Part shown: positions 1 to 64,000 of the stretch, piece after piece | How positions within the stretch are numbered: the first letter of the stretch is position 1 | Layout: each line of letters begins with the position of its first letter | Source of the DNA: Phenylobacterium zucineum HLK1 | GTDB taxonomy: Bacteria > Pseudomonadota > Alphaproteobacteria > Caulobacterales > Caulobacteraceae | NCBI RefSeq assembly: GCF_000017265.1 | Contig: NC_011143.1 | Location: forward strand, 124,001 to 188,000 | DNA length: 64,000 nucleotides | Reading direction: 5' to 3' | Program-made: the position numbers and the translations under genes | Notes under the pieces: generated by a model | What the model saw: only the letters and a program-made list of their open reading frames with translations | Databases searched by the model: none | Told to the model about the DNA's origin: nothing

Positions 1-594
1 CAGGCCGAGAAAGTCGCTGAGTTCGATCTGGCTGAGGGGGAGGGGACAGGGTGCCTCGTCCGCCGCCAACCGCGCCGAGAAGGCTTCCATGCAGGCCGCG
101 ATACGCTCGGCCGCCGGCAGACTGCGAATGCAGAGCACGTGCTGGGCGAACGCCCGGTAATGGCCAAGGCAGCGCTGGGTGACCTGCATCAGCGCGCCGG
201 CGTTCCCCCTCGTGGATCTCACAAAGGCGGCGGCCGAGTAGGCGGTGAGCTCGAGGTCCGTGCTCGCTTCAGCCGTGCAGTCGCGGGCGTCTAGGGCGAA
301 CCCGAAGAGATCGCCGGGGAAGCAGAAGCCAACGATCTGCCGGCGACCGTCGCTGGCGTAGAGCAGCAGGCGAACGCAGCCGGCTTCCACCCGATAGAAG
401 GTCGTGGCCGGCTCGCCCTCCTGATAGATGGTCTGGCCCCGCCGACGCCGAACGCGCCAGCGGACCAGGTCCCGCGGCTCGTCCTTCAGCGGGTCCGGGG
501 CGAACGTGCGCGGTTCGGGCCAAGCCTCAACAAACGCCAAACCGGCTCCGGCCCAATCGCCGGAAGGCGTCGGCGCTGCGGCCGTCGAGCCCAT
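1..594 (-). CDS. Crp/Fnr family transcriptional regulator, FixK-like (partial, 3' end outside window)
   Basis: 198 codons are visible, and the reading frame runs off the left edge. The start is the ATG at 594-592. Residues about 45-150 form a cyclic-nucleotide-binding-type beta roll, with the typical stretch GQTIYQEGEPATTFYRVEAG followed by a PGDLFG motif. The end of the visible part (LSQIELSDFLGL) is the beginning of the Crp-type winged helix. The N-terminus has no cysteine before about residue 73, so the four-cysteine [4Fe-4S] signature of true FNR is absent. That points to a FixK-like member whose activity would be set by another signal. It is divergent from cbpA across a 297-bp spacer. 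Because six TTGA-N6-TCAA sites lie in this window, this protein is the obvious candidate regulator (inference). The DNA-recognition helix lies outside the window, so site specificity cannot be read here. Confidence 0.9.
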   Translation of the reverse strand, partial: MGSTAAAPTPSGDWAGAGLAFVEAWPEPRTFAPDPLKDEPRDLVRWRVRRRRGQTIYQEGEPATTFYRVEAGCVRLLLYASDGRRQIVGFCFPGDLFGFALDARDCTAEASTDLELTAYSAAAFVRSTRGNAGALMQVTQRCLGHYRAFAQHVLCIRSLPAAERIAACMEAFSARLAADEAPCPLPLSQIELSDFLGL

Positions 595-891
595 TATTGG
601 AACGCCTCCCTCCGCGGTATCCGGGAAGAGGACGACCGCCCGACCCGTGCACTATATTGCAACGCCCGGAGAGGTCCGGTCGTTCCTCACACCGGCACGC
701 AGCGGCGGAATTGCGCCGGGTTCCAACGCCGACCGCCGAGGGAGCCGAGCATCCGTTCCAAGCAATTGGGGCGAAGCGGCCCACGGCTTCTCACCATTCG
801 GTCCGGGCCAACGGTCGCACTCTGGCGCGAACGCCGTCCCGCTCTATGTCTGGACTCCGCGCCCGTTTGATTTGGCTTCAGGGGATGGGAC

Positions 892-1812
892 TTGGTTGAG
901 GATCCTTACAAGGTCCTGGGCCTGAACCGACAGGCTTCCCAGGACGACATTCAGAAGGCCTACCGCAAGCTGGCCAAGAAGCATCACCCGGACCTCAATC
1001 CGGGTGACCGGTCGGCCGAAGAGAAGTTCAAGCAGGTCTCTCAGGCGTACGACCTGCTGGGCGATGAGGAGAAGCGCCGCCGGTTCGACCGCGGCGAGAT
1101 CGACGCCCAGGGAATGGAGCGGCCGCAGCAGCGGTTCTATCGCGAGTACGCCGACGCCGGCGCCGACCACCCCTACGCCAGCCGCGCCGGGTTCGAAGAC
1201 TTCGCCGACGCCGACAGCATCTTCTCGCAGTTTTTTACCGGAGGCCGCGGCGGCGATCGGTTCCGCAATGTCCGGATGCGGGGCGGCGACGTCCGCTATC
1301 ACCTGCGGGTGGATTTCCTGGATGCCGTGCGCGGCGCGCGCCGGACGCTGACCCTCCCCGACGGGTCTTCTCTGGACATCGAGATCCCCGCGGGGGTGGA
1401 AGACGGCCAGATGCTGCGTGTTCGCGGCAAGGGCTCACCGGGACTGAACGGCGGCGAGGCCGGGGACGCGCTTATCGAGCTGGAGATCGCCGATCATCCT
1501 GTGTTCCGGCGCGAAGGCCAGGACATTCACGTCGACCTCCCCATCACGATCGACGAGGCGGTGCTCGGCGGCAAGGTGGAGGTGCCGACGCCGACTGGGA
1601 CGGTGACCATGACGGTGCCGGCCGGCGCCAGCAGCGGCCGCACGCTCCGCCTGCGCGGCAAAGGCGTGCAGGGGCGCACCAAGGGGGACGAGCTGGTCCA
1701 TCTCAGCATCGTGCTGCCGGAACGCGTCGATCCGGAACTCGAGAACTTCATGCGTCGGTGGCGTGAACAGCATCGCTACGACCCGCGCCGTCCGATGAAG
1801 GGAGCGGCCTGA
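892..1812 (+). CDS. cbpA: DnaJ-class co-chaperone CbpA
   Basis: 306 aa. The J domain occupies residues 1-70 with the HPD tripeptide at 32-34, which stimulates the DnaK ATPase. A linker follows, then two DnaJ C-terminal beta domains (about 125-290). There is no CxxCxGxG zinc-finger repeat, which separates CbpA (class B) from DnaJ. The start is a TTG at 892 directly after a good ribosome-binding stretch (GGGGATGGGA); no in-frame ATG lies nearby. The stop codon overlaps the ATG of the following cbpM gene (TGATG), so the two are translationally coupled, as cbpA-cbpM pairs usually are. It probably partners the DnaK encoded at 7652-9514. No FNR-type box is seen in its own upstream spacer. Confidence 0.95.
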   Translation: MVEDPYKVLGLNRQASQDDIQKAYRKLAKKHHPDLNPGDRSAEEKFKQVSQAYDLLGDEEKRRRFDRGEIDAQGMERPQQRFYREYADAGADHPYASRAGFEDFADADSIFSQFFTGGRGGDRFRNVRMRGGDVRYHLRVDFLDAVRGARRTLTLPDGSSLDIEIPAGVEDGQMLRVRGKGSPGLNGGEAGDALIELEIADHPVFRREGQDIHVDLPITIDEAVLGGKVEVPTPTGTVTMTVPAGASSGRTLRLRGKGVQGRTKGDELVHLSIVLPERVDPELENFMRRWREQHRYDPRRPMKGAA

Positions 1813-2132
1813 TGTTGTGCGAAACGGATGTGGTGGGCCTGGTCCAGGGTCTGAGCCGGCGTCGGCTCCGGCAGTGGGTGCAGTCTGGCTGGGTCCTTCC
1901 GGCCCAGAGCGAGCGGGGCGCAAGCTTCAGCGAGATCGACGTCGCCCGCGCGCGTCTCATCCTGCACCTCCAGCGAGACATGAAGATCGGACCGGACGCC
2001 GTGCCCCTCGTGCTGTCGCTGATGGACCAGGTCTACGGGCTGAGGCAGGAGCTCCGGCGCCTGGCCCGGGCCGTCGAGGCACAGCCGGACACGGTCAAGC
2101 AAGCGATCCTGCGCTCTGCAGGGGGCGGGTGA
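1812..2132 (+). CDS. cbpM: CbpM-like chaperone modulator (MerR-like fold)
   Basis: 106 aa. The N-terminal half is a MerR-like winged helix-turn-helix (residues about 5-60, LSRRRLRQWVQSGWVLP) and the C-terminal half is a helix (about 70-95, QVYGLRQELRRLARAVE). This is the CbpM layout: a small protein that binds the J domain of CbpA and inhibits it. The ATG overlaps the cbpA stop codon. Weak general similarity to MerR regulators is expected, but the position immediately behind cbpA makes a chaperone-modulator role much more likely than a DNA-binding one. Confidence 0.85.
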   Translation: MLCETDVVGLVQGLSRRRLRQWVQSGWVLPAQSERGASFSEIDVARARLILHLQRDMKIGPDAVPLVLSLMDQVYGLRQELRRLARAVEAQPDTVKQAILRSAGGG

Positions 2133-2169
2133 TCCGCGCGCTAGAACGATGGGATCCGCTCCCCTGCAC

Positions 2170-2183
2170 TTGATCGACGTCAA
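2170..2183 (+). promoter_or_regulatory. FNR/FixK-type operator upstream of the 2232 gene and glk
   Basis: The sequence TTGATCGACGTCAA matches the TTGA-N6-TCAA palindrome exactly, and the flanking A/T extend the dyad to ACTTGA...TCAAGT. It ends 48 bp before the ATG at 2232, a plausible activator position. The match is seen directly; regulation is inferred. Confidence 0.75.
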
Positions 2184-2231
2184 GTCGAGCACCGCAGCGC
2201 CGGGCAGGGTCGGCGTGAAGGAGTAAATGCG

Positions 2232-2486
2232 ATGTCAGCTTATCAAGTCGCGACCAGGCAGGCGTATGACGGCGGCGAGGCGCCGACGGAGTCCGTTGGG
2301 CATCTGCAAGAGGCCGGAGGCGTGACGCTGTTCGAAGTGGCTCCTGAGGGCCGGTCGTGGCTGATCAAGCACAATCGCGGCGGGCTCGGGCGTGTGGGCG
2401 ACAAGGCCGAGGCGATCCAGATCGCCGGCGGTCTGGCCGCCTGGTGCAAGGCCCAAGGGAGGCTGGTGAGCTTCCAGCCGGAGTAG
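2232..2486 (+). CDS. Small conserved-type protein of unknown function, FNR-box-preceded
   Basis: 84 aa with no signal peptide or membrane segment. The middle (about 28-55) alternates beta-like stretches, FEVAPEGRSWLIKHN then GDKAEAIQIAGGLAAWCKAQG. That resembles the small DUF2188-type fold, in which a beta hairpin is followed by a helix containing AEA-A, but the family is not certain. The ATG at 2232 has an upstream GAAGGAG Shine-Dalgarno. The glucokinase GTG follows the stop codon with no gap, so the two are one transcription unit behind the box at 2170. A role linked to sugar phosphorylation or stress is possible, but nothing in the sequence fixes it. Confidence 0.7.
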   Translation: MSAYQVATRQAYDGGEAPTESVGHLQEAGGVTLFEVAPEGRSWLIKHNRGGLGRVGDKAEAIQIAGGLAAWCKAQGRLVSFQPE

Positions 2487-3497
2487 GTGACGGCGGCTCG
2501 ACCCCAGAGCGAGTTGTGGTCAGGCCTGGTGGCCGATCTCGGCGGCACGAACACCCGCTTCGCGCTGGTCGATCGGCGCGGTCGTCTTCAGGCGTCGAAG
2601 ACCTATCCGGCGGCCGCGTTCCACTCGGTCGATGAAGGCTTGGCCAGGTACCTCCGCGACGTCGCGCCCGGCGCAGCCCCGCCCGCAGCGGTGCTGGCGA
2701 TCGCAGGCCAGGTGACCGACGGTCGCGCGCGCTTCTCCAACCTGCCTTGGACGGCGGACGCCGCCGCGCTTCGCGCGGCGTTCTCCTTCCGCGCGGTCGA
2801 ACTCATTAACGACTTCGTGGCTCAAGCCCTGGCGGCGCCGCGCCTTGCGCCGGAGCACCTGCGGCCACTTGGGAGGCCGAGCAAGGCGCAACCCGGCGTG
2901 ATCGCGGTCATCGGCGCCGGCACCGGCTTTGGGGCGGCGGGGCTCGCGCCTGGACCGGCTGGCGAGACGCCGATCGCTTCAGAAGCCGGCCACGCCGGCT
3001 TCGCGCCCGCGGACGAATTCGAGCTGCGGCTGTGGGAGCGACTGAAGAGGCGTTTCGGCCGCGTCTCGATCGAGCGCGTGCTGTCGGGCCGCGGGCTCGT
3101 CGCGATCTATGAGGCCGTCCGGGACCAGGGGGCGATCACTCAGCCTGCCGAGGTCGTCGCGGCTGCAAGGCAGGGCGAGAACGAAGCGCAGCAGGCGCTT
3201 TCGCGGTTCGTGACGATCTACGGCCGCGTCGCCGGCGACCTTGCCCTCACCTTCGGGACTCGGGCCGGCGTCTACATTTCCGGCGGAATCGCGCCGAAGA
3301 TCCTCGACTGGCTGGAGAGGCCCGCCTTCCGTGAAGCGTTCGAGGACAAAGGGCGGTTAAGCGGCTTCGTCCGATCCGTGCCCACCTTCGCGGTGACCCA
3401 CCCGGACCCGGGCCTGCTAGGCGCCGCACGGCGGCTCACGGAGCTCCTAGAGGCATCGGCCGCGGCTCAGGACGGCTGCGCCGAAGCGCACTCATAA
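2487..3497 (+). CDS. glk: Glucokinase (ROK-independent, Glk family)
   Basis: 336 aa, close to the usual 320-340 for bacterial Glk (EC 2.7.1.2; ATP + glucose to glucose 6-phosphate, cytosolic). The phosphate-1 motif ADLGGTNTRFAL is at about residues 15-27. The phosphate-2/ATP region IGAGTGFGAAGL lies near 140, followed by the SEAGHAGFAP loop that carries the conserved Glu-His pair contacting glucose. A glycine-rich segment (YISGGIAPKI) is near 260-270. The GTG start at 2487 follows the TAG of the upstream small gene directly. The last 31 bp overlap the end of the convergent gene at 3467. A glucokinase behind an FNR-type box fits a switch to glycolytic ATP production when oxygen is limiting (inference). 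Confidence 0.93.
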   Translation: MTAARPQSELWSGLVADLGGTNTRFALVDRRGRLQASKTYPAAAFHSVDEGLARYLRDVAPGAAPPAAVLAIAGQVTDGRARFSNLPWTADAAALRAAFSFRAVELINDFVAQALAAPRLAPEHLRPLGRPSKAQPGVIAVIGAGTGFGAAGLAPGPAGETPIASEAGHAGFAPADEFELRLWERLKRRFGRVSIERVLSGRGLVAIYEAVRDQGAITQPAEVVAAARQGENEAQQALSRFVTIYGRVAGDLALTFGTRAGVYISGGIAPKILDWLERPAFREAFEDKGRLSGFVRSVPTFAVTHPDPGLLGAARRLTELLEASAAAQDGCAEAHS

Positions 3498-4021
3498 CCT
3501 CGGGGCCCGCCAGCGGCGATCAAGGCCTGCAGGTCCCGCCTCACACCACAGACGATCGCGTGCGCCTCGCGGTTTTCGTCGGGGGGGACGAGCCGCTCGA
3601 CGACCGCCAGTCGGTCCGCGAGTTCAGGCAGCTCACGCGCGCCGTCTGCGGGTAGTCTGTCGAGCAGCGCCTCCCGCTGTTCGAAGAGGAGGTCCAGGCA
3701 GCCCTCGATGTCGCGCAGCTCTCGCGCCCACGGCAGCGCGCGTTGCTCCGGGGCCGACAGCTCACACCAGTTGTGGTTTTGAATGAGCCAGCTCTCGAGC
3801 TTCGCCCAACGCGTTTGCAGCCGCTCGATGCGGCTGTCGATCGCCAGCCAGCTGCGGAAGAGCTGGCCTGGCCCCGGCCCAGGCGATCCGGCCGCCGGCG
3901 GGTCCAGGACCGCCGTGGCTGCGGGGACGGGCAATGCGACGGCGGACGCCCCGGCGAGAAGCGACCGGCGCGAGACCGCGTGCGCAGATGCGCCGCCGCC
4001 CGCCTGAGGACGTGAGCCCAT
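3467..4021 (-). CDS. Exported hypothetical protein, Tat-like signal peptide
   Basis: 184 aa. The N-terminus has a twin-arginine-type signal (SRRSLLAGASAVALPVPAATA, residues about 18-38). A proline/glycine-rich linker follows, then a largely helical region (about 60-175) rich in Trp, Arg and Glu. I do not recognise the family. The ATG at 4021-4019 sits in a short AT-rich spacer divergent from the HTH gene at 4122. Its 3' end overlaps glk tail to tail by 31 bp. The helical content and lack of other motifs suggest a small periplasmic protein; no function can be assigned. Confidence 0.65.
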   Translation of the reverse strand: MGSRPQAGGGASAHAVSRRSLLAGASAVALPVPAATAVLDPPAAGSPGPGPGQLFRSWLAIDSRIERLQTRWAKLESWLIQNHNWCELSAPEQRALPWARELRDIEGCLDLLFEQREALLDRLPADGARELPELADRLAVVERLVPPDENREAHAIVCGVRRDLQALIAAGGPRGYECASAQPS

Positions 4022-4121
4022 GATTGAACCTGCTCATCACAAGAGATCAGTTTATGATCATGGCCTGGCGACGCCGCTGTCAAATTAAAATGCACATAGA
4101 CGATTACATTCTGATCACGAC

Positions 4122-4364
4122 ATGTTGACGGCGGCGCAGATTCGCGCGGCGCGGGCCCTCATCGGCTGGAGCCAGCCAGACCTGGCCAGGGCCTCGGGGC
4201 TGTCGCTGCCGACCATCGTGCGGATGGAGGGCCGACCGGGTCCGGGCCGCAGCGCCGCCGCCAATGTGGAGGCCGTGCGATCCGCCCTCGCTGCGGCCGG
4301 CGTCGTCTTTATCGCCGCGGAAGACGGCGCCGGCCCAGGCGTCCGTTTGAAGGCGGACGAATAG
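4122..4364 (+). CDS. Small XRE-type helix-turn-helix protein
   Basis: 80 aa. Residues 1-65 form a Cro/CI-type HTH: LTAAQIRAARALIGWSQPDL, then ARASGLSLPTIVRMEG as the recognition helix region. The rest (AAAGVVFIAAEDGAGPGVRL) matches the common tail of short alphaproteobacterial HTH proteins, in which a beta strand follows the HTH. The preceding 100 bp (4022-4121) is unusually AT-rich for this window and probably holds divergent promoters for this gene and the exported protein. Targets are unknown. Confidence 0.85.
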   Translation: MLTAAQIRAARALIGWSQPDLARASGLSLPTIVRMEGRPGPGRSAAANVEAVRSALAAAGVVFIAAEDGAGPGVRLKADE

Positions 4365-4384
4365 CGAGGCGCGCGCGATGGCCC

Positions 4385-6991
<2,607 letters not shown>

Positions 6992-7067
6992 GAGACTCTC
7001 TCCTGCCGCTTCTTGCCCCTCAATTAGGGCGCTCGCCGCGACGCGCCAGTTCGTCGGGAACCGCAGA

Positions 7068-7619
7068 TCACGACGGTCCTGGCGCATCGCGAGGCGCCGC
7101 AGAAACGACGACCCGGGCGGGTCGGATCAGGCGCTCCGGCAACCGATAGCCCGCCTGCAGCACCTCAAGGACATGGCCCGGCGGCGCGGTGGCGTCAGCC
7201 CGCGTCGCCACCGCCTCGTGCGCCGCCGCGTCGAACGGCTGACCGAGCGGATCGAGCCGCTCCACGCCGATCTTCTCCAGGGCGTCGAGCAGTTCGCGGC
7301 GCGCCGCCCGAACACCGTCGCGAACGGCTCTGGCGAACGCCTGGCCGCCTTCGTTGTCCGGAGGCTCGACCCGGACTGCCAGGTCGAGGCCGTCGAGCCC
7401 CGGGATCAATCGACCCGTCAGCTCGGCCACGCCAGCCTTCCAGCCTTCGTTGCGGGCCCTCTCCGCGCGTCGCCGAGCGTTCTCGGCGTCGGCGAGCGCC
7501 CGCAGGAGACGCTCGCGAAGGCTTGAGACCGCCTCCGGCTCATCGGGTGCTGGCGCGCCGGCGGCGGGCACGTCGCCGTCGTCGAGAGTAGGTGGTTCGC
7601 TGTCCATCGTGCTGTTCAT
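7068..7619 (-). CDS. grpE: Nucleotide exchange factor GrpE
   Basis: 183 aa. An acidic, proline-rich N-terminus (1-30) is followed by a long helix (about 32-75, [20 protein letters not shown]) and the GrpE beta domain (about 120-175, with [14 protein letters not shown] and [25 protein letters not shown]). It releases ADP from DnaK. It is shorter than housekeeping GrpE (about 195-205 aa), mainly in the N-terminal tail. ATGs at 7619 and 7607 are both possible. It lies 32 bp after dnaK and 76 bp before clpB. A complete dnaK-grpE-clpB operon is unusual, since housekeeping grpE in alphaproteobacteria normally sits with hrcA; this suggests a second, dedicated set (inference). Confidence 0.95.
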
Positions 7620-7651
7620 CCACGCGATACGCGGGCGTAGGTCCTTGATCC

Positions 7652-9514
<1,863 letters not shown>

Positions 9515-9571
9515 GATCAGCCTCTCCACTGTTCAACTCGGGCAAGGCTGAACCCATGACGCGGGCCCAAA

Positions 9572-9585
9572 TTGACCGGGATCAA
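9572..9585 (-). promoter_or_regulatory. FNR/FixK-type operator upstream of dnaK-grpE-clpB
   Basis: TTGACCGGGATCAA on the plus strand (TTGATCCCGGTCAA on the transcribed strand) fits TTGA-N6-TCAA. It lies 57 bp ahead of the dnaK ATG in a 109-bp spacer between dnaK and the yfdX-type gene. This spacing leaves room for a class II activator site with a short 5' UTR. Confidence 0.75.
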
Positions 9586-9623
9586 GAAACCCCGACGCTA
9601 GGCAAGCGGCTCGCGCCGCGGCC

Positions 9624-10568
9624 TTAGGAGCCGGCCTCTTTGCGCTCGCCACTCAGCCTGTTCAGGGCTTCGGAGATGCGTGCCTGCATCCGCTCGAGCG
9701 CCGCTTCGAAGTTCGAGCCCTGCTGGACGCCGCCTTCGAGGCTGCGGATTTCGGCGAGCAGCGCCTTACGGGTCTCCTTGTCGCCGTAGCCCAGGTCTTC
9801 GGTGCGCTCGAGCGCCTCACGGGCGGCGGTGAGGTGCTGCGCCTTGCGCTGCGGATCCTTGTCGGATCGCGCAGCCTCCACCGCGCCTTGAGCGACCACG
9901 AGGGGAAGCGGCGTGACCTCATCGACCATGACTAAGGTGGACCGGGCGCGGTTAAGCACCTCGGCCGCTTCGGCGTTCTTCTGCTGATCGAGCAGGGCCG
10001 CCGTCTGGGCGAGCGCGTCGGGGTAGGTCCCGAGCGGGATGTGGTAGGTCCTGACGCGGATTTCGCTTCGCAGCGAGTCGAGGATCAGGCGCGCCTTGGC
10101 GAGATCGTCAGCGATCACCGCCAGTTGCAAGCTGCGCCGCATGCGGCCGATCCGACCCTCGTCATCAGGCGCAGAGTCGATCACATGGACCTCGGCCGCA
10201 GCCGGGATCAGGGCGTTGGCCGGGTTGCGCCCCACGAGGATCTTGGCCTTGCCCGCCGCGGCCTCCAGGGCCGAGAGCGCGCCGGCCCGGTCGCCGGCGG
10301 CGATTCTTGCAATGGCCCGGTCGGTCTCGGCCAGAACGGCGATGGCTTCCGCATCCAGTGTGCCTTGGGCGGCTGTCTCCGCCTCGGCGCGGTGGCGTTC
10401 ATAAGGGCCCCCGGGCCTGGGGGTCTGGCTGGCCCCTGGCGCGCTGCCCGCTGCGGGGACGGAGGCGGAGGCTGGTGTGTCGTGGCGCCAGGGCCGCCAG
10501 ACCAGCAGCGCGACGATGACGACTGCGGCGATGACGGCGAGCGCGGTCCAGAGGCGGCGTGAACGCAT
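9624..10568 (-). CDS. YfdX family protein, membrane-anchored or exported
   Basis: 314 aa from the ATG at 10568, chosen for its GGGAGAAAG ribosome-binding site; the upstream in-frame ATG at 10598 lacks one. A single hydrophobic segment near the N-terminus (LWTALAVIAAVVIVALLVW, about 5-23) is followed by a Pro/Ala/Ser linker. The YfdX domain (about 80-300) is recognisable from NPANALIPAAAEVHVIDSAP and the AxLDxxxxxIRVRTYHIPLGTYP block. YfdX proteins are periplasmic, helical and linked to acid and heat tolerance; two copies are found in transmissible stress-tolerance loci. It is oriented like dnaK, with its own FNR-type box 86 bp upstream. Confidence 0.85.
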   Translation of the reverse strand: MRSRRLWTALAVIAAVVIVALLVWRPWRHDTPASASVPAAGSAPGASQTPRPGGPYERHRAEAETAAQGTLDAEAIAVLAETDRAIARIAAGDRAGALSALEAAAGKAKILVGRNPANALIPAAAEVHVIDSAPDDEGRIGRMRRSLQLAVIADDLAKARLILDSLRSEIRVRTYHIPLGTYPDALAQTAALLDQQKNAEAAEVLNRARSTLVMVDEVTPLPLVVAQGAVEAARSDKDPQRKAQHLTAAREALERTEDLGYGDKETRKALLAEIRSLEGGVQQGSNFEAALERMQARISEALNRLSGERKEAGS

Positions 10569-10654
10569 GTCTTTCTCCCTGAAGGGCGAGCCCCGCACTG
10601 GAGCTCGCAGGTTCGCGAACTGCGCCGAACCTCCGCTCTTCAGCGAGGCCGAGC

Positions 10655-10668
10655 TTGATCGGGATCAA
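10655..10668 (-). promoter_or_regulatory. FNR/FixK-type operator upstream of yfdX-type gene
   Basis: TTGATCGGGATCAA, a perfect match to the FNR consensus TTGAT-N4-ATCAA. It is 86 bp from the ATG at 10568 in the divergent spacer shared with the universal stress protein gene, which has its own site at 10786. Confidence 0.78.
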
Positions 10669-10785
10669 GTTGCCTTCACCCCCCGCCGAGTTCGCAGACC
10701 AGCCCAACGGCTGGCTGCAGGATGCCGACGGTCATCGAGTTTCACGGGTGGGTAGGGGATTGAACGGCGGCGAGGCCGCCCTTTC

Positions 10786-10799
10786 TTGACCAAGGTCAA
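10786..10799 (+). promoter_or_regulatory. FNR/FixK-type operator upstream of the universal stress protein operon
   Basis: TTGACCAAGGTCAA, a near-perfect palindrome fitting TTGA-N6-TCAA, within CTTGACC...GGTCAAG. It lies 80 bp before the ATG at 10880. Together with the 10655 site it gives the divergent promoter region two separate operators. Confidence 0.75.
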
Positions 10800-10879
10800 G
10801 ATGGGTCGCGCCCAGCGCTCCTCCTTTGGCGTCGAAGCCGGCGCAGGCGAGACCGACGCAAATCGGGAGCACGAGATCT

Positions 10880-11719
10880 ATGAGCGTGAAGCAGATTCTG
10901 GTTCAGGCGGGCGTGGATCAGGGCGCAAAGCGCCGCGTCCAGATCGCCGCCGACCTGGCGGCTCGGTTCGAGGCCGAGATCTCTGGCGTCTTCCTCTCGC
11001 CGGCCGCACCCTCCATGTACCTCGGCGCGGGGATCGAGGGCACGCCGCCGGCGGCCGTACTTCAGGATCTCACCGACGCCCACAGCCGCACCGTCCTGGC
11101 GAACGCGAGGGCCGCGAAGGTCACCCTCGAGGGCGCCGCCAGGGGAAAAGCGGTCGGCTGGCGCGAGATCGACGGGGCCTCCCCGAACGAGCTCATCGAA
11201 GCCGCTCGGACCGCGGACCTCCTGATCATGCCCGGACCGCCGGAGAACACCCGAGAAGGAGTTTTTGCGCCGGCCGACACGGTGGCGCTCGCCGCCGGCG
11301 GGCCGGTGATCGCCGTGCCGGACACCAGCTCGGCGACCAGCGTCGGTCGCAACATCCTGGTGGCTTGGAACGGCAGCCGAGAGTCTGCCCGCGCATTGCG
11401 GGACGCTCTACCGTTGCTGACGCGCGCCGACCAGGTGGCGGGCGTGATCGTCGATCATCCTGCCGCCGCTCGCGACGGGGAACAATCGCTAGAAGCCTTT
11501 CTTCGGCGGCACGGTTGCCGCTCGGTCAGTGTCCAGCGCCTACCGGAAGGCGGACGTCCCGCCAGCGAGGTCATTCTGCAGCACGCCGCTCACGTGGTTC
11601 ACGCCGACCTGATCGTCATGGGCCTCTACGGTCACTCGCGTTTCCGGGAGTTCATCCTGGGCGGGGTCAGTCGGGAGATGCTGGACGACTCTCCCATCCC
11701 CCTATTGTTCTCGCACTAG
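10880..11719 (+). CDS. Tandem universal stress protein (UspA family)
   Basis: 279 aa from the ATG at 10880, which is preceded by CGGGAG; longer in-frame starts add non-homologous residues. Two Usp domains: residues 1-about 140 (starting SVKQILVQAGVD) and about 150-279 (starting RNILVAWNGSRESARAL). The second carries the ATP-binding type motif VMGLYGHSRFREFILGGVSREML near the C-terminus. The first copy is degenerate (LLIMPGPPENTREGVFAP). Tandem Usp proteins of this type are typical of FNR/Anr-controlled low-oxygen regulons. It is followed after 12 bp by a YdbL-like gene and then pdhA in the same direction. Confidence 0.93.
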   Translation: MSVKQILVQAGVDQGAKRRVQIAADLAARFEAEISGVFLSPAAPSMYLGAGIEGTPPAAVLQDLTDAHSRTVLANARAAKVTLEGAARGKAVGWREIDGASPNELIEAARTADLLIMPGPPENTREGVFAPADTVALAAGGPVIAVPDTSSATSVGRNILVAWNGSRESARALRDALPLLTRADQVAGVIVDHPAAARDGEQSLEAFLRRHGCRSVSVQRLPEGGRPASEVILQHAAHVVHADLIVMGLYGHSRFREFILGGVSREMLDDSPIPLLFSH

Positions 11720-11731
11720 GGAGGCTGAGGG

Positions 11732-12106
11732 ATGCCAGACTCAGTTCGTCCCAGCAGAAGAAGCGTCGCGGCGTTGCTCGTGGTGGCGGCGGCCTTCGCG
11801 CCGGCTCTTGCCAAGGCGCAGACGGCGTCGGCCAAGGCGCTGGTTGACGCCGCCAAGGCCGAGGGGAAGGTGGGTGAACAGTCCGACGGCTTCCTGGGCT
11901 TTGTGACGCCAACCTCGGACCCGGCGCTCGAGGCGGCTGTCGCGGAGATCAACGCCGGAAGACGACGGGTCTACGAAGACACCGCCAAACGCAACGGGGT
12001 GACGCCCGAAGTCGCTGGCGTCGCCGCCTTTAAGGTCCTGCGCGACACGAAGCTAAAGGCCGGCGACTACTTCAAGGACGTGGACGGTGTCTGGCGCCGC
12101 AAGTAG
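11732..12106 (+). CDS. YdbL-like (DUF1318) exported protein
   Basis: 124 aa. The N-terminal signal peptide (RRSVAALLVVAAAFAPALAKAQ, cleavage after about residue 29) is followed by the DUF1318 layout: AKALVDAAKAEGKVGEQSDGFLG, then AAVAEINAGRRRVYEDTAKRNGVTPEVAGVAAFKVL. YdbL proteins are periplasmic and usually sit beside YdbH/YnbE, which link the envelope membranes; those partners are absent here. It lies 12 bp after the Usp gene and overlaps the possible GTG start of pdhA by 20 bp, so it is part of one operon. Function in this context is unknown. Confidence 0.8.
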   Translation: MPDSVRPSRRSVAALLVVAAAFAPALAKAQTASAKALVDAAKAEGKVGEQSDGFLGFVTPTSDPALEAAVAEINAGRRRVYEDTAKRNGVTPEVAGVAAFKVLRDTKLKAGDYFKDVDGVWRRK

Positions 12107-13145
12107 GTCCGCGCCGCGCCGCCACCAGCGGTCTTCGATGCTCAGCGCCTCCGGGAGCGGGCGCTCGCTCGCCGAAGATGGCCTTCGTACCCTGCTCCAC
12201 GACGTCGAGCAGATGAGCCTGATCCGGCGCTTCGAGGAACGGGCCGGCCAGCTCTACGGGATGGGCCTGATCGGCGGCTTCTGCCACCTCTACATCGGCC
12301 AGGAGGCCGTCGCAGTCGGCGTCGTCGGCGTCCGCGCCGAAGGCGATCAGGTCATCACCAGCTATCGCGACCACGGCTACGCCTTGGCCTGCGGCATGGA
12401 TCCGGCCGCGATGATGGCCGAGCTCACCGGCCGCATCGGGGGCGCTTCCCGCGGCAAGGGCGGGTCGATGCACATCTTCGCGCCTGAAAAGGGCTTCTAT
12501 GGCGGGCATGGCATCGTGGGCGCGCAGGTCAGCCTCGGCTCCGGGCTCGCCTTCGCCAACCGCTACCGCAACCAAGACAAAGTTGCCTTCGTCGTGTTCG
12601 GTGAAGGTGCCGCCAACCAGGGTCAGGTCTACGAGAGCTTCAACATGGCCGCGCTCTGGAAGCTGCCGGCCGTCTACATCATCGAAAACAACCGGTACGC
12701 CATGGGCACCGCGGCCGAACGCTCCGCCTCCGAAACGCGGTTCTATCGCCGCGGCTTGTCGTTCGGCATCCCGGGAGAAGAGGTGGACGGCATGGACGTG
12801 GAGGCCGTGCGGGAGGCCACGAGCCGTGCGGCCGCCCACGCTCGCGCCGGGAAAGGCCCGTATCTGCTGGAAATGAAGACCTACCGATATCGCGGCCACT
12901 CGATGAGCGACCCCGCCAAGTACCGGTCGCGAGAGGAGGTCGACGAGGTCCGGCGCGCTAAGGACCCCATCGAGCGGGCCCGGCAGCGAATCTTGGACCT
13001 CGACCCCGCACAGGCCCATTCCCTTGCGCAGATCGACGCGCGCGTGAAGGCCGAGGTCGAGCGGGCGGTCGAATTCGCCCAAACCGCGCCGGAGCCCCCG
13101 GCGCGCGAGTTGCTCTCCGACGTCTACGTCACCGCGGTCAGCTGA
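12087..13145 (+). CDS. pdhA: Pyruvate dehydrogenase E1 component alpha subunit (orphan)
   Basis: 352 aa if translated from the GTG at 12087; an ATG at 12138 would give 335 aa and avoid the overlap with the upstream gene. The sequence is E1-alpha throughout: YIGQEAVAVG, SYRDHGYALACG, RGKGGSMH, then the thiamine-diphosphate region FGEGAANQGQVYESFNMAAL ending in IIENNRYAMGT, and the phosphorylation-loop region YRYRGHSMSDPAKYR. In the ThDP motif the usual GDG is GEG here, so the Mg2+-ligand Asp is replaced by Glu. No E1-beta, E2 or E3 gene follows; the next gene is a truncated AraC gene and an IS element. It would need an E1-beta partner from elsewhere. Confidence 0.92.
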   Translation: MSGAASRSAPRRHQRSSMLSASGSGRSLAEDGLRTLLHDVEQMSLIRRFEERAGQLYGMGLIGGFCHLYIGQEAVAVGVVGVRAEGDQVITSYRDHGYALACGMDPAAMMAELTGRIGGASRGKGGSMHIFAPEKGFYGGHGIVGAQVSLGSGLAFANRYRNQDKVAFVVFGEGAANQGQVYESFNMAALWKLPAVYIIENNRYAMGTAAERSASETRFYRRGLSFGIPGEEVDGMDVEAVREATSRAAAHARAGKGPYLLEMKTYRYRGHSMSDPAKYRSREEVDEVRRAKDPIERARQRILDLDPAQAHSLAQIDARVKAEVERAVEFAQTAPEPPARELLSDVYVTAVS

Positions 13146-13234
13146 ACCGCCGATCGGGGAGCGTCCGTCAGGCGCAACAGCATGCACGGGTCATTAGAGG
13201 GCGTGGCTGATCCTGACCGAGCCTGCTTTGGACT

Positions 13235-13949
13235 TCACGCTCGCAGTCCCCGATCGGATCGCGCGCGGCCCACGCGCGCCTCCGAAACCATTCCTCCCAT
13301 GCAAACTCCGCCGCCGGGGCTGTCGTCGCCTCCTGCCTGCAGCTCCGAGAACCGCGCGCGGTAAGCGCTTGGAGGAAGACCGAACGCGCCGCAGAAGGCG
13401 GTGGTCATGTGAGCGTGGCTAGAAAAGCCGCAACGCACGGCGAGACGCGCCAGGTCGCCTTCGCCGCCCTCCAGCTCCCTGCGCACCCTCTCGAGACGCC
13501 GCGCCCGGACATAGGCCATGGGCGACTGCCCCATTGTGGCGCTGAACGCAGCGGCAAACCGCGCTCGGCTCATGCCGGCGACGGCGGCGAGCTGATCGAC
13601 AGACAGCGGCTCGCCGAGCCGCGCCTCGATCGCCTGAAGGACGCGCTCGCGCCTCGGTTTGGATAGAAAGGCGCCTCTGCGACGCGGCTTCCGTTCGGCC
13701 GCGGCCTTGGCGGCGACCACCATGGCTCGGGCCAAGTGCTCGAAGTAGGGCAGGGGAGGCCGCGGTTCCCCAAGGAGCGCCCGCCGCGCCTCCCCGGCAA
13801 GCGCCTGGACAGAGGGATCCAATCGCCAGGTCGCGTCCGCCTCTGCGCTCGCGGCAGCCTCGTCAACACACATGACCAGCAGCAGCTCACTGGCGCGGAG
13901 GCAGGGATCCGATACCTTTTGGCCGCGCTGCAGCAATAAGAAGCCGCCC
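13235..13949 (-). pseudogene. AraC-family regulator, 5' end removed by the IS3 element
   Basis: Two C-terminal HTH motifs of the AraC/XylS type are intact: LSVDQLAAVAGMSRARFAAA and DLARLAVRCGFSSHAHMTTA, followed by FGLPPSAYRARF. Upstream coding continues only to the left IS end at 13949; beyond it the frame reads antisense to the transposase. The normal N-terminal sensing domain is therefore largely missing. An internal ATG (about 13872) could still give a roughly 210-residue protein with the DNA-binding domain. It converges with pdhA, 89 bp away. Confidence 0.75.
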
Positions 13950-13979
13950 TGACCTGCCCCCTTCCTGATCCCTCGGTTT
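13950..13979 (+). repeat. Left terminal inverted repeat of the IS3 element
   Basis: Begins TGACCTGCCCCC and continues TTCCTGATCCCTCG. The first 12 bases are identical to the reverse complement of the right end. Confidence 0.85.
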
Positions 13980-14011
13980 GAGTGAGAGTCCGTCACCCTG
14001 AGGAGACGGAC

Positions 14012-14275
14012 GTGAAGAAGAGCAGGTTCAACGAGGCGCAGATCATCGGCGTGCTGCGGGAGCAGGAGGCCGGGAGCCCGACGGCGGAGGTTTGCCGGCG
14101 GCATGGGATCAGCGAGCAGACCTTCTACCGGTGGAAGGCGAAGTACAGCGGCATGAACGTGTCGGATGCCCAGAAGCTGAAGACGCTGGAGGACGAGAAT
14201 CGGCGACTGAAGAAGCTCTTGGCGGAGTCCATGCTCGACGTGTCGGCGCTGAAGGACCTGCTGGGAAAAAACTGA
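14012..14275 (+). CDS. IS3 transposase OrfA (HTH protein)
   Basis: 87 aa from the GTG at 14012 ([20 protein letters not shown]). Residues 1-55 are the HTH_Tnp_1 DNA-binding domain ([22 protein letters not shown]) and about 58-85 a leucine-zipper coiled coil ([19 protein letters not shown]). It recognises the IS ends and pairs with OrfB. It ends LLGKN-stop right after the A_AAA_AAC slippery sequence at 14266, where a fraction of ribosomes shift -1 to make the OrfAB transposase. Confidence 0.93.
14266..14272 (+). other. Programmed -1 ribosomal frameshift site of the IS3 element
   Basis: A_AAA_AAC is a classic X_XXY_YYZ heptamer in the orfA reading frame, just before the TGA at 14273-14275. After a -1 slip the next codons read CTG ATC GGG, entering the orfB frame without a stop. 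Confidence 0.85.
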
Positions 14276-15177
14276 TCGGGCCTGCAGCGCGCCGGGAGGC
14301 CGTGCTTCGCCTGATGGCGGAGCGCGGCTTCTCGCAGAGGCGCGCCTGCGGGCTGGTCCAGGTCGATCCGAAGACAGTGCGCCGCGTGGCCCAGCCAGGC
14401 GATGCGGAGGTACGCGCCCGGCTGCGGGGCCTGGCGGCGGAGCGACGCCGCTTCGGCTACCGGCGGCTCGGCATCCTGCTCGAGCGTGAAGGCGTCAGCA
14501 TGAACAAGAAGAAGCTCTTCCGGCTGTACCGCGAGGAGGGCTTGGCGGTGCGAAGGCGGCGCGGCCGCAAGCGCGCCACCGGCACGCGGGCGCCCATGGC
14601 GCTGCCGGACGGGCCGAACCAGCGCTGGAGCCTGGACTTCGTGGCCGACACGCTGAGCTGGGGCCGGCGCTTCCGGATCCTGTGCATCGTCGACGACTTC
14701 ACCCGCGAGGCGCTGGCGCTGGTGGTCGACACCTCGATCGGCGGCCATCGCATGGCCCGCGAGCTGGACGCCCTGATCGCCCGGCGCGGCCGGCCGGCGA
14801 CCATCGTTAGCGACAACGGGACCGAGATGACCAGCCGGGCCATGCTGGAATGGACCAACCGCACCGGCGTCGACTGGCATTACATCGCGCCCGGCAAGCC
14901 GCAGCAGAACGGCTTCGTCGAGAGCTTCAACGGCAAGCTGCGCGACGAGTGCCTGAACGAGGAGGTCTTCGCCAACCTCGCCGAGGCCCGGGCTGTCATC
15001 GAGCGCTGGCGGCTCGACTACAACCACGTCAGGCCGCACTCGGCGCACGGCGGACTGACCCCGGAAGCCGTGCGTCTGAACCCCGCGGCCGGCCGGCTGC
15101 GCAACTTGATCAGCTCCACCGCCCGGCCGCTACCGCCGGCGCTGGAGATCAGCTACCAACCCCCTGGGCTCTCATAA
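14272..15177 (+). CDS. IS3 transposase OrfB (DDE integrase domain)
   Basis: About 300 aa downstream of the frameshift, in frame -1 relative to orfA. An HTH_21 segment ([20 protein letters not shown]) precedes an rve/DDE integrase core. The catalytic Asp is in WSLDFVAD, the second Asp in [10 protein letters not shown], and the Glu in [19 protein letters not shown]. The tail matches the IS407-type [12 protein letters not shown]. No stop or frame break is visible, so the element is probably still functional. An internal ATG at 14314 could start a separate OrfB. Confidence 0.92.
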
Positions 15178-15206
15178 TGATCGAGGGACCGGCGGGGGGC
15201 AGGTCA
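15177..15206 (-). repeat. Right terminal inverted repeat of the IS3 element
   Basis: The reverse complement begins TGACCTGCCCCC and then contains GTCCCTCG. It overlaps the last base of the orfB stop codon. Confidence 0.85.
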
Positions 15207-15651
15207 GATCGTCGATCACCAGCACTTTCTGATGATGGCAGGCGCCGAACGGGACTTGGTCATCCAGGCAGAACCTTATCCCCGTCCCGGCAAACCATTT
15301 TCGAGCCGCGTGGGGGAAGAACTGCTGCGTGGCGGCGATCGGCAGGGCCGATTTCCAGATCAGAAGACGGATGTCCAGGTCGGGTCGCGCCGCCGACAAT
15401 CTGAGCAGCACTTGACCCACTTGGTCGGGTTCTGCCGGGCCGACCTGCCCGTCAGGCGCCAACCTTGTGCGGGGGTCGAAGGTCCACCCGAGGAGCAGGA
15501 TCGAGTGCCGAGCCTTCGGCAGGGCTTCGAGAACGGCCGTGAAATAGGCGTCCGAAGCGACGAGAAATGCAGCGCGGTTCGTTTGAGCTGTTCGCCAGCA
15601 GGTATCGCCGGGGTTGAAGACGCTCACCGGCTGCACGCTTCCGTCGACCAC
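15207..15651 (-). pseudogene. Phospholipase D-family protein, 3' end removed by the IS3 element
   Basis: About 148 residues remain from the GTG at 15651. It begins with the PLD-like N-terminus (VFNPGDTCWR, then ARHSILLLGWTFDPRTRL) and reaches the first HKD catalytic motif, HHQKVLVIDD (His-x-Lys-x4-Asp), at the IS boundary. The second HKD half, about 300 residues in intact relatives, is missing, so an active enzyme cannot form. Relatives are bacterial PLD/cardiolipin-synthase-like proteins. Read together with the AraC remnant on the other IS flank, the missing segment was probably deleted when the IS inserted or recombined. Confidence 0.8.
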
Positions 15652-15817
15652 GACGCCGACCCCTTGATCGCTTGGGCCATCCTCACACCTTACTTGCGAA
15701 GGGCGGCTTGCCCCACCCGTCGCCGGCTCCGCTGGCAGATATGGCGACCGCTATGGCCAAACCGCGCGAGCCGCGAGAGGGCTGGAGCGCCCGCGGCGCC
15801 CACACCCCCGCGCGCGC

Positions 15818-16162
15818 TCAGCGAAAGTGTTCTGCGCGATCGACAAGGTCATTCATGTGGACGGCCGCGCGAATCGTCATGGGGTGAGGCGTGAACCCGC
15901 ATCTCGGAGATATGAATGCAGCCATTTCGCGAATGAGGTCGAGCTGCGCCTCAGAGCTTGTTGCGATCATGGCGATCACTACGTTCTCCAGAGCGATCAT
16001 CCGCACCCGCAGCTGCCGGATTTCGGAATCGGTCTGGGCGGCGACATCCGGTTGCGTCTCGTCGGCCTCCCGGGTGGCCGGCGGGGGGGCCGTGCCGGCG
16101 CCGCCTTCATCTTCCCATCGCGACAGCGCGAACTTTGCACGTTCGGATCGTTCGTCTGACAT
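15818..16162 (-). CDS. Hypothetical protein
   Basis: 114 aa from the ATG at 16162 (MSDERSERAKFALSRWEDEG), which has GAGGA upstream. The first 40 residues are polar and disordered-looking with many Pro/Ala/Thr. Residues about 42-75 form a predicted coiled-coil or amphipathic helix (SEIRQLRVRMIALENVVIAMIA). The C-terminus contains ISPRCGFTPHPMTIRAAVHM. No transmembrane segment is clear, and I do not recognise the family. It lies 139 bp downstream of folE in the same direction. Confidence 0.6.
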   Translation of the reverse strand: MSDERSERAKFALSRWEDEGGAGTAPPPATREADETQPDVAAQTDSEIRQLRVRMIALENVVIAMIATSSEAQLDLIREMAAFISPRCGFTPHPMTIRAAVHMNDLVDRAEHFR

Positions 16163-16301
16163 TGGCACTGATCCTCGAAAGAGGGCGTCCGCCCGCCGCA
16201 TTGGTGAACCCGAACGCCATGGTCGAGTTGCGAAGGAGGCGCTAGGCGTTCACGTGATCTAAGGGCTACACGGCGGACGTCGCGAAAGGGTCGCACGGCT
16301 A

Positions 16302-17039
16302 TCACGAGCCGCTATGGATCAGTGCAAGGAACTCTTCCCGTGTCCTTGGATCATCCCGCACCGCTCCCAAGAGGTGGCTTGTGATCAGCCGGGAGCCGGG
16401 CGTGTTCACCCCGCGCATTGTCATGCAACTGTGCTCGGAAATGATAACGACGCCCACCCCTTTGGGCTGGAGGACTTCCTGGATCGTTTCGGCGATCTGC
16501 GCCGTAAGCTTCTCCTGAATCTGAAGCCGCCGCGCGAAGCCATGAACCACGCGTGCGAGTTTCGAGATTCCGACCACTCGATGGGACGGCAGGTAACCGA
16601 TGTGCGCCTTACCGGTGAAGGGCAGCATGTGGTGCTCGCAAAAACTGGCGATGGGAATGTCCCGCAACACGACAAGTTCGTCGTACCCGCCAATTTCTTC
16701 GAATACACGCTCCAGGTAACTTCGCGGGTCGGTGTCGTAACCGCCCAAGATCTCCCGATAGGAGCGCGCCACGCGCGCCGGCGTTTCGATCAGTCCCTCG
16801 CGGTCCGGGTCATCGCCGGCCCATCGCAGGAGCACCCGCACGGCTTGCTCGGCCTCTGCCTGCGTCGGCCGAAGCACATTCTTGGCCGTGGGCGGCAGGT
16901 CCTGCCCGACGCTGGTGTCGTCGTCGGGCTTCAATCGCCGCGGGTCGTGAAGGTTTCGGGGCTCGAACTGGTCCTCTACGACCGATGACCTGTCCGGCTT
17001 GGAATGTGCAGGATCAGGAAGGAAAAAATCTCCGCTCAT
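16302..17039 (-). CDS. folE: GTP cyclohydrolase I
   Basis: 245 aa from the ATG at 17039 (MSGDFFL); an upstream in-frame ATG at 17084 is less likely. The N-terminal 60 residues are a non-conserved extension. The catalytic domain follows: [27 protein letters not shown], then the zinc/active-site stretch [20 protein letters not shown] (Cys and His ligands) and [19 protein letters not shown] with the second zinc Cys. The enzyme (EC 3.5.4.16) makes dihydroneopterin triphosphate for folate or tetrahydropterin. FolE copies are repeatedly found near FNR-linked stress genes, and this may be a second copy. Confidence 0.95.
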
Positions 17040-17352
17040 CTCGAGAAAACTCCAGCTCAGGAATCCATGTTCAAGTGCGAACACCGCGAGAGGCGACCGT
17101 CTCGGAGGCGGTCCGGGCCAAGGCCGCTGGGCGTGGACGTCTTGCGGCTGCAGCCCCTCATGATCTCGTCTCCGAGCGCCGCTGTTGCTTACAGGTCCGT
17201 CGGCGACCGTCGACGCCCCGCCCAGCGGGGATCTCGGGACGCAGGCCCCGCGCGTCGAAAATGGCTCAAGGTCCGCCCTAAGGACGCACCGCCTCTCGCG
17301 GGCTTACAACGCCAGTCCCGTCTGACTGGCAGCTTGCTCAGCGGACTTCCGG
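17040..17352. other. Intergenic stretch without a gene
   Basis: 313 bp between the P-type ATPase and folE. No credible coding sequence on either strand; frames that stay open give Arg/Pro/Ser-rich shadow translations. It contains the hairpin at 17311-17330. No FNR-type box was found. Confidence 0.6.
17311..17330 (-). terminator. Possible terminator hairpin after the P-type ATPase gene
   Basis: GCCAGTC (17311-17317), a 6-nt loop, then GACTGGC (17324-17330): a perfect 7-bp stem 23 bp beyond the ATPase stop codon. It has only a weak GTTGT tail on the minus strand rather than a T run. Confidence 0.4.
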
Positions 17353-20031
<2,679 letters not shown>

Positions 20032-20222
20032 GGATGGCGTCCTGAACGCTCTCGTCGAGGCCTCGATAGCGCAGCCGAGGTTCCCTGGAATGCGGCCGCG
20101 CGGCTGGAGTGCAGTCTGATCACAGCCCAGCCCACGAAAAGGCCTCCCTCGGCCGCCGTCTGCCGTGGATCACGGCCCGTTCGGGCGGGGTCGCCGCGCA
20201 GGCGCAATCCGATTCGGCCCCC

Positions 20223-21278
20223 CTAGTTGGGAGAGGCCAAGCTTTGAAGTGCGCCGATCCCCAGGCTGGCGTTGGTCATCGCGATCGAGGCGGCGGGGTC
20301 GACGATCCGGCCGCTCAGGGCACGGATGGCGTCGATCGTCTCGGGGATCACGATGGCCTGGTTGTCGACCATATAGGCGTAGAAGAGCTCATCGCCCTGC
20401 ACGCGGAGCATGTCGGTCCAGAGCGCCACTTCATAAAGGTTGTCGTGTGGCCTCCCGAGGTCCGCCATCAACTCCTTGACGCTGTTCAGCGCCGTAAGAC
20501 CGTCGGCCATTTGGATGGCCGCGATCCGCGACGACGCGCCAAAGGCGGCGAGGACCTCGGCCTTGTCGGCGGGGCGCGTCATCTGCACAGACCAATAATG
20601 CAGGTGCGCGATGGTCTCCGGAACCTTGACCGCCATGGTCACCACATCGAGATCGGGATCGACGCTTTGCGCGTCGGGACCTTGATGGCTCGGAATGTCG
20701 GGTTCGGGCGCCAGCGTATTCATGATGCCGCCGCGGTCGCTCTCCCAGGGATCTGTGGCTCGGCGCAGCAAGGTTCCCCGCGCTCGGTTCAGCAGCCCGG
20801 CGCGTTTGAGCGCGGTGAGCGTGCGAACGATCGATGTGGTGTTGCAGGAGACCACGCGCGTCGCCGTCCGCCCCAGCGCGCCTGCATAACTCGCTTCGGC
20901 GACGAAGGAATGCCCGGTGACGTCGTGCTTTTCGCCGCCCTGGACGATGAACGGTTTGGCTTTGCGCCGGTAGAGCTCGGCGTTGGCCGCCCCGACCCGC
21001 TTCGGCGTGCAATCGACGATGACGTCGACGGCGTCGACCAGGTCTTCCAGGTCCCCGGCTATGAGCAGTCCCGCCTGTCTCATGGCTCCGTCGGCCTCGC
21101 GACTGGCGCTGAACAGGGCATACCCCTTCTGCGCAGCCGTCCTCAGCCGCCAGTCGGCGCTGACATCCGCCACGCCGGTCAGCGTCATGTCCGCCTGGTC
21201 GGTCACGGCGGCGGCCACGCGCTTGCCGATCACCCCATAGCCCGCCACTCCCACCCGGATCCTGTCTGTCTCACCCAT
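20223..21278 (-). CDS. Type II (archaeal-type) glyceraldehyde-3-phosphate dehydrogenase
   Basis: 351 aa from the ATG at 21278 (MGETDRIRVGVAGYGVIGKR), with AGGAAAG upstream. It shows the Rossmann start VAGYGVIGKRVA, VDVIVDCTPKRVGAANAELY, the conserved QGGEKHDVTGHSF and the catalytic cysteine in VVSCNTTSIVRTL. It ends with the type II helix ASIAMTNASLGIGAL. This architecture is that of archaeal NAD(P)-dependent GAPDH (EC 1.2.1.59), not the common bacterial GapA, whose catalytic motif is ASCTTNC. Among bacteria the type is rare and patchy. It is followed by the P-type ATPase in the same direction. A role in low-oxygen glycolysis is an inference from context. Confidence 0.88.
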   Translation of the reverse strand: MGETDRIRVGVAGYGVIGKRVAAAVTDQADMTLTGVADVSADWRLRTAAQKGYALFSASREADGAMRQAGLLIAGDLEDLVDAVDVIVDCTPKRVGAANAELYRRKAKPFIVQGGEKHDVTGHSFVAEASYAGALGRTATRVVSCNTTSIVRTLTALKRAGLLNRARGTLLRRATDPWESDRGGIMNTLAPEPDIPSHQGPDAQSVDPDLDVVTMAVKVPETIAHLHYWSVQMTRPADKAEVLAAFGASSRIAAIQMADGLTALNSVKELMADLGRPHDNLYEVALWTDMLRVQGDELFYAYMVDNQAIVIPETIDAIRALSGRIVDPAASIAMTNASLGIGALQSLASPN

Positions 21279-21387
21279 GGTTCGCGCTTTCCTGTTGGTC
21301 ATCTGTCTCAGAGAAGGGGGCTGACCCATGGCTCCGGCCGGGTCCGCTGCAGCAAAGGCCGCGGGACCAGATGCCGGGCCCACACCT

Positions 21388-21606
21388 TCAGCATCCGCGC
21401 CGCCGCCGGCGGCGCTGGTCGCGCGGGACGGATTCGCCGGCGCGCGGCGCGGCTGACGGGGCGTCGCCGCCGTCGTGCTCAGCTTTCTGCGCCGGGCGCA
21501 GCGAGCGCCGGCTGCCGCCACAACCATGGCCGTGACTGAAGAGAGAAAGGGCGACGAATGGGGCGATCAGCAGGACCCAAATCCAGTTGTTCGACAGCCA
21601 ACCCAT
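21388..21606 (-). CDS. Small single-pass membrane protein with His/Cys-rich motif
   Basis: 72 aa from the ATG at 21606, preceded by a strong GAAGGAGAT ribosome-binding site. The first 24 residues (MGWLSNNWIWVLLIAPFVAL) are a transmembrane helix, followed at once by SHGHGCGG. This resembles short metal-site-like membrane peptides that occur beside copper or stress genes. The remaining tail is basic and low complexity. No named family can be given. It lies upstream of the type II GAPDH gene with a 109-bp gap. Confidence 0.65.
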   Translation of the reverse strand: MGWLSNNWIWVLLIAPFVALSLFSHGHGCGGSRRSLRPAQKAEHDGGDAPSAAPRAGESVPRDQRRRRRRGC

Positions 21607-21913
21607 GGCGATCTCCTTCGTGGGCCTCGCCGGAAGCGGTCCGTGCGGTCGCGGCGAGGACGCGCGGCCGTCCTAGGGACGCGGCCCGGAGGCAGGGATT
21701 ACACCCACGAGCCTTGGTGCAAGCGCGACAAGCAGCACTTCGCGCCCCGCCCCTCGGCTAGGGCGAAGCCCGTCTGCCGCGGGCTCGAGGCTTGTGATGA
21801 GAGCGGGGGGACCCCCTAGCGCGAAGGCCTCCTGAAGCTGAGTGCTAGCCGGACCGCCGGCGGCCCGCCCGATCACCAAGATCGTCGCTGCGGCCTGATC
21901 GAGCCACTGCGTA
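21607..21913. other. Intergenic stretch without a gene
   Basis: 307 bp between the small membrane protein and the dihydroorotate-dehydrogenase-like gene. Short open frames exist on the minus strand, but their translations are low complexity and lack a ribosome-binding site. No FNR-type box and no strong hairpin were seen. Confidence 0.55.
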
Positions 21914-22918
21914 CTATGAGGCCTGCGCGACGCGGTAACTCTGCAGCATGCGGATGTAATATTCGCGGGGGTGAGGGGCGGCGACGCCGAGGGACTGCTG
22001 GCTCATCCGCCCTCGCACCTCGTCGACGCGATCGACGCCGCGCGCGGCGAGCAAGGCGCCCAGTCCGTTCACCAGAACGCCCATGTGACGCACGCCATGC
22101 CGCAGCAAGGCGGAAGTCGTCATCACGGCGTCGGCGCCGGCGAGGAGATATTTGAACACGTCCTCGGCGGAGTCGACGCCCGTACTCGCTGCCAGGGAGA
22201 TCGGCGTTCGGCCCCGTAGGATGGAGATCCACAGCAGCGGAAGACGCATCTCGGCGGGCGTGCTGAGTTCGACTCCCAGCGAGTGGCGCAGGGTCACGAC
22301 GTCGATGTCCGGCTGATAGAAGCGATTGAACAGGACCAGTCCGTCGGCGCCGGCCCCACCCAACGCCTGCGCCATCGAGCCGAGGGCGCTGAAATAGGGG
22401 CCGATCTTCACCGCGACGGGGATGTCGACAGCGGCCTTGGCGGACCTCACCGCGTGGAGGTGATGTTGCTCGACCTCTGGCGCGGTCAGCGACAGATCGG
22501 CGGAGATGAAATGGATGTTGAGCTCGAGTGCATCCGCCCCGGCGCTCTCCAGTTCGCGCGCATAGCCGGCCCACCCTTCGGCGGTCACGCAGCTCAGGCT
22601 GGCGATCACCGGAATCTGGAGGGCCGCCTTGGCCCGGCGTATGATGTCCAGATATCGTTCCGCGCCGAAGCCGCAGCCCGCGTAGGCGGGGAAGTAGGTC
22701 TGGGCTTCTGCGAACCCGCTCGCAGCGGGCGAGGCGAGTTGCTCCAATCGCCTGCGCTCGGCGAGCACCTGTTCCTCGAAGATCGACGGCAGCACCACGG
22801 CTCCCGCGCCGTAGTCCTCGAGCGCTCGCAAGGTCCCAAGCTCGCTGTTGAGCGGCGAGGCCGAGGCGATCACGGGATTGCGCAGCTGCAGGCCCATGTA
22901 GCGCGTGGTCAGGTCCAT
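21914..22918 (-). CDS. Dihydroorotate dehydrogenase-like FMN protein (PreA-like)
   Basis: 334 aa from the ATG at 22918 (MDLTTRYMGLQLRNPVIASA), which has GGAG 8 bp upstream; an ATG at 22930 is also in frame. It has a TIM-barrel layout: substrate-loop region LRNPVIASASPLNSELGTLR, FMN-type stretches IPVIASLSCVTAEGWAGYAR and VAVKIGPYFSALGSMA, and C-terminal phosphate-binding ISLAASTGVDSAEDVFKYLLAGADAVM. Related proteins are annotated as dihydroorotate dehydrogenase-like and often sit beside nifJ; they are probably not pyrimidine enzymes. It is 25 bp after nifJ, so co-transcription is likely. It may exchange electrons with the PFOR or the flavin oxidoreductase (inference). Confidence 0.88.
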   Translation of the reverse strand: MDLTTRYMGLQLRNPVIASASPLNSELGTLRALEDYGAGAVVLPSIFEEQVLAERRRLEQLASPAASGFAEAQTYFPAYAGCGFGAERYLDIIRRAKAALQIPVIASLSCVTAEGWAGYARELESAGADALELNIHFISADLSLTAPEVEQHHLHAVRSAKAAVDIPVAVKIGPYFSALGSMAQALGGAGADGLVLFNRFYQPDIDVVTLRHSLGVELSTPAEMRLPLLWISILRGRTPISLAASTGVDSAEDVFKYLLAGADAVMTTSALLRHGVRHMGVLVNGLGALLAARGVDRVDEVRGRMSQQSLGVAAPHPREYYIRMLQSYRVAQAS

Positions 22919-22943
22919 CGCAGGCTCCATTCTGGAAGGCGCG

Positions 22944-26555
<3,612 letters not shown>

Positions 26556-26562
26556 GGGGCGC

Positions 26563-28203
26563 TCACCCTCTTCCGGGTTCCTGGATCATTTCGATCGCGT
26601 GACAGGGACAGGTTTCGAAGCAGACCGCGCAGCCGGTGCACCGATCGTACAGGTAGCGGTAACGCCGGCCGGGCCCGAGCTTCTCGATCGCCTGCTCGGG
26701 ACAGGCCGCGTAGCACTGATCGCACTCGAAGCAGTTGCCGCAGGACAGGCAGCGTCTGGCCTCAAACCGGGCGGCGGCCTCGCTCAGCCCGGCCTGGATT
26801 TCCGCGAAACCGGTCGTGCGATCAGCCGGCGCAATCACCGGCTGTACGCTCGGCTCGGCGTCGCTGTAGACCGGCAGGTGCAGCATATCGAAGGAGACGA
26901 CCGGCGACCTTTGCGCCGCGGGGACATCGTCGGCGCGCAACCAGGCGTCGATCCGCCGCGCGGCGGCCTTCCCGTGGCCGACCGCCGTCGTGACGGTCCG
27001 GGCGCCCGGCGCCATGTCGCCGCCGGCGAAAATCCCGGGATGACCGGTCATCATCTTCTGATCGAGGACGACCGCGCCGTCTGACTGGAACGCGACGCCC
27101 GGAATCTTCTCCAGCAAGACCCGCTCCACCTGTTGCCCCAGCGCGAGCACGACCGCGTCGGCGGCGAGGGTTTCGAAGCGTCCTGTCGGCTGCGGCCGGC
27201 CGTCGAGGTCGAGCTCCATGCGCTCGACCGTGAGTTCGGTTCCTTCGAGCGCGTCGAGGCGCGTCAGCCACTTGATCTTCACGCCTTCCTCGACGGCCTC
27301 TTGCGCCTCGAAGGCGTGGGCTTCCATGTGCGCACGATCGGAGACGAAGACGATGAGGGCTTCCTCCGCGCCGAGGCGCTTGGCGCTGCGCGCCGCGTCC
27401 ATGGCGGTGTTGCCGGCCCCGTACACGACGACGCGGCGGCCGAGCTTCGGCGCCTCGCCGCTGGCGACGCCGCGCAGCAGACTGACCGCCGTCACGAGCC
27501 GGGCGGCGTCGCTGGCCGGAAGGTCGATGCGCTTGCCGATCTGGGCGCCGATGGCGAGGAAGACGGCGTCGAAACCGCCGCTGGCCTTCTCCGCAAGCAC
27601 GTCCTCGACTTTGTGGTTGAGGACGATCCTGACGCCCATCGCCTCGATCGTCTGGACCTCCTTCAGCAGATCGGCGCGCGGCAGCCGATAGGCCGGGATG
27701 CCGAACTGCATCATGCCGCCGGGCTGCGGAGCCGCCTCGCGGATCTCCACGTCATGTCCGAGCCGCGCCAGGTGATAGGCGGCCGACAGGCCGCTCGGGC
27801 CTGCGCCGACGACGAGCACCCGCTTGCCGGAGGGCGGCTGCCGAATCGGCAGGGTCCACCCTTGCGCCGCCGCCACGTCTCCGAGGAAGCGCTCGACCGC
27901 GTGGATCGACACCGAACTGTCGAGCTGGGCTCGGTTACAGGCGCTTTCACAGGGGTGATAGCAGACGCGGCCATGCACCGCGGGCAGGGGATTGTCTTCG
28001 ACCAGGGCCAGCCAGGCTTCGCGATAGCGACCGGCTTGCGCATGCGCGAGCCAGGCCTGGATGTTCTCGCCCGCCGGACAGGCGTCGTTGCAGGGCGGGA
28101 GAAGATCGGCATAGAGCGGACGCCGCGCGCGCGTCGGCCCGGCGCCGGGGGCGCCAAGCAGATCGACAAGCCGCGTGAAATCCGGGTGCTGTCCCGCGGT
28201 CAC
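26563..28203 (-). CDS. NAD(P)H-linked flavin/Fe-S oxidoreductase (glutamate-synthase-beta-like) with C-terminal ferredoxin domain
   Basis: 546 aa. The N-terminal Fe-S segment (CNDACPAGENIQAW and CYHPCESACNRAQLD, about 38-100) matches the GltD-type cluster domain. The FAD site VVGAGPSGLSAAYHLARLG is near 130 and the NADPH site VVYGAGNTAMDAARSAK near 270. The C-terminus (about 470-540) carries two [4Fe-4S] motifs, CLSCGNCFECDQCYAACPEQ and CTGCAVCFETCPCHAIEM. It is not a glutamate synthase subunit: no large subunit is present and it adds ferredoxin clusters. Its position directly before nifJ suggests electron transfer between NAD(P)H and the ferredoxin pool that serves PFOR. Direction of flow is unknown. 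Confidence 0.88.
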   Translation of the reverse strand: MTAGQHPDFTRLVDLLGAPGAGPTRARRPLYADLLPPCNDACPAGENIQAWLAHAQAGRYREAWLALVEDNPLPAVHGRVCYHPCESACNRAQLDSSVSIHAVERFLGDVAAAQGWTLPIRQPPSGKRVLVVGAGPSGLSAAYHLARLGHDVEIREAAPQPGGMMQFGIPAYRLPRADLLKEVQTIEAMGVRIVLNHKVEDVLAEKASGGFDAVFLAIGAQIGKRIDLPASDAARLVTAVSLLRGVASGEAPKLGRRVVVYGAGNTAMDAARSAKRLGAEEALIVFVSDRAHMEAHAFEAQEAVEEGVKIKWLTRLDALEGTELTVERMELDLDGRPQPTGRFETLAADAVVLALGQQVERVLLEKIPGVAFQSDGAVVLDQKMMTGHPGIFAGGDMAPGARTVTTAVGHGKAAARRIDAWLRADDVPAAQRSPVVSFDMLHLPVYSDAEPSVQPVIAPADRTTGFAEIQAGLSEAAARFEARRCLSCGNCFECDQCYAACPEQAIEKLGPGRRYRYLYDRCTGCAVCFETCPCHAIEMIQEPGRG

Positions 28204-28228
28204 TTGCGCAACTCCGTCAGTCGTCCTG

Positions 28229-29266
28229 CTAGGCCGCGATGATTACCTTCAGCGCCTGGGTGTCCGCGGCGCGGGCGAAGGTGTCGTAGGCGGCGAGAAT
28301 CTCATCGAGCCTGAAGCGATGCGTGATGAGCTGGCTCGGGTCGAGCTTCCTGGATTGCACCGTCTTCAACAGCATGGGCGTCGACACCGTATCCACCAGT
28401 CGCGTGGTGATGGCGATGTTCTGCGACCACAGCCGATCCAGGTGCAGATCGACCTTTCGGCCATGCACGCCGATATTGGCGATCACCCCGCCCGGGCCGA
28501 CCAGGTCCTGGCAAAGCTCGAAGGTCGCCGGGACGCCGACCGCTTCGATCGCGGTGTCGACGCCGCGGCCGCCGGTCAGCGCCTTCACCGTCTCGGCCGC
28601 GCGGCCGTCCCCGCTGTTGATGGTCTGGGTCGCGCCGAACTGCCGGGCGATCCCCAGCCGGTTGTCGTCGAGGTCGATCATGATGATCTCGGCGGGCGAA
28701 TAGAACTGGGCGGTGAGCAGGGCGGCCAAGCCGATCGGTCCGGCGCCCACGATGGCCACCGTCCCGCCCGGCGCGACCTTGCCGTTGAGCACTCCGCATT
28801 CGAAGCCGGTGGGCAGGATGTCGCTCAGCATGACCAGCGCCTCCTCATCGGCGCCGGCCGGGACCGGATAGAGGCTGGTGTCGGCATGGGGCGTGCGGAC
28901 GTATTCGGCCTGGGTGCCGTCGATCTCGTTGCCGAGGATCCAGCCGCCCGTGGTGCAATGCGAATACATGCCGCGCCGGCAGTAATCGCATTTGCCGCAG
29001 GCCGAGATGCAGGAGATCAGGACATGGTCCCCCGGGCGGAAGGCGGTGACCGCGGCGCCGACGGAGTCGACGATCCCCACGCCCTCGTGGCCGAGGATTC
29101 GCCCCGGCGCGCAGGTCGCGACATCGCCCTTGAGGATGTGCAGATCTGTCCCGCAGATCGTCGTCTTGACAATCCGCACGATCGCGTCCCCCGGCGCCTG
29201 AAGCTCGGGCTTGGGTCGATCTTCCAGCGACTTTTGCCCGGGCCCGCCGTACACCAAGGCTTTCAT
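28229..29266 (-). CDS. Zinc-dependent alcohol dehydrogenase (MDR family)
   Basis: 345 aa from the ATG at 29266 (MKALVYGGPG), preceded by GGAGAG; longer in-frame starts add Arg-rich non-homologous sequence. Catalytic zinc ligands lie in ICGTDLHI and GHEGVGIVDSVG. The structural zinc loop has four cysteines (ISACGKCDYCRRGMYSHC). The nucleotide site is AIVGAGPIGLAA with an acidic residue (IDLDDNR) that favours NAD. It most resembles the broad formaldehyde/alcohol dehydrogenase group found in FNR/DosR-type regulons. It is first in the adh - flavin oxidoreductase - nifJ - DHOD-like run, 25 bp ahead of the next gene. Substrate cannot be read from sequence. Confidence 0.92.
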   Translation of the reverse strand: MKALVYGGPGQKSLEDRPKPELQAPGDAIVRIVKTTICGTDLHILKGDVATCAPGRILGHEGVGIVDSVGAAVTAFRPGDHVLISCISACGKCDYCRRGMYSHCTTGGWILGNEIDGTQAEYVRTPHADTSLYPVPAGADEEALVMLSDILPTGFECGVLNGKVAPGGTVAIVGAGPIGLAALLTAQFYSPAEIIMIDLDDNRLGIARQFGATQTINSGDGRAAETVKALTGGRGVDTAIEAVGVPATFELCQDLVGPGGVIANIGVHGRKVDLHLDRLWSQNIAITTRLVDTVSTPMLLKTVQSRKLDPSQLITHRFRLDEILAAYDTFARAADTQALKVIIAA

Positions 29267-29811
29267 CGGACTCTCCTGCCGTTCAGCTGGCTTGACGCAC
29301 GCGCGTCGCGAACCTTTCAGCTTTGCCGCGAGAAATCGCGCGAAAACCATGTCGCCTGCGCCCCCGCCGAGCGGGATCGTCCCGCCAACGCTCGGCCGGC
29401 GGCGCCGCACGGCAAGGACATGAGGCGCCTCGGGCGGGGCAGGGTCCCTGCCGGCCGTCTCGACGCGACGAGCGGATGGGAACGCGCGTGCCTGCAGGGA
29501 GCGAGGCATCGGTCCGATGATGCCAGCACGCCAGCCCGGTCCGGAGGCGCCCGGCTCCCCTGGGCAGGATGCCGCTAGGGACGAATAGCGGCGCCGCCCC
29601 GGATCCGGACGCCCCCACGTAAGGAGAGACCAGGTCCTGCGTCATGGAAGCGACGCCGGGGGCGTGCGGCGATGGCGCCGAAGCGGACCTTGGCCAGGCA
29701 GCGGCGACACGCGCCGTTCATCCAACGCCGCGAGGCAGGAATGACATCCGAAGTTCGGAGTATGGTCCAACCCTCGGGCGGGTGGAGCTCACGCACAAGG
29801 TTCCACGCCCA
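29267..29811. other. Divergent intergenic stretch
   Basis: 545 bp between the alcohol dehydrogenase and the phasin-like gene. Open frames here lack recognisable composition or ribosome-binding sites. No TTGA-N6-TCAA site is present, although the adh-nifJ run would be an expected FNR target. Nothing else is seen. Confidence 0.5.
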
Positions 29812-30207
29812 ATGACAAAGTCCAGCAGACACCGCGGTTCGGCTCCTGCAGCCGTGATTGGCCGCACGCTTGGCGGTCCCGAGGTCCGCGCCGCTCGCTC
29901 GCCTACGGCTGCGGGACTGACGCTGTCGGCCGTCCGGGCGTTCGGCGGCGAGACGCACGAAGCGTTCGTGCAGGCCTGCACGCTGCAGCGTGAAAGCCTG
30001 CAGCACGCCGAGCACCGGCTGGCGGGCCTGGCCGGGCAACTGGCGAGCGTCCACGAGCTCGACGCGGCCCTGCGCCTGAAGACACAGATTACCGAGTGCC
30101 TGGCTGACGCCGCCGATGCCAATGTTCGGATCTGGGCCGATCTGGTGCAACAGGTGCGGGCGGGCTGTGGTCGCTTCCAAGCCGGTCCCGGATCACCCTC
30201 TCACTGA
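29812..30207 (+). CDS. Phasin-like helical protein (tentative)
   Basis: 131 aa if started at the ATG at 29812 (MTKSSRHRGS). The frame stays open upstream to 29644, but that part looks non-coding. Residues about 45-125 are almost wholly helical with the heptad-like run ESLQHAEHRLAGLAGQLASV and ELDAALRLKTQITECLADAADANVRIW, the pattern of small phasins that coat polyhydroxyalkanoate granules. Family membership is an inference from composition. It is divergent from adh and 200 bp ahead of lemA. Confidence 0.45.
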   Translation: MTKSSRHRGSAPAAVIGRTLGGPEVRAARSPTAAGLTLSAVRAFGGETHEAFVQACTLQRESLQHAEHRLAGLAGQLASVHELDAALRLKTQITECLADAADANVRIWADLVQQVRAGCGRFQAGPGSPSH

Positions 30208-30407
30208 ACGCTCCGCCTGGCCGGTCCACGCCGACCTCGCCCTGTCACGAGCGATCCACCCCGGTCTTGGCGGGCCAGCCGGCGGCGTCCCTCCTGACCC
30301 TCGGAGGAAGGCCTCGGTTGGCGCAGGTGTAATCCGCTCGCGCCCCTGGCGTCTCTTGCTCGACAGCCAAGCTGCTTGTTGGCGACGCATGTCCACGGGA
30401 GAGCGAC

Positions 30408-31055
30408 GTGGCATCACTGATCCGACGTCTAGCGCGTCTGAGCGCGCTGTTCTTGATACCCATCGCCCTGGCGGGCTGCGGGATCAACACCATCCCGACC
30501 AAACAGGAGAAGGCGCGGGCGAGCTGGGCGGACGTGCAGAGCCAATACCAGCGCCGCGCGGACCTGATCCCCAATCTGGTGGAAACGGTGCGCGGGTATG
30601 CGGCGCAGGAGCGCACTGTGTTGCGCGAGGTCGTGCAAGCCCGCGCCTCGGCGACCCAGGTCCGGGTCGACGCTTCGACTGTCACCGACCCGGCCGCGTT
30701 CCAGCGCTACCAGGCGGCTCAGAACCAGCTCACGGGCGTCCTTGGTCGTCTCCTGGCGATCAGCGAGAATTATCCGGACCTGAAATCCAACCAGAATTTC
30801 CTGGCGCTTCAGAGCCAGCTCGAGGGGACGGAGAATCGGATCGCCGTCGCGCGCCGCGACTACAACGAGGCGGTGCGTGACTACAACACCAGCCTGCGCA
30901 CCTTCCCCACCATCATCTGGGCGAAGACCGCCTATGCGTCCGCCCAGCCGATGCAACTCTTCCAAGCGACGCCGTCGTCCCAGGCGGCGCCGTCGGTGAG
31001 TTTCGCCCCGCCGGCGCCGAACACGGACGCTGCCCCCGCCGCGCCTCCGCAATGA
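30408..31055 (+). CDS. lemA: LemA family lipoprotein
   Basis: 215 aa from the GTG at 30408, with GGGAGAG ahead of it. A lipoprotein signal ends in the lipobox LAGC with Cys24. The LemA helical domain (about 35-185) shows the family blocks QRRADLIPNLVETVRGYAAQE, QNQLTGVLGRLLAISENYPDLKSNQNFLALQSQLEGTENRI (in two parts) and RDYNEAVRDYNTSLRTFP. A Pro/Ala-rich tail follows. LemA proteins are membrane-associated and are almost always next to TPM-domain proteins, as here; their stop/start codons overlap by 4 bp. Confidence 0.95.
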   Translation: MASLIRRLARLSALFLIPIALAGCGINTIPTKQEKARASWADVQSQYQRRADLIPNLVETVRGYAAQERTVLREVVQARASATQVRVDASTVTDPAAFQRYQAAQNQLTGVLGRLLAISENYPDLKSNQNFLALQSQLEGTENRIAVARRDYNEAVRDYNTSLRTFPTIIWAKTAYASAQPMQLFQATPSSQAAPSVSFAPPAPNTDAAPAAPPQ

Positions 31056-31840
31056 CGATCCAGGCGCGCTCGCGATTCGCGGCGGCCCTGTCGCTGCTTG
31101 TCGGTTTGCTCGTTTGCACCGCCGCCGCCGCGGCGCTGACCTTCCCGAGCCTAACCGGTCGGGTGGTGGATGGCGCGAACATTCTGTCGGCGCCGACGGA
31201 AGCGGCGCTGACCGCCAAGCTGGAGGCGCTCGAGGTCCAGACCTCTCGGCAGCTGGTGGTGGTCACGCTGCCCTCTCTGCAGGGCCAGGAGATCGAGGAC
31301 TACGGCTACCAGCTGGGCCGGGCTTGGGCCATCGGCGAGAGGGGACGCAACACCGGGGTGCTCTTGATCGTCGCGCCGGCAGAGCGACGCGTCCGTGTCG
31401 AGGTGGGCTACGGGCTGGAAGGCGTGCTGACTGACGCGCTGGCCACCGTGATCCTGCAGGAGCGGGTCTTGCCCCGGTTCAGGTCCGGGGACTTCGAGGG
31501 CGGCGTCGTCTCCGGCGCGGACGCGCTGATCGAGCAGCTGTCGTTGCCGGACGGTGAGGCCAGGGCGAGAGTCGCAGCCAGCGCCCAGCAGCAGACAAGC
31601 GCCGACGGTTCCGTACCGACCATCGTCCTGGTCCTGCTTGGACTTTGGGTGGTGATGGGGATTTTCGGGATGATCACCGGCCGGCGAGGCCACCGCATGG
31701 ACATGTGGCTGCTGCCGCTTCTTCTGCTGATGAGCGCCGGTCATGGTGGCCGCGGTCACGGCGGCCGAGGACACGGCGGCGGGGGATTCCGCGGCGGTGG
31801 CGGTTCGTTCGGCGGCGGCGGCGCCTCGGGACGCTGGTAG
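31052..31840 (+). CDS. TPM-domain (YgcG-type) exported membrane protein
   Basis: 262 aa. Signal peptide (residues 1-about 28, ALSLLVGLLVCTAAAAAL), TPM domain about 30-155 beginning LTGRVVDGANILS and containing RQLVVVTLPSLQGQEIEDYG, RGRNTGVLLIVAPAERRVRVEVGYGLEG and VLPRFRSGDFEGGVVSGADA. Two C-terminal hydrophobic segments (about 190-225) precede a glycine/histidine-rich tail (HGGRGHGGRGHGGGG). The ATG overlaps the lemA stop. Proposed roles of this pair include photosystem or cell-envelope repair; function in proteobacteria is unclear. Confidence 0.93.
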   Translation: MTIQARSRFAAALSLLVGLLVCTAAAAALTFPSLTGRVVDGANILSAPTEAALTAKLEALEVQTSRQLVVVTLPSLQGQEIEDYGYQLGRAWAIGERGRNTGVLLIVAPAERRVRVEVGYGLEGVLTDALATVILQERVLPRFRSGDFEGGVVSGADALIEQLSLPDGEARARVAASAQQQTSADGSVPTIVLVLLGLWVVMGIFGMITGRRGHRMDMWLLPLLLLMSAGHGGRGHGGRGHGGGGFRGGGGSFGGGGASGRW

Positions 31841-31841
31841 C

Positions 31842-32542
31842 ATGCTTCTGACCTCAGCCGACCATGAACGCATCGCCGCCGCGGTCGCCGCCGCGGAGGC
31901 CAAGACCCGCGGCGAGGTCGTCTGCGTGGTGATCGACGAAGCTTCGCCCTATCCCGAGACGCCGCTCGCCTGGGCTGCGTTCGGCGCGCTCGTTCTGCCC
32001 CTGGCGGGCCTGGCGTTGCTGAAAGTCACCGCGGCGCTGCGCCACTTCGACGCGCCGGGCGGTTGGGGGCTGCGCAAGCCGCGGCTCCGCATGCGCCGGT
32101 GCTCACCGCCCTGACCGGCTACGCCTTGCTGCAATGCCTGTTGTTCGTGGGCATCTTTGCGGTCGCCTTGGTCCCGCCCGTCCGCCGCAGCTTGACCCCC
32201 AGCTTGCTCAAGCGGGCGCGGGTGCGCGAGCGGGCCGTGCAGCAGTTCTTCGCAAGCGGCCTGCACAAGACTCGTGAGCGGACGGGGGTTCTGATCTTCG
32301 CCTCGCTCGGCGAGCGACAGGCGGAAGTCCTCGCGGACGTGGGCATCGATGAGAAGGTGGCGGCTTCAGACTGGGAGGCCGCCATCGCCGACCTGGTCGC
32401 GGGAGTCAGGGCTGGCCGGCCGGCCGATGGTTTCGTGGCGGCCATCGAACGCTGCGGTCGGCTGCTGGCGCAGCACTTCCCCGCAGGATCGGACAATCCT
32501 GACGAATTGCCGAACGCGCTCGTCGAGTCGCCGCAGCGTTAG
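31842..32542 (+). pseudogene. Second TPM-domain protein, split by a single-base frameshift
   Basis: The N-terminal part starts at the ATG at 31842 (MLLTSADHERIAAAVAAAEA) and reads to GGWG near 32069. The remainder of the family sequence (AAQAAAPHAPVLTALTGYAL ... RERTGVLIFASLGERQAEVL) continues in another frame to 32542. One extra G in the G5 run at 32065-32069 would restore a single 233-residue protein of the usual layout: TPM domain with two internal membrane segments. The upstream gene ends 1 bp before it. It is either a real disruption or a sequencing/assembly indel. Confidence 0.8.
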
Positions 32543-32632
32543 GGCAAGCGGCTCGGTCCCTGACAAGGCCCCGCTCTGCGGCGAGATGACCCCTCAAGGG
32601 GAGCGGTTGTTTGCCATTGTTCGGAGGCCCTG

Positions 32633-33895
32633 TTGTCGATGATCGAGATCCTGGGGCGACTGCTTGTCTCCCTGGCTGTGGGGTTGCTGATCGGCCTGGA
32701 GCGGGGTTGGCGCAGCCGCGACGCCCCGGAGGGCGGCCGCGCCGCCGGCTTGCGGACGCTTGGTCTGGCCGGGCTGCTGGGAGGCGTCCTGGCCGTGATC
32801 GGTGGCGCGTCCGGCGTCCTGCTGGTCGGCTTTGGTCTCCTGGCCCTGGCGCTGGTCCTGACGGTGTTCCAGGTTCTGGAGGCGCGGGCGACGGGAAACG
32901 CCAGCGCCACGGGCGTCGTGGCGGGCCTGCTCGCCTTCGGGTTCGGGGCGTTGGCCGTGCTCGGCGATCCGGTCCTGGCTATCGCCGGCGGCGTCTCGAC
33001 GACGGTCATTCTCGCCTTCAAGCAGCCGCTGCACGCCGGCGTCCGCGCCCTGTCGTGGCCGGAGCTGCGCGCCCTCTTCGTGCTGCTGGTGATGACGGCG
33101 CTGGTGCTGCCGATCTTGCCGGACCGGACGCTGGATCCCTGGGCGGCCCTCAATCCGCGCCGGATTTGGCTATTGGCGGTGCTGATCGCCGGCGTCTCGT
33201 TTGTCGGCTACTTCGCCATGCGGCTGGTCGGCCGCCGCGGCGGGCTGATGATGGCGGCGCTGGCGGGCGGTCTCGCCTCGTCCACGGCGACCACCTTGAG
33301 TTTCGCGCGCCTTGTCCGGCAACAACCGCCGCTCTGCGGCTGGCTCGCGGCCGGCACCTTGTTCGCCAGCGGCATGATGGGCCTGCGCGTGGTGGTGGTG
33401 GTTGCGGCGGCGGTCGATCGCAGCTTCGCAGTGCAGCTGCTCGGTCCCATGGCCGCGTTCGCCGCCGCGTCCTTTCTGGCGGGCGGCGTGCTGTTGACGC
33501 GCCGCCCCGCCGATGGCGTCGACGACCCGGGCCCGCGGGTGGGCAACCCGGTGGAGCTCGGCGCCGCCTTGAAGTTCGCGGCCTTGATCGCCGTCCTCAT
33601 GCTGCTCGCCAAGCTGTCCGCCCGCTGGCTCGGACGCTGGGGCGTCTATGGTCTGGCGGCGGTTTCGGGGTTGGCGGATGTTGATGCGCTGACGCTCTCA
33701 ATCGCGGGCATGAGTGCGGCGGAGCTGACGCGATCAGCCGCAACGCTGGCGGTGCTCATCGGCGTGGCGGCCAACACGCTCGCCAAATCCGTGATCGCAG
33801 GACTGGTCGGAACGCGCAGGCATGGGCTGCTGGTGGGCGTCCCCGGTCTAGCGGCGCTCCTGGCGGCGGCCGCCGTCTACGCGTTCATCGGTTGA
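32633..33895 (+). CDS. MgtC/SapB-type membrane protein with DUF4010 domain
   Basis: 420 aa from the TTG at 32633, 5 bp after a strong GGAGG; an ATG at 32639 is the alternative and gives 418 aa. The first quarter is MgtC-like with the signature LAVGLLIGLERGWR and four membrane helices. DUF4010 (about 175-410) holds about eight more helices, including the segments LAGGLASSTATTLSFARL and LAVLIGVAANTLAKSVIAGL. The protein is an inner-membrane protein; members are thought to be transporters or acid/Mg2+ stress factors, but no substrate is established. It lies downstream of the LemA/TPM genes and converges with the exported protein at 33848. Confidence 0.9.
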   Translation: MSMIEILGRLLVSLAVGLLIGLERGWRSRDAPEGGRAAGLRTLGLAGLLGGVLAVIGGASGVLLVGFGLLALALVLTVFQVLEARATGNASATGVVAGLLAFGFGALAVLGDPVLAIAGGVSTTVILAFKQPLHAGVRALSWPELRALFVLLVMTALVLPILPDRTLDPWAALNPRRIWLLAVLIAGVSFVGYFAMRLVGRRGGLMMAALAGGLASSTATTLSFARLVRQQPPLCGWLAAGTLFASGMMGLRVVVVVAAAVDRSFAVQLLGPMAAFAAASFLAGGVLLTRRPADGVDDPGPRVGNPVELGAALKFAALIAVLMLLAKLSARWLGRWGVYGLAAVSGLADVDALTLSIAGMSAAELTRSAATLAVLIGVAANTLAKSVIAGLVGTRRHGLLVGVPGLAALLAAAAVYAFIG

Positions 33896-34210
33896 ACGGG
33901 CCTCCGGCCCTGGCGCCGCGGCGGCGGCCTCCCGGGCCACGAGTTCGTTGGCGCAGGCCGCATGCAACGGCTCCATCTTCTCGGGGGGCACGAGCCGCGT
34001 TGTCTTGCCACGGGCGCCGTGATGCCGGGTCCCGCGCGGCGCCATGGCCGGGCCGACGATGGGGCGACAACGTTCATGGAGCTGCGCCGCGTCGAGTTCG
34101 TGGCCGGGGCTCATCGGCGACGGCGCGGCATCCGGCGGCGGCGTCTGCCCGGCGGCCGCGCCCGCGGCGAGACTGAGGCAAGCGGCGAGCATGAGGGCGG
34201 TGCGGGACAT
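33848..34210 (-). CDS. Small exported protein of unknown function
   Basis: 120 aa. Signal peptide MSRTALMLAACLSLAAGAAAG (cleavage near residue 21). The mature part is Pro/Ala-rich with two cysteines (LHERCRPIVGPAMAP and EPLHAACANELVA) that may pair in the periplasm. No family recognised. Its last 48 bp overlap the end of the MgtC/DUF4010 gene tail to tail, and its 5' end is 153 bp from the divergent beta-CASP gene. Confidence 0.6.
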   Translation of the reverse strand: MSRTALMLAACLSLAAGAAAGQTPPPDAAPSPMSPGHELDAAQLHERCRPIVGPAMAPRGTRHHGARGKTTRLVPPEKMEPLHAACANELVAREAAAAAPGPEARSTDERVDGGRRQERR

Positions 34211-34363
34211 GGGGGATGCGCTCCAGGTTCATGCGAACGATGGAACGCTCCAGGCCAAGTGGCTTTGACCGAGCGCAAAGGCGGACCTGTAATCTCTGGC
34301 TGGGCCCGCGCGTCTTGCACCCGATCTGCGACAGCCGCGCGAGCGGCCCTTCAAGGAACACCC

Positions 34364-35722
34364 ATGCTCAGTTTGACGAGTCTCGGCGGGGCCGGGACGG
34401 TGACCGGCTCGAAGCACCTGCTCGAACATGACGGCCGCTCCATCCTGGTGGACTGCGGACTCTTCCAAGGACAGAAGGCGCTGCGCGAGCAGAACTGGGC
34501 GGCCTTTCCGGTCGACCCCGCCAAGCTCGGCGGGCTGGTGCTGACCCACGCCCACCTCGACCACTCCGGCTACATTCCGAAGCTGGTCAAGGAAGGGTTC
34601 CGGGAGCGGATCGTCTCCACCCACGCCACGATGGAGCTCTGCGACATCCTGCTGCGGGACAGCGGGCACATCCAGGAGAACGACGCGGAGTTCGCGAATC
34701 GCCACGGTTATTCGAAGCACAAGCCGGCCCTGCCGCTTTATGGCGTACGCGACGCCGAGCGCGCGCTGGAGTTCTTCTCGCCGGCGGACGTGCACAAGCC
34801 GATCCAGCTTCCCGGCGGGGCGGAGCTCATGCTGCGGCGGGCGGGCCACATCCTCGGCGCCGCCACGGCCGAGATCGCCTGGGGCGGCCGCAAGGTGGTG
34901 TTCTCCGGCGATCTCGGACGTTACGACGATGCGGTGATGCGCGACCCCGAGCCCGTGCCGGAGGCCGATTACCTGATCGTGGAGTCCACCTATGGCAACC
35001 GTCACCACGAGGAGACGGACTCCACCGAAGCGCTCGGCAGGGCCATCGAGCGCACCGTCCAGCGAGGCGGGACCGTGGTGATCCCGGCCTTCGCCGTCGG
35101 GCGGGCGCAGGCGCTGCTCTATCACATCTGGAAGCTCAAGCAGGCCGGGCGCATCCCGCTGGTGCCGGTCTATCTCGACAGCCCGATGGCGATCGACGCC
35201 AGCGAGATGCTCTGCAGCCACCTGGACGATCACCGGCTCACGCCGGAGGTCTGCCGCGCCGCCTGCGCGGTCGCCACCTACACGCGCGACGTGGAGGACT
35301 CCAAGGCGATCAACCACAACAGCATGCCGAAAGTGATCATTTCCGCCAGCGGCATGGCCACTGGCGGGCGGGTCCTGCACCACATGAAGGCCTATGGTCC
35401 CGACCGCCGCAACCTGATCCTGTTCTCCGGCTTCCAGGCGGCGGGCACCCGCGGCTCGGCCCTGCTCGGCGGCGCCAAGGAGGTGAAGATCCACGGCCAA
35501 TGGGTCACCATCAATGCGGAAGTGAAGAACCTGGCCATGCTGTCAGCCCATGCCGACGCCGAGGAGATCCTGCGCTGGCTGGGCGGCTTCAAGCGGCCGC
35601 CGACGCGCACCTTCATCGTCCACGGCGAGCCGGACGCCTCCGAAACCTTGCGAACGCGCATCGAGGGCGAGCTCGGCTGGAGCTGCACCGTCTCGACGCC
35701 CATGCGGAGGTACGAGCTGTGA
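34364..35722 (+). CDS. Beta-CASP metallo-beta-lactamase RNase (YSH1-like)
   Basis: 452 aa from the ATG at 34364 (MLSLTSLGGAGTVTGSKHLL), with CAAGGAAC upstream. Zinc motif THAHLDHSG (HxHxDH) at about 64-72, and later ligands in HILGAATAEI and VFSGDLGRYDDAV. The beta-CASP cap (about 200-330) includes GTVVIPAFAVGRAQALLYHI. The C-terminal RMMBL motifs IISASGMATGGRVLHHMK and LSAHADAEEILRWL complete the CPSF/YSH1 arrangement. Bacterial members are RNA endo/exonucleases. The stop codon overlaps the GTG of the next gene by 4 bp. It is the first of three coupled genes for RNA/nucleotide breakdown and reuse. Confidence 0.92.
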   Translation: MLSLTSLGGAGTVTGSKHLLEHDGRSILVDCGLFQGQKALREQNWAAFPVDPAKLGGLVLTHAHLDHSGYIPKLVKEGFRERIVSTHATMELCDILLRDSGHIQENDAEFANRHGYSKHKPALPLYGVRDAERALEFFSPADVHKPIQLPGGAELMLRRAGHILGAATAEIAWGGRKVVFSGDLGRYDDAVMRDPEPVPEADYLIVESTYGNRHHEETDSTEALGRAIERTVQRGGTVVIPAFAVGRAQALLYHIWKLKQAGRIPLVPVYLDSPMAIDASEMLCSHLDDHRLTPEVCRAACAVATYTRDVEDSKAINHNSMPKVIISASGMATGGRVLHHMKAYGPDRRNLILFSGFQAAGTRGSALLGGAKEVKIHGQWVTINAEVKNLAMLSAHADAEEILRWLGGFKRPPTRTFIVHGEPDASETLRTRIEGELGWSCTVSTPMRRYEL

Positions 35723-37245
35723 GCGCTCCGGCGTCGGAGGCTGGCCCGCCCGCCCCGAGGCTCGTGGCGCGTCGCCTGGGCTTGATCACCCAGCATGAAG
35801 CCGTGGTGCTGATGCGCACCGACTGTCACGTCTGTCGGGCGGAAGGCCTCTCGGCCAAGGCGCAGGTGGCGATCTCCGCCAACGGCCGCGAAGTCTACGC
35901 CACGCTTTACCAGGTCGACGATGACTGGCTCGGCCAGGAGGAGGCGGGGCTCTCGGAATCGCTTTGGGCGCGTCTGGGCGTCGGCGACGGCGCCGAGATC
36001 ACCGTGCGGCACGCGCCATCGCTCGAATCGATGTCGAGCGTGCGGCGACGCATTTACGGCCAGCGGCTTTCGGACGGTGATCTGCATGGCGTGGTCGGGG
36101 ACATCGCCGCCGGCCGGTACACCGACATCCATCTGGCGGCGTTCCTGACGGCGTCCTCCGCGCTTGCCCTCGACCACCAGGAGACCGTCGCCCTGACTCG
36201 GGCGATGATCGACGCCGGCGAGCGGCTGAGCTGGCCGGGCCCGGTCGTGGTCGACAAGCACTCGGTGGGGGGGCTTCCCGGCAACCGCACGACGCCGCTG
36301 GTGGTCGCCATCGTCGCGGCCTGCGGCCTCACCATGCCCAAGACCTCGTCGCGGGCGATCACTTCCCCGGCTGGCACGGCCGACACCATGGAGACCCTGG
36401 CCCCTGTGGACCTCGACCTGCCGGCGATCCGCCGGGTCGTGGAGGCGGAAGGCGGCTGCGTTGTGTGGGGCGGGGCGGTGCGGCTGAGCCCGGCCGACGA
36501 CATCTTCATCCGGGTGGAGCGGGTGCTGGATGTCGACACCGAGGGCCAGCTCGTCGCCTCCGTGCTCTCGAAGAAGATCGCCGCCGGTTCGACCCACGTC
36601 GTGCTCGACATTCCGGTCGGCCCCACGGCCAAGGTCAGGACGGAGGACGCCGCCGAGCGGCTCTCCGGAGCCCTCTCGAGGGTCGCTGCCGAATTCGGAC
36701 TGGCCACGCGCTGCGTGCTCTCGGACGGCGCGCAGCCGGTGGGCCGAGGGGTCGGCCCGGCCTTGGAGGCGCACGACGTGCTGGCGGTGCTGCAGAACCA
36801 GGCCGACGCGCCGCCCGACTTGCGTCGCCATGCCTGCGTGCTGGCCGGCGAGGCGCTGGAATTCGGCGGCGCCGCGGCGGCCGGCGAGGGCCTGCGGCTG
36901 GCCGAGGCGGTGCTCGCCGACGGCCGCGCCTGGCGCAAGTTCCTGGCCATCTGCGAAGCGCAAGGCGGGCTGCGGACGCCGCCCAGCGCCAGCTACACCC
37001 GGCCCCTGACGGCGAGCCGCGGCGGCCGGATCGTTCATATCAACAATCGCAAGATCGCCCGGCTCGCCAAGCTGGCCGGCGCACCGGACGTGAAGGCGGC
37101 CGGCGTGCGGCTGATGGCGAGGCTGGGGGACGAGGTGGCCTCTGGCCAGCCCTGGGTGATGATCCATGCCGATTCGCCCGGTGAGCTCGAGTACGCGCTC
37201 GACTACGCCAACCGCAACCCGGACTTGATGGAGGTCGAAGCGTGA
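35719..37245 (+). CDS. AMP phosphorylase / thymidine phosphorylase family (archaeal-type long form)
   Basis: 508 aa from the GTG at 35719, matching the about 500-residue archaeal-type AMP phosphorylase rather than the 440-residue bacterial DeoA. The extra N-terminal domain (1-about 85) is the beta-rich module found in archaeal enzymes. The core has VDKHSVGGLPGNRTTPLVVAIV (phosphate-site loop), TSSRAITSPAGTADTMETL and LSKKIAAGSTHVVLDIPVG. Archaeal members convert AMP + Pi to adenine + ribose 1,5-bisphosphate; thymidine phosphorylase activity cannot be excluded. The gene overlaps the upstream RNase by 4 bp and the downstream PRPP synthetase by 4 bp, so all three are translationally coupled. Confidence 0.9.
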   Translation: MSAPASEAGPPAPRLVARRLGLITQHEAVVLMRTDCHVCRAEGLSAKAQVAISANGREVYATLYQVDDDWLGQEEAGLSESLWARLGVGDGAEITVRHAPSLESMSSVRRRIYGQRLSDGDLHGVVGDIAAGRYTDIHLAAFLTASSALALDHQETVALTRAMIDAGERLSWPGPVVVDKHSVGGLPGNRTTPLVVAIVAACGLTMPKTSSRAITSPAGTADTMETLAPVDLDLPAIRRVVEAEGGCVVWGGAVRLSPADDIFIRVERVLDVDTEGQLVASVLSKKIAAGSTHVVLDIPVGPTAKVRTEDAAERLSGALSRVAAEFGLATRCVLSDGAQPVGRGVGPALEAHDVLAVLQNQADAPPDLRRHACVLAGEALEFGGAAAAGEGLRLAEAVLADGRAWRKFLAICEAQGGLRTPPSASYTRPLTASRGGRIVHINNRKIARLAKLAGAPDVKAAGVRLMARLGDEVASGQPWVMIHADSPGELEYALDYANRNPDLMEVEA

Positions 37246-38120
37246 GCCGCAGACTTGTCCTGCCGATGCCGGGCAACGAGGGCTTCGGCGACCGGATCGC
37301 CAAGGCGCTCGGCCTGGAGCTCACGCCGCTGGAAACCCGACGCTTTCCGGATGGTGAGACCTACCTGCGCCTTTCGGAAGGCGTCGCCGGCGCCGAGGTT
37401 CTGGTCGTCTGCACCCTGGCCGATCCGGACCCGCAGTTCTTGCGCCTGGTGTTCGCCGCGCGGACGGCCCGCGAACTGGGCGCCGCCACGGTGACCCTGA
37501 TCGCCCCCTATCTCGCCTATATGCGCCAGGACAAGCGCTTCCACCCCGGTGAAGCGATCACCTCGAGCCATTTCGCCAAGTTGCTGTCGGCCGAGTTCGA
37601 CCGGGTGATCACTGTCGATCCGCATTTGCACCGGCGCAGGGCGATGTCGGAGATCTATAGCGCCCGCGCCGACGTGCTGCACGCGGCTCCAGCGCTGGCG
37701 ACATGGATCGCCGCCGAGGTGTCGCGGCCGCTGATCATCGGCCCGGATATCGAAAGCGAACAGTGGGTGTCCGAGGTGGCGACCGCCGCAGGGGCGCCGT
37801 TCGCGGTTCTGCGCAAGGAGCGCTTCGGGGACCGGGAAGTTCGCATCGCCTTGCCGGACCTGACGTCTTGGGAGGATCGCACCCCGGTGCTGGTGGATGA
37901 CATCGTCTCGTCAGGGCGGACCATGATGGAAGCCGCCGACGGCCTGGTGCGCGCCGGTCTCGCCCGGCCAGTCTGCGTCGCCGTGCACGCCCTGTTCGCG
38001 GAGGACGCCTATGAGCGCCTGGCGGCCAAGGCGCAACGGGTGGTCTCCACCGACGCTGTGCCCCACGCGAGCAACCAGATCCCGCTGACGGGGCTGATCG
38101 CGGAACATCTGCGGGAATGA
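37242..38120 (+). CDS. prs: Ribose-phosphate pyrophosphokinase (PRPP synthetase-like, short form)
   Basis: 292 aa from the GTG at 37242; classical Prs is about 315. Key blocks: RRFPDGETYLRLSEGVAGAE, IAPYLAYMRQDKRFHPGEAI (ATP-loop region), FDRVITVDPHLHR (metal/ATP His), GPDIESEQWV and the PRPP loop VLVDDIVSSGRTMMEAA. The conserved flexible loop KxRF is represented by RKERFGDREV. It forms PRPP from ribose 5-phosphate and ATP for nucleotide synthesis. Its shortness and coupling with AMP phosphorylase suggest a class III-like or dedicated salvage enzyme rather than the housekeeping Prs. Confidence 0.9.
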   Translation: MSRRLVLPMPGNEGFGDRIAKALGLELTPLETRRFPDGETYLRLSEGVAGAEVLVVCTLADPDPQFLRLVFAARTARELGAATVTLIAPYLAYMRQDKRFHPGEAITSSHFAKLLSAEFDRVITVDPHLHRRRAMSEIYSARADVLHAAPALATWIAAEVSRPLIIGPDIESEQWVSEVATAAGAPFAVLRKERFGDREVRIALPDLTSWEDRTPVLVDDIVSSGRTMMEAADGLVRAGLARPVCVAVHALFAEDAYERLAAKAQRVVSTDAVPHASNQIPLTGLIAEHLRE

Positions 38121-38308
38121 GTTGCCGATCTGACGCCCAAGCGCAGCCGCCGAGAGGTGTTAGGAGCGCGCGCTATGCCGGGGGGTGATTGCAAGTCTCG
38201 AACGCGACGTAGCACGCCGCCGTGCAACATCTGGAAGTCACGAGCGCGCTCGCCGCGCCGCATCAGCGGCGCCGCCGTCACGGGTTCGCAGTTGGGAGTT
38301 CGTGGAGG

Positions 38309-38702
38309 ATGAGGAAGGCGGATGAATTCTGGCGGCCGATCGCGAGCGCCCCGCGGGATGGAAGCGCTATCCTGCTCTACGTTTCCACACGCGGGGGAAA
38401 CCGCGGAGGATTGGATCGGCATAGGCTTTTTTGAACGGCCCGACGACCTTGGCGAGGGCGGCTACTGGAAAGGTGAGAACCCGACCGTGTCCGCCGTTGG
38501 GGCCACCCATTGGGCGCCGCGGCCTGAACCACCCGCGGCGCTTGGGTCCCCGGCGCACCGGGGCCCGCCCAAAGCCGCTCTGTGGCGTGTCGCTGCAGGC
38601 GCCGCCATCCTCTTGAGTCTTACCTCAGCCGTGGCTTGGCGGGCCGCTACGGTCTCGGCCCGTCGCGGCGCCCCAAGGTTCAAGACTCGGGACAGCAAGT
38701 AG
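38309..38702 (+). pseudogene. DUF551-like small protein with C-terminal membrane segment, frameshifted
   Basis: The ATG at 38309 starts MRKADEFWRPIASAPRDGSA and reads to VSTRGG. The family continuation (AEDWIGIGFFERPDDLGEGG, then YWKGEN and GATHWAPRPEPP) is in the next frame and runs to 38702, ending with a hydrophobic helix (AAILLSLTSAVAWRAATV). One G too many in the G5 run at 38393-38397 explains the break. The WRPIASAP and THWxPLPEPP pair are hallmarks of phage-related or small DUF551-like proteins. The function of such proteins is not known. Confidence 0.65.
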
Positions 38703-38881
38703 CATCAGCCGGGTGACGCGTTCGGGAGAGAGCAACTTCGGCGTCTTAGCCTGACCTGCCCCCATCCGTCGGGGCCGAAGACCGCCAACCCGGTCCTCCT
38801 GTGCGCCAGGGCGCCTGTACCCCAAGCTTGCGACCGGGCGTCACTGCGGCGTGTCGCGCGCCGGGCCGACGGGCTTGCAGT

Positions 38882-39523
38882 TCAAATTCCCAAGACGCCC
38901 AGCCAAATGAGGAGCCGGTTGACCGCCGCCATGACGACTTGGCCGCTCAACACAAGGACGCCGAAGCTGATCGCGGCGGTGAGATAGCCGACGACGGCGA
39001 GTGCGCCGTCGCGGTGGACCAGACTGAGCCCCAGGATGGCGATGGCCGTCGCCGGGAGGAGGTTTCCGAGCGGAATGGGGAGGATCAGCACCGCAGCGAG
39101 CGCCGTGCAAATCAGCCCTATCAGCATGTCTCCCGGCCCGCCGAAAAGGAACGCCAATCTGCGTGTCGTGAGGCGCTCCACCTTGGTGAGCCACGGTCCG
39201 ATGCGTTGGTAGACATTAGCCAGGGCGGAACGCGCGATGATCCGCCGTCGGATCGATCCGGGAAGCCAGGGTTCCGACTTTCCGCACGCGAGCTGAGGCG
39301 CCAGAAGCAGAAGCGGCATGCCGAGCACGGTCGAGCTGCCGGGGGGAAGCGGCAGAAGGTTCGGAATGGCGAAGACGAACAGCGTCGCGCCAAACGCCCG
39401 AGCGCCGAAATGGCCGACGAGGTCGTCGATGCTGAGGTCGGCCTCCGGACGTTGGGCAAGCTGCGCGAGCAATGCAGAGAGGGTGACCGATTCCTCGTCT
39501 GGACAGAGCTCCGCCTGGCTCAT
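38882..39523 (-). CDS. exoD: ExoD-family membrane protein
   Basis: 213 aa from the ATG at 39523 (MSQAELCPDEES), with AAGGGAC ahead. The ExoD layout is clear: LSALLAQLAQRPEADLSIDDLVGHFGARAFGATL at the N-terminus (given here in two family blocks), FAIPNLLPLPPGSSTVLGMPLLLL, then KVERLTTRRLAFLFGG and four to five C-terminal membrane helices. ExoD was named from exopolysaccharide defects in rhizobia, but its biochemical role is unknown. It is monocistronic here with a short spacer on each side. Confidence 0.92.
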   Translation of the reverse strand: MSQAELCPDEESVTLSALLAQLAQRPEADLSIDDLVGHFGARAFGATLFVFAIPNLLPLPPGSSTVLGMPLLLLAPQLACGKSEPWLPGSIRRRIIARSALANVYQRIGPWLTKVERLTTRRLAFLFGGPGDMLIGLICTALAAVLILPIPLGNLLPATAIAILGLSLVHRDGALAVVGYLTAAISFGVLVLSGQVVMAAVNRLLIWLGVLGI

Positions 39524-39698
39524 GGCCCGTCCCTTCGCGGTCCGTGAGCCGGGTGGCGAGGCCGCGGTTTCTTGCTGCTCCGCTTCCGCCGTGAGGGTTC
39601 AAAACCAACAGGATGACACAGGACTCGCGGCGGCCGGTTCGCCGCTCGCGCTCGGTCCTGGAGACGATCGACCCTCAGAGACTTGGGTCCAAGCGGCT

Positions 39699-40874
39699 TC
39701 AAGCGTCGGCTCCCAGGCGCGCTCGCTTCCAGCCCGCGGCCAAGACGAGGGCCAGGAACGCCGTTGTCCAAAGTGCGACAGGCGCCTCGGCGGCCTGCGA
39801 AACGCCGGCGCCGAGCGCGGCGAGCAGCTGTCCTGCGCTGACGGCGGCATACTGCAGGCCCAGTCCCGCGCCCTGCGCGCCCCTCTGCAGCCGCGACGTC
39901 AGATAGCTGGCCAGCACGTTGAGCGCCGCGCCGGCGGCCGCCACCACAGCGATCACCAGCGCCAGCGGCCAGAAGCCGCTGGCCAGGGGCGTCACGGCGA
40001 GACCCGCGGCCAAGGCGATCAGCAGTGGCCGGAGCAGCCGAACCGCCCGTGCGGCGGAATTGCGGCCGGAGAAGATGATCACTTGGGTCAGGAACATGAC
40101 CGCCCCGCAGAAGCTCAGCAGCAGGGAGGCTGAGGTGCGGCCCGCATCGTCCGGCCCGAATGGCACGGCCACGGCGATCTCCTGGGCCACGGCCGACCCC
40201 GCCGCCACGGCCGACAGCGCGAGCAGCAACGCCCGCGCCCCAAACCGCCCGCGCCCGGCGGCGCCGGTCGCTGCGGCCTTGGGATGGACGGGTTCAACGC
40301 CCGCCAGGAGCAGGGCGCCCAGGGCGGCGGTCAGCGCGGGCAGGGCGTAAGGCGCGAGCGGCCCGACCGGCGCAACGGCTTCGCCGATCAAGGGGCCGGC
40401 CAGATACCCGGAGAGAACCGAGGCATTCAGCCAAGCGAACCGCCGCGCGCGCGCGTCCGGATCCGACCATCGGTCCGCGAGGTAGGCGAGGGCCGTCGGT
40501 GCGACAGCTGCGGAGAAGGCTCCGTCGAGGCCGCGCGCCAGATAGAGTTCGGGGAGTCCGTCGACCAGCTCGCTCGCCACGAACGCCGTCGCGAAGCCTA
40601 GCGCGCCCAGCGCCATGATCGGCCGCCGCCCGAGACGGTCCGAAAGCCGACCCCAGATCGGCGCCGCGACGAGAGCCGCGCCGAAGTAGACCGCGGTGAT
40701 CCCGCCGACATGGCGCGAGCGCCAGGCTTCGCCGCCCGCGCCAGCCAGATCGCTCAGCAAGGCGGGCAGGCGAGGCAGGGCGATGCCGTAGCCGGTGGCC
40801 ACCGCGAAGGCTGTCACCATGAGGACGGGAAGCGTCGCCCTGACCTGAAAGCGGGATGCCGACGCCCGGCTCAA
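39699..40874 (-). CDS. MFS transporter
   Basis: 391 aa from the TTG at 40874, which overlaps the ATPase TGA (TTGA); an ATG at 40820 is in frame but would trim the first membrane helix ([20 protein letters not shown]). The family signature [20 protein letters not shown] lies in the loop between TM2 and TM3. About twelve membrane helices are predicted; the sixth-to-seventh loop ([21 protein letters not shown]) is basic. Drug or metal efflux is usual for this group, but the substrate is unknown. Coupling with the metal ATPase suggests a shared regulon. Confidence 0.85.
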
Positions 40875-43258
40875 GCCGCCTGTTCCGCGACTGTAACCGC
40901 CGCCGTTCGCCGACCATGCGGGCGTCCTTCGCCGAGGCGAAGACGCTTCAGCAGGAGCGCGTTGACGGCGACCAGCACGGAGCTGCCCGACATGGCGATG
41001 GCGGCCACCTCCGGGCTCAGGGTGATGGGATAGAACACCCCGGCCGCCGCCGGGAACGCGACCACGTTGTAGCCCACGGCCCACCAGAGGTTCTGGTGCA
41101 TCTTGCGCAAGGTCGCTCGTGAGAGCTCGATCGCCTTCACGACGTCGAGGGTGTCGCTGCGCATCAGGACGACCTTGGCGCTTTCGATGGCGACGTCTGT
41201 GCCGGCGCCGATGGCGAACCCGACGTCCGACTGGGTGAGGGCGGGGGCGTCGTTGACCCCGTCGCCGACCATGCCGACCTTGTTGCCCTGCGCCTGCAAT
41301 TCCTTGACCTTCGCCGCCTTGTCGCCGGGCAGCACCTCGGCCAGCACGATGTCGATGCCGAGCTCGCGTCCGATGCGCTGCGCCGTGCCCAGGTTGTCGC
41401 CGGTGATCATCGCCACCTTCACGCCCAGGGCCTGCAGTCGCTCGATGGTTTCCCGCGCGGTCGGGCGCGGCGCGTCGGCGATGGCGATCAGGCCGATCAC
41501 CCGACCGTCCTGGGCGATGTGGGCGACGGTGCGGCCCGCGCCCTGCAACTCGACCGATCGGGCCGCGAGCGGACCCAGATCGATGCCGTTCTCCTCCATC
41601 AACATGCGGTTGCCCGAGTAGACCGTCCGACCGTCCACGACAGCGCGAACGCCCTTGCCCTCAAAGGCGGCGAAGTCCGTCAGCGGCGGCAGCGCGAGCC
41701 CCTTGGCGCGCTCGAGGACGGCGACGGCGATGTGGTGCTCCGAGCCTTGCTCGATCGCCGCGGCCGTGGCGATGACGGTCGCCTCGTCGAACCCTGGACC
41801 GGGGACCACCTGCTCCACCTTGGGCTGGCCCATCGTGAGGGTGCCGGTCTTGTCGAAGATGACGACGTCGAGCTTGACGGCGTCCTCCAACGCGGCGGCG
41901 TCCTTGATCAGGATGCCGTGGGCGGCGCCCAGGCCGGTGCCCACCATCACCGCCATCGGCGTGGCGAGGCCGAGCGCGTCGGGGCAGGCGATGACGAAGA
42001 CCGTGATGGTGAGCGTCAGCGCGAAGAGCAGCGTCTGGCCGATGATCCAGAACCAGACAGCGAAGGTCAGAAGGCCGATGACGATGGCCGCGAGCACCAG
42101 CCACTGCGATGCGCGGTCGGCGAGGAGCTGGGCGGGCGCTTTGGAGTTCTGGGCCTCCTGGACCAGCTTCACGATCTGGGCGAGCGCGGTGTCGGAGCCC
42201 ACCTTGGTGGCGCGGTATCGGAAGGCGCCGGTCTTGTTGATCGACCCACCCACAACGGTGTCGCCGACCTTCTTGGAGACCGGCAGGGACTCCCCGGTTA
42301 GCATCGACTCATCGATCTCCGATGCGCCCTCTTCGATGACGCCGTCGACGGGGATCTTGCCGCCGGGCCGGACCACCACAACGTCCCCCACCAGAACTTC
42401 GGAGGTCGAGATCTCCACCTCGACCCCCTGGCGGATCACCTTGGCGGTCGGGGGGGCGAGATCCATCAGACGCCGGATAGCTTCCGAAGCGCCGGCGCGG
42501 GCGCGCATCTCCAACCAATGCCCGAGCAGGATAAAGACCAGCAGCAGGGCCGAAGCCTCGTAGAAGTTCTCCGCCTCGAAGAAGAAGGTGGTCCCCACAC
42601 TGAACAGATAGCCGGTCCCGACGCTCAGCAGGACAAGCACGGCCATGTTGAACACGCCGCGCTGCAGGGCTCTGACCGCCGCGATGAAGAACGGCCAGCC
42701 CGGCCACAGGATCGCCCCGCTCGCGAGCACGAACAGGACGAGATCCAGGTCCCAGCCGAACGGCGGATTCACCCGCAGGAAGTCCATGCCCATCGGGGCG
42801 AGGAAAAAGATCGGCACGGTGAAGGCCAACGCCACCAAGAAGCGGTTGCGCATGTCCCGGGCCATGGCCTGCATGTCCATGCCGGGCCCGTGCCCCATGT
42901 CGGCCATGGCGTCGTGCTCGCCGTGGTCGGCGTGCTGCGCCTTCGACGCGGCCTTGCTGGACGGCGCGGCCTTGTTATGCGCGTGGTCGTGACGCGCATC
43001 GGCGCTGACCGCGTCCTGGCCGGGCGCGCAGACGTGGCGCGGCACGACTTGCCCGGCGCAGTGGAAACCGCAGTCCCGCACCGCCTGTTCGAGCTCGGTG
43101 TCACTGACCAGCGCCTCGTCGTAGGTCACGGTGGCGCTGGCGGACGCGAAGTTGGCGGCGACCTTGCGGACGCCCTTATGGCGCCGAAGGTGCTTCTCGA
43201 TGACCAGAGGATCCAGCGGCGTGCGGAATCCGGAGACGTCGACTGTCGTGGTGCGCAT
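40871..43258 (-). CDS. Heavy-metal P1B-type ATPase with CPD transmembrane motif
   Basis: 795 aa. The N-terminal ferredoxin-like domain (1-about 70) resembles HMA but lacks the GMxCxxC metal site. A His/Asp/Met-rich linker follows (about 88-125, [20 protein letters not shown]). The six-to-eight helix core has LTGESLPV (actuator), [13 protein letters not shown] in the ion-path helix, [14 protein letters not shown] (phosphorylation) and [11 protein letters not shown] (hinge). The ion motif is CPD, not CPC (CopA) or CPH (CopB), and the linker is His-rich as in CopB-like pumps. It exports a soft or borderline metal; which one is open. It is downstream of the methyltransferase gene and coupled to the MFS gene. 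Confidence 0.9.
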
Positions 43259-43300
43259 AGGCGAAAAACTCGCAGGTTGCGGCGCGCGGAAAGCGCCGGA

Positions 43301-43960
43301 TCAGGCGGGGGAACGCTTGGCGTTCTGGGACGGACGCAGCCGTGGGATAAAGGCTGGGGTCGTGCGCTTGTAGGCGGCATAGGCCTCGCCGAAGCGCGCG
43401 GCGGTCTCGCGCTCTTCGCTCACGGCCAGGCGCCAGTACATGAACACCAGCACCGGGAACAACGCGAGCGTGAGCAGGGTCGGCCACTGCAGCAGGAAGC
43501 CGAACATCACCAGGACGAAGCCGACGTATTGCGGATGCCGCACGCGGCTGTATGGACCCGTGGTGGCCAGCGTGCCCTCCCGCTGTGCACGGTAGAGCAC
43601 CGGCCAGGCCGCCGAGATCGCCCAGAAGCCGCCGCCGATGAAGGCGAAGCTCAACAGGTGGAAGGGGCCGAAGTGGGGGTTGGCCTTCCAGCCGAACATC
43701 ATCTCCAGGAGGTGGCCGGCGTCGTGCGACCACCAGTTCACGCTGGGGAAGCGGCTCTGCAGCCATCCCGAAAGCAGGTAGATCGTCAGGGGAAAGCCGT
43801 ACATCTCCGTGAAAAGCGCCACCAGGAAAGCGCTGAAGGCCCCGAAGGAGCGCCAGTCCCGCTTCGTCTTCGGCTTGAAGAACGTAAAGGCGAAGAAGAT
43901 GAACAGAGCGGAGTTCAGGATCACCAGGGACCAGAGGCCGTAGGCGGGCGTGTCGGACAT
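43301..43960 (-). CDS. Isoprenylcysteine carboxyl methyltransferase-like membrane protein
   Basis: 219 aa with five to six membrane helices. The ICMT/PEMT signature GPYSRVRHPQYVGFVLVMFG lies near residue 140, followed by the conserved YWRLAVSEERETAARFGEAY stretch that binds S-adenosylmethionine in this fold. Small proteins of this type commonly sit between a DUF2933 gene and a heavy-metal ATPase, as here. The methyl-acceptor is unknown. It is 42 bp ahead of the ATPase gene and 11 bp after DUF2933. Confidence 0.88.
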   Translation of the reverse strand: MSDTPAYGLWSLVILNSALFIFFAFTFFKPKTKRDWRSFGAFSAFLVALFTEMYGFPLTIYLLSGWLQSRFPSVNWWSHDAGHLLEMMFGWKANPHFGPFHLLSFAFIGGGFWAISAAWPVLYRAQREGTLATTGPYSRVRHPQYVGFVLVMFGFLLQWPTLLTLALFPVLVFMYWRLAVSEERETAARFGEAYAAYKRTTPAFIPRLRPSQNAKRSPA

Positions 43961-43971
43961 GGCAGCCTCTC

Positions 43972-44241
43972 TCAGCGCTTGTGTTGATGCGACTGGCCGC
44001 CGGTTTGGCCGTCAGCGTCGCCGCCGCCGTGACCCCCGTGTCCACCGTGCATGCCCATGTGCAGCAGCGGGCACAGTAGCAGCAGCAGAAACGGCAGCCA
44101 GCCGAGCATGTGGACCCGGTGCTCGCCGACCAGCAGATAGATCAGGCCCGCAGCGAAGGCCGCGATCGTCAGCCCCATGAGGAGCTTCCGCGCTCTCGGT
44201 TGCTGCGCGCCCTTCTGAGGCCCAGCTTGCGCATGTTCCAT
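43972..44241 (-). CDS. DUF2933 small membrane protein
   Basis: 89 aa from the ATG at 44241 (MEHAQAGPQKG), chosen for its AGGAGGT ribosome-binding site. Two membrane helices (about 22-40 and 45-63) with VHMLGWLPFLLLLLCPLLHM between them, then a glycine/histidine tail (GMHGGHGGHGGGDADG) like that of DUF2933 proteins, suggestive of metal binding. It heads the DUF2933 - methyltransferase - metal ATPase - MFS operon. Confidence 0.88.
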   Translation of the reverse strand: MEHAQAGPQKGAQQPRARKLLMGLTIAAFAAGLIYLLVGEHRVHMLGWLPFLLLLLCPLLHMGMHGGHGGHGGGDADGQTGGQSHQHKR

Positions 44242-44409
44242 CTGACCTCCTGGCGCGGACGCGCTGCCCACGTTGAATGTTCTGCGCAAACGACGCGGGG
44301 GAAGCCGAGAACATTACAGCGGTGTGGTCCTGCTCCCGGGTCCATCCACGCGGTCCTAAGCGCCCCGCATTGGAGACGAGATGGCCTGGACGGCGGGCGC
44401 GATCATAAA

Positions 44410-44600
44410 TCAGTCTGCCCGGGGGCTCGTGCCGCCAGGAAGTCCCGCGCGGGCCCACGAGAGGGCTTCCTGCAGCCGCTTCTCCTGGTCGGGAGAGACG
44501 GAGGAGCGGATCACCCGGCCCCCGAATGTTGCGAGTCCGGCCAACACCTTATCCGAGGAGTACGGGGGCCCCGTGCGTACTTCCGGTAAGGGATCGGTCA
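44410..44600 (-). pseudogene. C-terminal remnant of a DUF1269 membrane protein
   Basis: The translation contains SSDKVLAGLATFGGRVIRSS followed by VSPDQEKRLQEALS, the conserved C-terminal block of DUF1269 proteins. The usual N-terminal 100 or so residues, with the glycine-zipper and DDxF region, are absent. A 79-residue open frame to 44649 exists, but the added residues do not match. Likely a decayed gene. Confidence 0.55.
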
Positions 44601-44617
44601 GTGAGGAAATCGCGGCC

Positions 44618-44812
44618 ATGGGTCTGTCAGGGCAAGAACCCTCGAGCACACGACGCAGGCGGCTCCTGTGGAAGGTCGCTCTGATCGTGGGGGCGGGTGT
44701 CTCCGCGCTGGCGATCCACTGGCCCGAGGAGCGATCGCGGAATGCCCATGACGACGAGCGGCTTTGGTTCTCGACCGGCCAACGTGACGCTCACGCCGCT
44801 GCGCAACGCTGA
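44618..44812 (+). CDS. Possible small single-pass membrane protein
   Basis: 64 aa from the ATG at 44618, with GAGGAAA 9 bp upstream. A basic stretch (STRRRRLLWK) precedes one hydrophobic helix (VALIVGAGVSALAIHW). The family is unknown and it could be a chance frame, since the opposite strand carries the DUF1269 remnant. Confidence 0.3.
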   Translation: MGLSGQEPSSTRRRRLLWKVALIVGAGVSALAIHWPEERSRNAHDDERLWFSTGQRDAHAAAQR

Positions 44813-45004
44813 CCGGCTCGTCGGGCGTGGGAGTGCTTCTGGGCGACGGTGTTGCGCGCGAGCATCTAGACGTGGTGGTCGAGGGCGAGCCGGTGTGTTG
44901 GAGCCGCTGTCCGACCAGCTGCGGTGAACGCCTCGCCGAGGCGCCCTACGTCCTCCGCTCACCGATGGCGGGGCGCTCTGAATCTCATACCGCCACGCAT
45001 GGGC

Positions 45005-45322
45005 TCAGACGTCGAAGTAGCCGCCGAGGAAATTGCGCAGCGAGCCGCCGTGGTGGCCGCCTCCATGGCCACGCCCATGAGCGTGACCGTGATCTCGGGA
45101 GCGGCGATAGTCGTCCTGGCGCTGAGGCCCGTCACGCGTTTGCGGTTGGCCGAAGTCTGCCGCCGCCGCATGCTCGATGATCTTGTCCAGTTCGCCGCGA
45201 TCGAGCCACACGCCCCGACATTTGGGGCAGTAGTCGATCTCCACGCCCTGTCGTTCGCTCATCACGAGGTCGACCTTGCAGTTCGGACATAAAAGGCCGT
45301 GCGAGGTCACTTGTTCGGACAT
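45005..45322 (-). CDS. Zinc-ribbon (zf-TFIIB) protein
   Basis: 105 aa from the ATG at 45322 (MSEQVTSHGLLCPNCKVDLV), with GGAGG upstream. Two CxxC knuckles, CPNCKVDLV and YCPKCRGVWLDRGELDKI, form the zf-TFIIB motif. The C-terminal half is His/Gly/Arg-rich (SRDHGHAHGRGHGGGHHGG) and ends SLRNFLGGYFDV, a typical ending of this group. Proteins of this type are cytosolic and metal-binding; a link to metal or redox stress is likely from context. Confidence 0.9.
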   Translation of the reverse strand: MSEQVTSHGLLCPNCKVDLVMSERQGVEIDYCPKCRGVWLDRGELDKIIEHAAAADFGQPQTRDGPQRQDDYRRSRDHGHAHGRGHGGGHHGGSLRNFLGGYFDV

Positions 45323-45487
45323 GGTCCTGCCTCCGTCGGAGGGTGGGCGGCCGCGGCCCCCGGGCAGACCGATGACCTGGGCTTGTGTGGCGCGGCGGCG
45401 TTGAGGTGCGGGTCTGCTTCGCGCGTGGGGCATCCTGACGATCGCAGGTCTGCCGGCCCACGAGGGCCGTGCGCTTTGCGGGCGTTG

Positions 45488-45979
45488 TCACAGTCGTTCA
45501 TAACTGAACACCGCCCGCACAGGGTCGTACTTCCGACCGGGCCGGGCGACGTGGAATGTGAGGCGATAACGACCGGGTTGCGGCAGCGCCAGATAGCCGC
45601 CGTAGGTTGGCGTCCTGGCGCCTTCGATCGGCCGCAGCGGCATGGATCCGTGTCCGGGATAGCCATGACCTTTGATGTTCAGCATCACGTCGGCATCATC
45701 GATCGGTGCGTTCGTCTGCACGTCCCGGGCTTTCAGGGTGACATGATAGAGATTGGTCCGCTCCCCCACGTGTCGGGGCGGCAAAGGCTGGGTATGCGCC
45801 GCCGCTTCCGCCGATCGTGTAGCGGCGGCGGGCGCGGCGACGCCGTACTCGAACCTGACCCCCTCCACCACCTGGGATCGACCCCTGACGCCTGGGGAGT
45901 CACATGCCGCCGTGGCCGCGGAGACCACCGCGAGCAGCAGCGCGCGGGCGGCGAAAGATCGGGCATGGGGCTCAGACAT
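45488..45979 (-). CDS. Lipoprotein with YtkA/FixH-like domain
   Basis: 163 aa from the ATG at 45979 (MSEPHARSFAARALLLAVVS). Lipobox TAAC with Cys26. A beta-sandwich domain follows (about 75-160): NLYHVTLKARDVQTNAPIDD, ADVMLNIKGHGYPGHGSMPL and GRYRLTFHVARPGRKYD. The His/Met-containing loop GHGYPGHGSM could bind copper, as proposed for YtkA-like proteins. No experimentally known function. It lies downstream of the small protein at 46101 and sigma factor on the same strand. Confidence 0.75.
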   Translation of the reverse strand: MSEPHARSFAARALLLAVVSAATAACDSPGVRGRSQVVEGVRFEYGVAAPAAATRSAEAAAHTQPLPPRHVGERTNLYHVTLKARDVQTNAPIDDADVMLNIKGHGYPGHGSMPLRPIEGARTPTYGGYLALPQPGRYRLTFHVARPGRKYDPVRAVFSYERL

Positions 45980-46100
45980 GTGACCTTCTCTCGAGACTCC
46001 ACCTTCAGGGTCTCGCGCGATGACGCAGGGCAAGGTCCGCCATTACGTACATGAGGCTCGGAAATACCCGAGAGGTCTTCAAAGGAGTGCTTGCCCGGCG

Positions 46101-46259
46101 CTAGCGCCGGGAGCCTAGGACGGCGATCAGCGTGGCGCCAGGCAGGAGCCGCACAAGGGCCGCCGCCCAATCGTGCGCTTCGCGCGCGTCGGCGCAGATG
46201 GCGACCTCGAAGGCGGGACCCTCGCCGGGGCGATCGAGGCAAATGATATAGCTTTGCAT
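46101..46259 (-). CDS. Small protein of unknown function
   Basis: 52 aa from the ATG at 46259 (MQSYIICLDRPGEGPAFEVA). It has a beta-alpha pattern with a hydrophobic end (ALVRLLPGATLIAVLGS). The frame upstream of the ATG overlaps the sigma-factor gene and looks non-coding. No family recognised. Confidence 0.5.
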   Translation of the reverse strand: MQSYIICLDRPGEGPAFEVAICADAREAHDWAAALVRLLPGATLIAVLGSRR

Positions 46260-46312
46260 CTGGAGGCGTCCTGAATGGGGGTTGGTGGGCGTGTCGGCGG
46301 CTCCCGGCGGAG

Positions 46313-46960
46313 CTAAGGCTGGAGCAGTTTCTCGGCGCGGGTCTTGGCCCAGCAGTCGGCGAGGGGGCAGGCCTGGCACGTCTCGGCCATGGCCTGGCGC
46401 AGGGCGCCTCGGGCGCGGTGCAGGCGCACGGCGGCGTTGTTGGCGGTGAGCTCGAGCCGGCGGGCGACCTCTTTGAGCGGCCGGTCCTCGAGATAGGTCT
46501 CGCCGAGGATCTGCCGGTACTCGGGCTTGAGCGCGCCGAGCGCGGCCTTCAGGCAGTCGCTCGGGGCGACGAGATCCGCCTCGTCGTCGGCCGCGTCCGG
46601 GGCGGGCTGGACGGCGAGGGCCTCGAGGGTGCGGCGCCGGACCGCGTCCCTTCGGTAGCGGTCGACCACCAGCCGGCGCAGGGAGACGCCCATCCAGGCC
46701 TGCGGGCGCTGGACCGCGCCGAGGGTTTCGGCGTGCTGCAGGAACTTGATGGCGGCGTCCTGCCAGGCGTCCTCGGCGTCCTGCAGGCAGGGCAGGCGGC
46801 TGCGCAGGAAGCGCAGCTGGCGGGGCCGCTCGGCGGCGAGCTGCAGGGCGAGGTCAGGGGCGCCGCCTTGAGTATCCGACAGCCCGGAGAAAGATTCCCA
46901 CGGCTGTAATGTTTCGGCGCGCCCAGCGTTGTCGAATTGTGAAGCAGCGGCGTGAAGCAT
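46313..46960 (-). CDS. ECF-type RNA polymerase sigma factor with C-terminal cysteine motif
   Basis: 215 aa from the ATG at 46960 (MLHAAASQFDN), supported by GAGGGAC upstream and the operator at 47019; a start at 47032 would overlap the operator. Region 2 (about 45-110) includes LPCLQDAEDAWQDAAIKFLQ and RRLVVDRYRRDAVRRR. Region 4 (about 145-195) includes LGALKPEYRQILGETYLEDR and PLKEVARRLELTANNAAVRL. The end has CQACPLADC, a CX2CX4C arrangement that could bind metal or sense redox. No anti-sigma gene is adjacent. It would be under FNR/FixK control by its upstream box. Confidence 0.9.
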   Translation of the reverse strand: MLHAAASQFDNAGRAETLQPWESFSGLSDTQGGAPDLALQLAAERPRQLRFLRSRLPCLQDAEDAWQDAAIKFLQHAETLGAVQRPQAWMGVSLRRLVVDRYRRDAVRRRTLEALAVQPAPDAADDEADLVAPSDCLKAALGALKPEYRQILGETYLEDRPLKEVARRLELTANNAAVRLHRARGALRQAMAETCQACPLADCWAKTRAEKLLQP

Positions 46961-47018
46961 TCGACTTGTCCCTCGATCTGTTCGACGCGAAATCTCAACG
47001 CTGAAGGGTGAGGTTTCT

Positions 47019-47032
47019 TTGATCGGGATCAA
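47019..47032 (-). promoter_or_regulatory. FNR/FixK-type operator upstream of the ECF sigma factor
   Basis: TTGATCGGGATCAA, identical to the site at 10655 and a perfect FNR consensus. Its edge is 58 bp from the chosen ATG (46960), the same spacing as at dnaK. Confidence 0.78.
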
Positions 47033-47309
47033 GGTTGATCTTTATCTTCCGAGGCAGGGAAATTCTGAGGGATTTCGCCGCTAGGTGCGTAAAACCTAAA
47101 TCCGGCGAGTCCAGGGTGGCCGCAAGGTTGAGACCGCGCGGCGCGCACCTAACCGCTGCCTCGCCGCCAGGGCTCAGTGACTGAAGAGGACGGGCAAGCG
47201 AGGGCTTGCTCTAGGAGCCGGACCCATAACCAGGATTCCGCATACGTTCGAACCGTGATTCACAAGCTTTCAGAGGAGGGCGCGAATGACGGAATTCTGG
47301 CCGGCTTAA

Positions 47310-47850
47310 GCCGTTGCTGCCGAACAAGCCGCGCGGTGTGCCGCGGGCGGATGCGCCGGCCGTCTACCCGACCGAGGAAGACCCTGTACAACCGCTGTGT
47401 CCGCCTGCGAAGCTGATGCTCGACAGCACCTGCGCCACGGCGCACCGCTCGGCGGCTGGCGGAGAAGGGGGGGCTCACGCCGACGCCACAGGCCGCTCGC
47501 GTGGCGGACGGACCACCAAGCTCCACGCCCTGGTGGACCAACGCGGCCGGTTGGTGGCCTTCGTCGTCACAGCCGGGCAGCGCCGCGACGCCGTTGTCGC
47601 CTCCGAGCTGATCGCCAGGACGGCGGACGCCCACAGCCTCGCCCGCGGCACGCGGCCCGTCATCCACTGCGCCTTACCGCAAGCGCCTGCACCCCTTCGA
47701 CGCCGAGGCCTACAAGCGCCGCAACCTGGTCGAGCGCCTTCTGCGGGCTCAAGGACTTGCGCCGCATCGGAACCCGCTACGACAAGCTCGCCTGCACCCA
47801 AGCCGCCGCCGTCTGCCTCTTAGCCATCGTCACTTGGTGGAATGAGACCC
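47310..47850 (+). pseudogene. Degenerate IS5-type transposase remnant
   Basis: Pieces in three frames match an IS5-family DDE transposase: LLPNKPRGVPRADA near 47320, RPRKTLYNRCVRLR near 47380, KLMLDSTCATAHRSAAGGEG followed by RGGRTTKLHALVDQRGRLVAF (47410-47570), and KRRNLVERL then KDLRRIGTRYDKLACTQAAA (47690-47830). Several frame changes and a missing middle section show it is dead. No inverted repeats were found. Confidence 0.75.
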
Positions 47851-47949
47851 GACCCTTAGTCCTGCCGCCCAGGATTCACTCCCTGCCCGGCTGCGCCGGA
47901 ATGCGCCGGCCGCGTTCAGGTCGCTCTCCATGCGAGAGGGCCACTCTGA

Positions 47950-48190
47950 TCAGCCTTGTCCGCGGCGTCGTGTCGATTCGAGCACCGCCGTGACCCCGTG
48001 CCGGGCCAGGCGGGTGGCAAGGATATCCGTCGGCGTCGCCCCATCTCCGAACGCCTGGCGACGCTCACGATGGTGATTTCGCGCGCGCCGCGCTTCTCGC
48101 GTGTCCTTCCAGCCGTTTATGATCCGCTCGCAGCCAAGCCTCCGACGACGGGCTAGGCTGCACGTGGATGAGAAGGGTCTTGTAGTCCAT
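47950..48190 (-). pseudogene. Universal stress protein remnant
   Basis: The ATG at 48190 begins MDYKTLLIHVQPSPSSEAWL, a typical Usp start, but a stop follows after 41 residues. Further along in another frame, GDGATPTDILATRLARHGV resembles the later Usp part before the C-terminal motif. A large internal part is missing. It lies just past the IS5 remnant, so the element or related rearrangement probably destroyed it. Confidence 0.55.
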
Positions 48191-48265
48191 CACGGCTTGT
48201 CCTGTCCGGTGCGCACCTGGATCCTTCGGAAGCCGTAAGGGCTCCGACCCGCAATCGCGACGCGA

Positions 48266-49807
48266 TCAGCGCTGGCAGGCCGCAACGGTCGTCGCCCCTT
48301 CGTCCCAGCCGCCGCCGAGCGCCTTGTGCAGCGCGACGAGATGGATCGAGACGGCGCTCGTACTTTCCACGAGCAGCAGTTCGCTATCGTGCAGCGTCCG
48401 TTCCGCATCCAGCACCTCGAGGATGCTGTCGAGGCCGTTCTCGTAGCGCCATCGCGTGAGTTGGAAGGCGGCTCTATTCTGGTCGACGGCGCGCGCAAGC
48501 GCCGCGCGGCGGGTCTGCTCCTCGGCAAACGCCGTGAGCGCCCCGTCGACCTCGTGCAGCGCGCCCAGCACGGTTCGCCCGTAGGCGACCCCGGCGGCTT
48601 GCGCACGATAGGCCGCCGCCTGCATTCTGGCGCGGCGGCGTCCGCCATCGAGAAGGGGTAGCTGCGCCTGCGGACCGATCACGCCGAAGCGGCTGGCCCA
48701 GTCGACCAGGTTGGTCAGGTCCTGCGCCTGGTATCCGCCGGTCGCGAGCAGGGTCAGGCGCGGATACCGCTCGGCGCTAGCGACGCCCTGGCGGGCGACC
48801 GCCGCATGCCAGCGCGCCTCCGCCGCCCGGATGTCGGGTCGACGGCAGATGAGTTCCGCAGGCAAGCCAATCGCCACCTCGGCGGGTGGGGCCGGGACCG
48901 AGCCGACGGTTTCGAGCTCCGCCCTGAGCGCGCCGGGCTCAAGGCCGAGAAGGCGGCTCAGCGCATTGATGTCCGTGGCGATCTGCCGATCGATCAGCGG
49001 GAGTTGCGACTCGATCAGGCTGGACTGCGCCGCCGCTCGGGCGACGTCCACCTGAGTGGACAGGCCAAGTCGCCGCCGGTCGCCCGCGACACGCATGATC
49101 TCGCGCGCCGCGGCCAGGTTCTGTGTCGCCGTGGCGCGCTTAAGCTGCGCGCCGCGCAAGTCGATGTAGATCCGACCCACTTCGCCAAGGACGGTGACCT
49201 GAATGTCGCGCCGATCCTCGAGCGTGGCTTCGCCGTCGGCGTCGGCCGCCTCCACGGCTCGGCGCACCCGGCCGAAGAGGTCCAGCTCCCAGCTGGCGTC
49301 GAACCCCAGCTGGAATTGGCCGTACGGGTTCGCCGGCGCGGCGGCGGGCAGGCCGGCGAGGCCCGGGAGCGCCTCTAGGGCGCCGAACAGCTTGCCGGTC
49401 GGGGTATTCTCGCTGACCCGCTGACCCTGCCACGAAGCGACCGCATTGAGGCTCGGCCGTCCTGCGCCGGCGACGGCGGCGCGCTCCGCCCGCGCCTCGG
49501 CGATCCGCAGCATCGCCTGGCGAAGATCCAGGTTCGCCTCGCTGGCGCGCCGGATCAGCGAGGTCAGGACAGGATCGTCGAACGCCGCCCACCAATCGGA
49601 CGAGCGGACGGGCTCTTGGACGGCTCGGCTCGTGGTTGTGGGCGAAGGCTTGGGGGACCACGCGGCCGGCGTCTTCGCCTGCGGACGCCGAAAATCGGGC
49701 CCCGCGGTGGCGCATGCGGTGAGCGCCAGGGACGCGAAGGCGATGAGGGGTGCGGCGCGCGCGCCTCTCAACGTGGCCCGGTGCGCCCGCCCGATCTCGA
49801 ATTCCAT
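48266..49807 (-). CDS. Outer-membrane efflux lipoprotein (NodT/OprM family)
   Basis: 513 aa. Lipobox LTAC with Cys32, then GPDFRRPQAKTPAAW, the usual beginning of RND-type outer-membrane factors. Two OEP repeats follow (about 75-270 and 290-490) with SNWWAAFDDP-like SDWWAAFDDPVLTSLIRRA, LDLRQAMLRIAEARAER, DASWELDLFGRVRRAVEAAD, and in repeat two PADLICRRPDIRAAEARWHA-like ELICRRPDIRAAEARWHAAV. It forms a trimeric channel for substances delivered by the periplasmic adaptor. Divergent from the HlyD gene at 49981 across about 170 bp, so it probably completes that export system. Confidence 0.93.
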   Translation of the reverse strand: MEFEIGRAHRATLRGARAAPLIAFASLALTACATAGPDFRRPQAKTPAAWSPKPSPTTTSRAVQEPVRSSDWWAAFDDPVLTSLIRRASEANLDLRQAMLRIAEARAERAAVAGAGRPSLNAVASWQGQRVSENTPTGKLFGALEALPGLAGLPAAAPANPYGQFQLGFDASWELDLFGRVRRAVEAADADGEATLEDRRDIQVTVLGEVGRIYIDLRGAQLKRATATQNLAAAREIMRVAGDRRRLGLSTQVDVARAAAQSSLIESQLPLIDRQIATDINALSRLLGLEPGALRAELETVGSVPAPPAEVAIGLPAELICRRPDIRAAEARWHAAVARQGVASAERYPRLTLLATGGYQAQDLTNLVDWASRFGVIGPQAQLPLLDGGRRRARMQAAAYRAQAAGVAYGRTVLGALHEVDGALTAFAEEQTRRAALARAVDQNRAAFQLTRWRYENGLDSILEVLDAERTLHDSELLLVESTSAVSIHLVALHKALGGGWDEGATTVAACQR

Positions 49808-49980
49808 TGGCCTCTCCGCGCGCGGGTTCAGTTGGGCGTCGCCCGCAGAGACGCTTTCATCGGGGGCGTCATTACGCCGATCCTGAAATCCGGGAGCTGT
49901 AAGCTTATCAGGCGTCAGCGCGTCTTATGTCGGAGGGGCGCGGCGCGCGCAATCTTGGCCAATCGTATGTGGAGAGATCT

Positions 49981-50955
49981 GTGGGGCTGCCGGCCAGACG
50001 CATAAGCTATATCGTGGCCTTGGGCCTGGTTGTACTGGCCGCCGGCTCTGCAGGCCTTTACTGGACGCTGAAGCCGCGCCCGTTGCCGGATCAGGTGATC
50101 TATGGAAGCGGCCGGATCGAAGCCGATGAGGTCCGCATCGGTGTCGAGGTTCCGGGGCGCCTCGTCGAAAACGCCGCCGTCGAGGGCCAGACTCTCAAGG
50201 CGGGCCAGCTGGTGGCGCAGCTGGACGCCGGGGACTACGAGCTCCAGGCGCTGCGCGCCGGCGCGCAGCGGTCAGCCGCCGAGCTTGCGGCCGCGCAGGT
50301 CGGCCCTCAGCTCAACGTCGCCCGGCACCACGCGCAGACCGCGCGCTCCGATCTGCAGCGCTTCGAGACCTTGGCGCCGGCGGGCGCGGTCTCGGCGCGA
50401 GAGGTCGATCTCCAGCGGAACAGCTATCAGGCGGCGGCCGAGCAGGTTCGCGCGCTCAGTGCGCAACGGTCAGAAGCGCTCGCGCAAGCCGAGGTGGCCT
50501 CCCACAGCCTGGCGCTGGCCCGGTCGCAGATCGCCAAGACCCGGATCTATGCGCCGATTTCGGGGGCTGTGCTGGAGCGGCTGGCCGAGCCGGGGGAAGT
50601 GATTGGCGCCGGCCAAGCCGTGGCGGTGATGGCCGATCTCGCGCGCGTAAAACTGAGGGTTTTCATCAGCGAACGCGACCTGGGCAAGATCCGCCTCGGC
50701 GCGCCCGTGCGCCTGCGCGTCGACGCCTTTCCCGGGCGTTATTTCGAGGCGCGCGTGGCCCGCATCGACGCGCAGGCTCAGTTCACGCCGCGCGATGTGC
50801 ACATGGCCGATGAACGCAGCCGCACCGTCTACGGGGTGACGGTCGAGGCGGCCAATCCCGAGGGGCTGCTCAAGCCCGGCATGCCGGCCGACGCCTGGAT
50901 CTTGTGGAACGGCAAGGCGGGCTGGCCGGCGCGCCTGCAACCGCCGGAGGCGTGA
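49981..50955 (+). CDS. HlyD/YbhG-type periplasmic adaptor protein
   Basis: 324 aa from the GTG at 49981, with GGAGAG 5 bp ahead; an ATG at 49927 in the same frame is the alternative and gives 342 aa but has no ribosome-binding site. One N-terminal membrane helix (ISYIVALGLVVLAAGSAGLY), lipoyl half-motif (VPGRLVENAAVEGQTLKAGQ), a coiled-coil hairpin about 80-190, the second lipoyl half (RIYAPISGAVLERLAEPGEV) and a beta barrel. It bridges the inner-membrane ABC transporter and the outer-membrane factor. The next gene starts 1 bp after its stop. Confidence 0.9.
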   Translation: MGLPARRISYIVALGLVVLAAGSAGLYWTLKPRPLPDQVIYGSGRIEADEVRIGVEVPGRLVENAAVEGQTLKAGQLVAQLDAGDYELQALRAGAQRSAAELAAAQVGPQLNVARHHAQTARSDLQRFETLAPAGAVSAREVDLQRNSYQAAAEQVRALSAQRSEALAQAEVASHSLALARSQIAKTRIYAPISGAVLERLAEPGEVIGAGQAVAVMADLARVKLRVFISERDLGKIRLGAPVRLRVDAFPGRYFEARVARIDAQAQFTPRDVHMADERSRTVYGVTVEAANPEGLLKPGMPADAWILWNGKAGWPARLQPPEA

Positions 50956-50956
50956 G

Positions 50957-52663
50957 GTGGCGTCTTCCGCGGTCATCGAGGCGCAAGGACTCGGCCGCCG
51001 ATTTGGCGCGCGTACGGTCCTCGAGGGCCTGAGCTTCGAAGTCCACGCGGGCGAGGTGTTCGGGATCGTCGGCCCGGATGGGGCCGGCAAGACCACGCTT
51101 CTGCAGATGCTGGCGGCGATCCTGCGCCCGAGCGCCGGGACCTGCCAGGTCCTAGGCGTCGATGTCAGACACCGTCCCAGCCTCGTTCAGGCCAGGGTCG
51201 GCTTCATGTCGCAGGGCTTCTCGCTGTACGACCGACTGACGGTTGCGGAGAACCTCGCCTTCGCCGCGGCGATCCGCGACGTCCCGCAGCCTGCCTTGGC
51301 ACCGCGTAAGGCGGAGCTCCTGGCGATGGCCGGGCTGGACCGGTTCCAAAAGCGTCGGGAGGGCGCGCTCTCGGGCGGCATGCGCAAGAAGCTCGCGCTG
51401 TGCGCCAACCTTATCCACGAGCCGCCCTTGCTGATCCTCGATGAGCCGAGCCTGGGCGTCGATCCGCTGTCGCGCCGAGAGCTCTGGCGGATTCTCGACC
51501 GCGCCAGAGCGGGCGGGCGCACCATCGTGTTCGCGACATCCTACATGGACGAGGCCGATGCCAGCGACCGGGTGATGCTGCTCTCGGGCGGTCGTCCGCT
51601 GGCGCTGGGGCCCCCCGGCGAGTTGCGGGCTCGGGCGCAGGGCCGCGTCTATCAGATCAAAGCCTCAAAGGCGGCGGGCCTCGAAGATGCGCTTCAGGCC
51701 CAGCCCAAGGTGATCAGTTTTCAGCGCCGCGCGGGCGACGAGCTGCGCGTGCAGATGCGCGACGCCGCCCCGCCTGAGACTGTCGAAGGACTCACCGCCG
51801 AGCCGGCCGAGCCGTCGATGGAGGATGTGTTCACGGTCGCCTCGGCGGGACCCGGACCTCCGCCGCCCGAGTCTATGCGGGCTGCGCTTGGGACCGAGGC
51901 GCCGGCGCACCGGGCGGACCGATCGGTCATCGACGCCGCGGGCGTCACCCGCCGTTTCGGCGATTTCACCGCCGTCGACGCGGTGACGCTTTCAGTCCGG
52001 TCGGGAGAGATCCTCGGCCTGCTGGGGCCGAACGGTGCGGGCAAGACCACCCTGATCCGCATCCTCTGCGGCCTTCTCGCGCCCACCCACGGCCGCGCCC
52101 AGGTGGCCGGCTTCGACGTCGCCCGCGAAAGCGCCGAGGTCCGCGCGCGGATCGGCTACATGTCCCAGCGCTTCTCGCTCTATCCGGATCTCACCACGCG
52201 GGAGAACCTGAGATTCTTCGCGCGGGCCTACGGGGTGGCGCGCGATGCGCTGGACACCCGCACCCGCTGGGCTGCGCAGCGCACGGGTCTGGACGCCGAC
52301 GATCAGAAGACGGTCGCCGCCTTGTCCGGCGCCATGCGCCAGCGACTGGCGCTGGCCTGCGCCATCGTGCACCGGCCGGAGGTGCTCTTCCTGGACGAGC
52401 CCACCTCCGGCGTCGATCCGCTCTCCCGCTATCGGTTCTGGCGGTTGATCGCCAGCTTGGCGGCCGACGGCATCGGCGTGGTGGTGACCACCCATTACCT
52501 CGAAGAGGCGACCTTTTGTGATCGTCTCGGCCTGATGATGGACGGGCGGATGATCGCCCACGGCGCCTTGTCGGACTTGACGCAAACGCTCGGCTTGCAG
52601 CGCGCCAGCGTGGAGGATGTGTTTCTGGGCTTCATCGCCCGCGAACGGGCGAGGGCGGCGTGA
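50957..52663 (+). CDS. ABC transporter, two fused ATP-binding domains (YbhF-like)
   Basis: 568 aa from the GTG at 50957. Two complete nucleotide-binding domains: NBD1 with Walker A GPDGAGKTT, signature LSGGMRKKL and Walker B LLILDEPSLGVDP; NBD2 (from about residue 322) with Walker A GPNGAGKTT, signature LSGAMRQRL and Walker B VLFLDEPTSGVDP. The second signature has LSGAM in place of LSGGQ. A linker of about 70 residues joins the halves. The gene precedes two ABC-2 permeases with a 4-bp overlap, the same order as ybhGFSR of E. coli. Confidence 0.94.
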   Translation: MASSAVIEAQGLGRRFGARTVLEGLSFEVHAGEVFGIVGPDGAGKTTLLQMLAAILRPSAGTCQVLGVDVRHRPSLVQARVGFMSQGFSLYDRLTVAENLAFAAAIRDVPQPALAPRKAELLAMAGLDRFQKRREGALSGGMRKKLALCANLIHEPPLLILDEPSLGVDPLSRRELWRILDRARAGGRTIVFATSYMDEADASDRVMLLSGGRPLALGPPGELRARAQGRVYQIKASKAAGLEDALQAQPKVISFQRRAGDELRVQMRDAAPPETVEGLTAEPAEPSMEDVFTVASAGPGPPPPESMRAALGTEAPAHRADRSVIDAAGVTRRFGDFTAVDAVTLSVRSGEILGLLGPNGAGKTTLIRILCGLLAPTHGRAQVAGFDVARESAEVRARIGYMSQRFSLYPDLTTRENLRFFARAYGVARDALDTRTRWAAQRTGLDADDQKTVAALSGAMRQRLALACAIVHRPEVLFLDEPTSGVDPLSRYRFWRLIASLAADGIGVVVTTHYLEEATFCDRLGLMMDGRMIAHGALSDLTQTLGLQRASVEDVFLGFIARERARAA

Positions 52664-53754
52664 ACCTCCGCCGGCTCTTGGCCTTCTCGCGCAAGGAGGT
52701 CCTCGAGATCTCGCGCGATCCCTTCACCATCGGCGTGGCGCTGTTCATGCCGGTGCTGATGCTGTTCCTGTTCGTCTACGGCATCTCGCTCGACGTCGAG
52801 AACGCTCCCTTGGTGGTCGTCGACCAGGACAAATCGCCCGCCAGCCGGGAGCTGCAGGCGCGGTTCCTCAACTCCGGCTATTTCAAGCTCAAGGCCGCGC
52901 CGGACGACGCTCGATCCGCCGAGCATGCCTTGATGCGCGGCGAGACACGGGCGGCCTTGTTCATCCCGAAGGATTTCGGCCGCCGGCTCGCGGAAGGACA
53001 GTCGGCGCCTGTTCAGCTGATCGTCGACGGCACCTATGCGAGCAGCGCCGCCATCCTGTCGGCCTACGGCCGCGCCATCCTCTACGCCTTTCCGGGCGAG
53101 CTGCGATCGAGCGTCCGTCCGGAGGTGCGGGTCTGGTACAATCCGCAGCTGCGCAGCCGCAATTTCATCGTGCCGGGTCTCTTCGCCGTCATCCTGATGG
53201 CGTTTCCCCCGTTGCTCACGGCGCTGGCGGTGTCGCGCGAAAAAGAGCTGGGGACCATCGCACAGATCTACGCCTCGCCCCTGACCAAGGGCGAGTTCAT
53301 CACCGGCAAGTTGCTGCCTTATGCGGGGATCGCGTTCGTGGAGCTGCTTATCGTCTTCGCCGGCGGGCTCCTGTGGTTCCAGGTGCCGGTCCGAGGCAGC
53401 TTCGCCCTCCTGGTCGCCGTGGGGCTGCTCTATGTCGTCTGCACGGTCAGCATCGGCCTCTTGGTCTCGACTCTCGTGCGCACGCAGCTGGCGGCGATGC
53501 TGGTGGCGCTGATCCTGACCATGATGCCGGCCTTTCTGTTCTCCGGGTTCGTCTATCCCATCTTCACGATGCCGAAGGCGTTCCAGGTCTACTCGGCGGC
53601 CTTTCCCACCCCCTACTTCCTCGACGTTTCGCGAGGGATTGTCCTGCGCGGGTCCGGACTGGCTGAGCTCTGGCCCAGCATCCTGGTCATCGCCGGCTAC
53701 ACGATCGTCGTGTGTGTGCTCGCCGCCTGGCGCTTCAACAAGAGGATCGCCTGA
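52660..53754 (+). CDS. ABC-2 type permease (YbhS-like)
   Basis: 364 aa from the GTG at 52660. One N-terminal helix (FTIGVALFMPVLMLFLFVYG), a periplasmic domain about 45-170, then five C-terminal helices with the ABC-2 block LAVSREKELGTIAQIYASPL and TKGEFITGKLLPYAG. Overlaps the NBD gene and the next permease by 4 and 1 bp. It forms the channel together with the next gene. Confidence 0.93.
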   Translation: MNLRRLLAFSRKEVLEISRDPFTIGVALFMPVLMLFLFVYGISLDVENAPLVVVDQDKSPASRELQARFLNSGYFKLKAAPDDARSAEHALMRGETRAALFIPKDFGRRLAEGQSAPVQLIVDGTYASSAAILSAYGRAILYAFPGELRSSVRPEVRVWYNPQLRSRNFIVPGLFAVILMAFPPLLTALAVSREKELGTIAQIYASPLTKGEFITGKLLPYAGIAFVELLIVFAGGLLWFQVPVRGSFALLVAVGLLYVVCTVSIGLLVSTLVRTQLAAMLVALILTMMPAFLFSGFVYPIFTMPKAFQVYSAAFPTPYFLDVSRGIVLRGSGLAELWPSILVIAGYTIVVCVLAAWRFNKRIA

Positions 53755-54857
53755 TGCGGGGGCGGCTTGTCGGACTGCTCTCCAAGGAGTTCACGCATTT
53801 CCTGCGCGACCCGGTGATGCTGTTCGTCGTGATCTTCCTCTACACCGCCGAGCTGGTGATGTGCACCATGGCCTTGGGCTTCGACGTGCAGAACCTGAAG
53901 CTGGGCGTCATCGATCACGACCGATCGGTGGCGAGCCGCGCCTTGGTGGAGCAACTGGTCGCCGGCGACAGCTTCGTGCTCGTCGACCAGTTCTCGGCCA
54001 TGGGCCAGACCCAAGAGCGGCTGCAGCGCGGAGCGCTGGACGTGGTCGTGGAGATTCCGCCCAATTTCGCCGCCCGGGTCGAGCAAGGCCGAGAAGCTGC
54101 GCTGGGCGTCGTGGTGGACGGCTCGAACGGCAACGTTGCGGCGCGCGCCAGAGCCTATGTCATCGAGATCGCCTTGCGATACGCCAGCGAACGCGCGCCG
54201 GACGCGGCGCGGACCGTCGCCGGCGTCAGCCCGGAAGTGCGGGTCTGGTACAATCCTGATCTCACCAACACCCGCTTCATGGCCCTCTCGATGCTCGCGC
54301 AGGCCGGACTCATGCTGGGCGTGGTCCTGCCGGCGGCGGCCCTGGTGCGTGAAAAACAGGGCGGCACCATCGAGCAGCTGCGCGTGACTCCCACCCGCGC
54401 GCATGAGCTCTTCATAGCCAAGGTAGCGCCAACGATTGTCATCTGCACCGGCGCCATCTTCCCCTCGCTGCTGATCGTGACCCTCATGGGCGTGCCCATG
54501 CGCGGCGACGTGCCCACCCTGTTGGCGCTCACCGTCGTCTTCCTGCTGAGCGCTGTCTCGCTCGGCGTCTTCGTGGGGATCATCACCAGCACGCTGCAGC
54601 AGGCGATGCTGCTGAGCTTCTTCGGGCTTTTCCCGCTTCTGTTCCTGTCCGGGACCATCGCGCCGATCGAGACGATGCCCCCCTGGCTGCAGACGGCCTC
54701 GCTGGCCAGTCCGCAGCGACACTATGTCGAGATCGTCGCCGGCCTCTTCCTGAAAGGGGCGGGTCTGGCGGAGCTCTGGGCGCACGCGGCGGCTCTGGTG
54801 GGGATCAGCGCCGCCATGTTCCTCGGCGGCTGGCTGCTGTTCCGGCGGCAATGGTGA
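53754..54857 (+). CDS. ABC-2 type permease (YbhR-like)
   Basis: 367 aa from the ATG at 53754, whose first base is the last of the upstream TGA. Same layout as its neighbour: N-terminal helix (PVMLFVVIFLYTAELVMCTM), a periplasmic domain and five C-terminal helices with LVREKQGGTIEQLRVTPTRA. It is a paralogue of the preceding gene; the two probably form a heterodimeric permease. No substrate motif is visible; YbhFSR homologues have been linked to drug or cation export. Confidence 0.93.
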   Translation: MRGRLVGLLSKEFTHFLRDPVMLFVVIFLYTAELVMCTMALGFDVQNLKLGVIDHDRSVASRALVEQLVAGDSFVLVDQFSAMGQTQERLQRGALDVVVEIPPNFAARVEQGREAALGVVVDGSNGNVAARARAYVIEIALRYASERAPDAARTVAGVSPEVRVWYNPDLTNTRFMALSMLAQAGLMLGVVLPAAALVREKQGGTIEQLRVTPTRAHELFIAKVAPTIVICTGAIFPSLLIVTLMGVPMRGDVPTLLALTVVFLLSAVSLGVFVGIITSTLQQAMLLSFFGLFPLLFLSGTIAPIETMPPWLQTASLASPQRHYVEIVAGLFLKGAGLAELWAHAAALVGISAAMFLGGWLLFRRQW

Positions 54858-54894
54858 GACGCGCCGCCAGACTGCGGAAAGGCAGGATCATGTC

Positions 54895-55911
54895 ATGAGA
54901 ATCGTCGTCTTCGAAGCCGAGGAATGGGAGCGTGAGGCGTGCCTGACCCTTGAGCCTGGGCACACTGTCGCCTGCACTCCCGACGCGCTGGCCGCAGAGG
55001 CGGCCGACCTCTTCGCGGACGCTCAGGTGATCAGTCCCTTCGTCAACTCAGACCTCAGTGCGACGGTTCTGCGGCGCTTCCCGCGCCTTGAGCTCATCGC
55101 CACGCGATCGACCGGGTACGACCATATCGATCTGGACTATTGCCGGCAGCACAAGGTCACCGTCTGCAACGTGCCGGACTATGGCGACCAGACGGTGGCG
55201 GAACATGCGTTCGCGCTCCTGCTGGCGCTGATCCGGCACGTCCCCGAAGCGAGCGCTCGGGCGCGACAGGCCAACTTTTCTCAACAGGGACTGCGCGGGT
55301 TCGAGCTCGCTGGCAAGGTGATGGGCGTCGTGGGCGTGGGGCGCATTGGCCGGCGGGTGATCGCGATTGCGCGCGGCTTCGGGATGGATGTGGTCGCCTA
55401 CGACAGGGCGCCCGACGCCGAGGCGGTAAGAACACTCGGCTTCCGCTACGCGCCGCTGAACGAAGTCCTCGCGACCGCCGACGTCCTTTCACTGCATGTG
55501 CCGGGGGGCGCCGGAAGCCGCAGCCTGATCTCGGACGCCGAGTTCGGGCGCATGAAGCCTGGCGCCATCCTCGTGAACACTGCGCGCGGCGGGGTCGTGG
55601 ACGCGCAGGCTCTGGTGCGGGCGCTGCATTCCGGCCGTCTGGCGGGGGCCGCGCTCGACGTGATCGCCCAGGAGCGGAGGATGCGCGACGAAGCCGAGAT
55701 CTTCCGAGAGCGCCTGACGCCGTCGCCTGAGAGCCTGCAGGCGCTGCTGGCCGACCACGCGCTGCTGCACATGCCCAATGTTCTGGTCACGCCCCACATC
55801 GCCTACAACACGGAGGAGGCGGTGCATCGCATCATCGACACCACCTTGGCCAACATCTTGGCCTTCGCGCACGGGACGCCGCAGAACGTCGTCGCCTCAC
55901 CGTCGCCGTAA
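54895..55911 (+). CDS. D-lactate dehydrogenase-type 2-hydroxyacid dehydrogenase
   Basis: 338 aa. N-terminal catalytic part with ELIATRSTGYDHIDLDYCRQ, NAD domain with MGVVGVGRIGRRVIAIARGF, then the catalytic residues: Arg in VNTARGGVVDAQAL, a Glu downstream, and His in VTPHIAYNTEEAVHRI. NVPDYGDQTVAEHAFALLLA matches fermentative LdhA-type enzymes. It converts pyruvate + NADH to D-lactate + NAD+, re-oxidising NADH without oxygen. It begins 37 bp after the permease gene and may share its transcript. No FNR box lies directly upstream. Confidence 0.9.
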   Translation: MRIVVFEAEEWEREACLTLEPGHTVACTPDALAAEAADLFADAQVISPFVNSDLSATVLRRFPRLELIATRSTGYDHIDLDYCRQHKVTVCNVPDYGDQTVAEHAFALLLALIRHVPEASARARQANFSQQGLRGFELAGKVMGVVGVGRIGRRVIAIARGFGMDVVAYDRAPDAEAVRTLGFRYAPLNEVLATADVLSLHVPGGAGSRSLISDAEFGRMKPGAILVNTARGGVVDAQALVRALHSGRLAGAALDVIAQERRMRDEAEIFRERLTPSPESLQALLADHALLHMPNVLVTPHIAYNTEEAVHRIIDTTLANILAFAHGTPQNVVASPSP

Positions 55912-55963
55912 TCCGGCGCAGGCGCCGCGCGTCCTATCGTGAGGCTCCGTCGGAGGTCCAGCC

Positions 55964-56527
55964 TTGCTCCGTCCGTCCAAGTCTCGCCGGCGGCGCGCCT
56001 TCTCCAGCCGGCTGCCAGCCGCGGTCTGCGGGGCCCTGATCATGGTCCTCGCGTTTGTGGCCCTGCTGGCGCCGCTGGCCGGACCGACGATCGCTGTCGC
56101 CATCTTCGCGGGCGTCTTGCTCGGCGCGGGCTTGGCCGGGACAGTGGCGCTGCTTGATCTGCGCACGCCAGGGCTGGCGTGGCGCATCGCCTGGGTGAGC
56201 CTCGCCACCTTGTCGGGCTTGGCCGTCCTTTATCACCACTGGACCGGATCGGGGTCTCTGCGTGGGGTGGTCGGAGCGGCGCTTGTGCTCTTCACCCCCT
56301 CTGTCGTGGCGCTTGCGCTGCATCGCCGGGCCCGCGGCGGCCGTGCATGGCTGTGGCCGAGTCTGGGAGGGGTGGCGGCGCTCGCGCTGGTCGGGCTTCT
56401 GATCTGGGCGCCGCCGCATTTGGGCCTGATGCTTCTGGGCCTCTTCCTGGCGGTCAATCTGGCGGCTTTCGGCGTCACGCTGATCGCCAGCGACCTGGCG
56501 CGGGACATCAGCGCCGAGGCGCTCTGA
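55964..56527 (+). CDS. HdeD/DUF308-like membrane protein (tentative)
   Basis: 187 aa from the TTG at 55964, 7 bp after GGAGG. A basic N-terminus (RPSKSRRRRAFSSR) is followed by six membrane helices with the HdeD-type spacing: three pairs with short loops, ending LGLMLLGLFLAVNLAAFGVT. HdeD proteins protect against acid and are part of stress-tolerance loci. The similarity is in topology and composition rather than a clear motif, so this is tentative. It ends just before the strong hairpin at 56552. Confidence 0.6.
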   Translation: MLRPSKSRRRRAFSSRLPAAVCGALIMVLAFVALLAPLAGPTIAVAIFAGVLLGAGLAGTVALLDLRTPGLAWRIAWVSLATLSGLAVLYHHWTGSGSLRGVVGAALVLFTPSVVALALHRRARGGRAWLWPSLGGVAALALVGLLIWAPPHLGLMLLGLFLAVNLAAFGVTLIASDLARDISAEAL

Positions 56528-56551
56528 ACCGCGGTGCAGCAGATTGCGCTT

Positions 56552-56577
56552 GGGAGCGGACCCGAAGGTCCGCTCCC
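56552..56577. terminator. Strong hairpin between convergent genes, probable bidirectional terminator
   Basis: GGGAGCGGACC (56552-56562), CGAA tetraloop, GGTCCGCTCCC (56567-56577): a perfect 11-bp GC-rich stem. It lies 25 bp after the HdeD-like stop and 72 bp beyond the end of the convergent DUF5676 gene. No T run follows, so termination strength is uncertain. Confidence 0.6.
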
Positions 56578-56648
56578 GGCGCAAGGCCTGACCAGGGCGA
56601 TCAGGCTAAGGGCGAGCGGGACGGGGGGCACTCGCCCATTTTCGCGGC

Positions 56649-56882
56649 TCAGCGCCGGCCGCGAAACAGGTTGTAGAGGCCGCCGGCGACCAGCGCCGTG
56701 TACCAGCCGCAGGCGAAGGCGCCCACGGCGCCCAGAACGATGTCCGAGGGTTCGCGCCAGTCGAAGACGGGAACGATCCGCGCGAGGAAATGCCCAAGGT
56801 CCGGAGGCAGCAGATAGCCGAGCGCCACGCAGAGCAGGACGGTCAGCAGGAAGAAGACAGAGAGGCTCCAGCTCAGCGCCAT
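56649..56882 (-). CDS. DUF5676-like small membrane protein
   Basis: 77 aa from the ATG at 56882 (MALSWSLSVFFLLTVLLCVA); a GTG at 56891 would add three residues. Two membrane helices (about 3-22 and 44-66). The block ending in FACGWYTALVAGGLYNLFRG matches the DUF5676 end (GWY-ALV-PLYN). Function unknown; such proteins occur in metal and stress islands. Confidence 0.7.
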   Translation of the reverse strand: MALSWSLSVFFLLTVLLCVALGYLLPPDLGHFLARIVPVFDWREPSDIVLGAVGAFACGWYTALVAGGLYNLFRGRR

Positions 56883-57028
56883 GAGCTGCACGCCGGAACC
56901 GGCGCGTCACTGATCGATGGCTTCGCTGCGGCTCATGGCCGGCCTCCAAGCGCCGGCCTCTGCCCCGGCTCTATGAACAAGACGCCGGGCTCGGCGCGAA
57001 CTTACACAGACGGCCTGTGCGAGTGGGC

Positions 57029-57042
57029 TTGACTTGCCTCAA
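57029..57042 (+). promoter_or_regulatory. FNR/FixK-type operator upstream of ftsH
   Basis: TTGACTTGCCTCAA fits TTGA-N6-TCAA exactly; the inner bases are less symmetric than at the other sites. It ends 52 bp before the ATG at 57095. Confidence 0.68.
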
Positions 57043-57094
57043 GGCGCGCCCGGACGAGCGGCGTTCTTTTGCAAGGGATGCTAAGGAGCTTACG

Positions 57095-59002
57095 ATGGTC
57101 AACGCGCCGCGGCCGCAGCCGAAATCCCGGCTGAAGTTCGACATTCTCTACTTCGCCGTGGCGTTGATGGCGATCGTCTTCATCCAGGATCTCGCCCGCC
57201 AGGGCCATGACAAGGTGATCCCTTACAGCGAGTTCCGCCAGCTCGTCGACAAGGGACAGGTGAAAGACCTGGTGGTCGGGCCGACGCGGATCACCGGGGC
57301 CTATCTGCAGGCCGGCAAGGACGGTCAGGCTCAGCACTTCTCGACAATCCGGGTGGAGGCTGGCATCGCCGAGGCGCTGGCGCGGCGGAACATCAAGTTC
57401 TCCGGTCAACCCGAGCCCGGGCTGTTTCAGAACCTGCTTTCCTGGTTCCTGCCGACCATCGGCTTTGTGCTGATCTGGATGTTCATGATGCGGCCGATGA
57501 TGTCTGGACATGGGCACGGCGGGTTGATGGGCATCGGTCGCAGCAAGGCGAAGGTCTATGCGGAGCAGGAGGTGAAGGTCAGCTTCGCCGACGTCGCCGG
57601 CGTCGACGAGGCGAAGGAAGAACTCGCTGAAATCGTGGGCTTCCTGAAGGATCCCACGACCTACGGCCGTCTCGGCGCGCGCATCCCCAAGGGCGTGCTG
57701 CTGGTGGGCCCCCCCGGCACCGGCAAGACGCTTCTCGCCCGGGCGGTGGCCGGGGAGGCGGGCGTCAAGTTCTTCTCCATCACCGGCTCGGAGTTCGTCG
57801 AGATGTTCGTCGGCGTCGGCGCCGCGCGCGTGCGCGACCTTTTCGAACAGGCGCGCGCCCAGGCGCCGGCGATCATCTTCATCGATGAGCTCGACGCCTT
57901 GGGGCGCGCGCGCGGCGCGGGCCTGGACGTGCCCGGCGCCGGCAATGACGAGAAGGAGCAGACCCTCAACCAGCTGCTGGCGGAGATGGACGGCTTCGAT
58001 CCCAGCGCCGGCGCGATCGTGCTGGCGGCGACCAACCGGCCGGAGATTCTCGATCCGGCCCTGCTGCGCGCTGGCCGGTTCGACCGCCAGGTGCTGGTGG
58101 ACCGTCCCGACCGGAAGGGTCGCGCCGACATCCTCGCGGTGCATCTGAAGAAGATCAACGTGGCCGACGGGCTCGATCGGGAGACGGTCGCGGCCTTGAC
58201 TCCGGGCTTCACCGGGGCGGACCTGGCGAACCTCGTCAATGAGGCGGCCCTGGTGGCCACCCGGCGCGGCGCCGACGCCACCACTCTGGAGGACTTCAAC
58301 CAGGCGATCGAGCGCATCGTCGCGGGCGCCGAGAAGAAGAGCCGCATCCTCGGTGCGAAGGAGCGCGGCATCGTCGCGCACCACGAGATGGGCCATGCGA
58401 TCGTGGCCATGTCACTGCCGGGGGTGGATCCGGTCCACAAGGTCTCGATCATCCCGCGGGGGATCGGCGCCCTGGGCTACACCATCCAGCGGCCCACCGA
58501 AGACCACTTCCTGCTGAGCCGCTCGGACCTCATGAACAAGATGGCGGTGCTGCTCGGCGGGCGGGCGGCGGAGACCTTGGTGTTCTCGGAAGCCTCCACG
58601 GGGGCTGCGGACGATCTCGCCCGCGCCACCGACATCGCCCGGGACATGGTCGCGCGCTTTGGGATGACCCCGGAGCTGGGGCAGGTCGCCTACGAGCCCG
58701 AGACCTCGGCCTTCCTGGGTGGCGCGCGACCGATGTGGCGGCCACGGTCGTATGCGGACGGCACCGCCGAGGCGATCGACCAGGTGGTGAAGGCGCTTGT
58801 GGCGGAGGCGTTCGACCGGGCGACGGCCATTCTGCGGCGTAATCGGCCCGTTCTGGACAGTGCGGCCCAGGAGCTCCTCGCCAAGGAGACGCTGTCGAAG
58901 CTCGACGTCGAACGGATCAGCGGCACCGTCACGCCGGAGCCGCCGGCCGACGCCTTGACGCCGCCATCGGCCAAGCGTCCGAAGCTGCAGAGCGCGGTGT
59001 GA
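57095..59002 (+). CDS. ftsH: ATP-dependent zinc metalloprotease FtsH, probable second copy
   Basis: 635 aa from the ATG at 57095 ([20 protein letters not shown]), with AAGGAG upstream; an in-frame start at 57017 would overlap the operator. Two membrane helices (about 14-32 and 105-127) enclose a small periplasmic domain. The AAA domain has Walker A GPPGTGKT, Walker [12 protein letters not shown] and [23 protein letters not shown]. The zinc protease motif is [10 protein letters not shown] (HExGH), followed later by the third ligand region [20 protein letters not shown]. It degrades unstable membrane and cytosolic proteins. The operator upstream and the absence of the usual tilS/folP neighbours suggest an island copy like FtsH2 of stress-tolerance loci. 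Confidence 0.95.
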
Positions 59003-59580
59003 GGCGCGGCGCCGCAAGGCGCTGACCATTGGAGCGGCGGCTTTCTAGCGCATCCTTTGCCTGCAGCGCCTTCGCGGGCGAATTGCGTGTTCTGTTCGGC
59101 GAGTGCACTGACCATCGATCGCTGGCGTCCGTGCATTGCGCCGGCGCGGCACGCGGCGGGCAATCTCTCAGCGCTAGCCGGGGCTCTGAGTTCGCCGCTC
59201 ATGGTGCGTCCGGTGGAGCCGGGCTGCGGAAGGCGCCTTCACCGATCGGCGCACGCGCTCGCCATCCGGAAGGATCCGGACGGTGCTCCAGCGCCATAAG
59301 CAGCCATGCCGACATGCAAAGCGCGGCGGCGCAGAGCGGGCGTACACGCGTGCGAGCCTTGCTGATGCGCAAACCATCCGCCGGCGCGGTGCGCGCGGCG
59401 ATCGGCCTAGAACCCTAACCTCCGCGCCGGGCCCTGGGTGGCGTAAACCCCGCTTATTTTAGGCTCGGTTTGTTGGAGGCCGTTGAGCGAGGGTCGGCTG
59501 CAGGGATGCTCAGGGCGTGCCGGCGCAGCCGGCGAACGGCGATCAGCGCGGCCAAGCCGCCGCCAGCCGCTAGGAGGAGA
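59003..59580. other. Intergenic stretch without a recognisable gene
   Basis: 578 bp after ftsH. Open frames on both strands translate to Arg/Ala/Ser-rich sequence without ribosome-binding sites. No FNR-type box or strong hairpin. It probably marks the right edge of the stress island. Confidence 0.5.
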
Positions 59581-59963
59581 ACTGCCTGTTCTCGGGCGAC
59601 CACATCATGGGCTGGTCGACGACGGTGATCGCCCCGCGACAGCGACATGACGGCCTACCTGAGGAGCCTCGACCTGATCCGGGCGCGCGGCTTCGACACG
59701 CTGTGGCCCACCCACGGGCGGCCGATCCGCGACGTCGCGGTGTTCATCGACGCCTACAAGGCGCACCGGCAGGAGCGCATCGATCAGATCCTCGACCCGC
59801 TGAAGGCGGGGCCGGGCAGCCTCGGCGAGCTGGTCCCGCGGCTCGACGCCGACGTGGACCCCGCCTGTGGCCCGCGGCCTTGCGCTCGATGCTGGCGGCG
59901 ATGATCCACCTGGAGCGCGAGGGCCGGATCCGGCGGGACGGCGGAGCCTACCGGCTGGCGTGA
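59581..59963 (+). pseudogene. Metallo-beta-lactamase-fold hydrolase, C-terminal remnant with two frameshifts
   Basis: LFSGDHIMGWSTTVIAP (from 59586) is the metal-ligand region of glyoxalase-II-like hydrolases. The continuation MTAYLRSLDLIRARGFDTLW, then PTHGRPIRDV, is in another frame after a break near 59635. Near 59859 a missing C in a C4 run shifts to the frame of SMLAAMIHLEREGRIRRDGG, which ends at 59963. The N-terminal half with HxHxDH is absent. It cannot encode an active enzyme as written. Confidence 0.75.
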
Positions 59964-59967
59964 CCCC

Positions 59968-60930
59968 TCAGGCCAGAGCGCGCAGGCGCCGGCCGATCTC
60001 GGCGATGACGTCCCGGCCCCGGGCGATCCGCCCGGCGAACAGGACGAAGCCGTGGATCGCGCCCGCCACGCAGAGGTGCTCCACCGCCACGCCGGCGGTG
60101 GCGAGACGCAGGGCGTAGGCCCTTCCCTCGTCCCGCAGCGGGTCCAGGCCGGCGGTCACGACCAATGCGGGCGGCGTGCGCGCCAGCGCCGCGTCGGCCG
60201 CCAGGATCGGCGAGGCGCCGGGCTCCTCCCCCGCCGCGGGAGTGGGCAGGTACTCGGTCTCGGCGTTGCGGATGTCGGCCTCACGCAGGAAGAAGCGGCC
60301 GTCCCCGAGCGCCGCCCGCGACTGGAAATCGGCGTGGGCGCTGGCGCTGATCACCGGATAGACCAGGACCTGCAGCGCTAGGCGCACGGAGGTGCGCTGG
60401 CAGACCGCCGCCGCCAGGTTCCCCCCGGCGCTGTCGCCCGTCACCGCGATCCGCGCCGGATCCGCCCCCAGCGTCTCGGCCTCCGCCGCCGCCCAGGCCA
60501 GGGCCGCCTCGCAGTCCTCCAGGGCGGCTGGATACTTGTGCTCGGGCGCCCGGCGGTAGTGGACGTCGACGACCACGCAGCCGCCGGCCGCGCAGTAGGC
60601 GCGGCACACCCGCTCGTAGCCCTCGGGATCGCCGATCGCCCAGCCGCCGCCGTGGATGTGCAGGAGAAGCGGCGGGCGGGCGGCGGCCTCCGCCGGCCAG
60701 TAGATGCGCAGCGGGATGGGGCCGGCCGGCCCCGGGATCTCGCGGTCCTCAATCCCGGCGACCGGCGCCGGGGCCGGACCATAGGCGAGGGCCATCCGGC
60801 GCAGCATGGCCCGGCGGTCATCCACCGTCGGCTCGGCGGGGACGTCGGCGAAGTCGACGGCCATGGCCGCCAGCAGCGCCGCCGTCTCGGCGTCGGGGCC
60901 CGCCTCCGGGCTAGAACCGGTAACGGACAT
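59968..60930 (-). CDS. Alpha/beta hydrolase (hormone-sensitive-lipase family esterase)
   Basis: 320 aa. Oxyanion-hole motif HIHGGGWAIGD at about 92-102 and the nucleophile in TGDSAGGNLAAA near 170. The remaining triad residues are the Asp in VTAGLDPLRDEG and the His in GAIHGFVLF. The family IV (HSL) esterases act on short acyl esters in the cytosol. Its start overlaps the TonB receptor stop by 20 bp, so the esterase probably acts on something imported by that receptor (inference). Substrate unknown. Confidence 0.92.
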   Translation of the reverse strand: MSVTGSSPEAGPDAETAALLAAMAVDFADVPAEPTVDDRRAMLRRMALAYGPAPAPVAGIEDREIPGPAGPIPLRIYWPAEAAARPPLLLHIHGGGWAIGDPEGYERVCRAYCAAGGCVVVDVHYRRAPEHKYPAALEDCEAALAWAAAEAETLGADPARIAVTGDSAGGNLAAAVCQRTSVRLALQVLVYPVISASAHADFQSRAALGDGRFFLREADIRNAETEYLPTPAAGEEPGASPILAADAALARTPPALVVTAGLDPLRDEGRAYALRLATAGVAVEHLCVAGAIHGFVLFAGRIARGRDVIAEIGRRLRALA

Positions 60931-63127
60931 TGACCGAGTAGGTGCGCGGGGCGCCGTAGTAGCCGAGCTGGACGCCCGGCGAGTCCGTCAGGTCGAAGGC
61001 GTGCTCGCGATAGCGCTCGTCGGTGAGGTTGCGGCCCGAGACGACCACGCTCCAGGGGCCGCCGGGCTGCGACCAGACCACCGAGGCGTCGAGCAGCGCG
61101 TAGCCGTCCTGGGCCAGCACCTCGCTGCTCGATACGGTGAGGTAGGTCTTGGACCGGTAGCTTACCCCGCCGGTGAACGTTAGCTCGCCGGCGTCGCCGA
61201 GATCGAGGTCGTAGCTGGCCGACAGGCGTCCGGACCACTTGGGCGCGTTGACCAGATGGCGCTGGTCGCTGATGTCCACGCCGCCGTCGATGTACTCGTC
61301 GTATTCGCTGTGCAGATAGGCGCCGTTGGCCTCGATGCGGAACTTGGGCGTGACCACCGCCGTCAGCTCGGTCTCCAGGCCGTACATGTTGGCCCGGCCG
61401 GCGTTGTCGAACACGGCCACGAAGTTGCCGGTGGCCGGATCGGCCGCGAACCGGCTGAGCTGCAGGTTCTTGTAGTCCTGGTAGAAGGCCGCGAGGTTCA
61501 GGCGCACGCGGCGCTCGGCCAGCTCGGTCTTCAGGCCGGCCTCGTAGCTCCACTGGGTCTCGGGATCGAATGACTGGGCCGCGGCCGTGTTCCGGCCGTT
61601 GAAGCCGCCGCTCTTGAAGCCCTTGCTGGCGCTCACATAGGTCAGCACGTCGTCCGAGAGCTGGTAGTTGAAGGCGACCTTGGGCGTGAACGAGGACCAG
61701 TCCTCCTCGGCCTCGAAGCCGGTGACGTTGAAGCCCGCGCCCGTCCGGAACAGCCGCTCCATGTCCTCGGCGCTCGGCGCGACGGCGGGGTCGAACCACT
61801 CGCCGCGGTTGTCGGTCCACTTCTCCTCGTAGGTGTAGCGGGCGCCGACCGTGACGCTCGCCCGGTCGGTCAGCTTGTAGTCGAGCTGGGCGTAGGCGGC
61901 CGCGCTGGTGTTCTCCGCAAGCCGCAGGCCAGAGGTGTTGGCCGGGAACGGGAAATAGGTCGGTCCAGGCAGGATGACGAAGAAATCCGGGCCCACGAGC
62001 CCCGCGAACGTCTCATCGTTCTCCTTGAAGTAGAACAGGCCCGCCACCGCCGACAGCCGTTCACCCTTGTAGAGGACCTGCAGCTCCTGGCTCGTCTGGT
62101 CCTGGTCCTCGAAGTCGTAGATGCCGAAGGACTCGTCGGGCGAGGAGTCGAGGTCGAGATGGGTGCGGTATTCCATCTCGCGGTAGGCGGTGATCGACTT
62201 GAAGGTGAAGGGACCGCGGTCGTACTGCAGCGTCAGGGCCGCGCCCCGGGTCTTCAGCTTCTCCAGGTCGTTGTAGGTCGCCTCCACCACGTCGGGATCG
62301 GCGATCACCGGCCGCAGGGCGCCGGTGTTCACCGAGTAGATCGGCGTCTCGCGGTGCGGCGTGCGCGACGCATCCGGACTGTTCCTGGAAGCGTCGAGCG
62401 TCAGGTAGGCCGAGAAGTCCGACGTCGGTCGGAAGAGCAGGCTGATGCGCCCGGCGATGGTGTCCTTGTCGCCGTCGTCCTCGCCGGTCAGCAGGTTCTT
62501 CGTGTAGCCGTCGCGCCGGGAGGCGGCGAAGGCGACCTTGCCCAGCAGCACGTCCGAGGCGATCGGGCCGCCGAGCACGGCCTTGAAGCGCCGGTCGTCG
62601 TAGTTGCCCAAGGTGGCGTCGAGATAGCCCTCGACCTCGTTCGTCGGCCGGGCGCTGGTGAACTTCAGGGCGCCGCCGATGGTGTTGCGGCCGTAGAGGG
62701 TGCCCCGCGGCCCGCGCAGCACCTCGATCTGCTGGGGATCGATGACGTCCAGGAACGAGCCCTGGACCCGGCCCATGTAGACGTCGTCGAGATAGACGCC
62801 CACGCCCGGATCGTTGAACGAGATCGAGTCGATCTGGCCGACGCCGCGGATGTAGACGACGGCGTTGGAGGCGTCGCCCACGTGCAGCGACAGGTTGGGC
62901 ACGTGGGACTGAAGGTCGCCCACGGTCTCGACCTGGTCTTCGTAGAGGCTGTTCGCGCCGAAGGCGCTGACCGCGGCGGGCACGTCCTGGAGGTTCTCGG
63001 TCTGCCGCCGCGCGGTGACCGTCAGTTCCTCGACCTGCGTGACCTCGTCCTGGGCGTGGACCGCGCCAGCCCAGGCCAGCAGAGCCAGAGCCGAGACGCC
63101 GCCAAGCGCGCGTTTGCCGTATCCCAT
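60911..63127 (-). CDS. TonB-dependent outer-membrane receptor
   Basis: 738 aa from the ATG at 63127 (MGYGKRALGG), preceded by GGGGGAAA. Signal peptide about 1-26 ending AVHAQ, followed by the TonB-box-like VEELTVTARRQTENLQDVP and the plug domain (about 40-160) with YIRGVGQIDSISFNDPGVG and EVLRGPRGTLYGRNTIGGAL. The 22-strand barrel ends in SVNVRYRF, with terminal Phe as usual for outer-membrane barrels. VYLDDVYMGR is typical of the large alphaproteobacterial receptors for organic substrates rather than of siderophore receptors. The AraC gene lies 50 bp upstream and the esterase is downstream. Confidence 0.94.
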   Translation of the reverse strand: MGYGKRALGGVSALALLAWAGAVHAQDEVTQVEELTVTARRQTENLQDVPAAVSAFGANSLYEDQVETVGDLQSHVPNLSLHVGDASNAVVYIRGVGQIDSISFNDPGVGVYLDDVYMGRVQGSFLDVIDPQQIEVLRGPRGTLYGRNTIGGALKFTSARPTNEVEGYLDATLGNYDDRRFKAVLGGPIASDVLLGKVAFAASRRDGYTKNLLTGEDDGDKDTIAGRISLLFRPTSDFSAYLTLDASRNSPDASRTPHRETPIYSVNTGALRPVIADPDVVEATYNDLEKLKTRGAALTLQYDRGPFTFKSITAYREMEYRTHLDLDSSPDESFGIYDFEDQDQTSQELQVLYKGERLSAVAGLFYFKENDETFAGLVGPDFFVILPGPTYFPFPANTSGLRLAENTSAAAYAQLDYKLTDRASVTVGARYTYEEKWTDNRGEWFDPAVAPSAEDMERLFRTGAGFNVTGFEAEEDWSSFTPKVAFNYQLSDDVLTYVSASKGFKSGGFNGRNTAAAQSFDPETQWSYEAGLKTELAERRVRLNLAAFYQDYKNLQLSRFAADPATGNFVAVFDNAGRANMYGLETELTAVVTPKFRIEANGAYLHSEYDEYIDGGVDISDQRHLVNAPKWSGRLSASYDLDLGDAGELTFTGGVSYRSKTYLTVSSSEVLAQDGYALLDASVVWSQPGGPWSVVVSGRNLTDERYREHAFDLTDSPGVQLGYYGAPRTYSVNVRYRF

Positions 63128-63176
63128 GCCGTTTCCCCCTGTCGCCGACTGCGCGGCGCTCGATGCTTGGGGGCCA

Positions 63177-64000
63177 TTAGACCGCGTGCGGATCGCCTTG
63201 CCGACGACCGGACGGCTCATCTTTGAGGGAACAATTTCGCTCACGCCAGCCGCTCGGCGTCACGCCGTTCCAGGCCTTGAAGGCGCGCGTGAAGCTGCGG
63301 CAGTCCGAGAACCCCAGCGCCTCGGCCACGTCGCCGACGCTGGAGCCCTCCGCCAGGCGGTCGCGGGCGGCGCCGTTGAGCACCTCGCGCCGCAGGCCGC
63401 GGAAGGAGGTCCCGTCCGCCGCCAGCCGCCGGCGCAGGGTCGCGACGCTGACGCCCAGCCGCCGGGCGACCACCGCCTGGTCCTGGAAGCCGTCGGCCAG
63501 GGCCTCGCGGGCGCGGCGCGCGAGGTCCGAAGCGGCCGGCGCGGGCGCCGTCTGCCGCGCCTCGATCAGGGCGATCAGGCGGTTGTGCACCGCGTGGTCC
63601 GGCGGCAGGCCGTAGCCTTCGGTGAGCGGCCGAGCCGCAATCGCCGCATCGTAGGTGAGGCCGAACCCCGCCGCGCCGTAGGTGACGGGCGCGTCCCAGA
63701 GCGCGAGGGGCGTGGCGTCCCGCGGCGCGGGCCGACGCGTATGGACCCGTCTCAGCATCGGCGTGAGGTCCTCGCCCGCCAGCGTGCAGAAGGTCGCGTG
63801 CAGGAACAGCAGCACGCCCTCCAGGCAGAGCTGGATGTAGGTCTCGGACGACTGGGCGTAGGGAAAGGCCGCGTCGTCGACGAAGTAGACCAGGGCCCGC
63901 CCGTGGCGCTCGACGCGGTTGTAGTCGCCGCCGTGCAGCAGGTTGTAGGCGCGGGCGATCCGCTCCATGCCGTCGGCCAGGGTCGCGGTGCGCGCGGCGT
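63177..64000 (-). CDS. AraC-family regulator (partial, 5' end outside window)
   Basis: 274 codons are visible; the frame continues past the right edge, and the ATG at 63968 is probably internal. The N-terminal part matches the arabinose-binding-like sensing domain of OruR-type regulators (AYNLLHGGDYNRVERHGRAL, then FPYAQSSETYIQLCLEGVLL). The C-terminal HTH has DQAVVARRLGVSVATLRRRL and VGDVAEALGFSDCRSFTRAF, followed by NGVTPSGWRE. It is co-directional with the TonB receptor and the esterase, and probably controls them in response to their substrate. Confidence 0.9.
   Translation of the reverse strand, partial: AARTATLADGMERIARAYNLLHGGDYNRVERHGRALVYFVDDAAFPYAQSSETYIQLCLEGVLLFLHATFCTLAGEDLTPMLRRVHTRRPAPRDATPLALWDAPVTYGAAGFGLTYDAAIAARPLTEGYGLPPDHAVHNRLIALIEARQTAPAPAASDLARRAREALADGFQDQAVVARRLGVSVATLRRRLAADGTSFRGLRREVLNGAARDRLAEGSSVGDVAEALGFSDCRSFTRAFKAWNGVTPSGWRERNCSLKDEPSGRRQGDPHAV

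What the first reader, a model, noticed from the sequence alone, without database searches (positions are those of the whole stretch)
2170..57042. Six FNR/FixK-type palindromes tie chaperone, protease, stress and sigma-factor genes into one oxygen- or redox-responsive regulon
Exact TTGA-N6-TCAA sites occur at 2170, 9572, 10655, 10786, 47019 and 57029, each 48-86 bp upstream of a start codon and none inside a gene body. The genes behind them are the small gene + glk, dnaK-grpE-clpB, yfdX, usp-ydbL-pdhA, an ECF sigma factor and ftsH. A FixK-like regulator is encoded at the left edge. Heat-shock machinery is normally controlled by RpoH or HrcA, so FNR-type control of a whole proteostasis set is unusual and gives the island a common logic.
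Basis: partly seen in the sequence, partly recalled or inferred. Interest (0 to 1): 0.82.

Follow-up and report, generated by a model that had tools for sequence, protein, structure and literature searches.

The report
Plasmid chaperone genes under low-oxygen switch
A bacterial plasmid carries spare copies of protein-repair genes behind DNA switches of the kind normally thrown when oxygen runs low, so the cell probably prepares for protein damage when it runs short of air rather than only when it is heated.

Summary
Observation confirmed. All six TTGA-N6-TCAA sites are where stated, 48-86 bp before a start codon; 6 seen, 0.18 expected. The genome is Phenylobacterium zucineum HLK1, the replicon its plasmid. 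New evidence: an A/T-rich hexamer peaks exactly 22 bp after the sites, as expected for -10 boxes of activators at -41.5, in plasmid, chromosomal and relatives' sites separately. Sites persist where neighbouring upstream DNA has diverged and are absent before housekeeping-type dnaK (0 of 29 relatives). The plasmid has its own FixLJ, FixT-like and FixK-like genes; that FixK is a better candidate than the left-edge gene. A plasmid rpoH also has a site. Overstated: plasmid groESL, the four Hsp20s found, four of six usp and one rpoH have no exact site. FixK/FnrN stress regulons are known; this extends the kind to DnaK-GrpE-ClpB and RpoH. No expression data.

The parts
2170..2183 (.). FixK-type site TTGATCGACGTCAA before the 84-aa gene and the downstream gene called glk
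   Evidence: a site also stands before the 84-aa homologue in L128 and L129
2232..2486 (+). 84-aa protein of unknown family, 48 bp after the site
   Evidence: no Pfam or NCBIfam match; homologous stretches in L128 (72% over 68 aa) and L129 (87% over 52 aa)
   Evidence: ORF; homologues in L128 and L129
4385..7087 (-). clpB
   Evidence: TIGR03346 1402 bits over cut-off; ClpG and ClpK models not met
7068..7619 (-). grpE
   Evidence: Pfam GrpE
7652..9514 (-). accessory dnaK, first gene of dnaK-grpE-clpB
   Evidence: PRK00290 and TIGR02350 over cut-off; three full DnaKs in the genome
9572..9585 (.). FixK-type site 57 bp before dnaK
   Evidence: the paralogous dnaK at C1:57448 has one at 53 bp
9624..10568 (-). 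yfdX
   Evidence: Pfam YfdX 126 bits
10655..10668 (.). FixK-type site 86 bp before yfdX
   Evidence: kept in L128 and L129 within diverged DNA
10786..10799 (.). FixK-type site 80 bp before usp
   Evidence: kept at the same distance in L128 and L129
10880..11719 (+). universal stress protein gene
   Evidence: Pfam Usp
11732..12106 (+). ydbL-like (DUF1318)
   Evidence: Pfam
12087..13145 (+). pyruvate dehydrogenase E1 alpha
   Evidence: TIGR03182 over cut-off
46313..46960 (-). ECF sigma factor
   Evidence: sigma70 regions 2 and 4; 91% identical paralogue at C1:228513
47019..47032 (.). FixK-type site 58 bp before the ECF sigma gene
   Evidence: the paralogue has a site at 57 bp
57029..57042 (.). 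FixK-type site 52 bp before ftsH
57095..59002 (+). ftsH
   Evidence: TIGR01241 758 bits over cut-off
1..594 (-). Crp/Fnr-family regulator, cut by the window edge (whole gene C1:123842-124594, 250 aa); possible but not leading regulator
   Evidence: Pfam cNMP_binding, HTH_Crp_2; 79 bits to the FixK model; homologue in L128

Best explanation
The sites are operators and activator sites (class II, centred near -41.5) of a FixK-type Crp/Fnr regulator. The plasmid carries a FixL-like kinase, FixJ, a FixT-like receiver and a FixK-like regulator at C1:222431-225845, and the chromosome carries a FixJ, a FixT-like receiver and a FixK-like protein as well. Low oxygen would activate FixL, phosphorylate FixJ and raise FixK, and FixK would switch on the plasmid's two extra dnaK-grpE-clpB operons, yfdX, usp-ydbL-pdhA, ftsH, two related ECF sigma genes and a plasmid rpoH. 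Proteostasis is thereby tied to oxygen limitation, beside whatever control the chromosomal dnaK has. Shown: sites, positions, -10 geometry, conservation, presence of the cassette. Inferred: binding by FixK, direction (activation), oxygen as the signal, and which FixK acts.
For: Motif enrichment and spacer specificity on C1; replicon bias and start proximity. A/T-rich hexamer peaking exactly 22 bp after the site in 12 oriented C1 rows (0 of 5000 shifts), 15 C2 rows (p 0.0002) and 12 rows from relatives (p 0.002), not seen at six C1 sites that are not placed before starts. yfdX and usp sites kept in two Phenylobacterium MAGs at 85 and 81 bp (window 87 and 81 on the same count); paralogous dnaK and usp upstream regions share little besides the site. 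Housekeeping-type dnaK lacks it: 0 of 29 relatives and the own chromosomal copy. Positive controls in the same genome: ccoN (exact site, 62 bp to the likely start) and both FixT-like genes (34 bp, exact on C2, one mismatch on C1). FixJ over cut-off, FixL-like PAS kinase, FixK with ETVSR. The genome paper notes plasmid FixLJ and chaperones (PMC2529317, passages). Other orders: Azospirillum and Methylorubrum extorquens AM1 accessory dnaK runs have an exact site at their head.
Against: No expression or binding data. Many plasmid stress genes have no exact site. hemN, a classical target, has only a one-mismatch site upstream; the exact site near it lies at its 3' end. Of 14 plasmid-borne dnaK records read, none has an exact site within 350 bp of dnaK and 11 have none at the head of the dnaK gene run within the stretch fetched. 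Of 16 YfdX matches outside this genome in the class sample only one has a site upstream, and G070's YfdX has none. A strict search for a site before dnaK hits 1 of 385 class genomes, this one only (it misses the own second copy). No FixK-like protein here reaches the curated FixK cut-off. On the chromosomal stretch C2b only 1 of 8 sites lies 40-130 bp before a called start (2 of 8 with the ccoN start).
Confidence: 0.75

Rival explanations
1. The sites belong to a Crp/Fnr regulator other than FixK: the left-edge protein, its island-2 paralogue (C1:63955), or a regulator of nitric oxide or redox signals, so the trigger is not oxygen through FixLJ.
For: Both island regulators keep E..SR or E..CR helices and sit beside the chaperone islands; homologues stay with the island in L128 and L130, and L130's has a site 43 bp upstream. 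The genome has 15 HTH_Crp_2 matches over the cut-off.
Against: They score 79 and 58 bits with the FixK model against 244 and 218 for the two closer proteins; no site within about 300 bp (window) or 200 bp (island 2) upstream of them in this genome even with one mismatch. ccoN and the FixT-like genes carry the same sites, which points to FixK.
Confidence: 0.2
2. The sites are real FixK sites inherited with the mobile island but mostly idle: the chaperone operons are chiefly under RpoH or constitutive control and FixK adds little.
For: Plasmid rpoH copies exist (PMC2529317). Many stress genes lack sites.
Against: No gene of the listed stress classes on C1 has a match to the sigma-32-like pattern used (own recalled consensus, weak test); -10 geometry and conservation argue for use.
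Confidence: 0.15
3. Chance or compositional artefact.
For: Six of 18 C1 sites are not promoter-like.
Against: Shuffles give 0.18 for 6; rank 1 of 200 arms, only at spacer 6; conservation.
Confidence: 0.01

Closest known systems
FixLJ-FixK2 microoxic regulon, Bradyrhizobium diazoefficiens (PMC6515984, passages read)
   Same: Microoxia raises several USPs, a DnaJ-like protein, PEP synthase, glucokinase, a 1-phosphofructokinase-family kinase, host-attachment proteins, Hsp20, GroES and ClpB; some (Hsp20 blr7961, USP blr2761, nitroreductase blr4652) are listed as direct FixK2 targets. The chromosome here has sites at usp, PfkB, PEP synthase, Hsp20 and host-attachment genes.
   Different: There ClpB (blr1404) and DnaJ (blr4653) are not listed as direct FixK2 targets; here sites stand directly before two dnaK-grpE-clpB operons and an rpoH, on a plasmid with its own FixLJ and FixK-like genes.
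FnrN-dependent small heat-shock protein RLV_1399, Rhizobium leguminosarum (PMC11784457, abstract and passages)
   Same: A chaperone gene behind TTGA-N6-TCAA (centred -87.5 to the start codon), about 50-fold microaerobic induction lost without FnrN.
   Different: One Hsp20 gene; FnrN rather than FixK.
Alphaproteobacterial FnrL/FixK regulons (PMC2908626, PMC4999443, passages)
   Same: Consensus TTGANCNNGATCAANG; a USP in the predicted FNR regulon and an Hsp20 in a predicted list; Caulobacterales use FixLJ-FixK.
   Different: PMC4999443 has no occurrence of chaperone, heat shock or hsp in its main text; the one occurrence of DnaK in PMC2908626 is a DnaK suppressor.
Transmissible locus of stress tolerance / locus of heat resistance (PMC8067161, passages)
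   Same: Mobile, YfdX plus Clp disaggregase plus stress proteins; plasmid copies of YfdX.
   Different: ClpB here fails the ClpK and ClpG models; that paper tests Cpx and EvgA and has no occurrence of FNR.
DevR/DosR and OsdR hypoxia regulons of actinobacteria (PMC5069765, passages)
   Same: Low-oxygen switch over USPs and a heat-shock protein; the OsdR prediction also lists nitroreductase and pyruvate phosphate dikinase.
   Different: Unrelated regulator and operator.

Membership tests
FixK/FNR-type operator | TTGA-N6-TCAA palindrome enriched before genes | tested here: met
FixK/FNR-type operator | Class II promoter geometry (-10 about 22 bp after the site) | tested here: met
   selected rows, paralogous rows not independent
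FixK/FNR-type operator | Bound by the regulator; expression changes with oxygen | not testable with these tools
   needs experiment
FixK regulon | cbb3 oxidase gene shares the sites | tested here: met
   ccoN TIGR00780 763 bits; exact site 3227270, 62 bp before the likely start, other possible starts 8, 23 and 236 bp
FixK regulon | hemN shares the sites | tested here: inconclusive
   exact site 3217923 lies at the 3' end of hemN; upstream only TTGATCTGAATCAG, one mismatch, 23-35 bp
FixK (NCBIfam NF050806) | Score at or over the curated cut-off of 300 bits | tested here: not met
   244 (C1:222431), 218 (C2:3211003), 79 (left edge), 58 (C1:63955); they are called FixK-like
FixK-like Crp/Fnr | E..SR recognition helix, no N-terminal cysteine cluster | tested here: met
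   TIETVSR in both closer proteins, read by eye
FixLJ system | FixJ (NF006900) over cut-off | tested here: met
   285 bits, cut-off 255
FixLJ system | FixL (rhizobial model) over cut-off | tested here: not met
   584 bits, cut-off 850; best hit; PAS plus HisKA plus HATPase
tLST / locus of heat resistance | ClpK or ClpG disaggregase | tested here: not met
   774 and 807 bits against 1900
RpoH/HrcA-type dnaK control | sigma-32-like promoter before plasmid dnaK | tested here: inconclusive
   none with a recalled pattern that hits 3 of 358 C1 genes; not calibrated on known promoters

The most novel reading that the evidence does not exclude
The plasmid is a self-contained, transferable oxygen-to-proteostasis circuit: its own FixLJ, FixT-like and FixK-like proteins drive two duplicated DnaK-GrpE-ClpB/YfdX/USP islands directly and, through a FixK-driven rpoH and two ECF sigma factors, a second tier of plasmid chaperones (groESL, Hsp20s) that lack sites themselves.
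Probability: 0.3. Interest if true: 0.72.

Novelty: new variant of a known kind. Interest (0 to 1): 0.52.

Why it matters
Core chaperones are textbook heat-shock genes. Here accessory dnaK-grpE-clpB copies, a membrane protease gene and a heat-shock sigma gene stand behind low-oxygen sites, while the housekeeping dnaK does not. If true, division of labour between paralogues by regulatory input (oxygen versus heat) becomes directly testable in one strain, and the chaperone islands on Azospirillum and Methylorubrum plasmids may use the same logic. It may also bear on how this bacterium copes inside host cells, which is speculation.

Tried and rejected
Rejected: chance. Rejected: tLST membership, because the ClpK and ClpG models were not met. 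Rejected as leading regulator: the left-edge gene. Rejected on re-check: an exact FixK-type site before hemN; the exact site lies at its 3' end and only a one-mismatch site is upstream. Tried: a general rule that plasmid-borne dnaK carries such sites. It fails: of 14 records read (of 137 with a match, 60 listed), none has an exact site within 350 bp of dnaK; three (two Azospirillum, Methylorubrum AM1) have one at the head of the dnaK gene run. At least three of the 14 (L169, L170, L174) have dnaJ right after dnaK and look like housekeeping copies. Tried: YfdX in general. It fails outside close relatives: 1 of 16 matches. Tried: strict dnaK-site pattern over the class: 1 of 385 genomes; the pattern misses even the second copy here, so it is a lower bound. 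Tried: sigma-32-like promoters with a recalled consensus: uninformative. The genome-contig scan with YfdX gave three loci only. L129 and G006:C15 are the same sequence and L130 and G097:C7 the same region, so they count once each. Gene calls on C1 and C2 come from my own GC-frame script, starts partly uncertain; the rpoH start (C1:52710, GTG) and the ccoN start were chosen by hand. In the -10 test I used 12 rows from 11 of the 18 C1 sites and 15 rows from 13 of the 37 C2 sites, picked by distance to a start; three divergent sites entered twice, the near-identical ECF pair counts double, and the 68-aa gene's row, shown, was left out. Of the 12 relatives' rows, the three from L128 show no clear hexamer by eye.
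Full report
WHAT WAS CLAIMED AND CHECKED. Six exact TTGA-N6-TCAA palindromes are in the window at the stated places; shuffles give 0.18 on average and 2 at most. Distances to the start codons are 48, 57, 86, 80, 58 and 52 bp. Pfam and NCBIfam confirm DnaK, GrpE, ClpB, YfdX, USP, DUF1318, PDH E1-alpha, ECF sigma and FtsH; glk was not tested. The left-edge gene is a Crp/Fnr protein; whole, it is C1:123842-124594.

WHERE IT IS. The window is bases 124001-188000 of C1, a 382,976-bp contig beside a 3,996,255-bp one. These are the plasmid and chromosome sizes of Phenylobacterium zucineum HLK1 in its genome paper (PMC2529317, passages). That paper reports two plasmid DnaK-GrpE clusters, two plasmid RpoH, nine plasmid Hsp20, plasmid GroESL and a plasmid FixLJ cluster; FixK has no occurrence in its main text, and the passages I saw draw no link between FixLJ and the chaperones.

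BACKGROUND RATE. Genome-wide there are 55 sites against 10 for the pattern read backwards. 18 are on C1 and 37 on C2; 18 of 55 on 8.7% of the genome has binomial p 5e-7. Among 200 four-base arms with expectation of at least 0.5 on C1, TTGA ranks first (18 against 1.55); other spacers 0-15 give 0-3. On 796 kb of C2 it also ranks first, of 201 (8 against 1.25). On C1 13 of 18 sites are intergenic against 13% of sequence. 10 of 18 C1 sites stand 40-130 bp before a called start against 8.1% of positions; with the rpoH start chosen by hand it would be 11. On the C2 stretch only 1 of 8 does, 2 of 8 with the ccoN start. The own count of 55 is the third highest of 24 same-genus genomes, own included, which range from 4 to 62.

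WHAT STANDS BEHIND THE SITES. On C1: usp at 50240 and 134880, an rpoH-like sigma-32 gene at 52632 (PRK06596 293 bits over cut-off 241; TIGR02392 288 bits under 323), dnaK at 57448 and 133514, BON and yfdX at 65856, yfdX at 134568, two related ECF sigma genes, ftsH, the 84-aa gene and a 68-aa gene. The plasmid holds two parallel islands, about C1:48.8-66.6 kb and 123.8-137.1 kb, with paralogous dnaJ, MerR, usp, ydbL, pdhA, dnaK, clpB and yfdX genes and FixK-like regulators. On C2 sites stand before usp, PfkB, Na/Ca exchanger, PEP synthase, Hsp20, class II ribonucleotide reductase, host-attachment, BON, TonB-receptor, protoglobin chemoreceptor, AurF-like, metal ATPase, hemerythrin, ftrB, ccoN and FixT-like genes, among others. 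Several C2 sites lie inside called ORFs. The exact site near hemN is at its 3' end; upstream of hemN is a one-mismatch site.

PROMOTER GEOMETRY. For an activator at -41.5, the -10 hexamer starts 22 bp after the 14-bp site (recalled geometry). Oriented on their genes, 12 C1 rows show the highest A/T hexamer exactly at gap 22 (0.61 against a mean of 0.35; 0 of 5000 circular shifts as high); 15 C2 rows show the same maximum at the same gap (0.46 against 0.23; p 0.0002). Twelve rows from relatives peak at gap 22 as well (0.68 against 0.46; p 0.002), with three ATAATC boxes in Azospirillum but nothing clear by eye in the three L128 rows; six C1 sites not placed before starts show no peak.

CONSERVATION. 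In two Phenylobacterium MAGs (L128, L129) the yfdX-usp intergenic region keeps both sites at 85 and 81 bp (87 and 81 here on the same count) although the DNA round the yfdX-side site differs; round the usp-side site it is well conserved. A site also stands before the 84-aa homologue. In L128 and L129 yfdX is followed by clpB without dnaK. Brevundimonas bullata keeps the island-2 yfdX/BON site, but there the two proteins are about 99% identical, so it shows transfer rather than constraint. Within this plasmid, dnaK and usp paralogues share little upstream beyond the site. Azospirillum brasilense has four sites in 25.6 kb: two between divergent usp genes, one before a redoxin gene, and one 153 bp before a BON-HdeD-GrpE run that continues with short Cpn10 and Cpn60 reading frames (possibly truncated), DnaK, ClpB and Hsp20. 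Methylorubrum extorquens AM1 has one 117 bp before grpE-dnaK.

CONTROLS AGAINST. Housekeeping-type dnaK: 0 of 29 family loci have an exact site within 400 bp (30 best-matching loci were read; the thirtieth is the window's own copy), nor has the own chromosomal copy. Sphingomonad, rhizobial, Lichenicola, Qingshengfaniella and betaproteobacterial records of the plasmid set: none within 350 bp of dnaK. YfdX elsewhere in the class: 1 of 16 matches. So the arrangement is sporadic, not general to plasmid dnaK or to YfdX.

WHICH REGULATOR. The plasmid has a FixK-like gene C1:222431 (TIETVSR helix), a FixL-like kinase, FixJ and a single receiver domain with a near-consensus site TTGCTGCAGATCAA 34 bp before its likely start; the chromosomal receiver gene has an exact site, also 34 bp before its start. 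FixT of Caulobacter is such a receiver, a feedback inhibitor of FixLJ and part of the microaerobic regulon (PMC7078487, abstract and passages); calling ours FixT-like rests on position and domain. The chromosome has another FixJ and FixK-like protein in the same region as ccoN. The left-edge and island-2 regulators are more distant. No FixK-like protein reaches the curated cut-off.

MECHANISM. Shown: sites, spacing, promoter-like geometry, conservation, the sensory cassette. Inferred: low oxygen activates FixL, then FixJ, then FixK; FixK activates the site-bearing operons. The rpoH and ECF genes could pass the signal on to groESL and Hsp20 genes without sites; this second tier is untested. One Hsp20 gene has a degenerate site about 200 bp upstream (C1:117004).

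NOVELTY. FixK/FnrN-type control of stress genes is known: an FnrN-dependent Hsp20 (PMC11784457), a USP in the FNR prediction (PMC2908626), and in Bradyrhizobium a microoxic set of USP, DnaJ, PEP synthase, glucokinase, a phosphofructokinase-family kinase, Hsp20, GroES and ClpB with partial direct FixK2 control (PMC6515984). What I did not find in print (searches; open-access papers only; of the papers listed, nine were opened, by passages) is FixK-type sites before dnaK-grpE-clpB and rpoH, or a plasmid that carries both a FixLJ-FixK cassette and that set. It is a new variant of a known kind.

Noticed in passing
window 22944-29509: A pyruvate:ferredoxin oxidoreductase gene, a pyridine-nucleotide iron-sulphur oxidoreductase and an alcohol dehydrogenase form an apparently anaerobic or fermentative block on the plasmid; no exact FixK-type site lies in it.
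   Followed up: no
G000:C2:459-476 kb (L038, L039): Chromosomal cluster with PfkB, USP, Na/Ca exchanger, PEP synthase and Hsp20 genes and six sites in 15 kb, much like the Bradyrhizobium microoxic set.
   Followed up: partly
G000:C2:688478 (L040): A class II (B12-dependent) ribonucleotide reductase gene has a site about 110 bp before its called start; it would supply oxygen-independent DNA precursor synthesis. A site near a cobalamin adenosyltransferase gene (C2:3577416) is 8 or 284 bp from its possible ATG starts, so its link is doubtful.
   Followed up: partly
G000:C2:769298 and 769451 (L041): Two sites between a hemerythrin gene and ftrB, another Crp/Fnr regulator, which suggests a regulatory cascade.
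   Followed up: no
window 14092-15177: An rve-type integrase core gene, probably from an insertion sequence, lies close to the stress island.
   Followed up: no
   Followed up: partly
G000:C1:228513 and window 46313: Two 91% identical ECF sigma genes whose upstream regions are nearly identical, site included; their targets are unknown.
   Followed up: no
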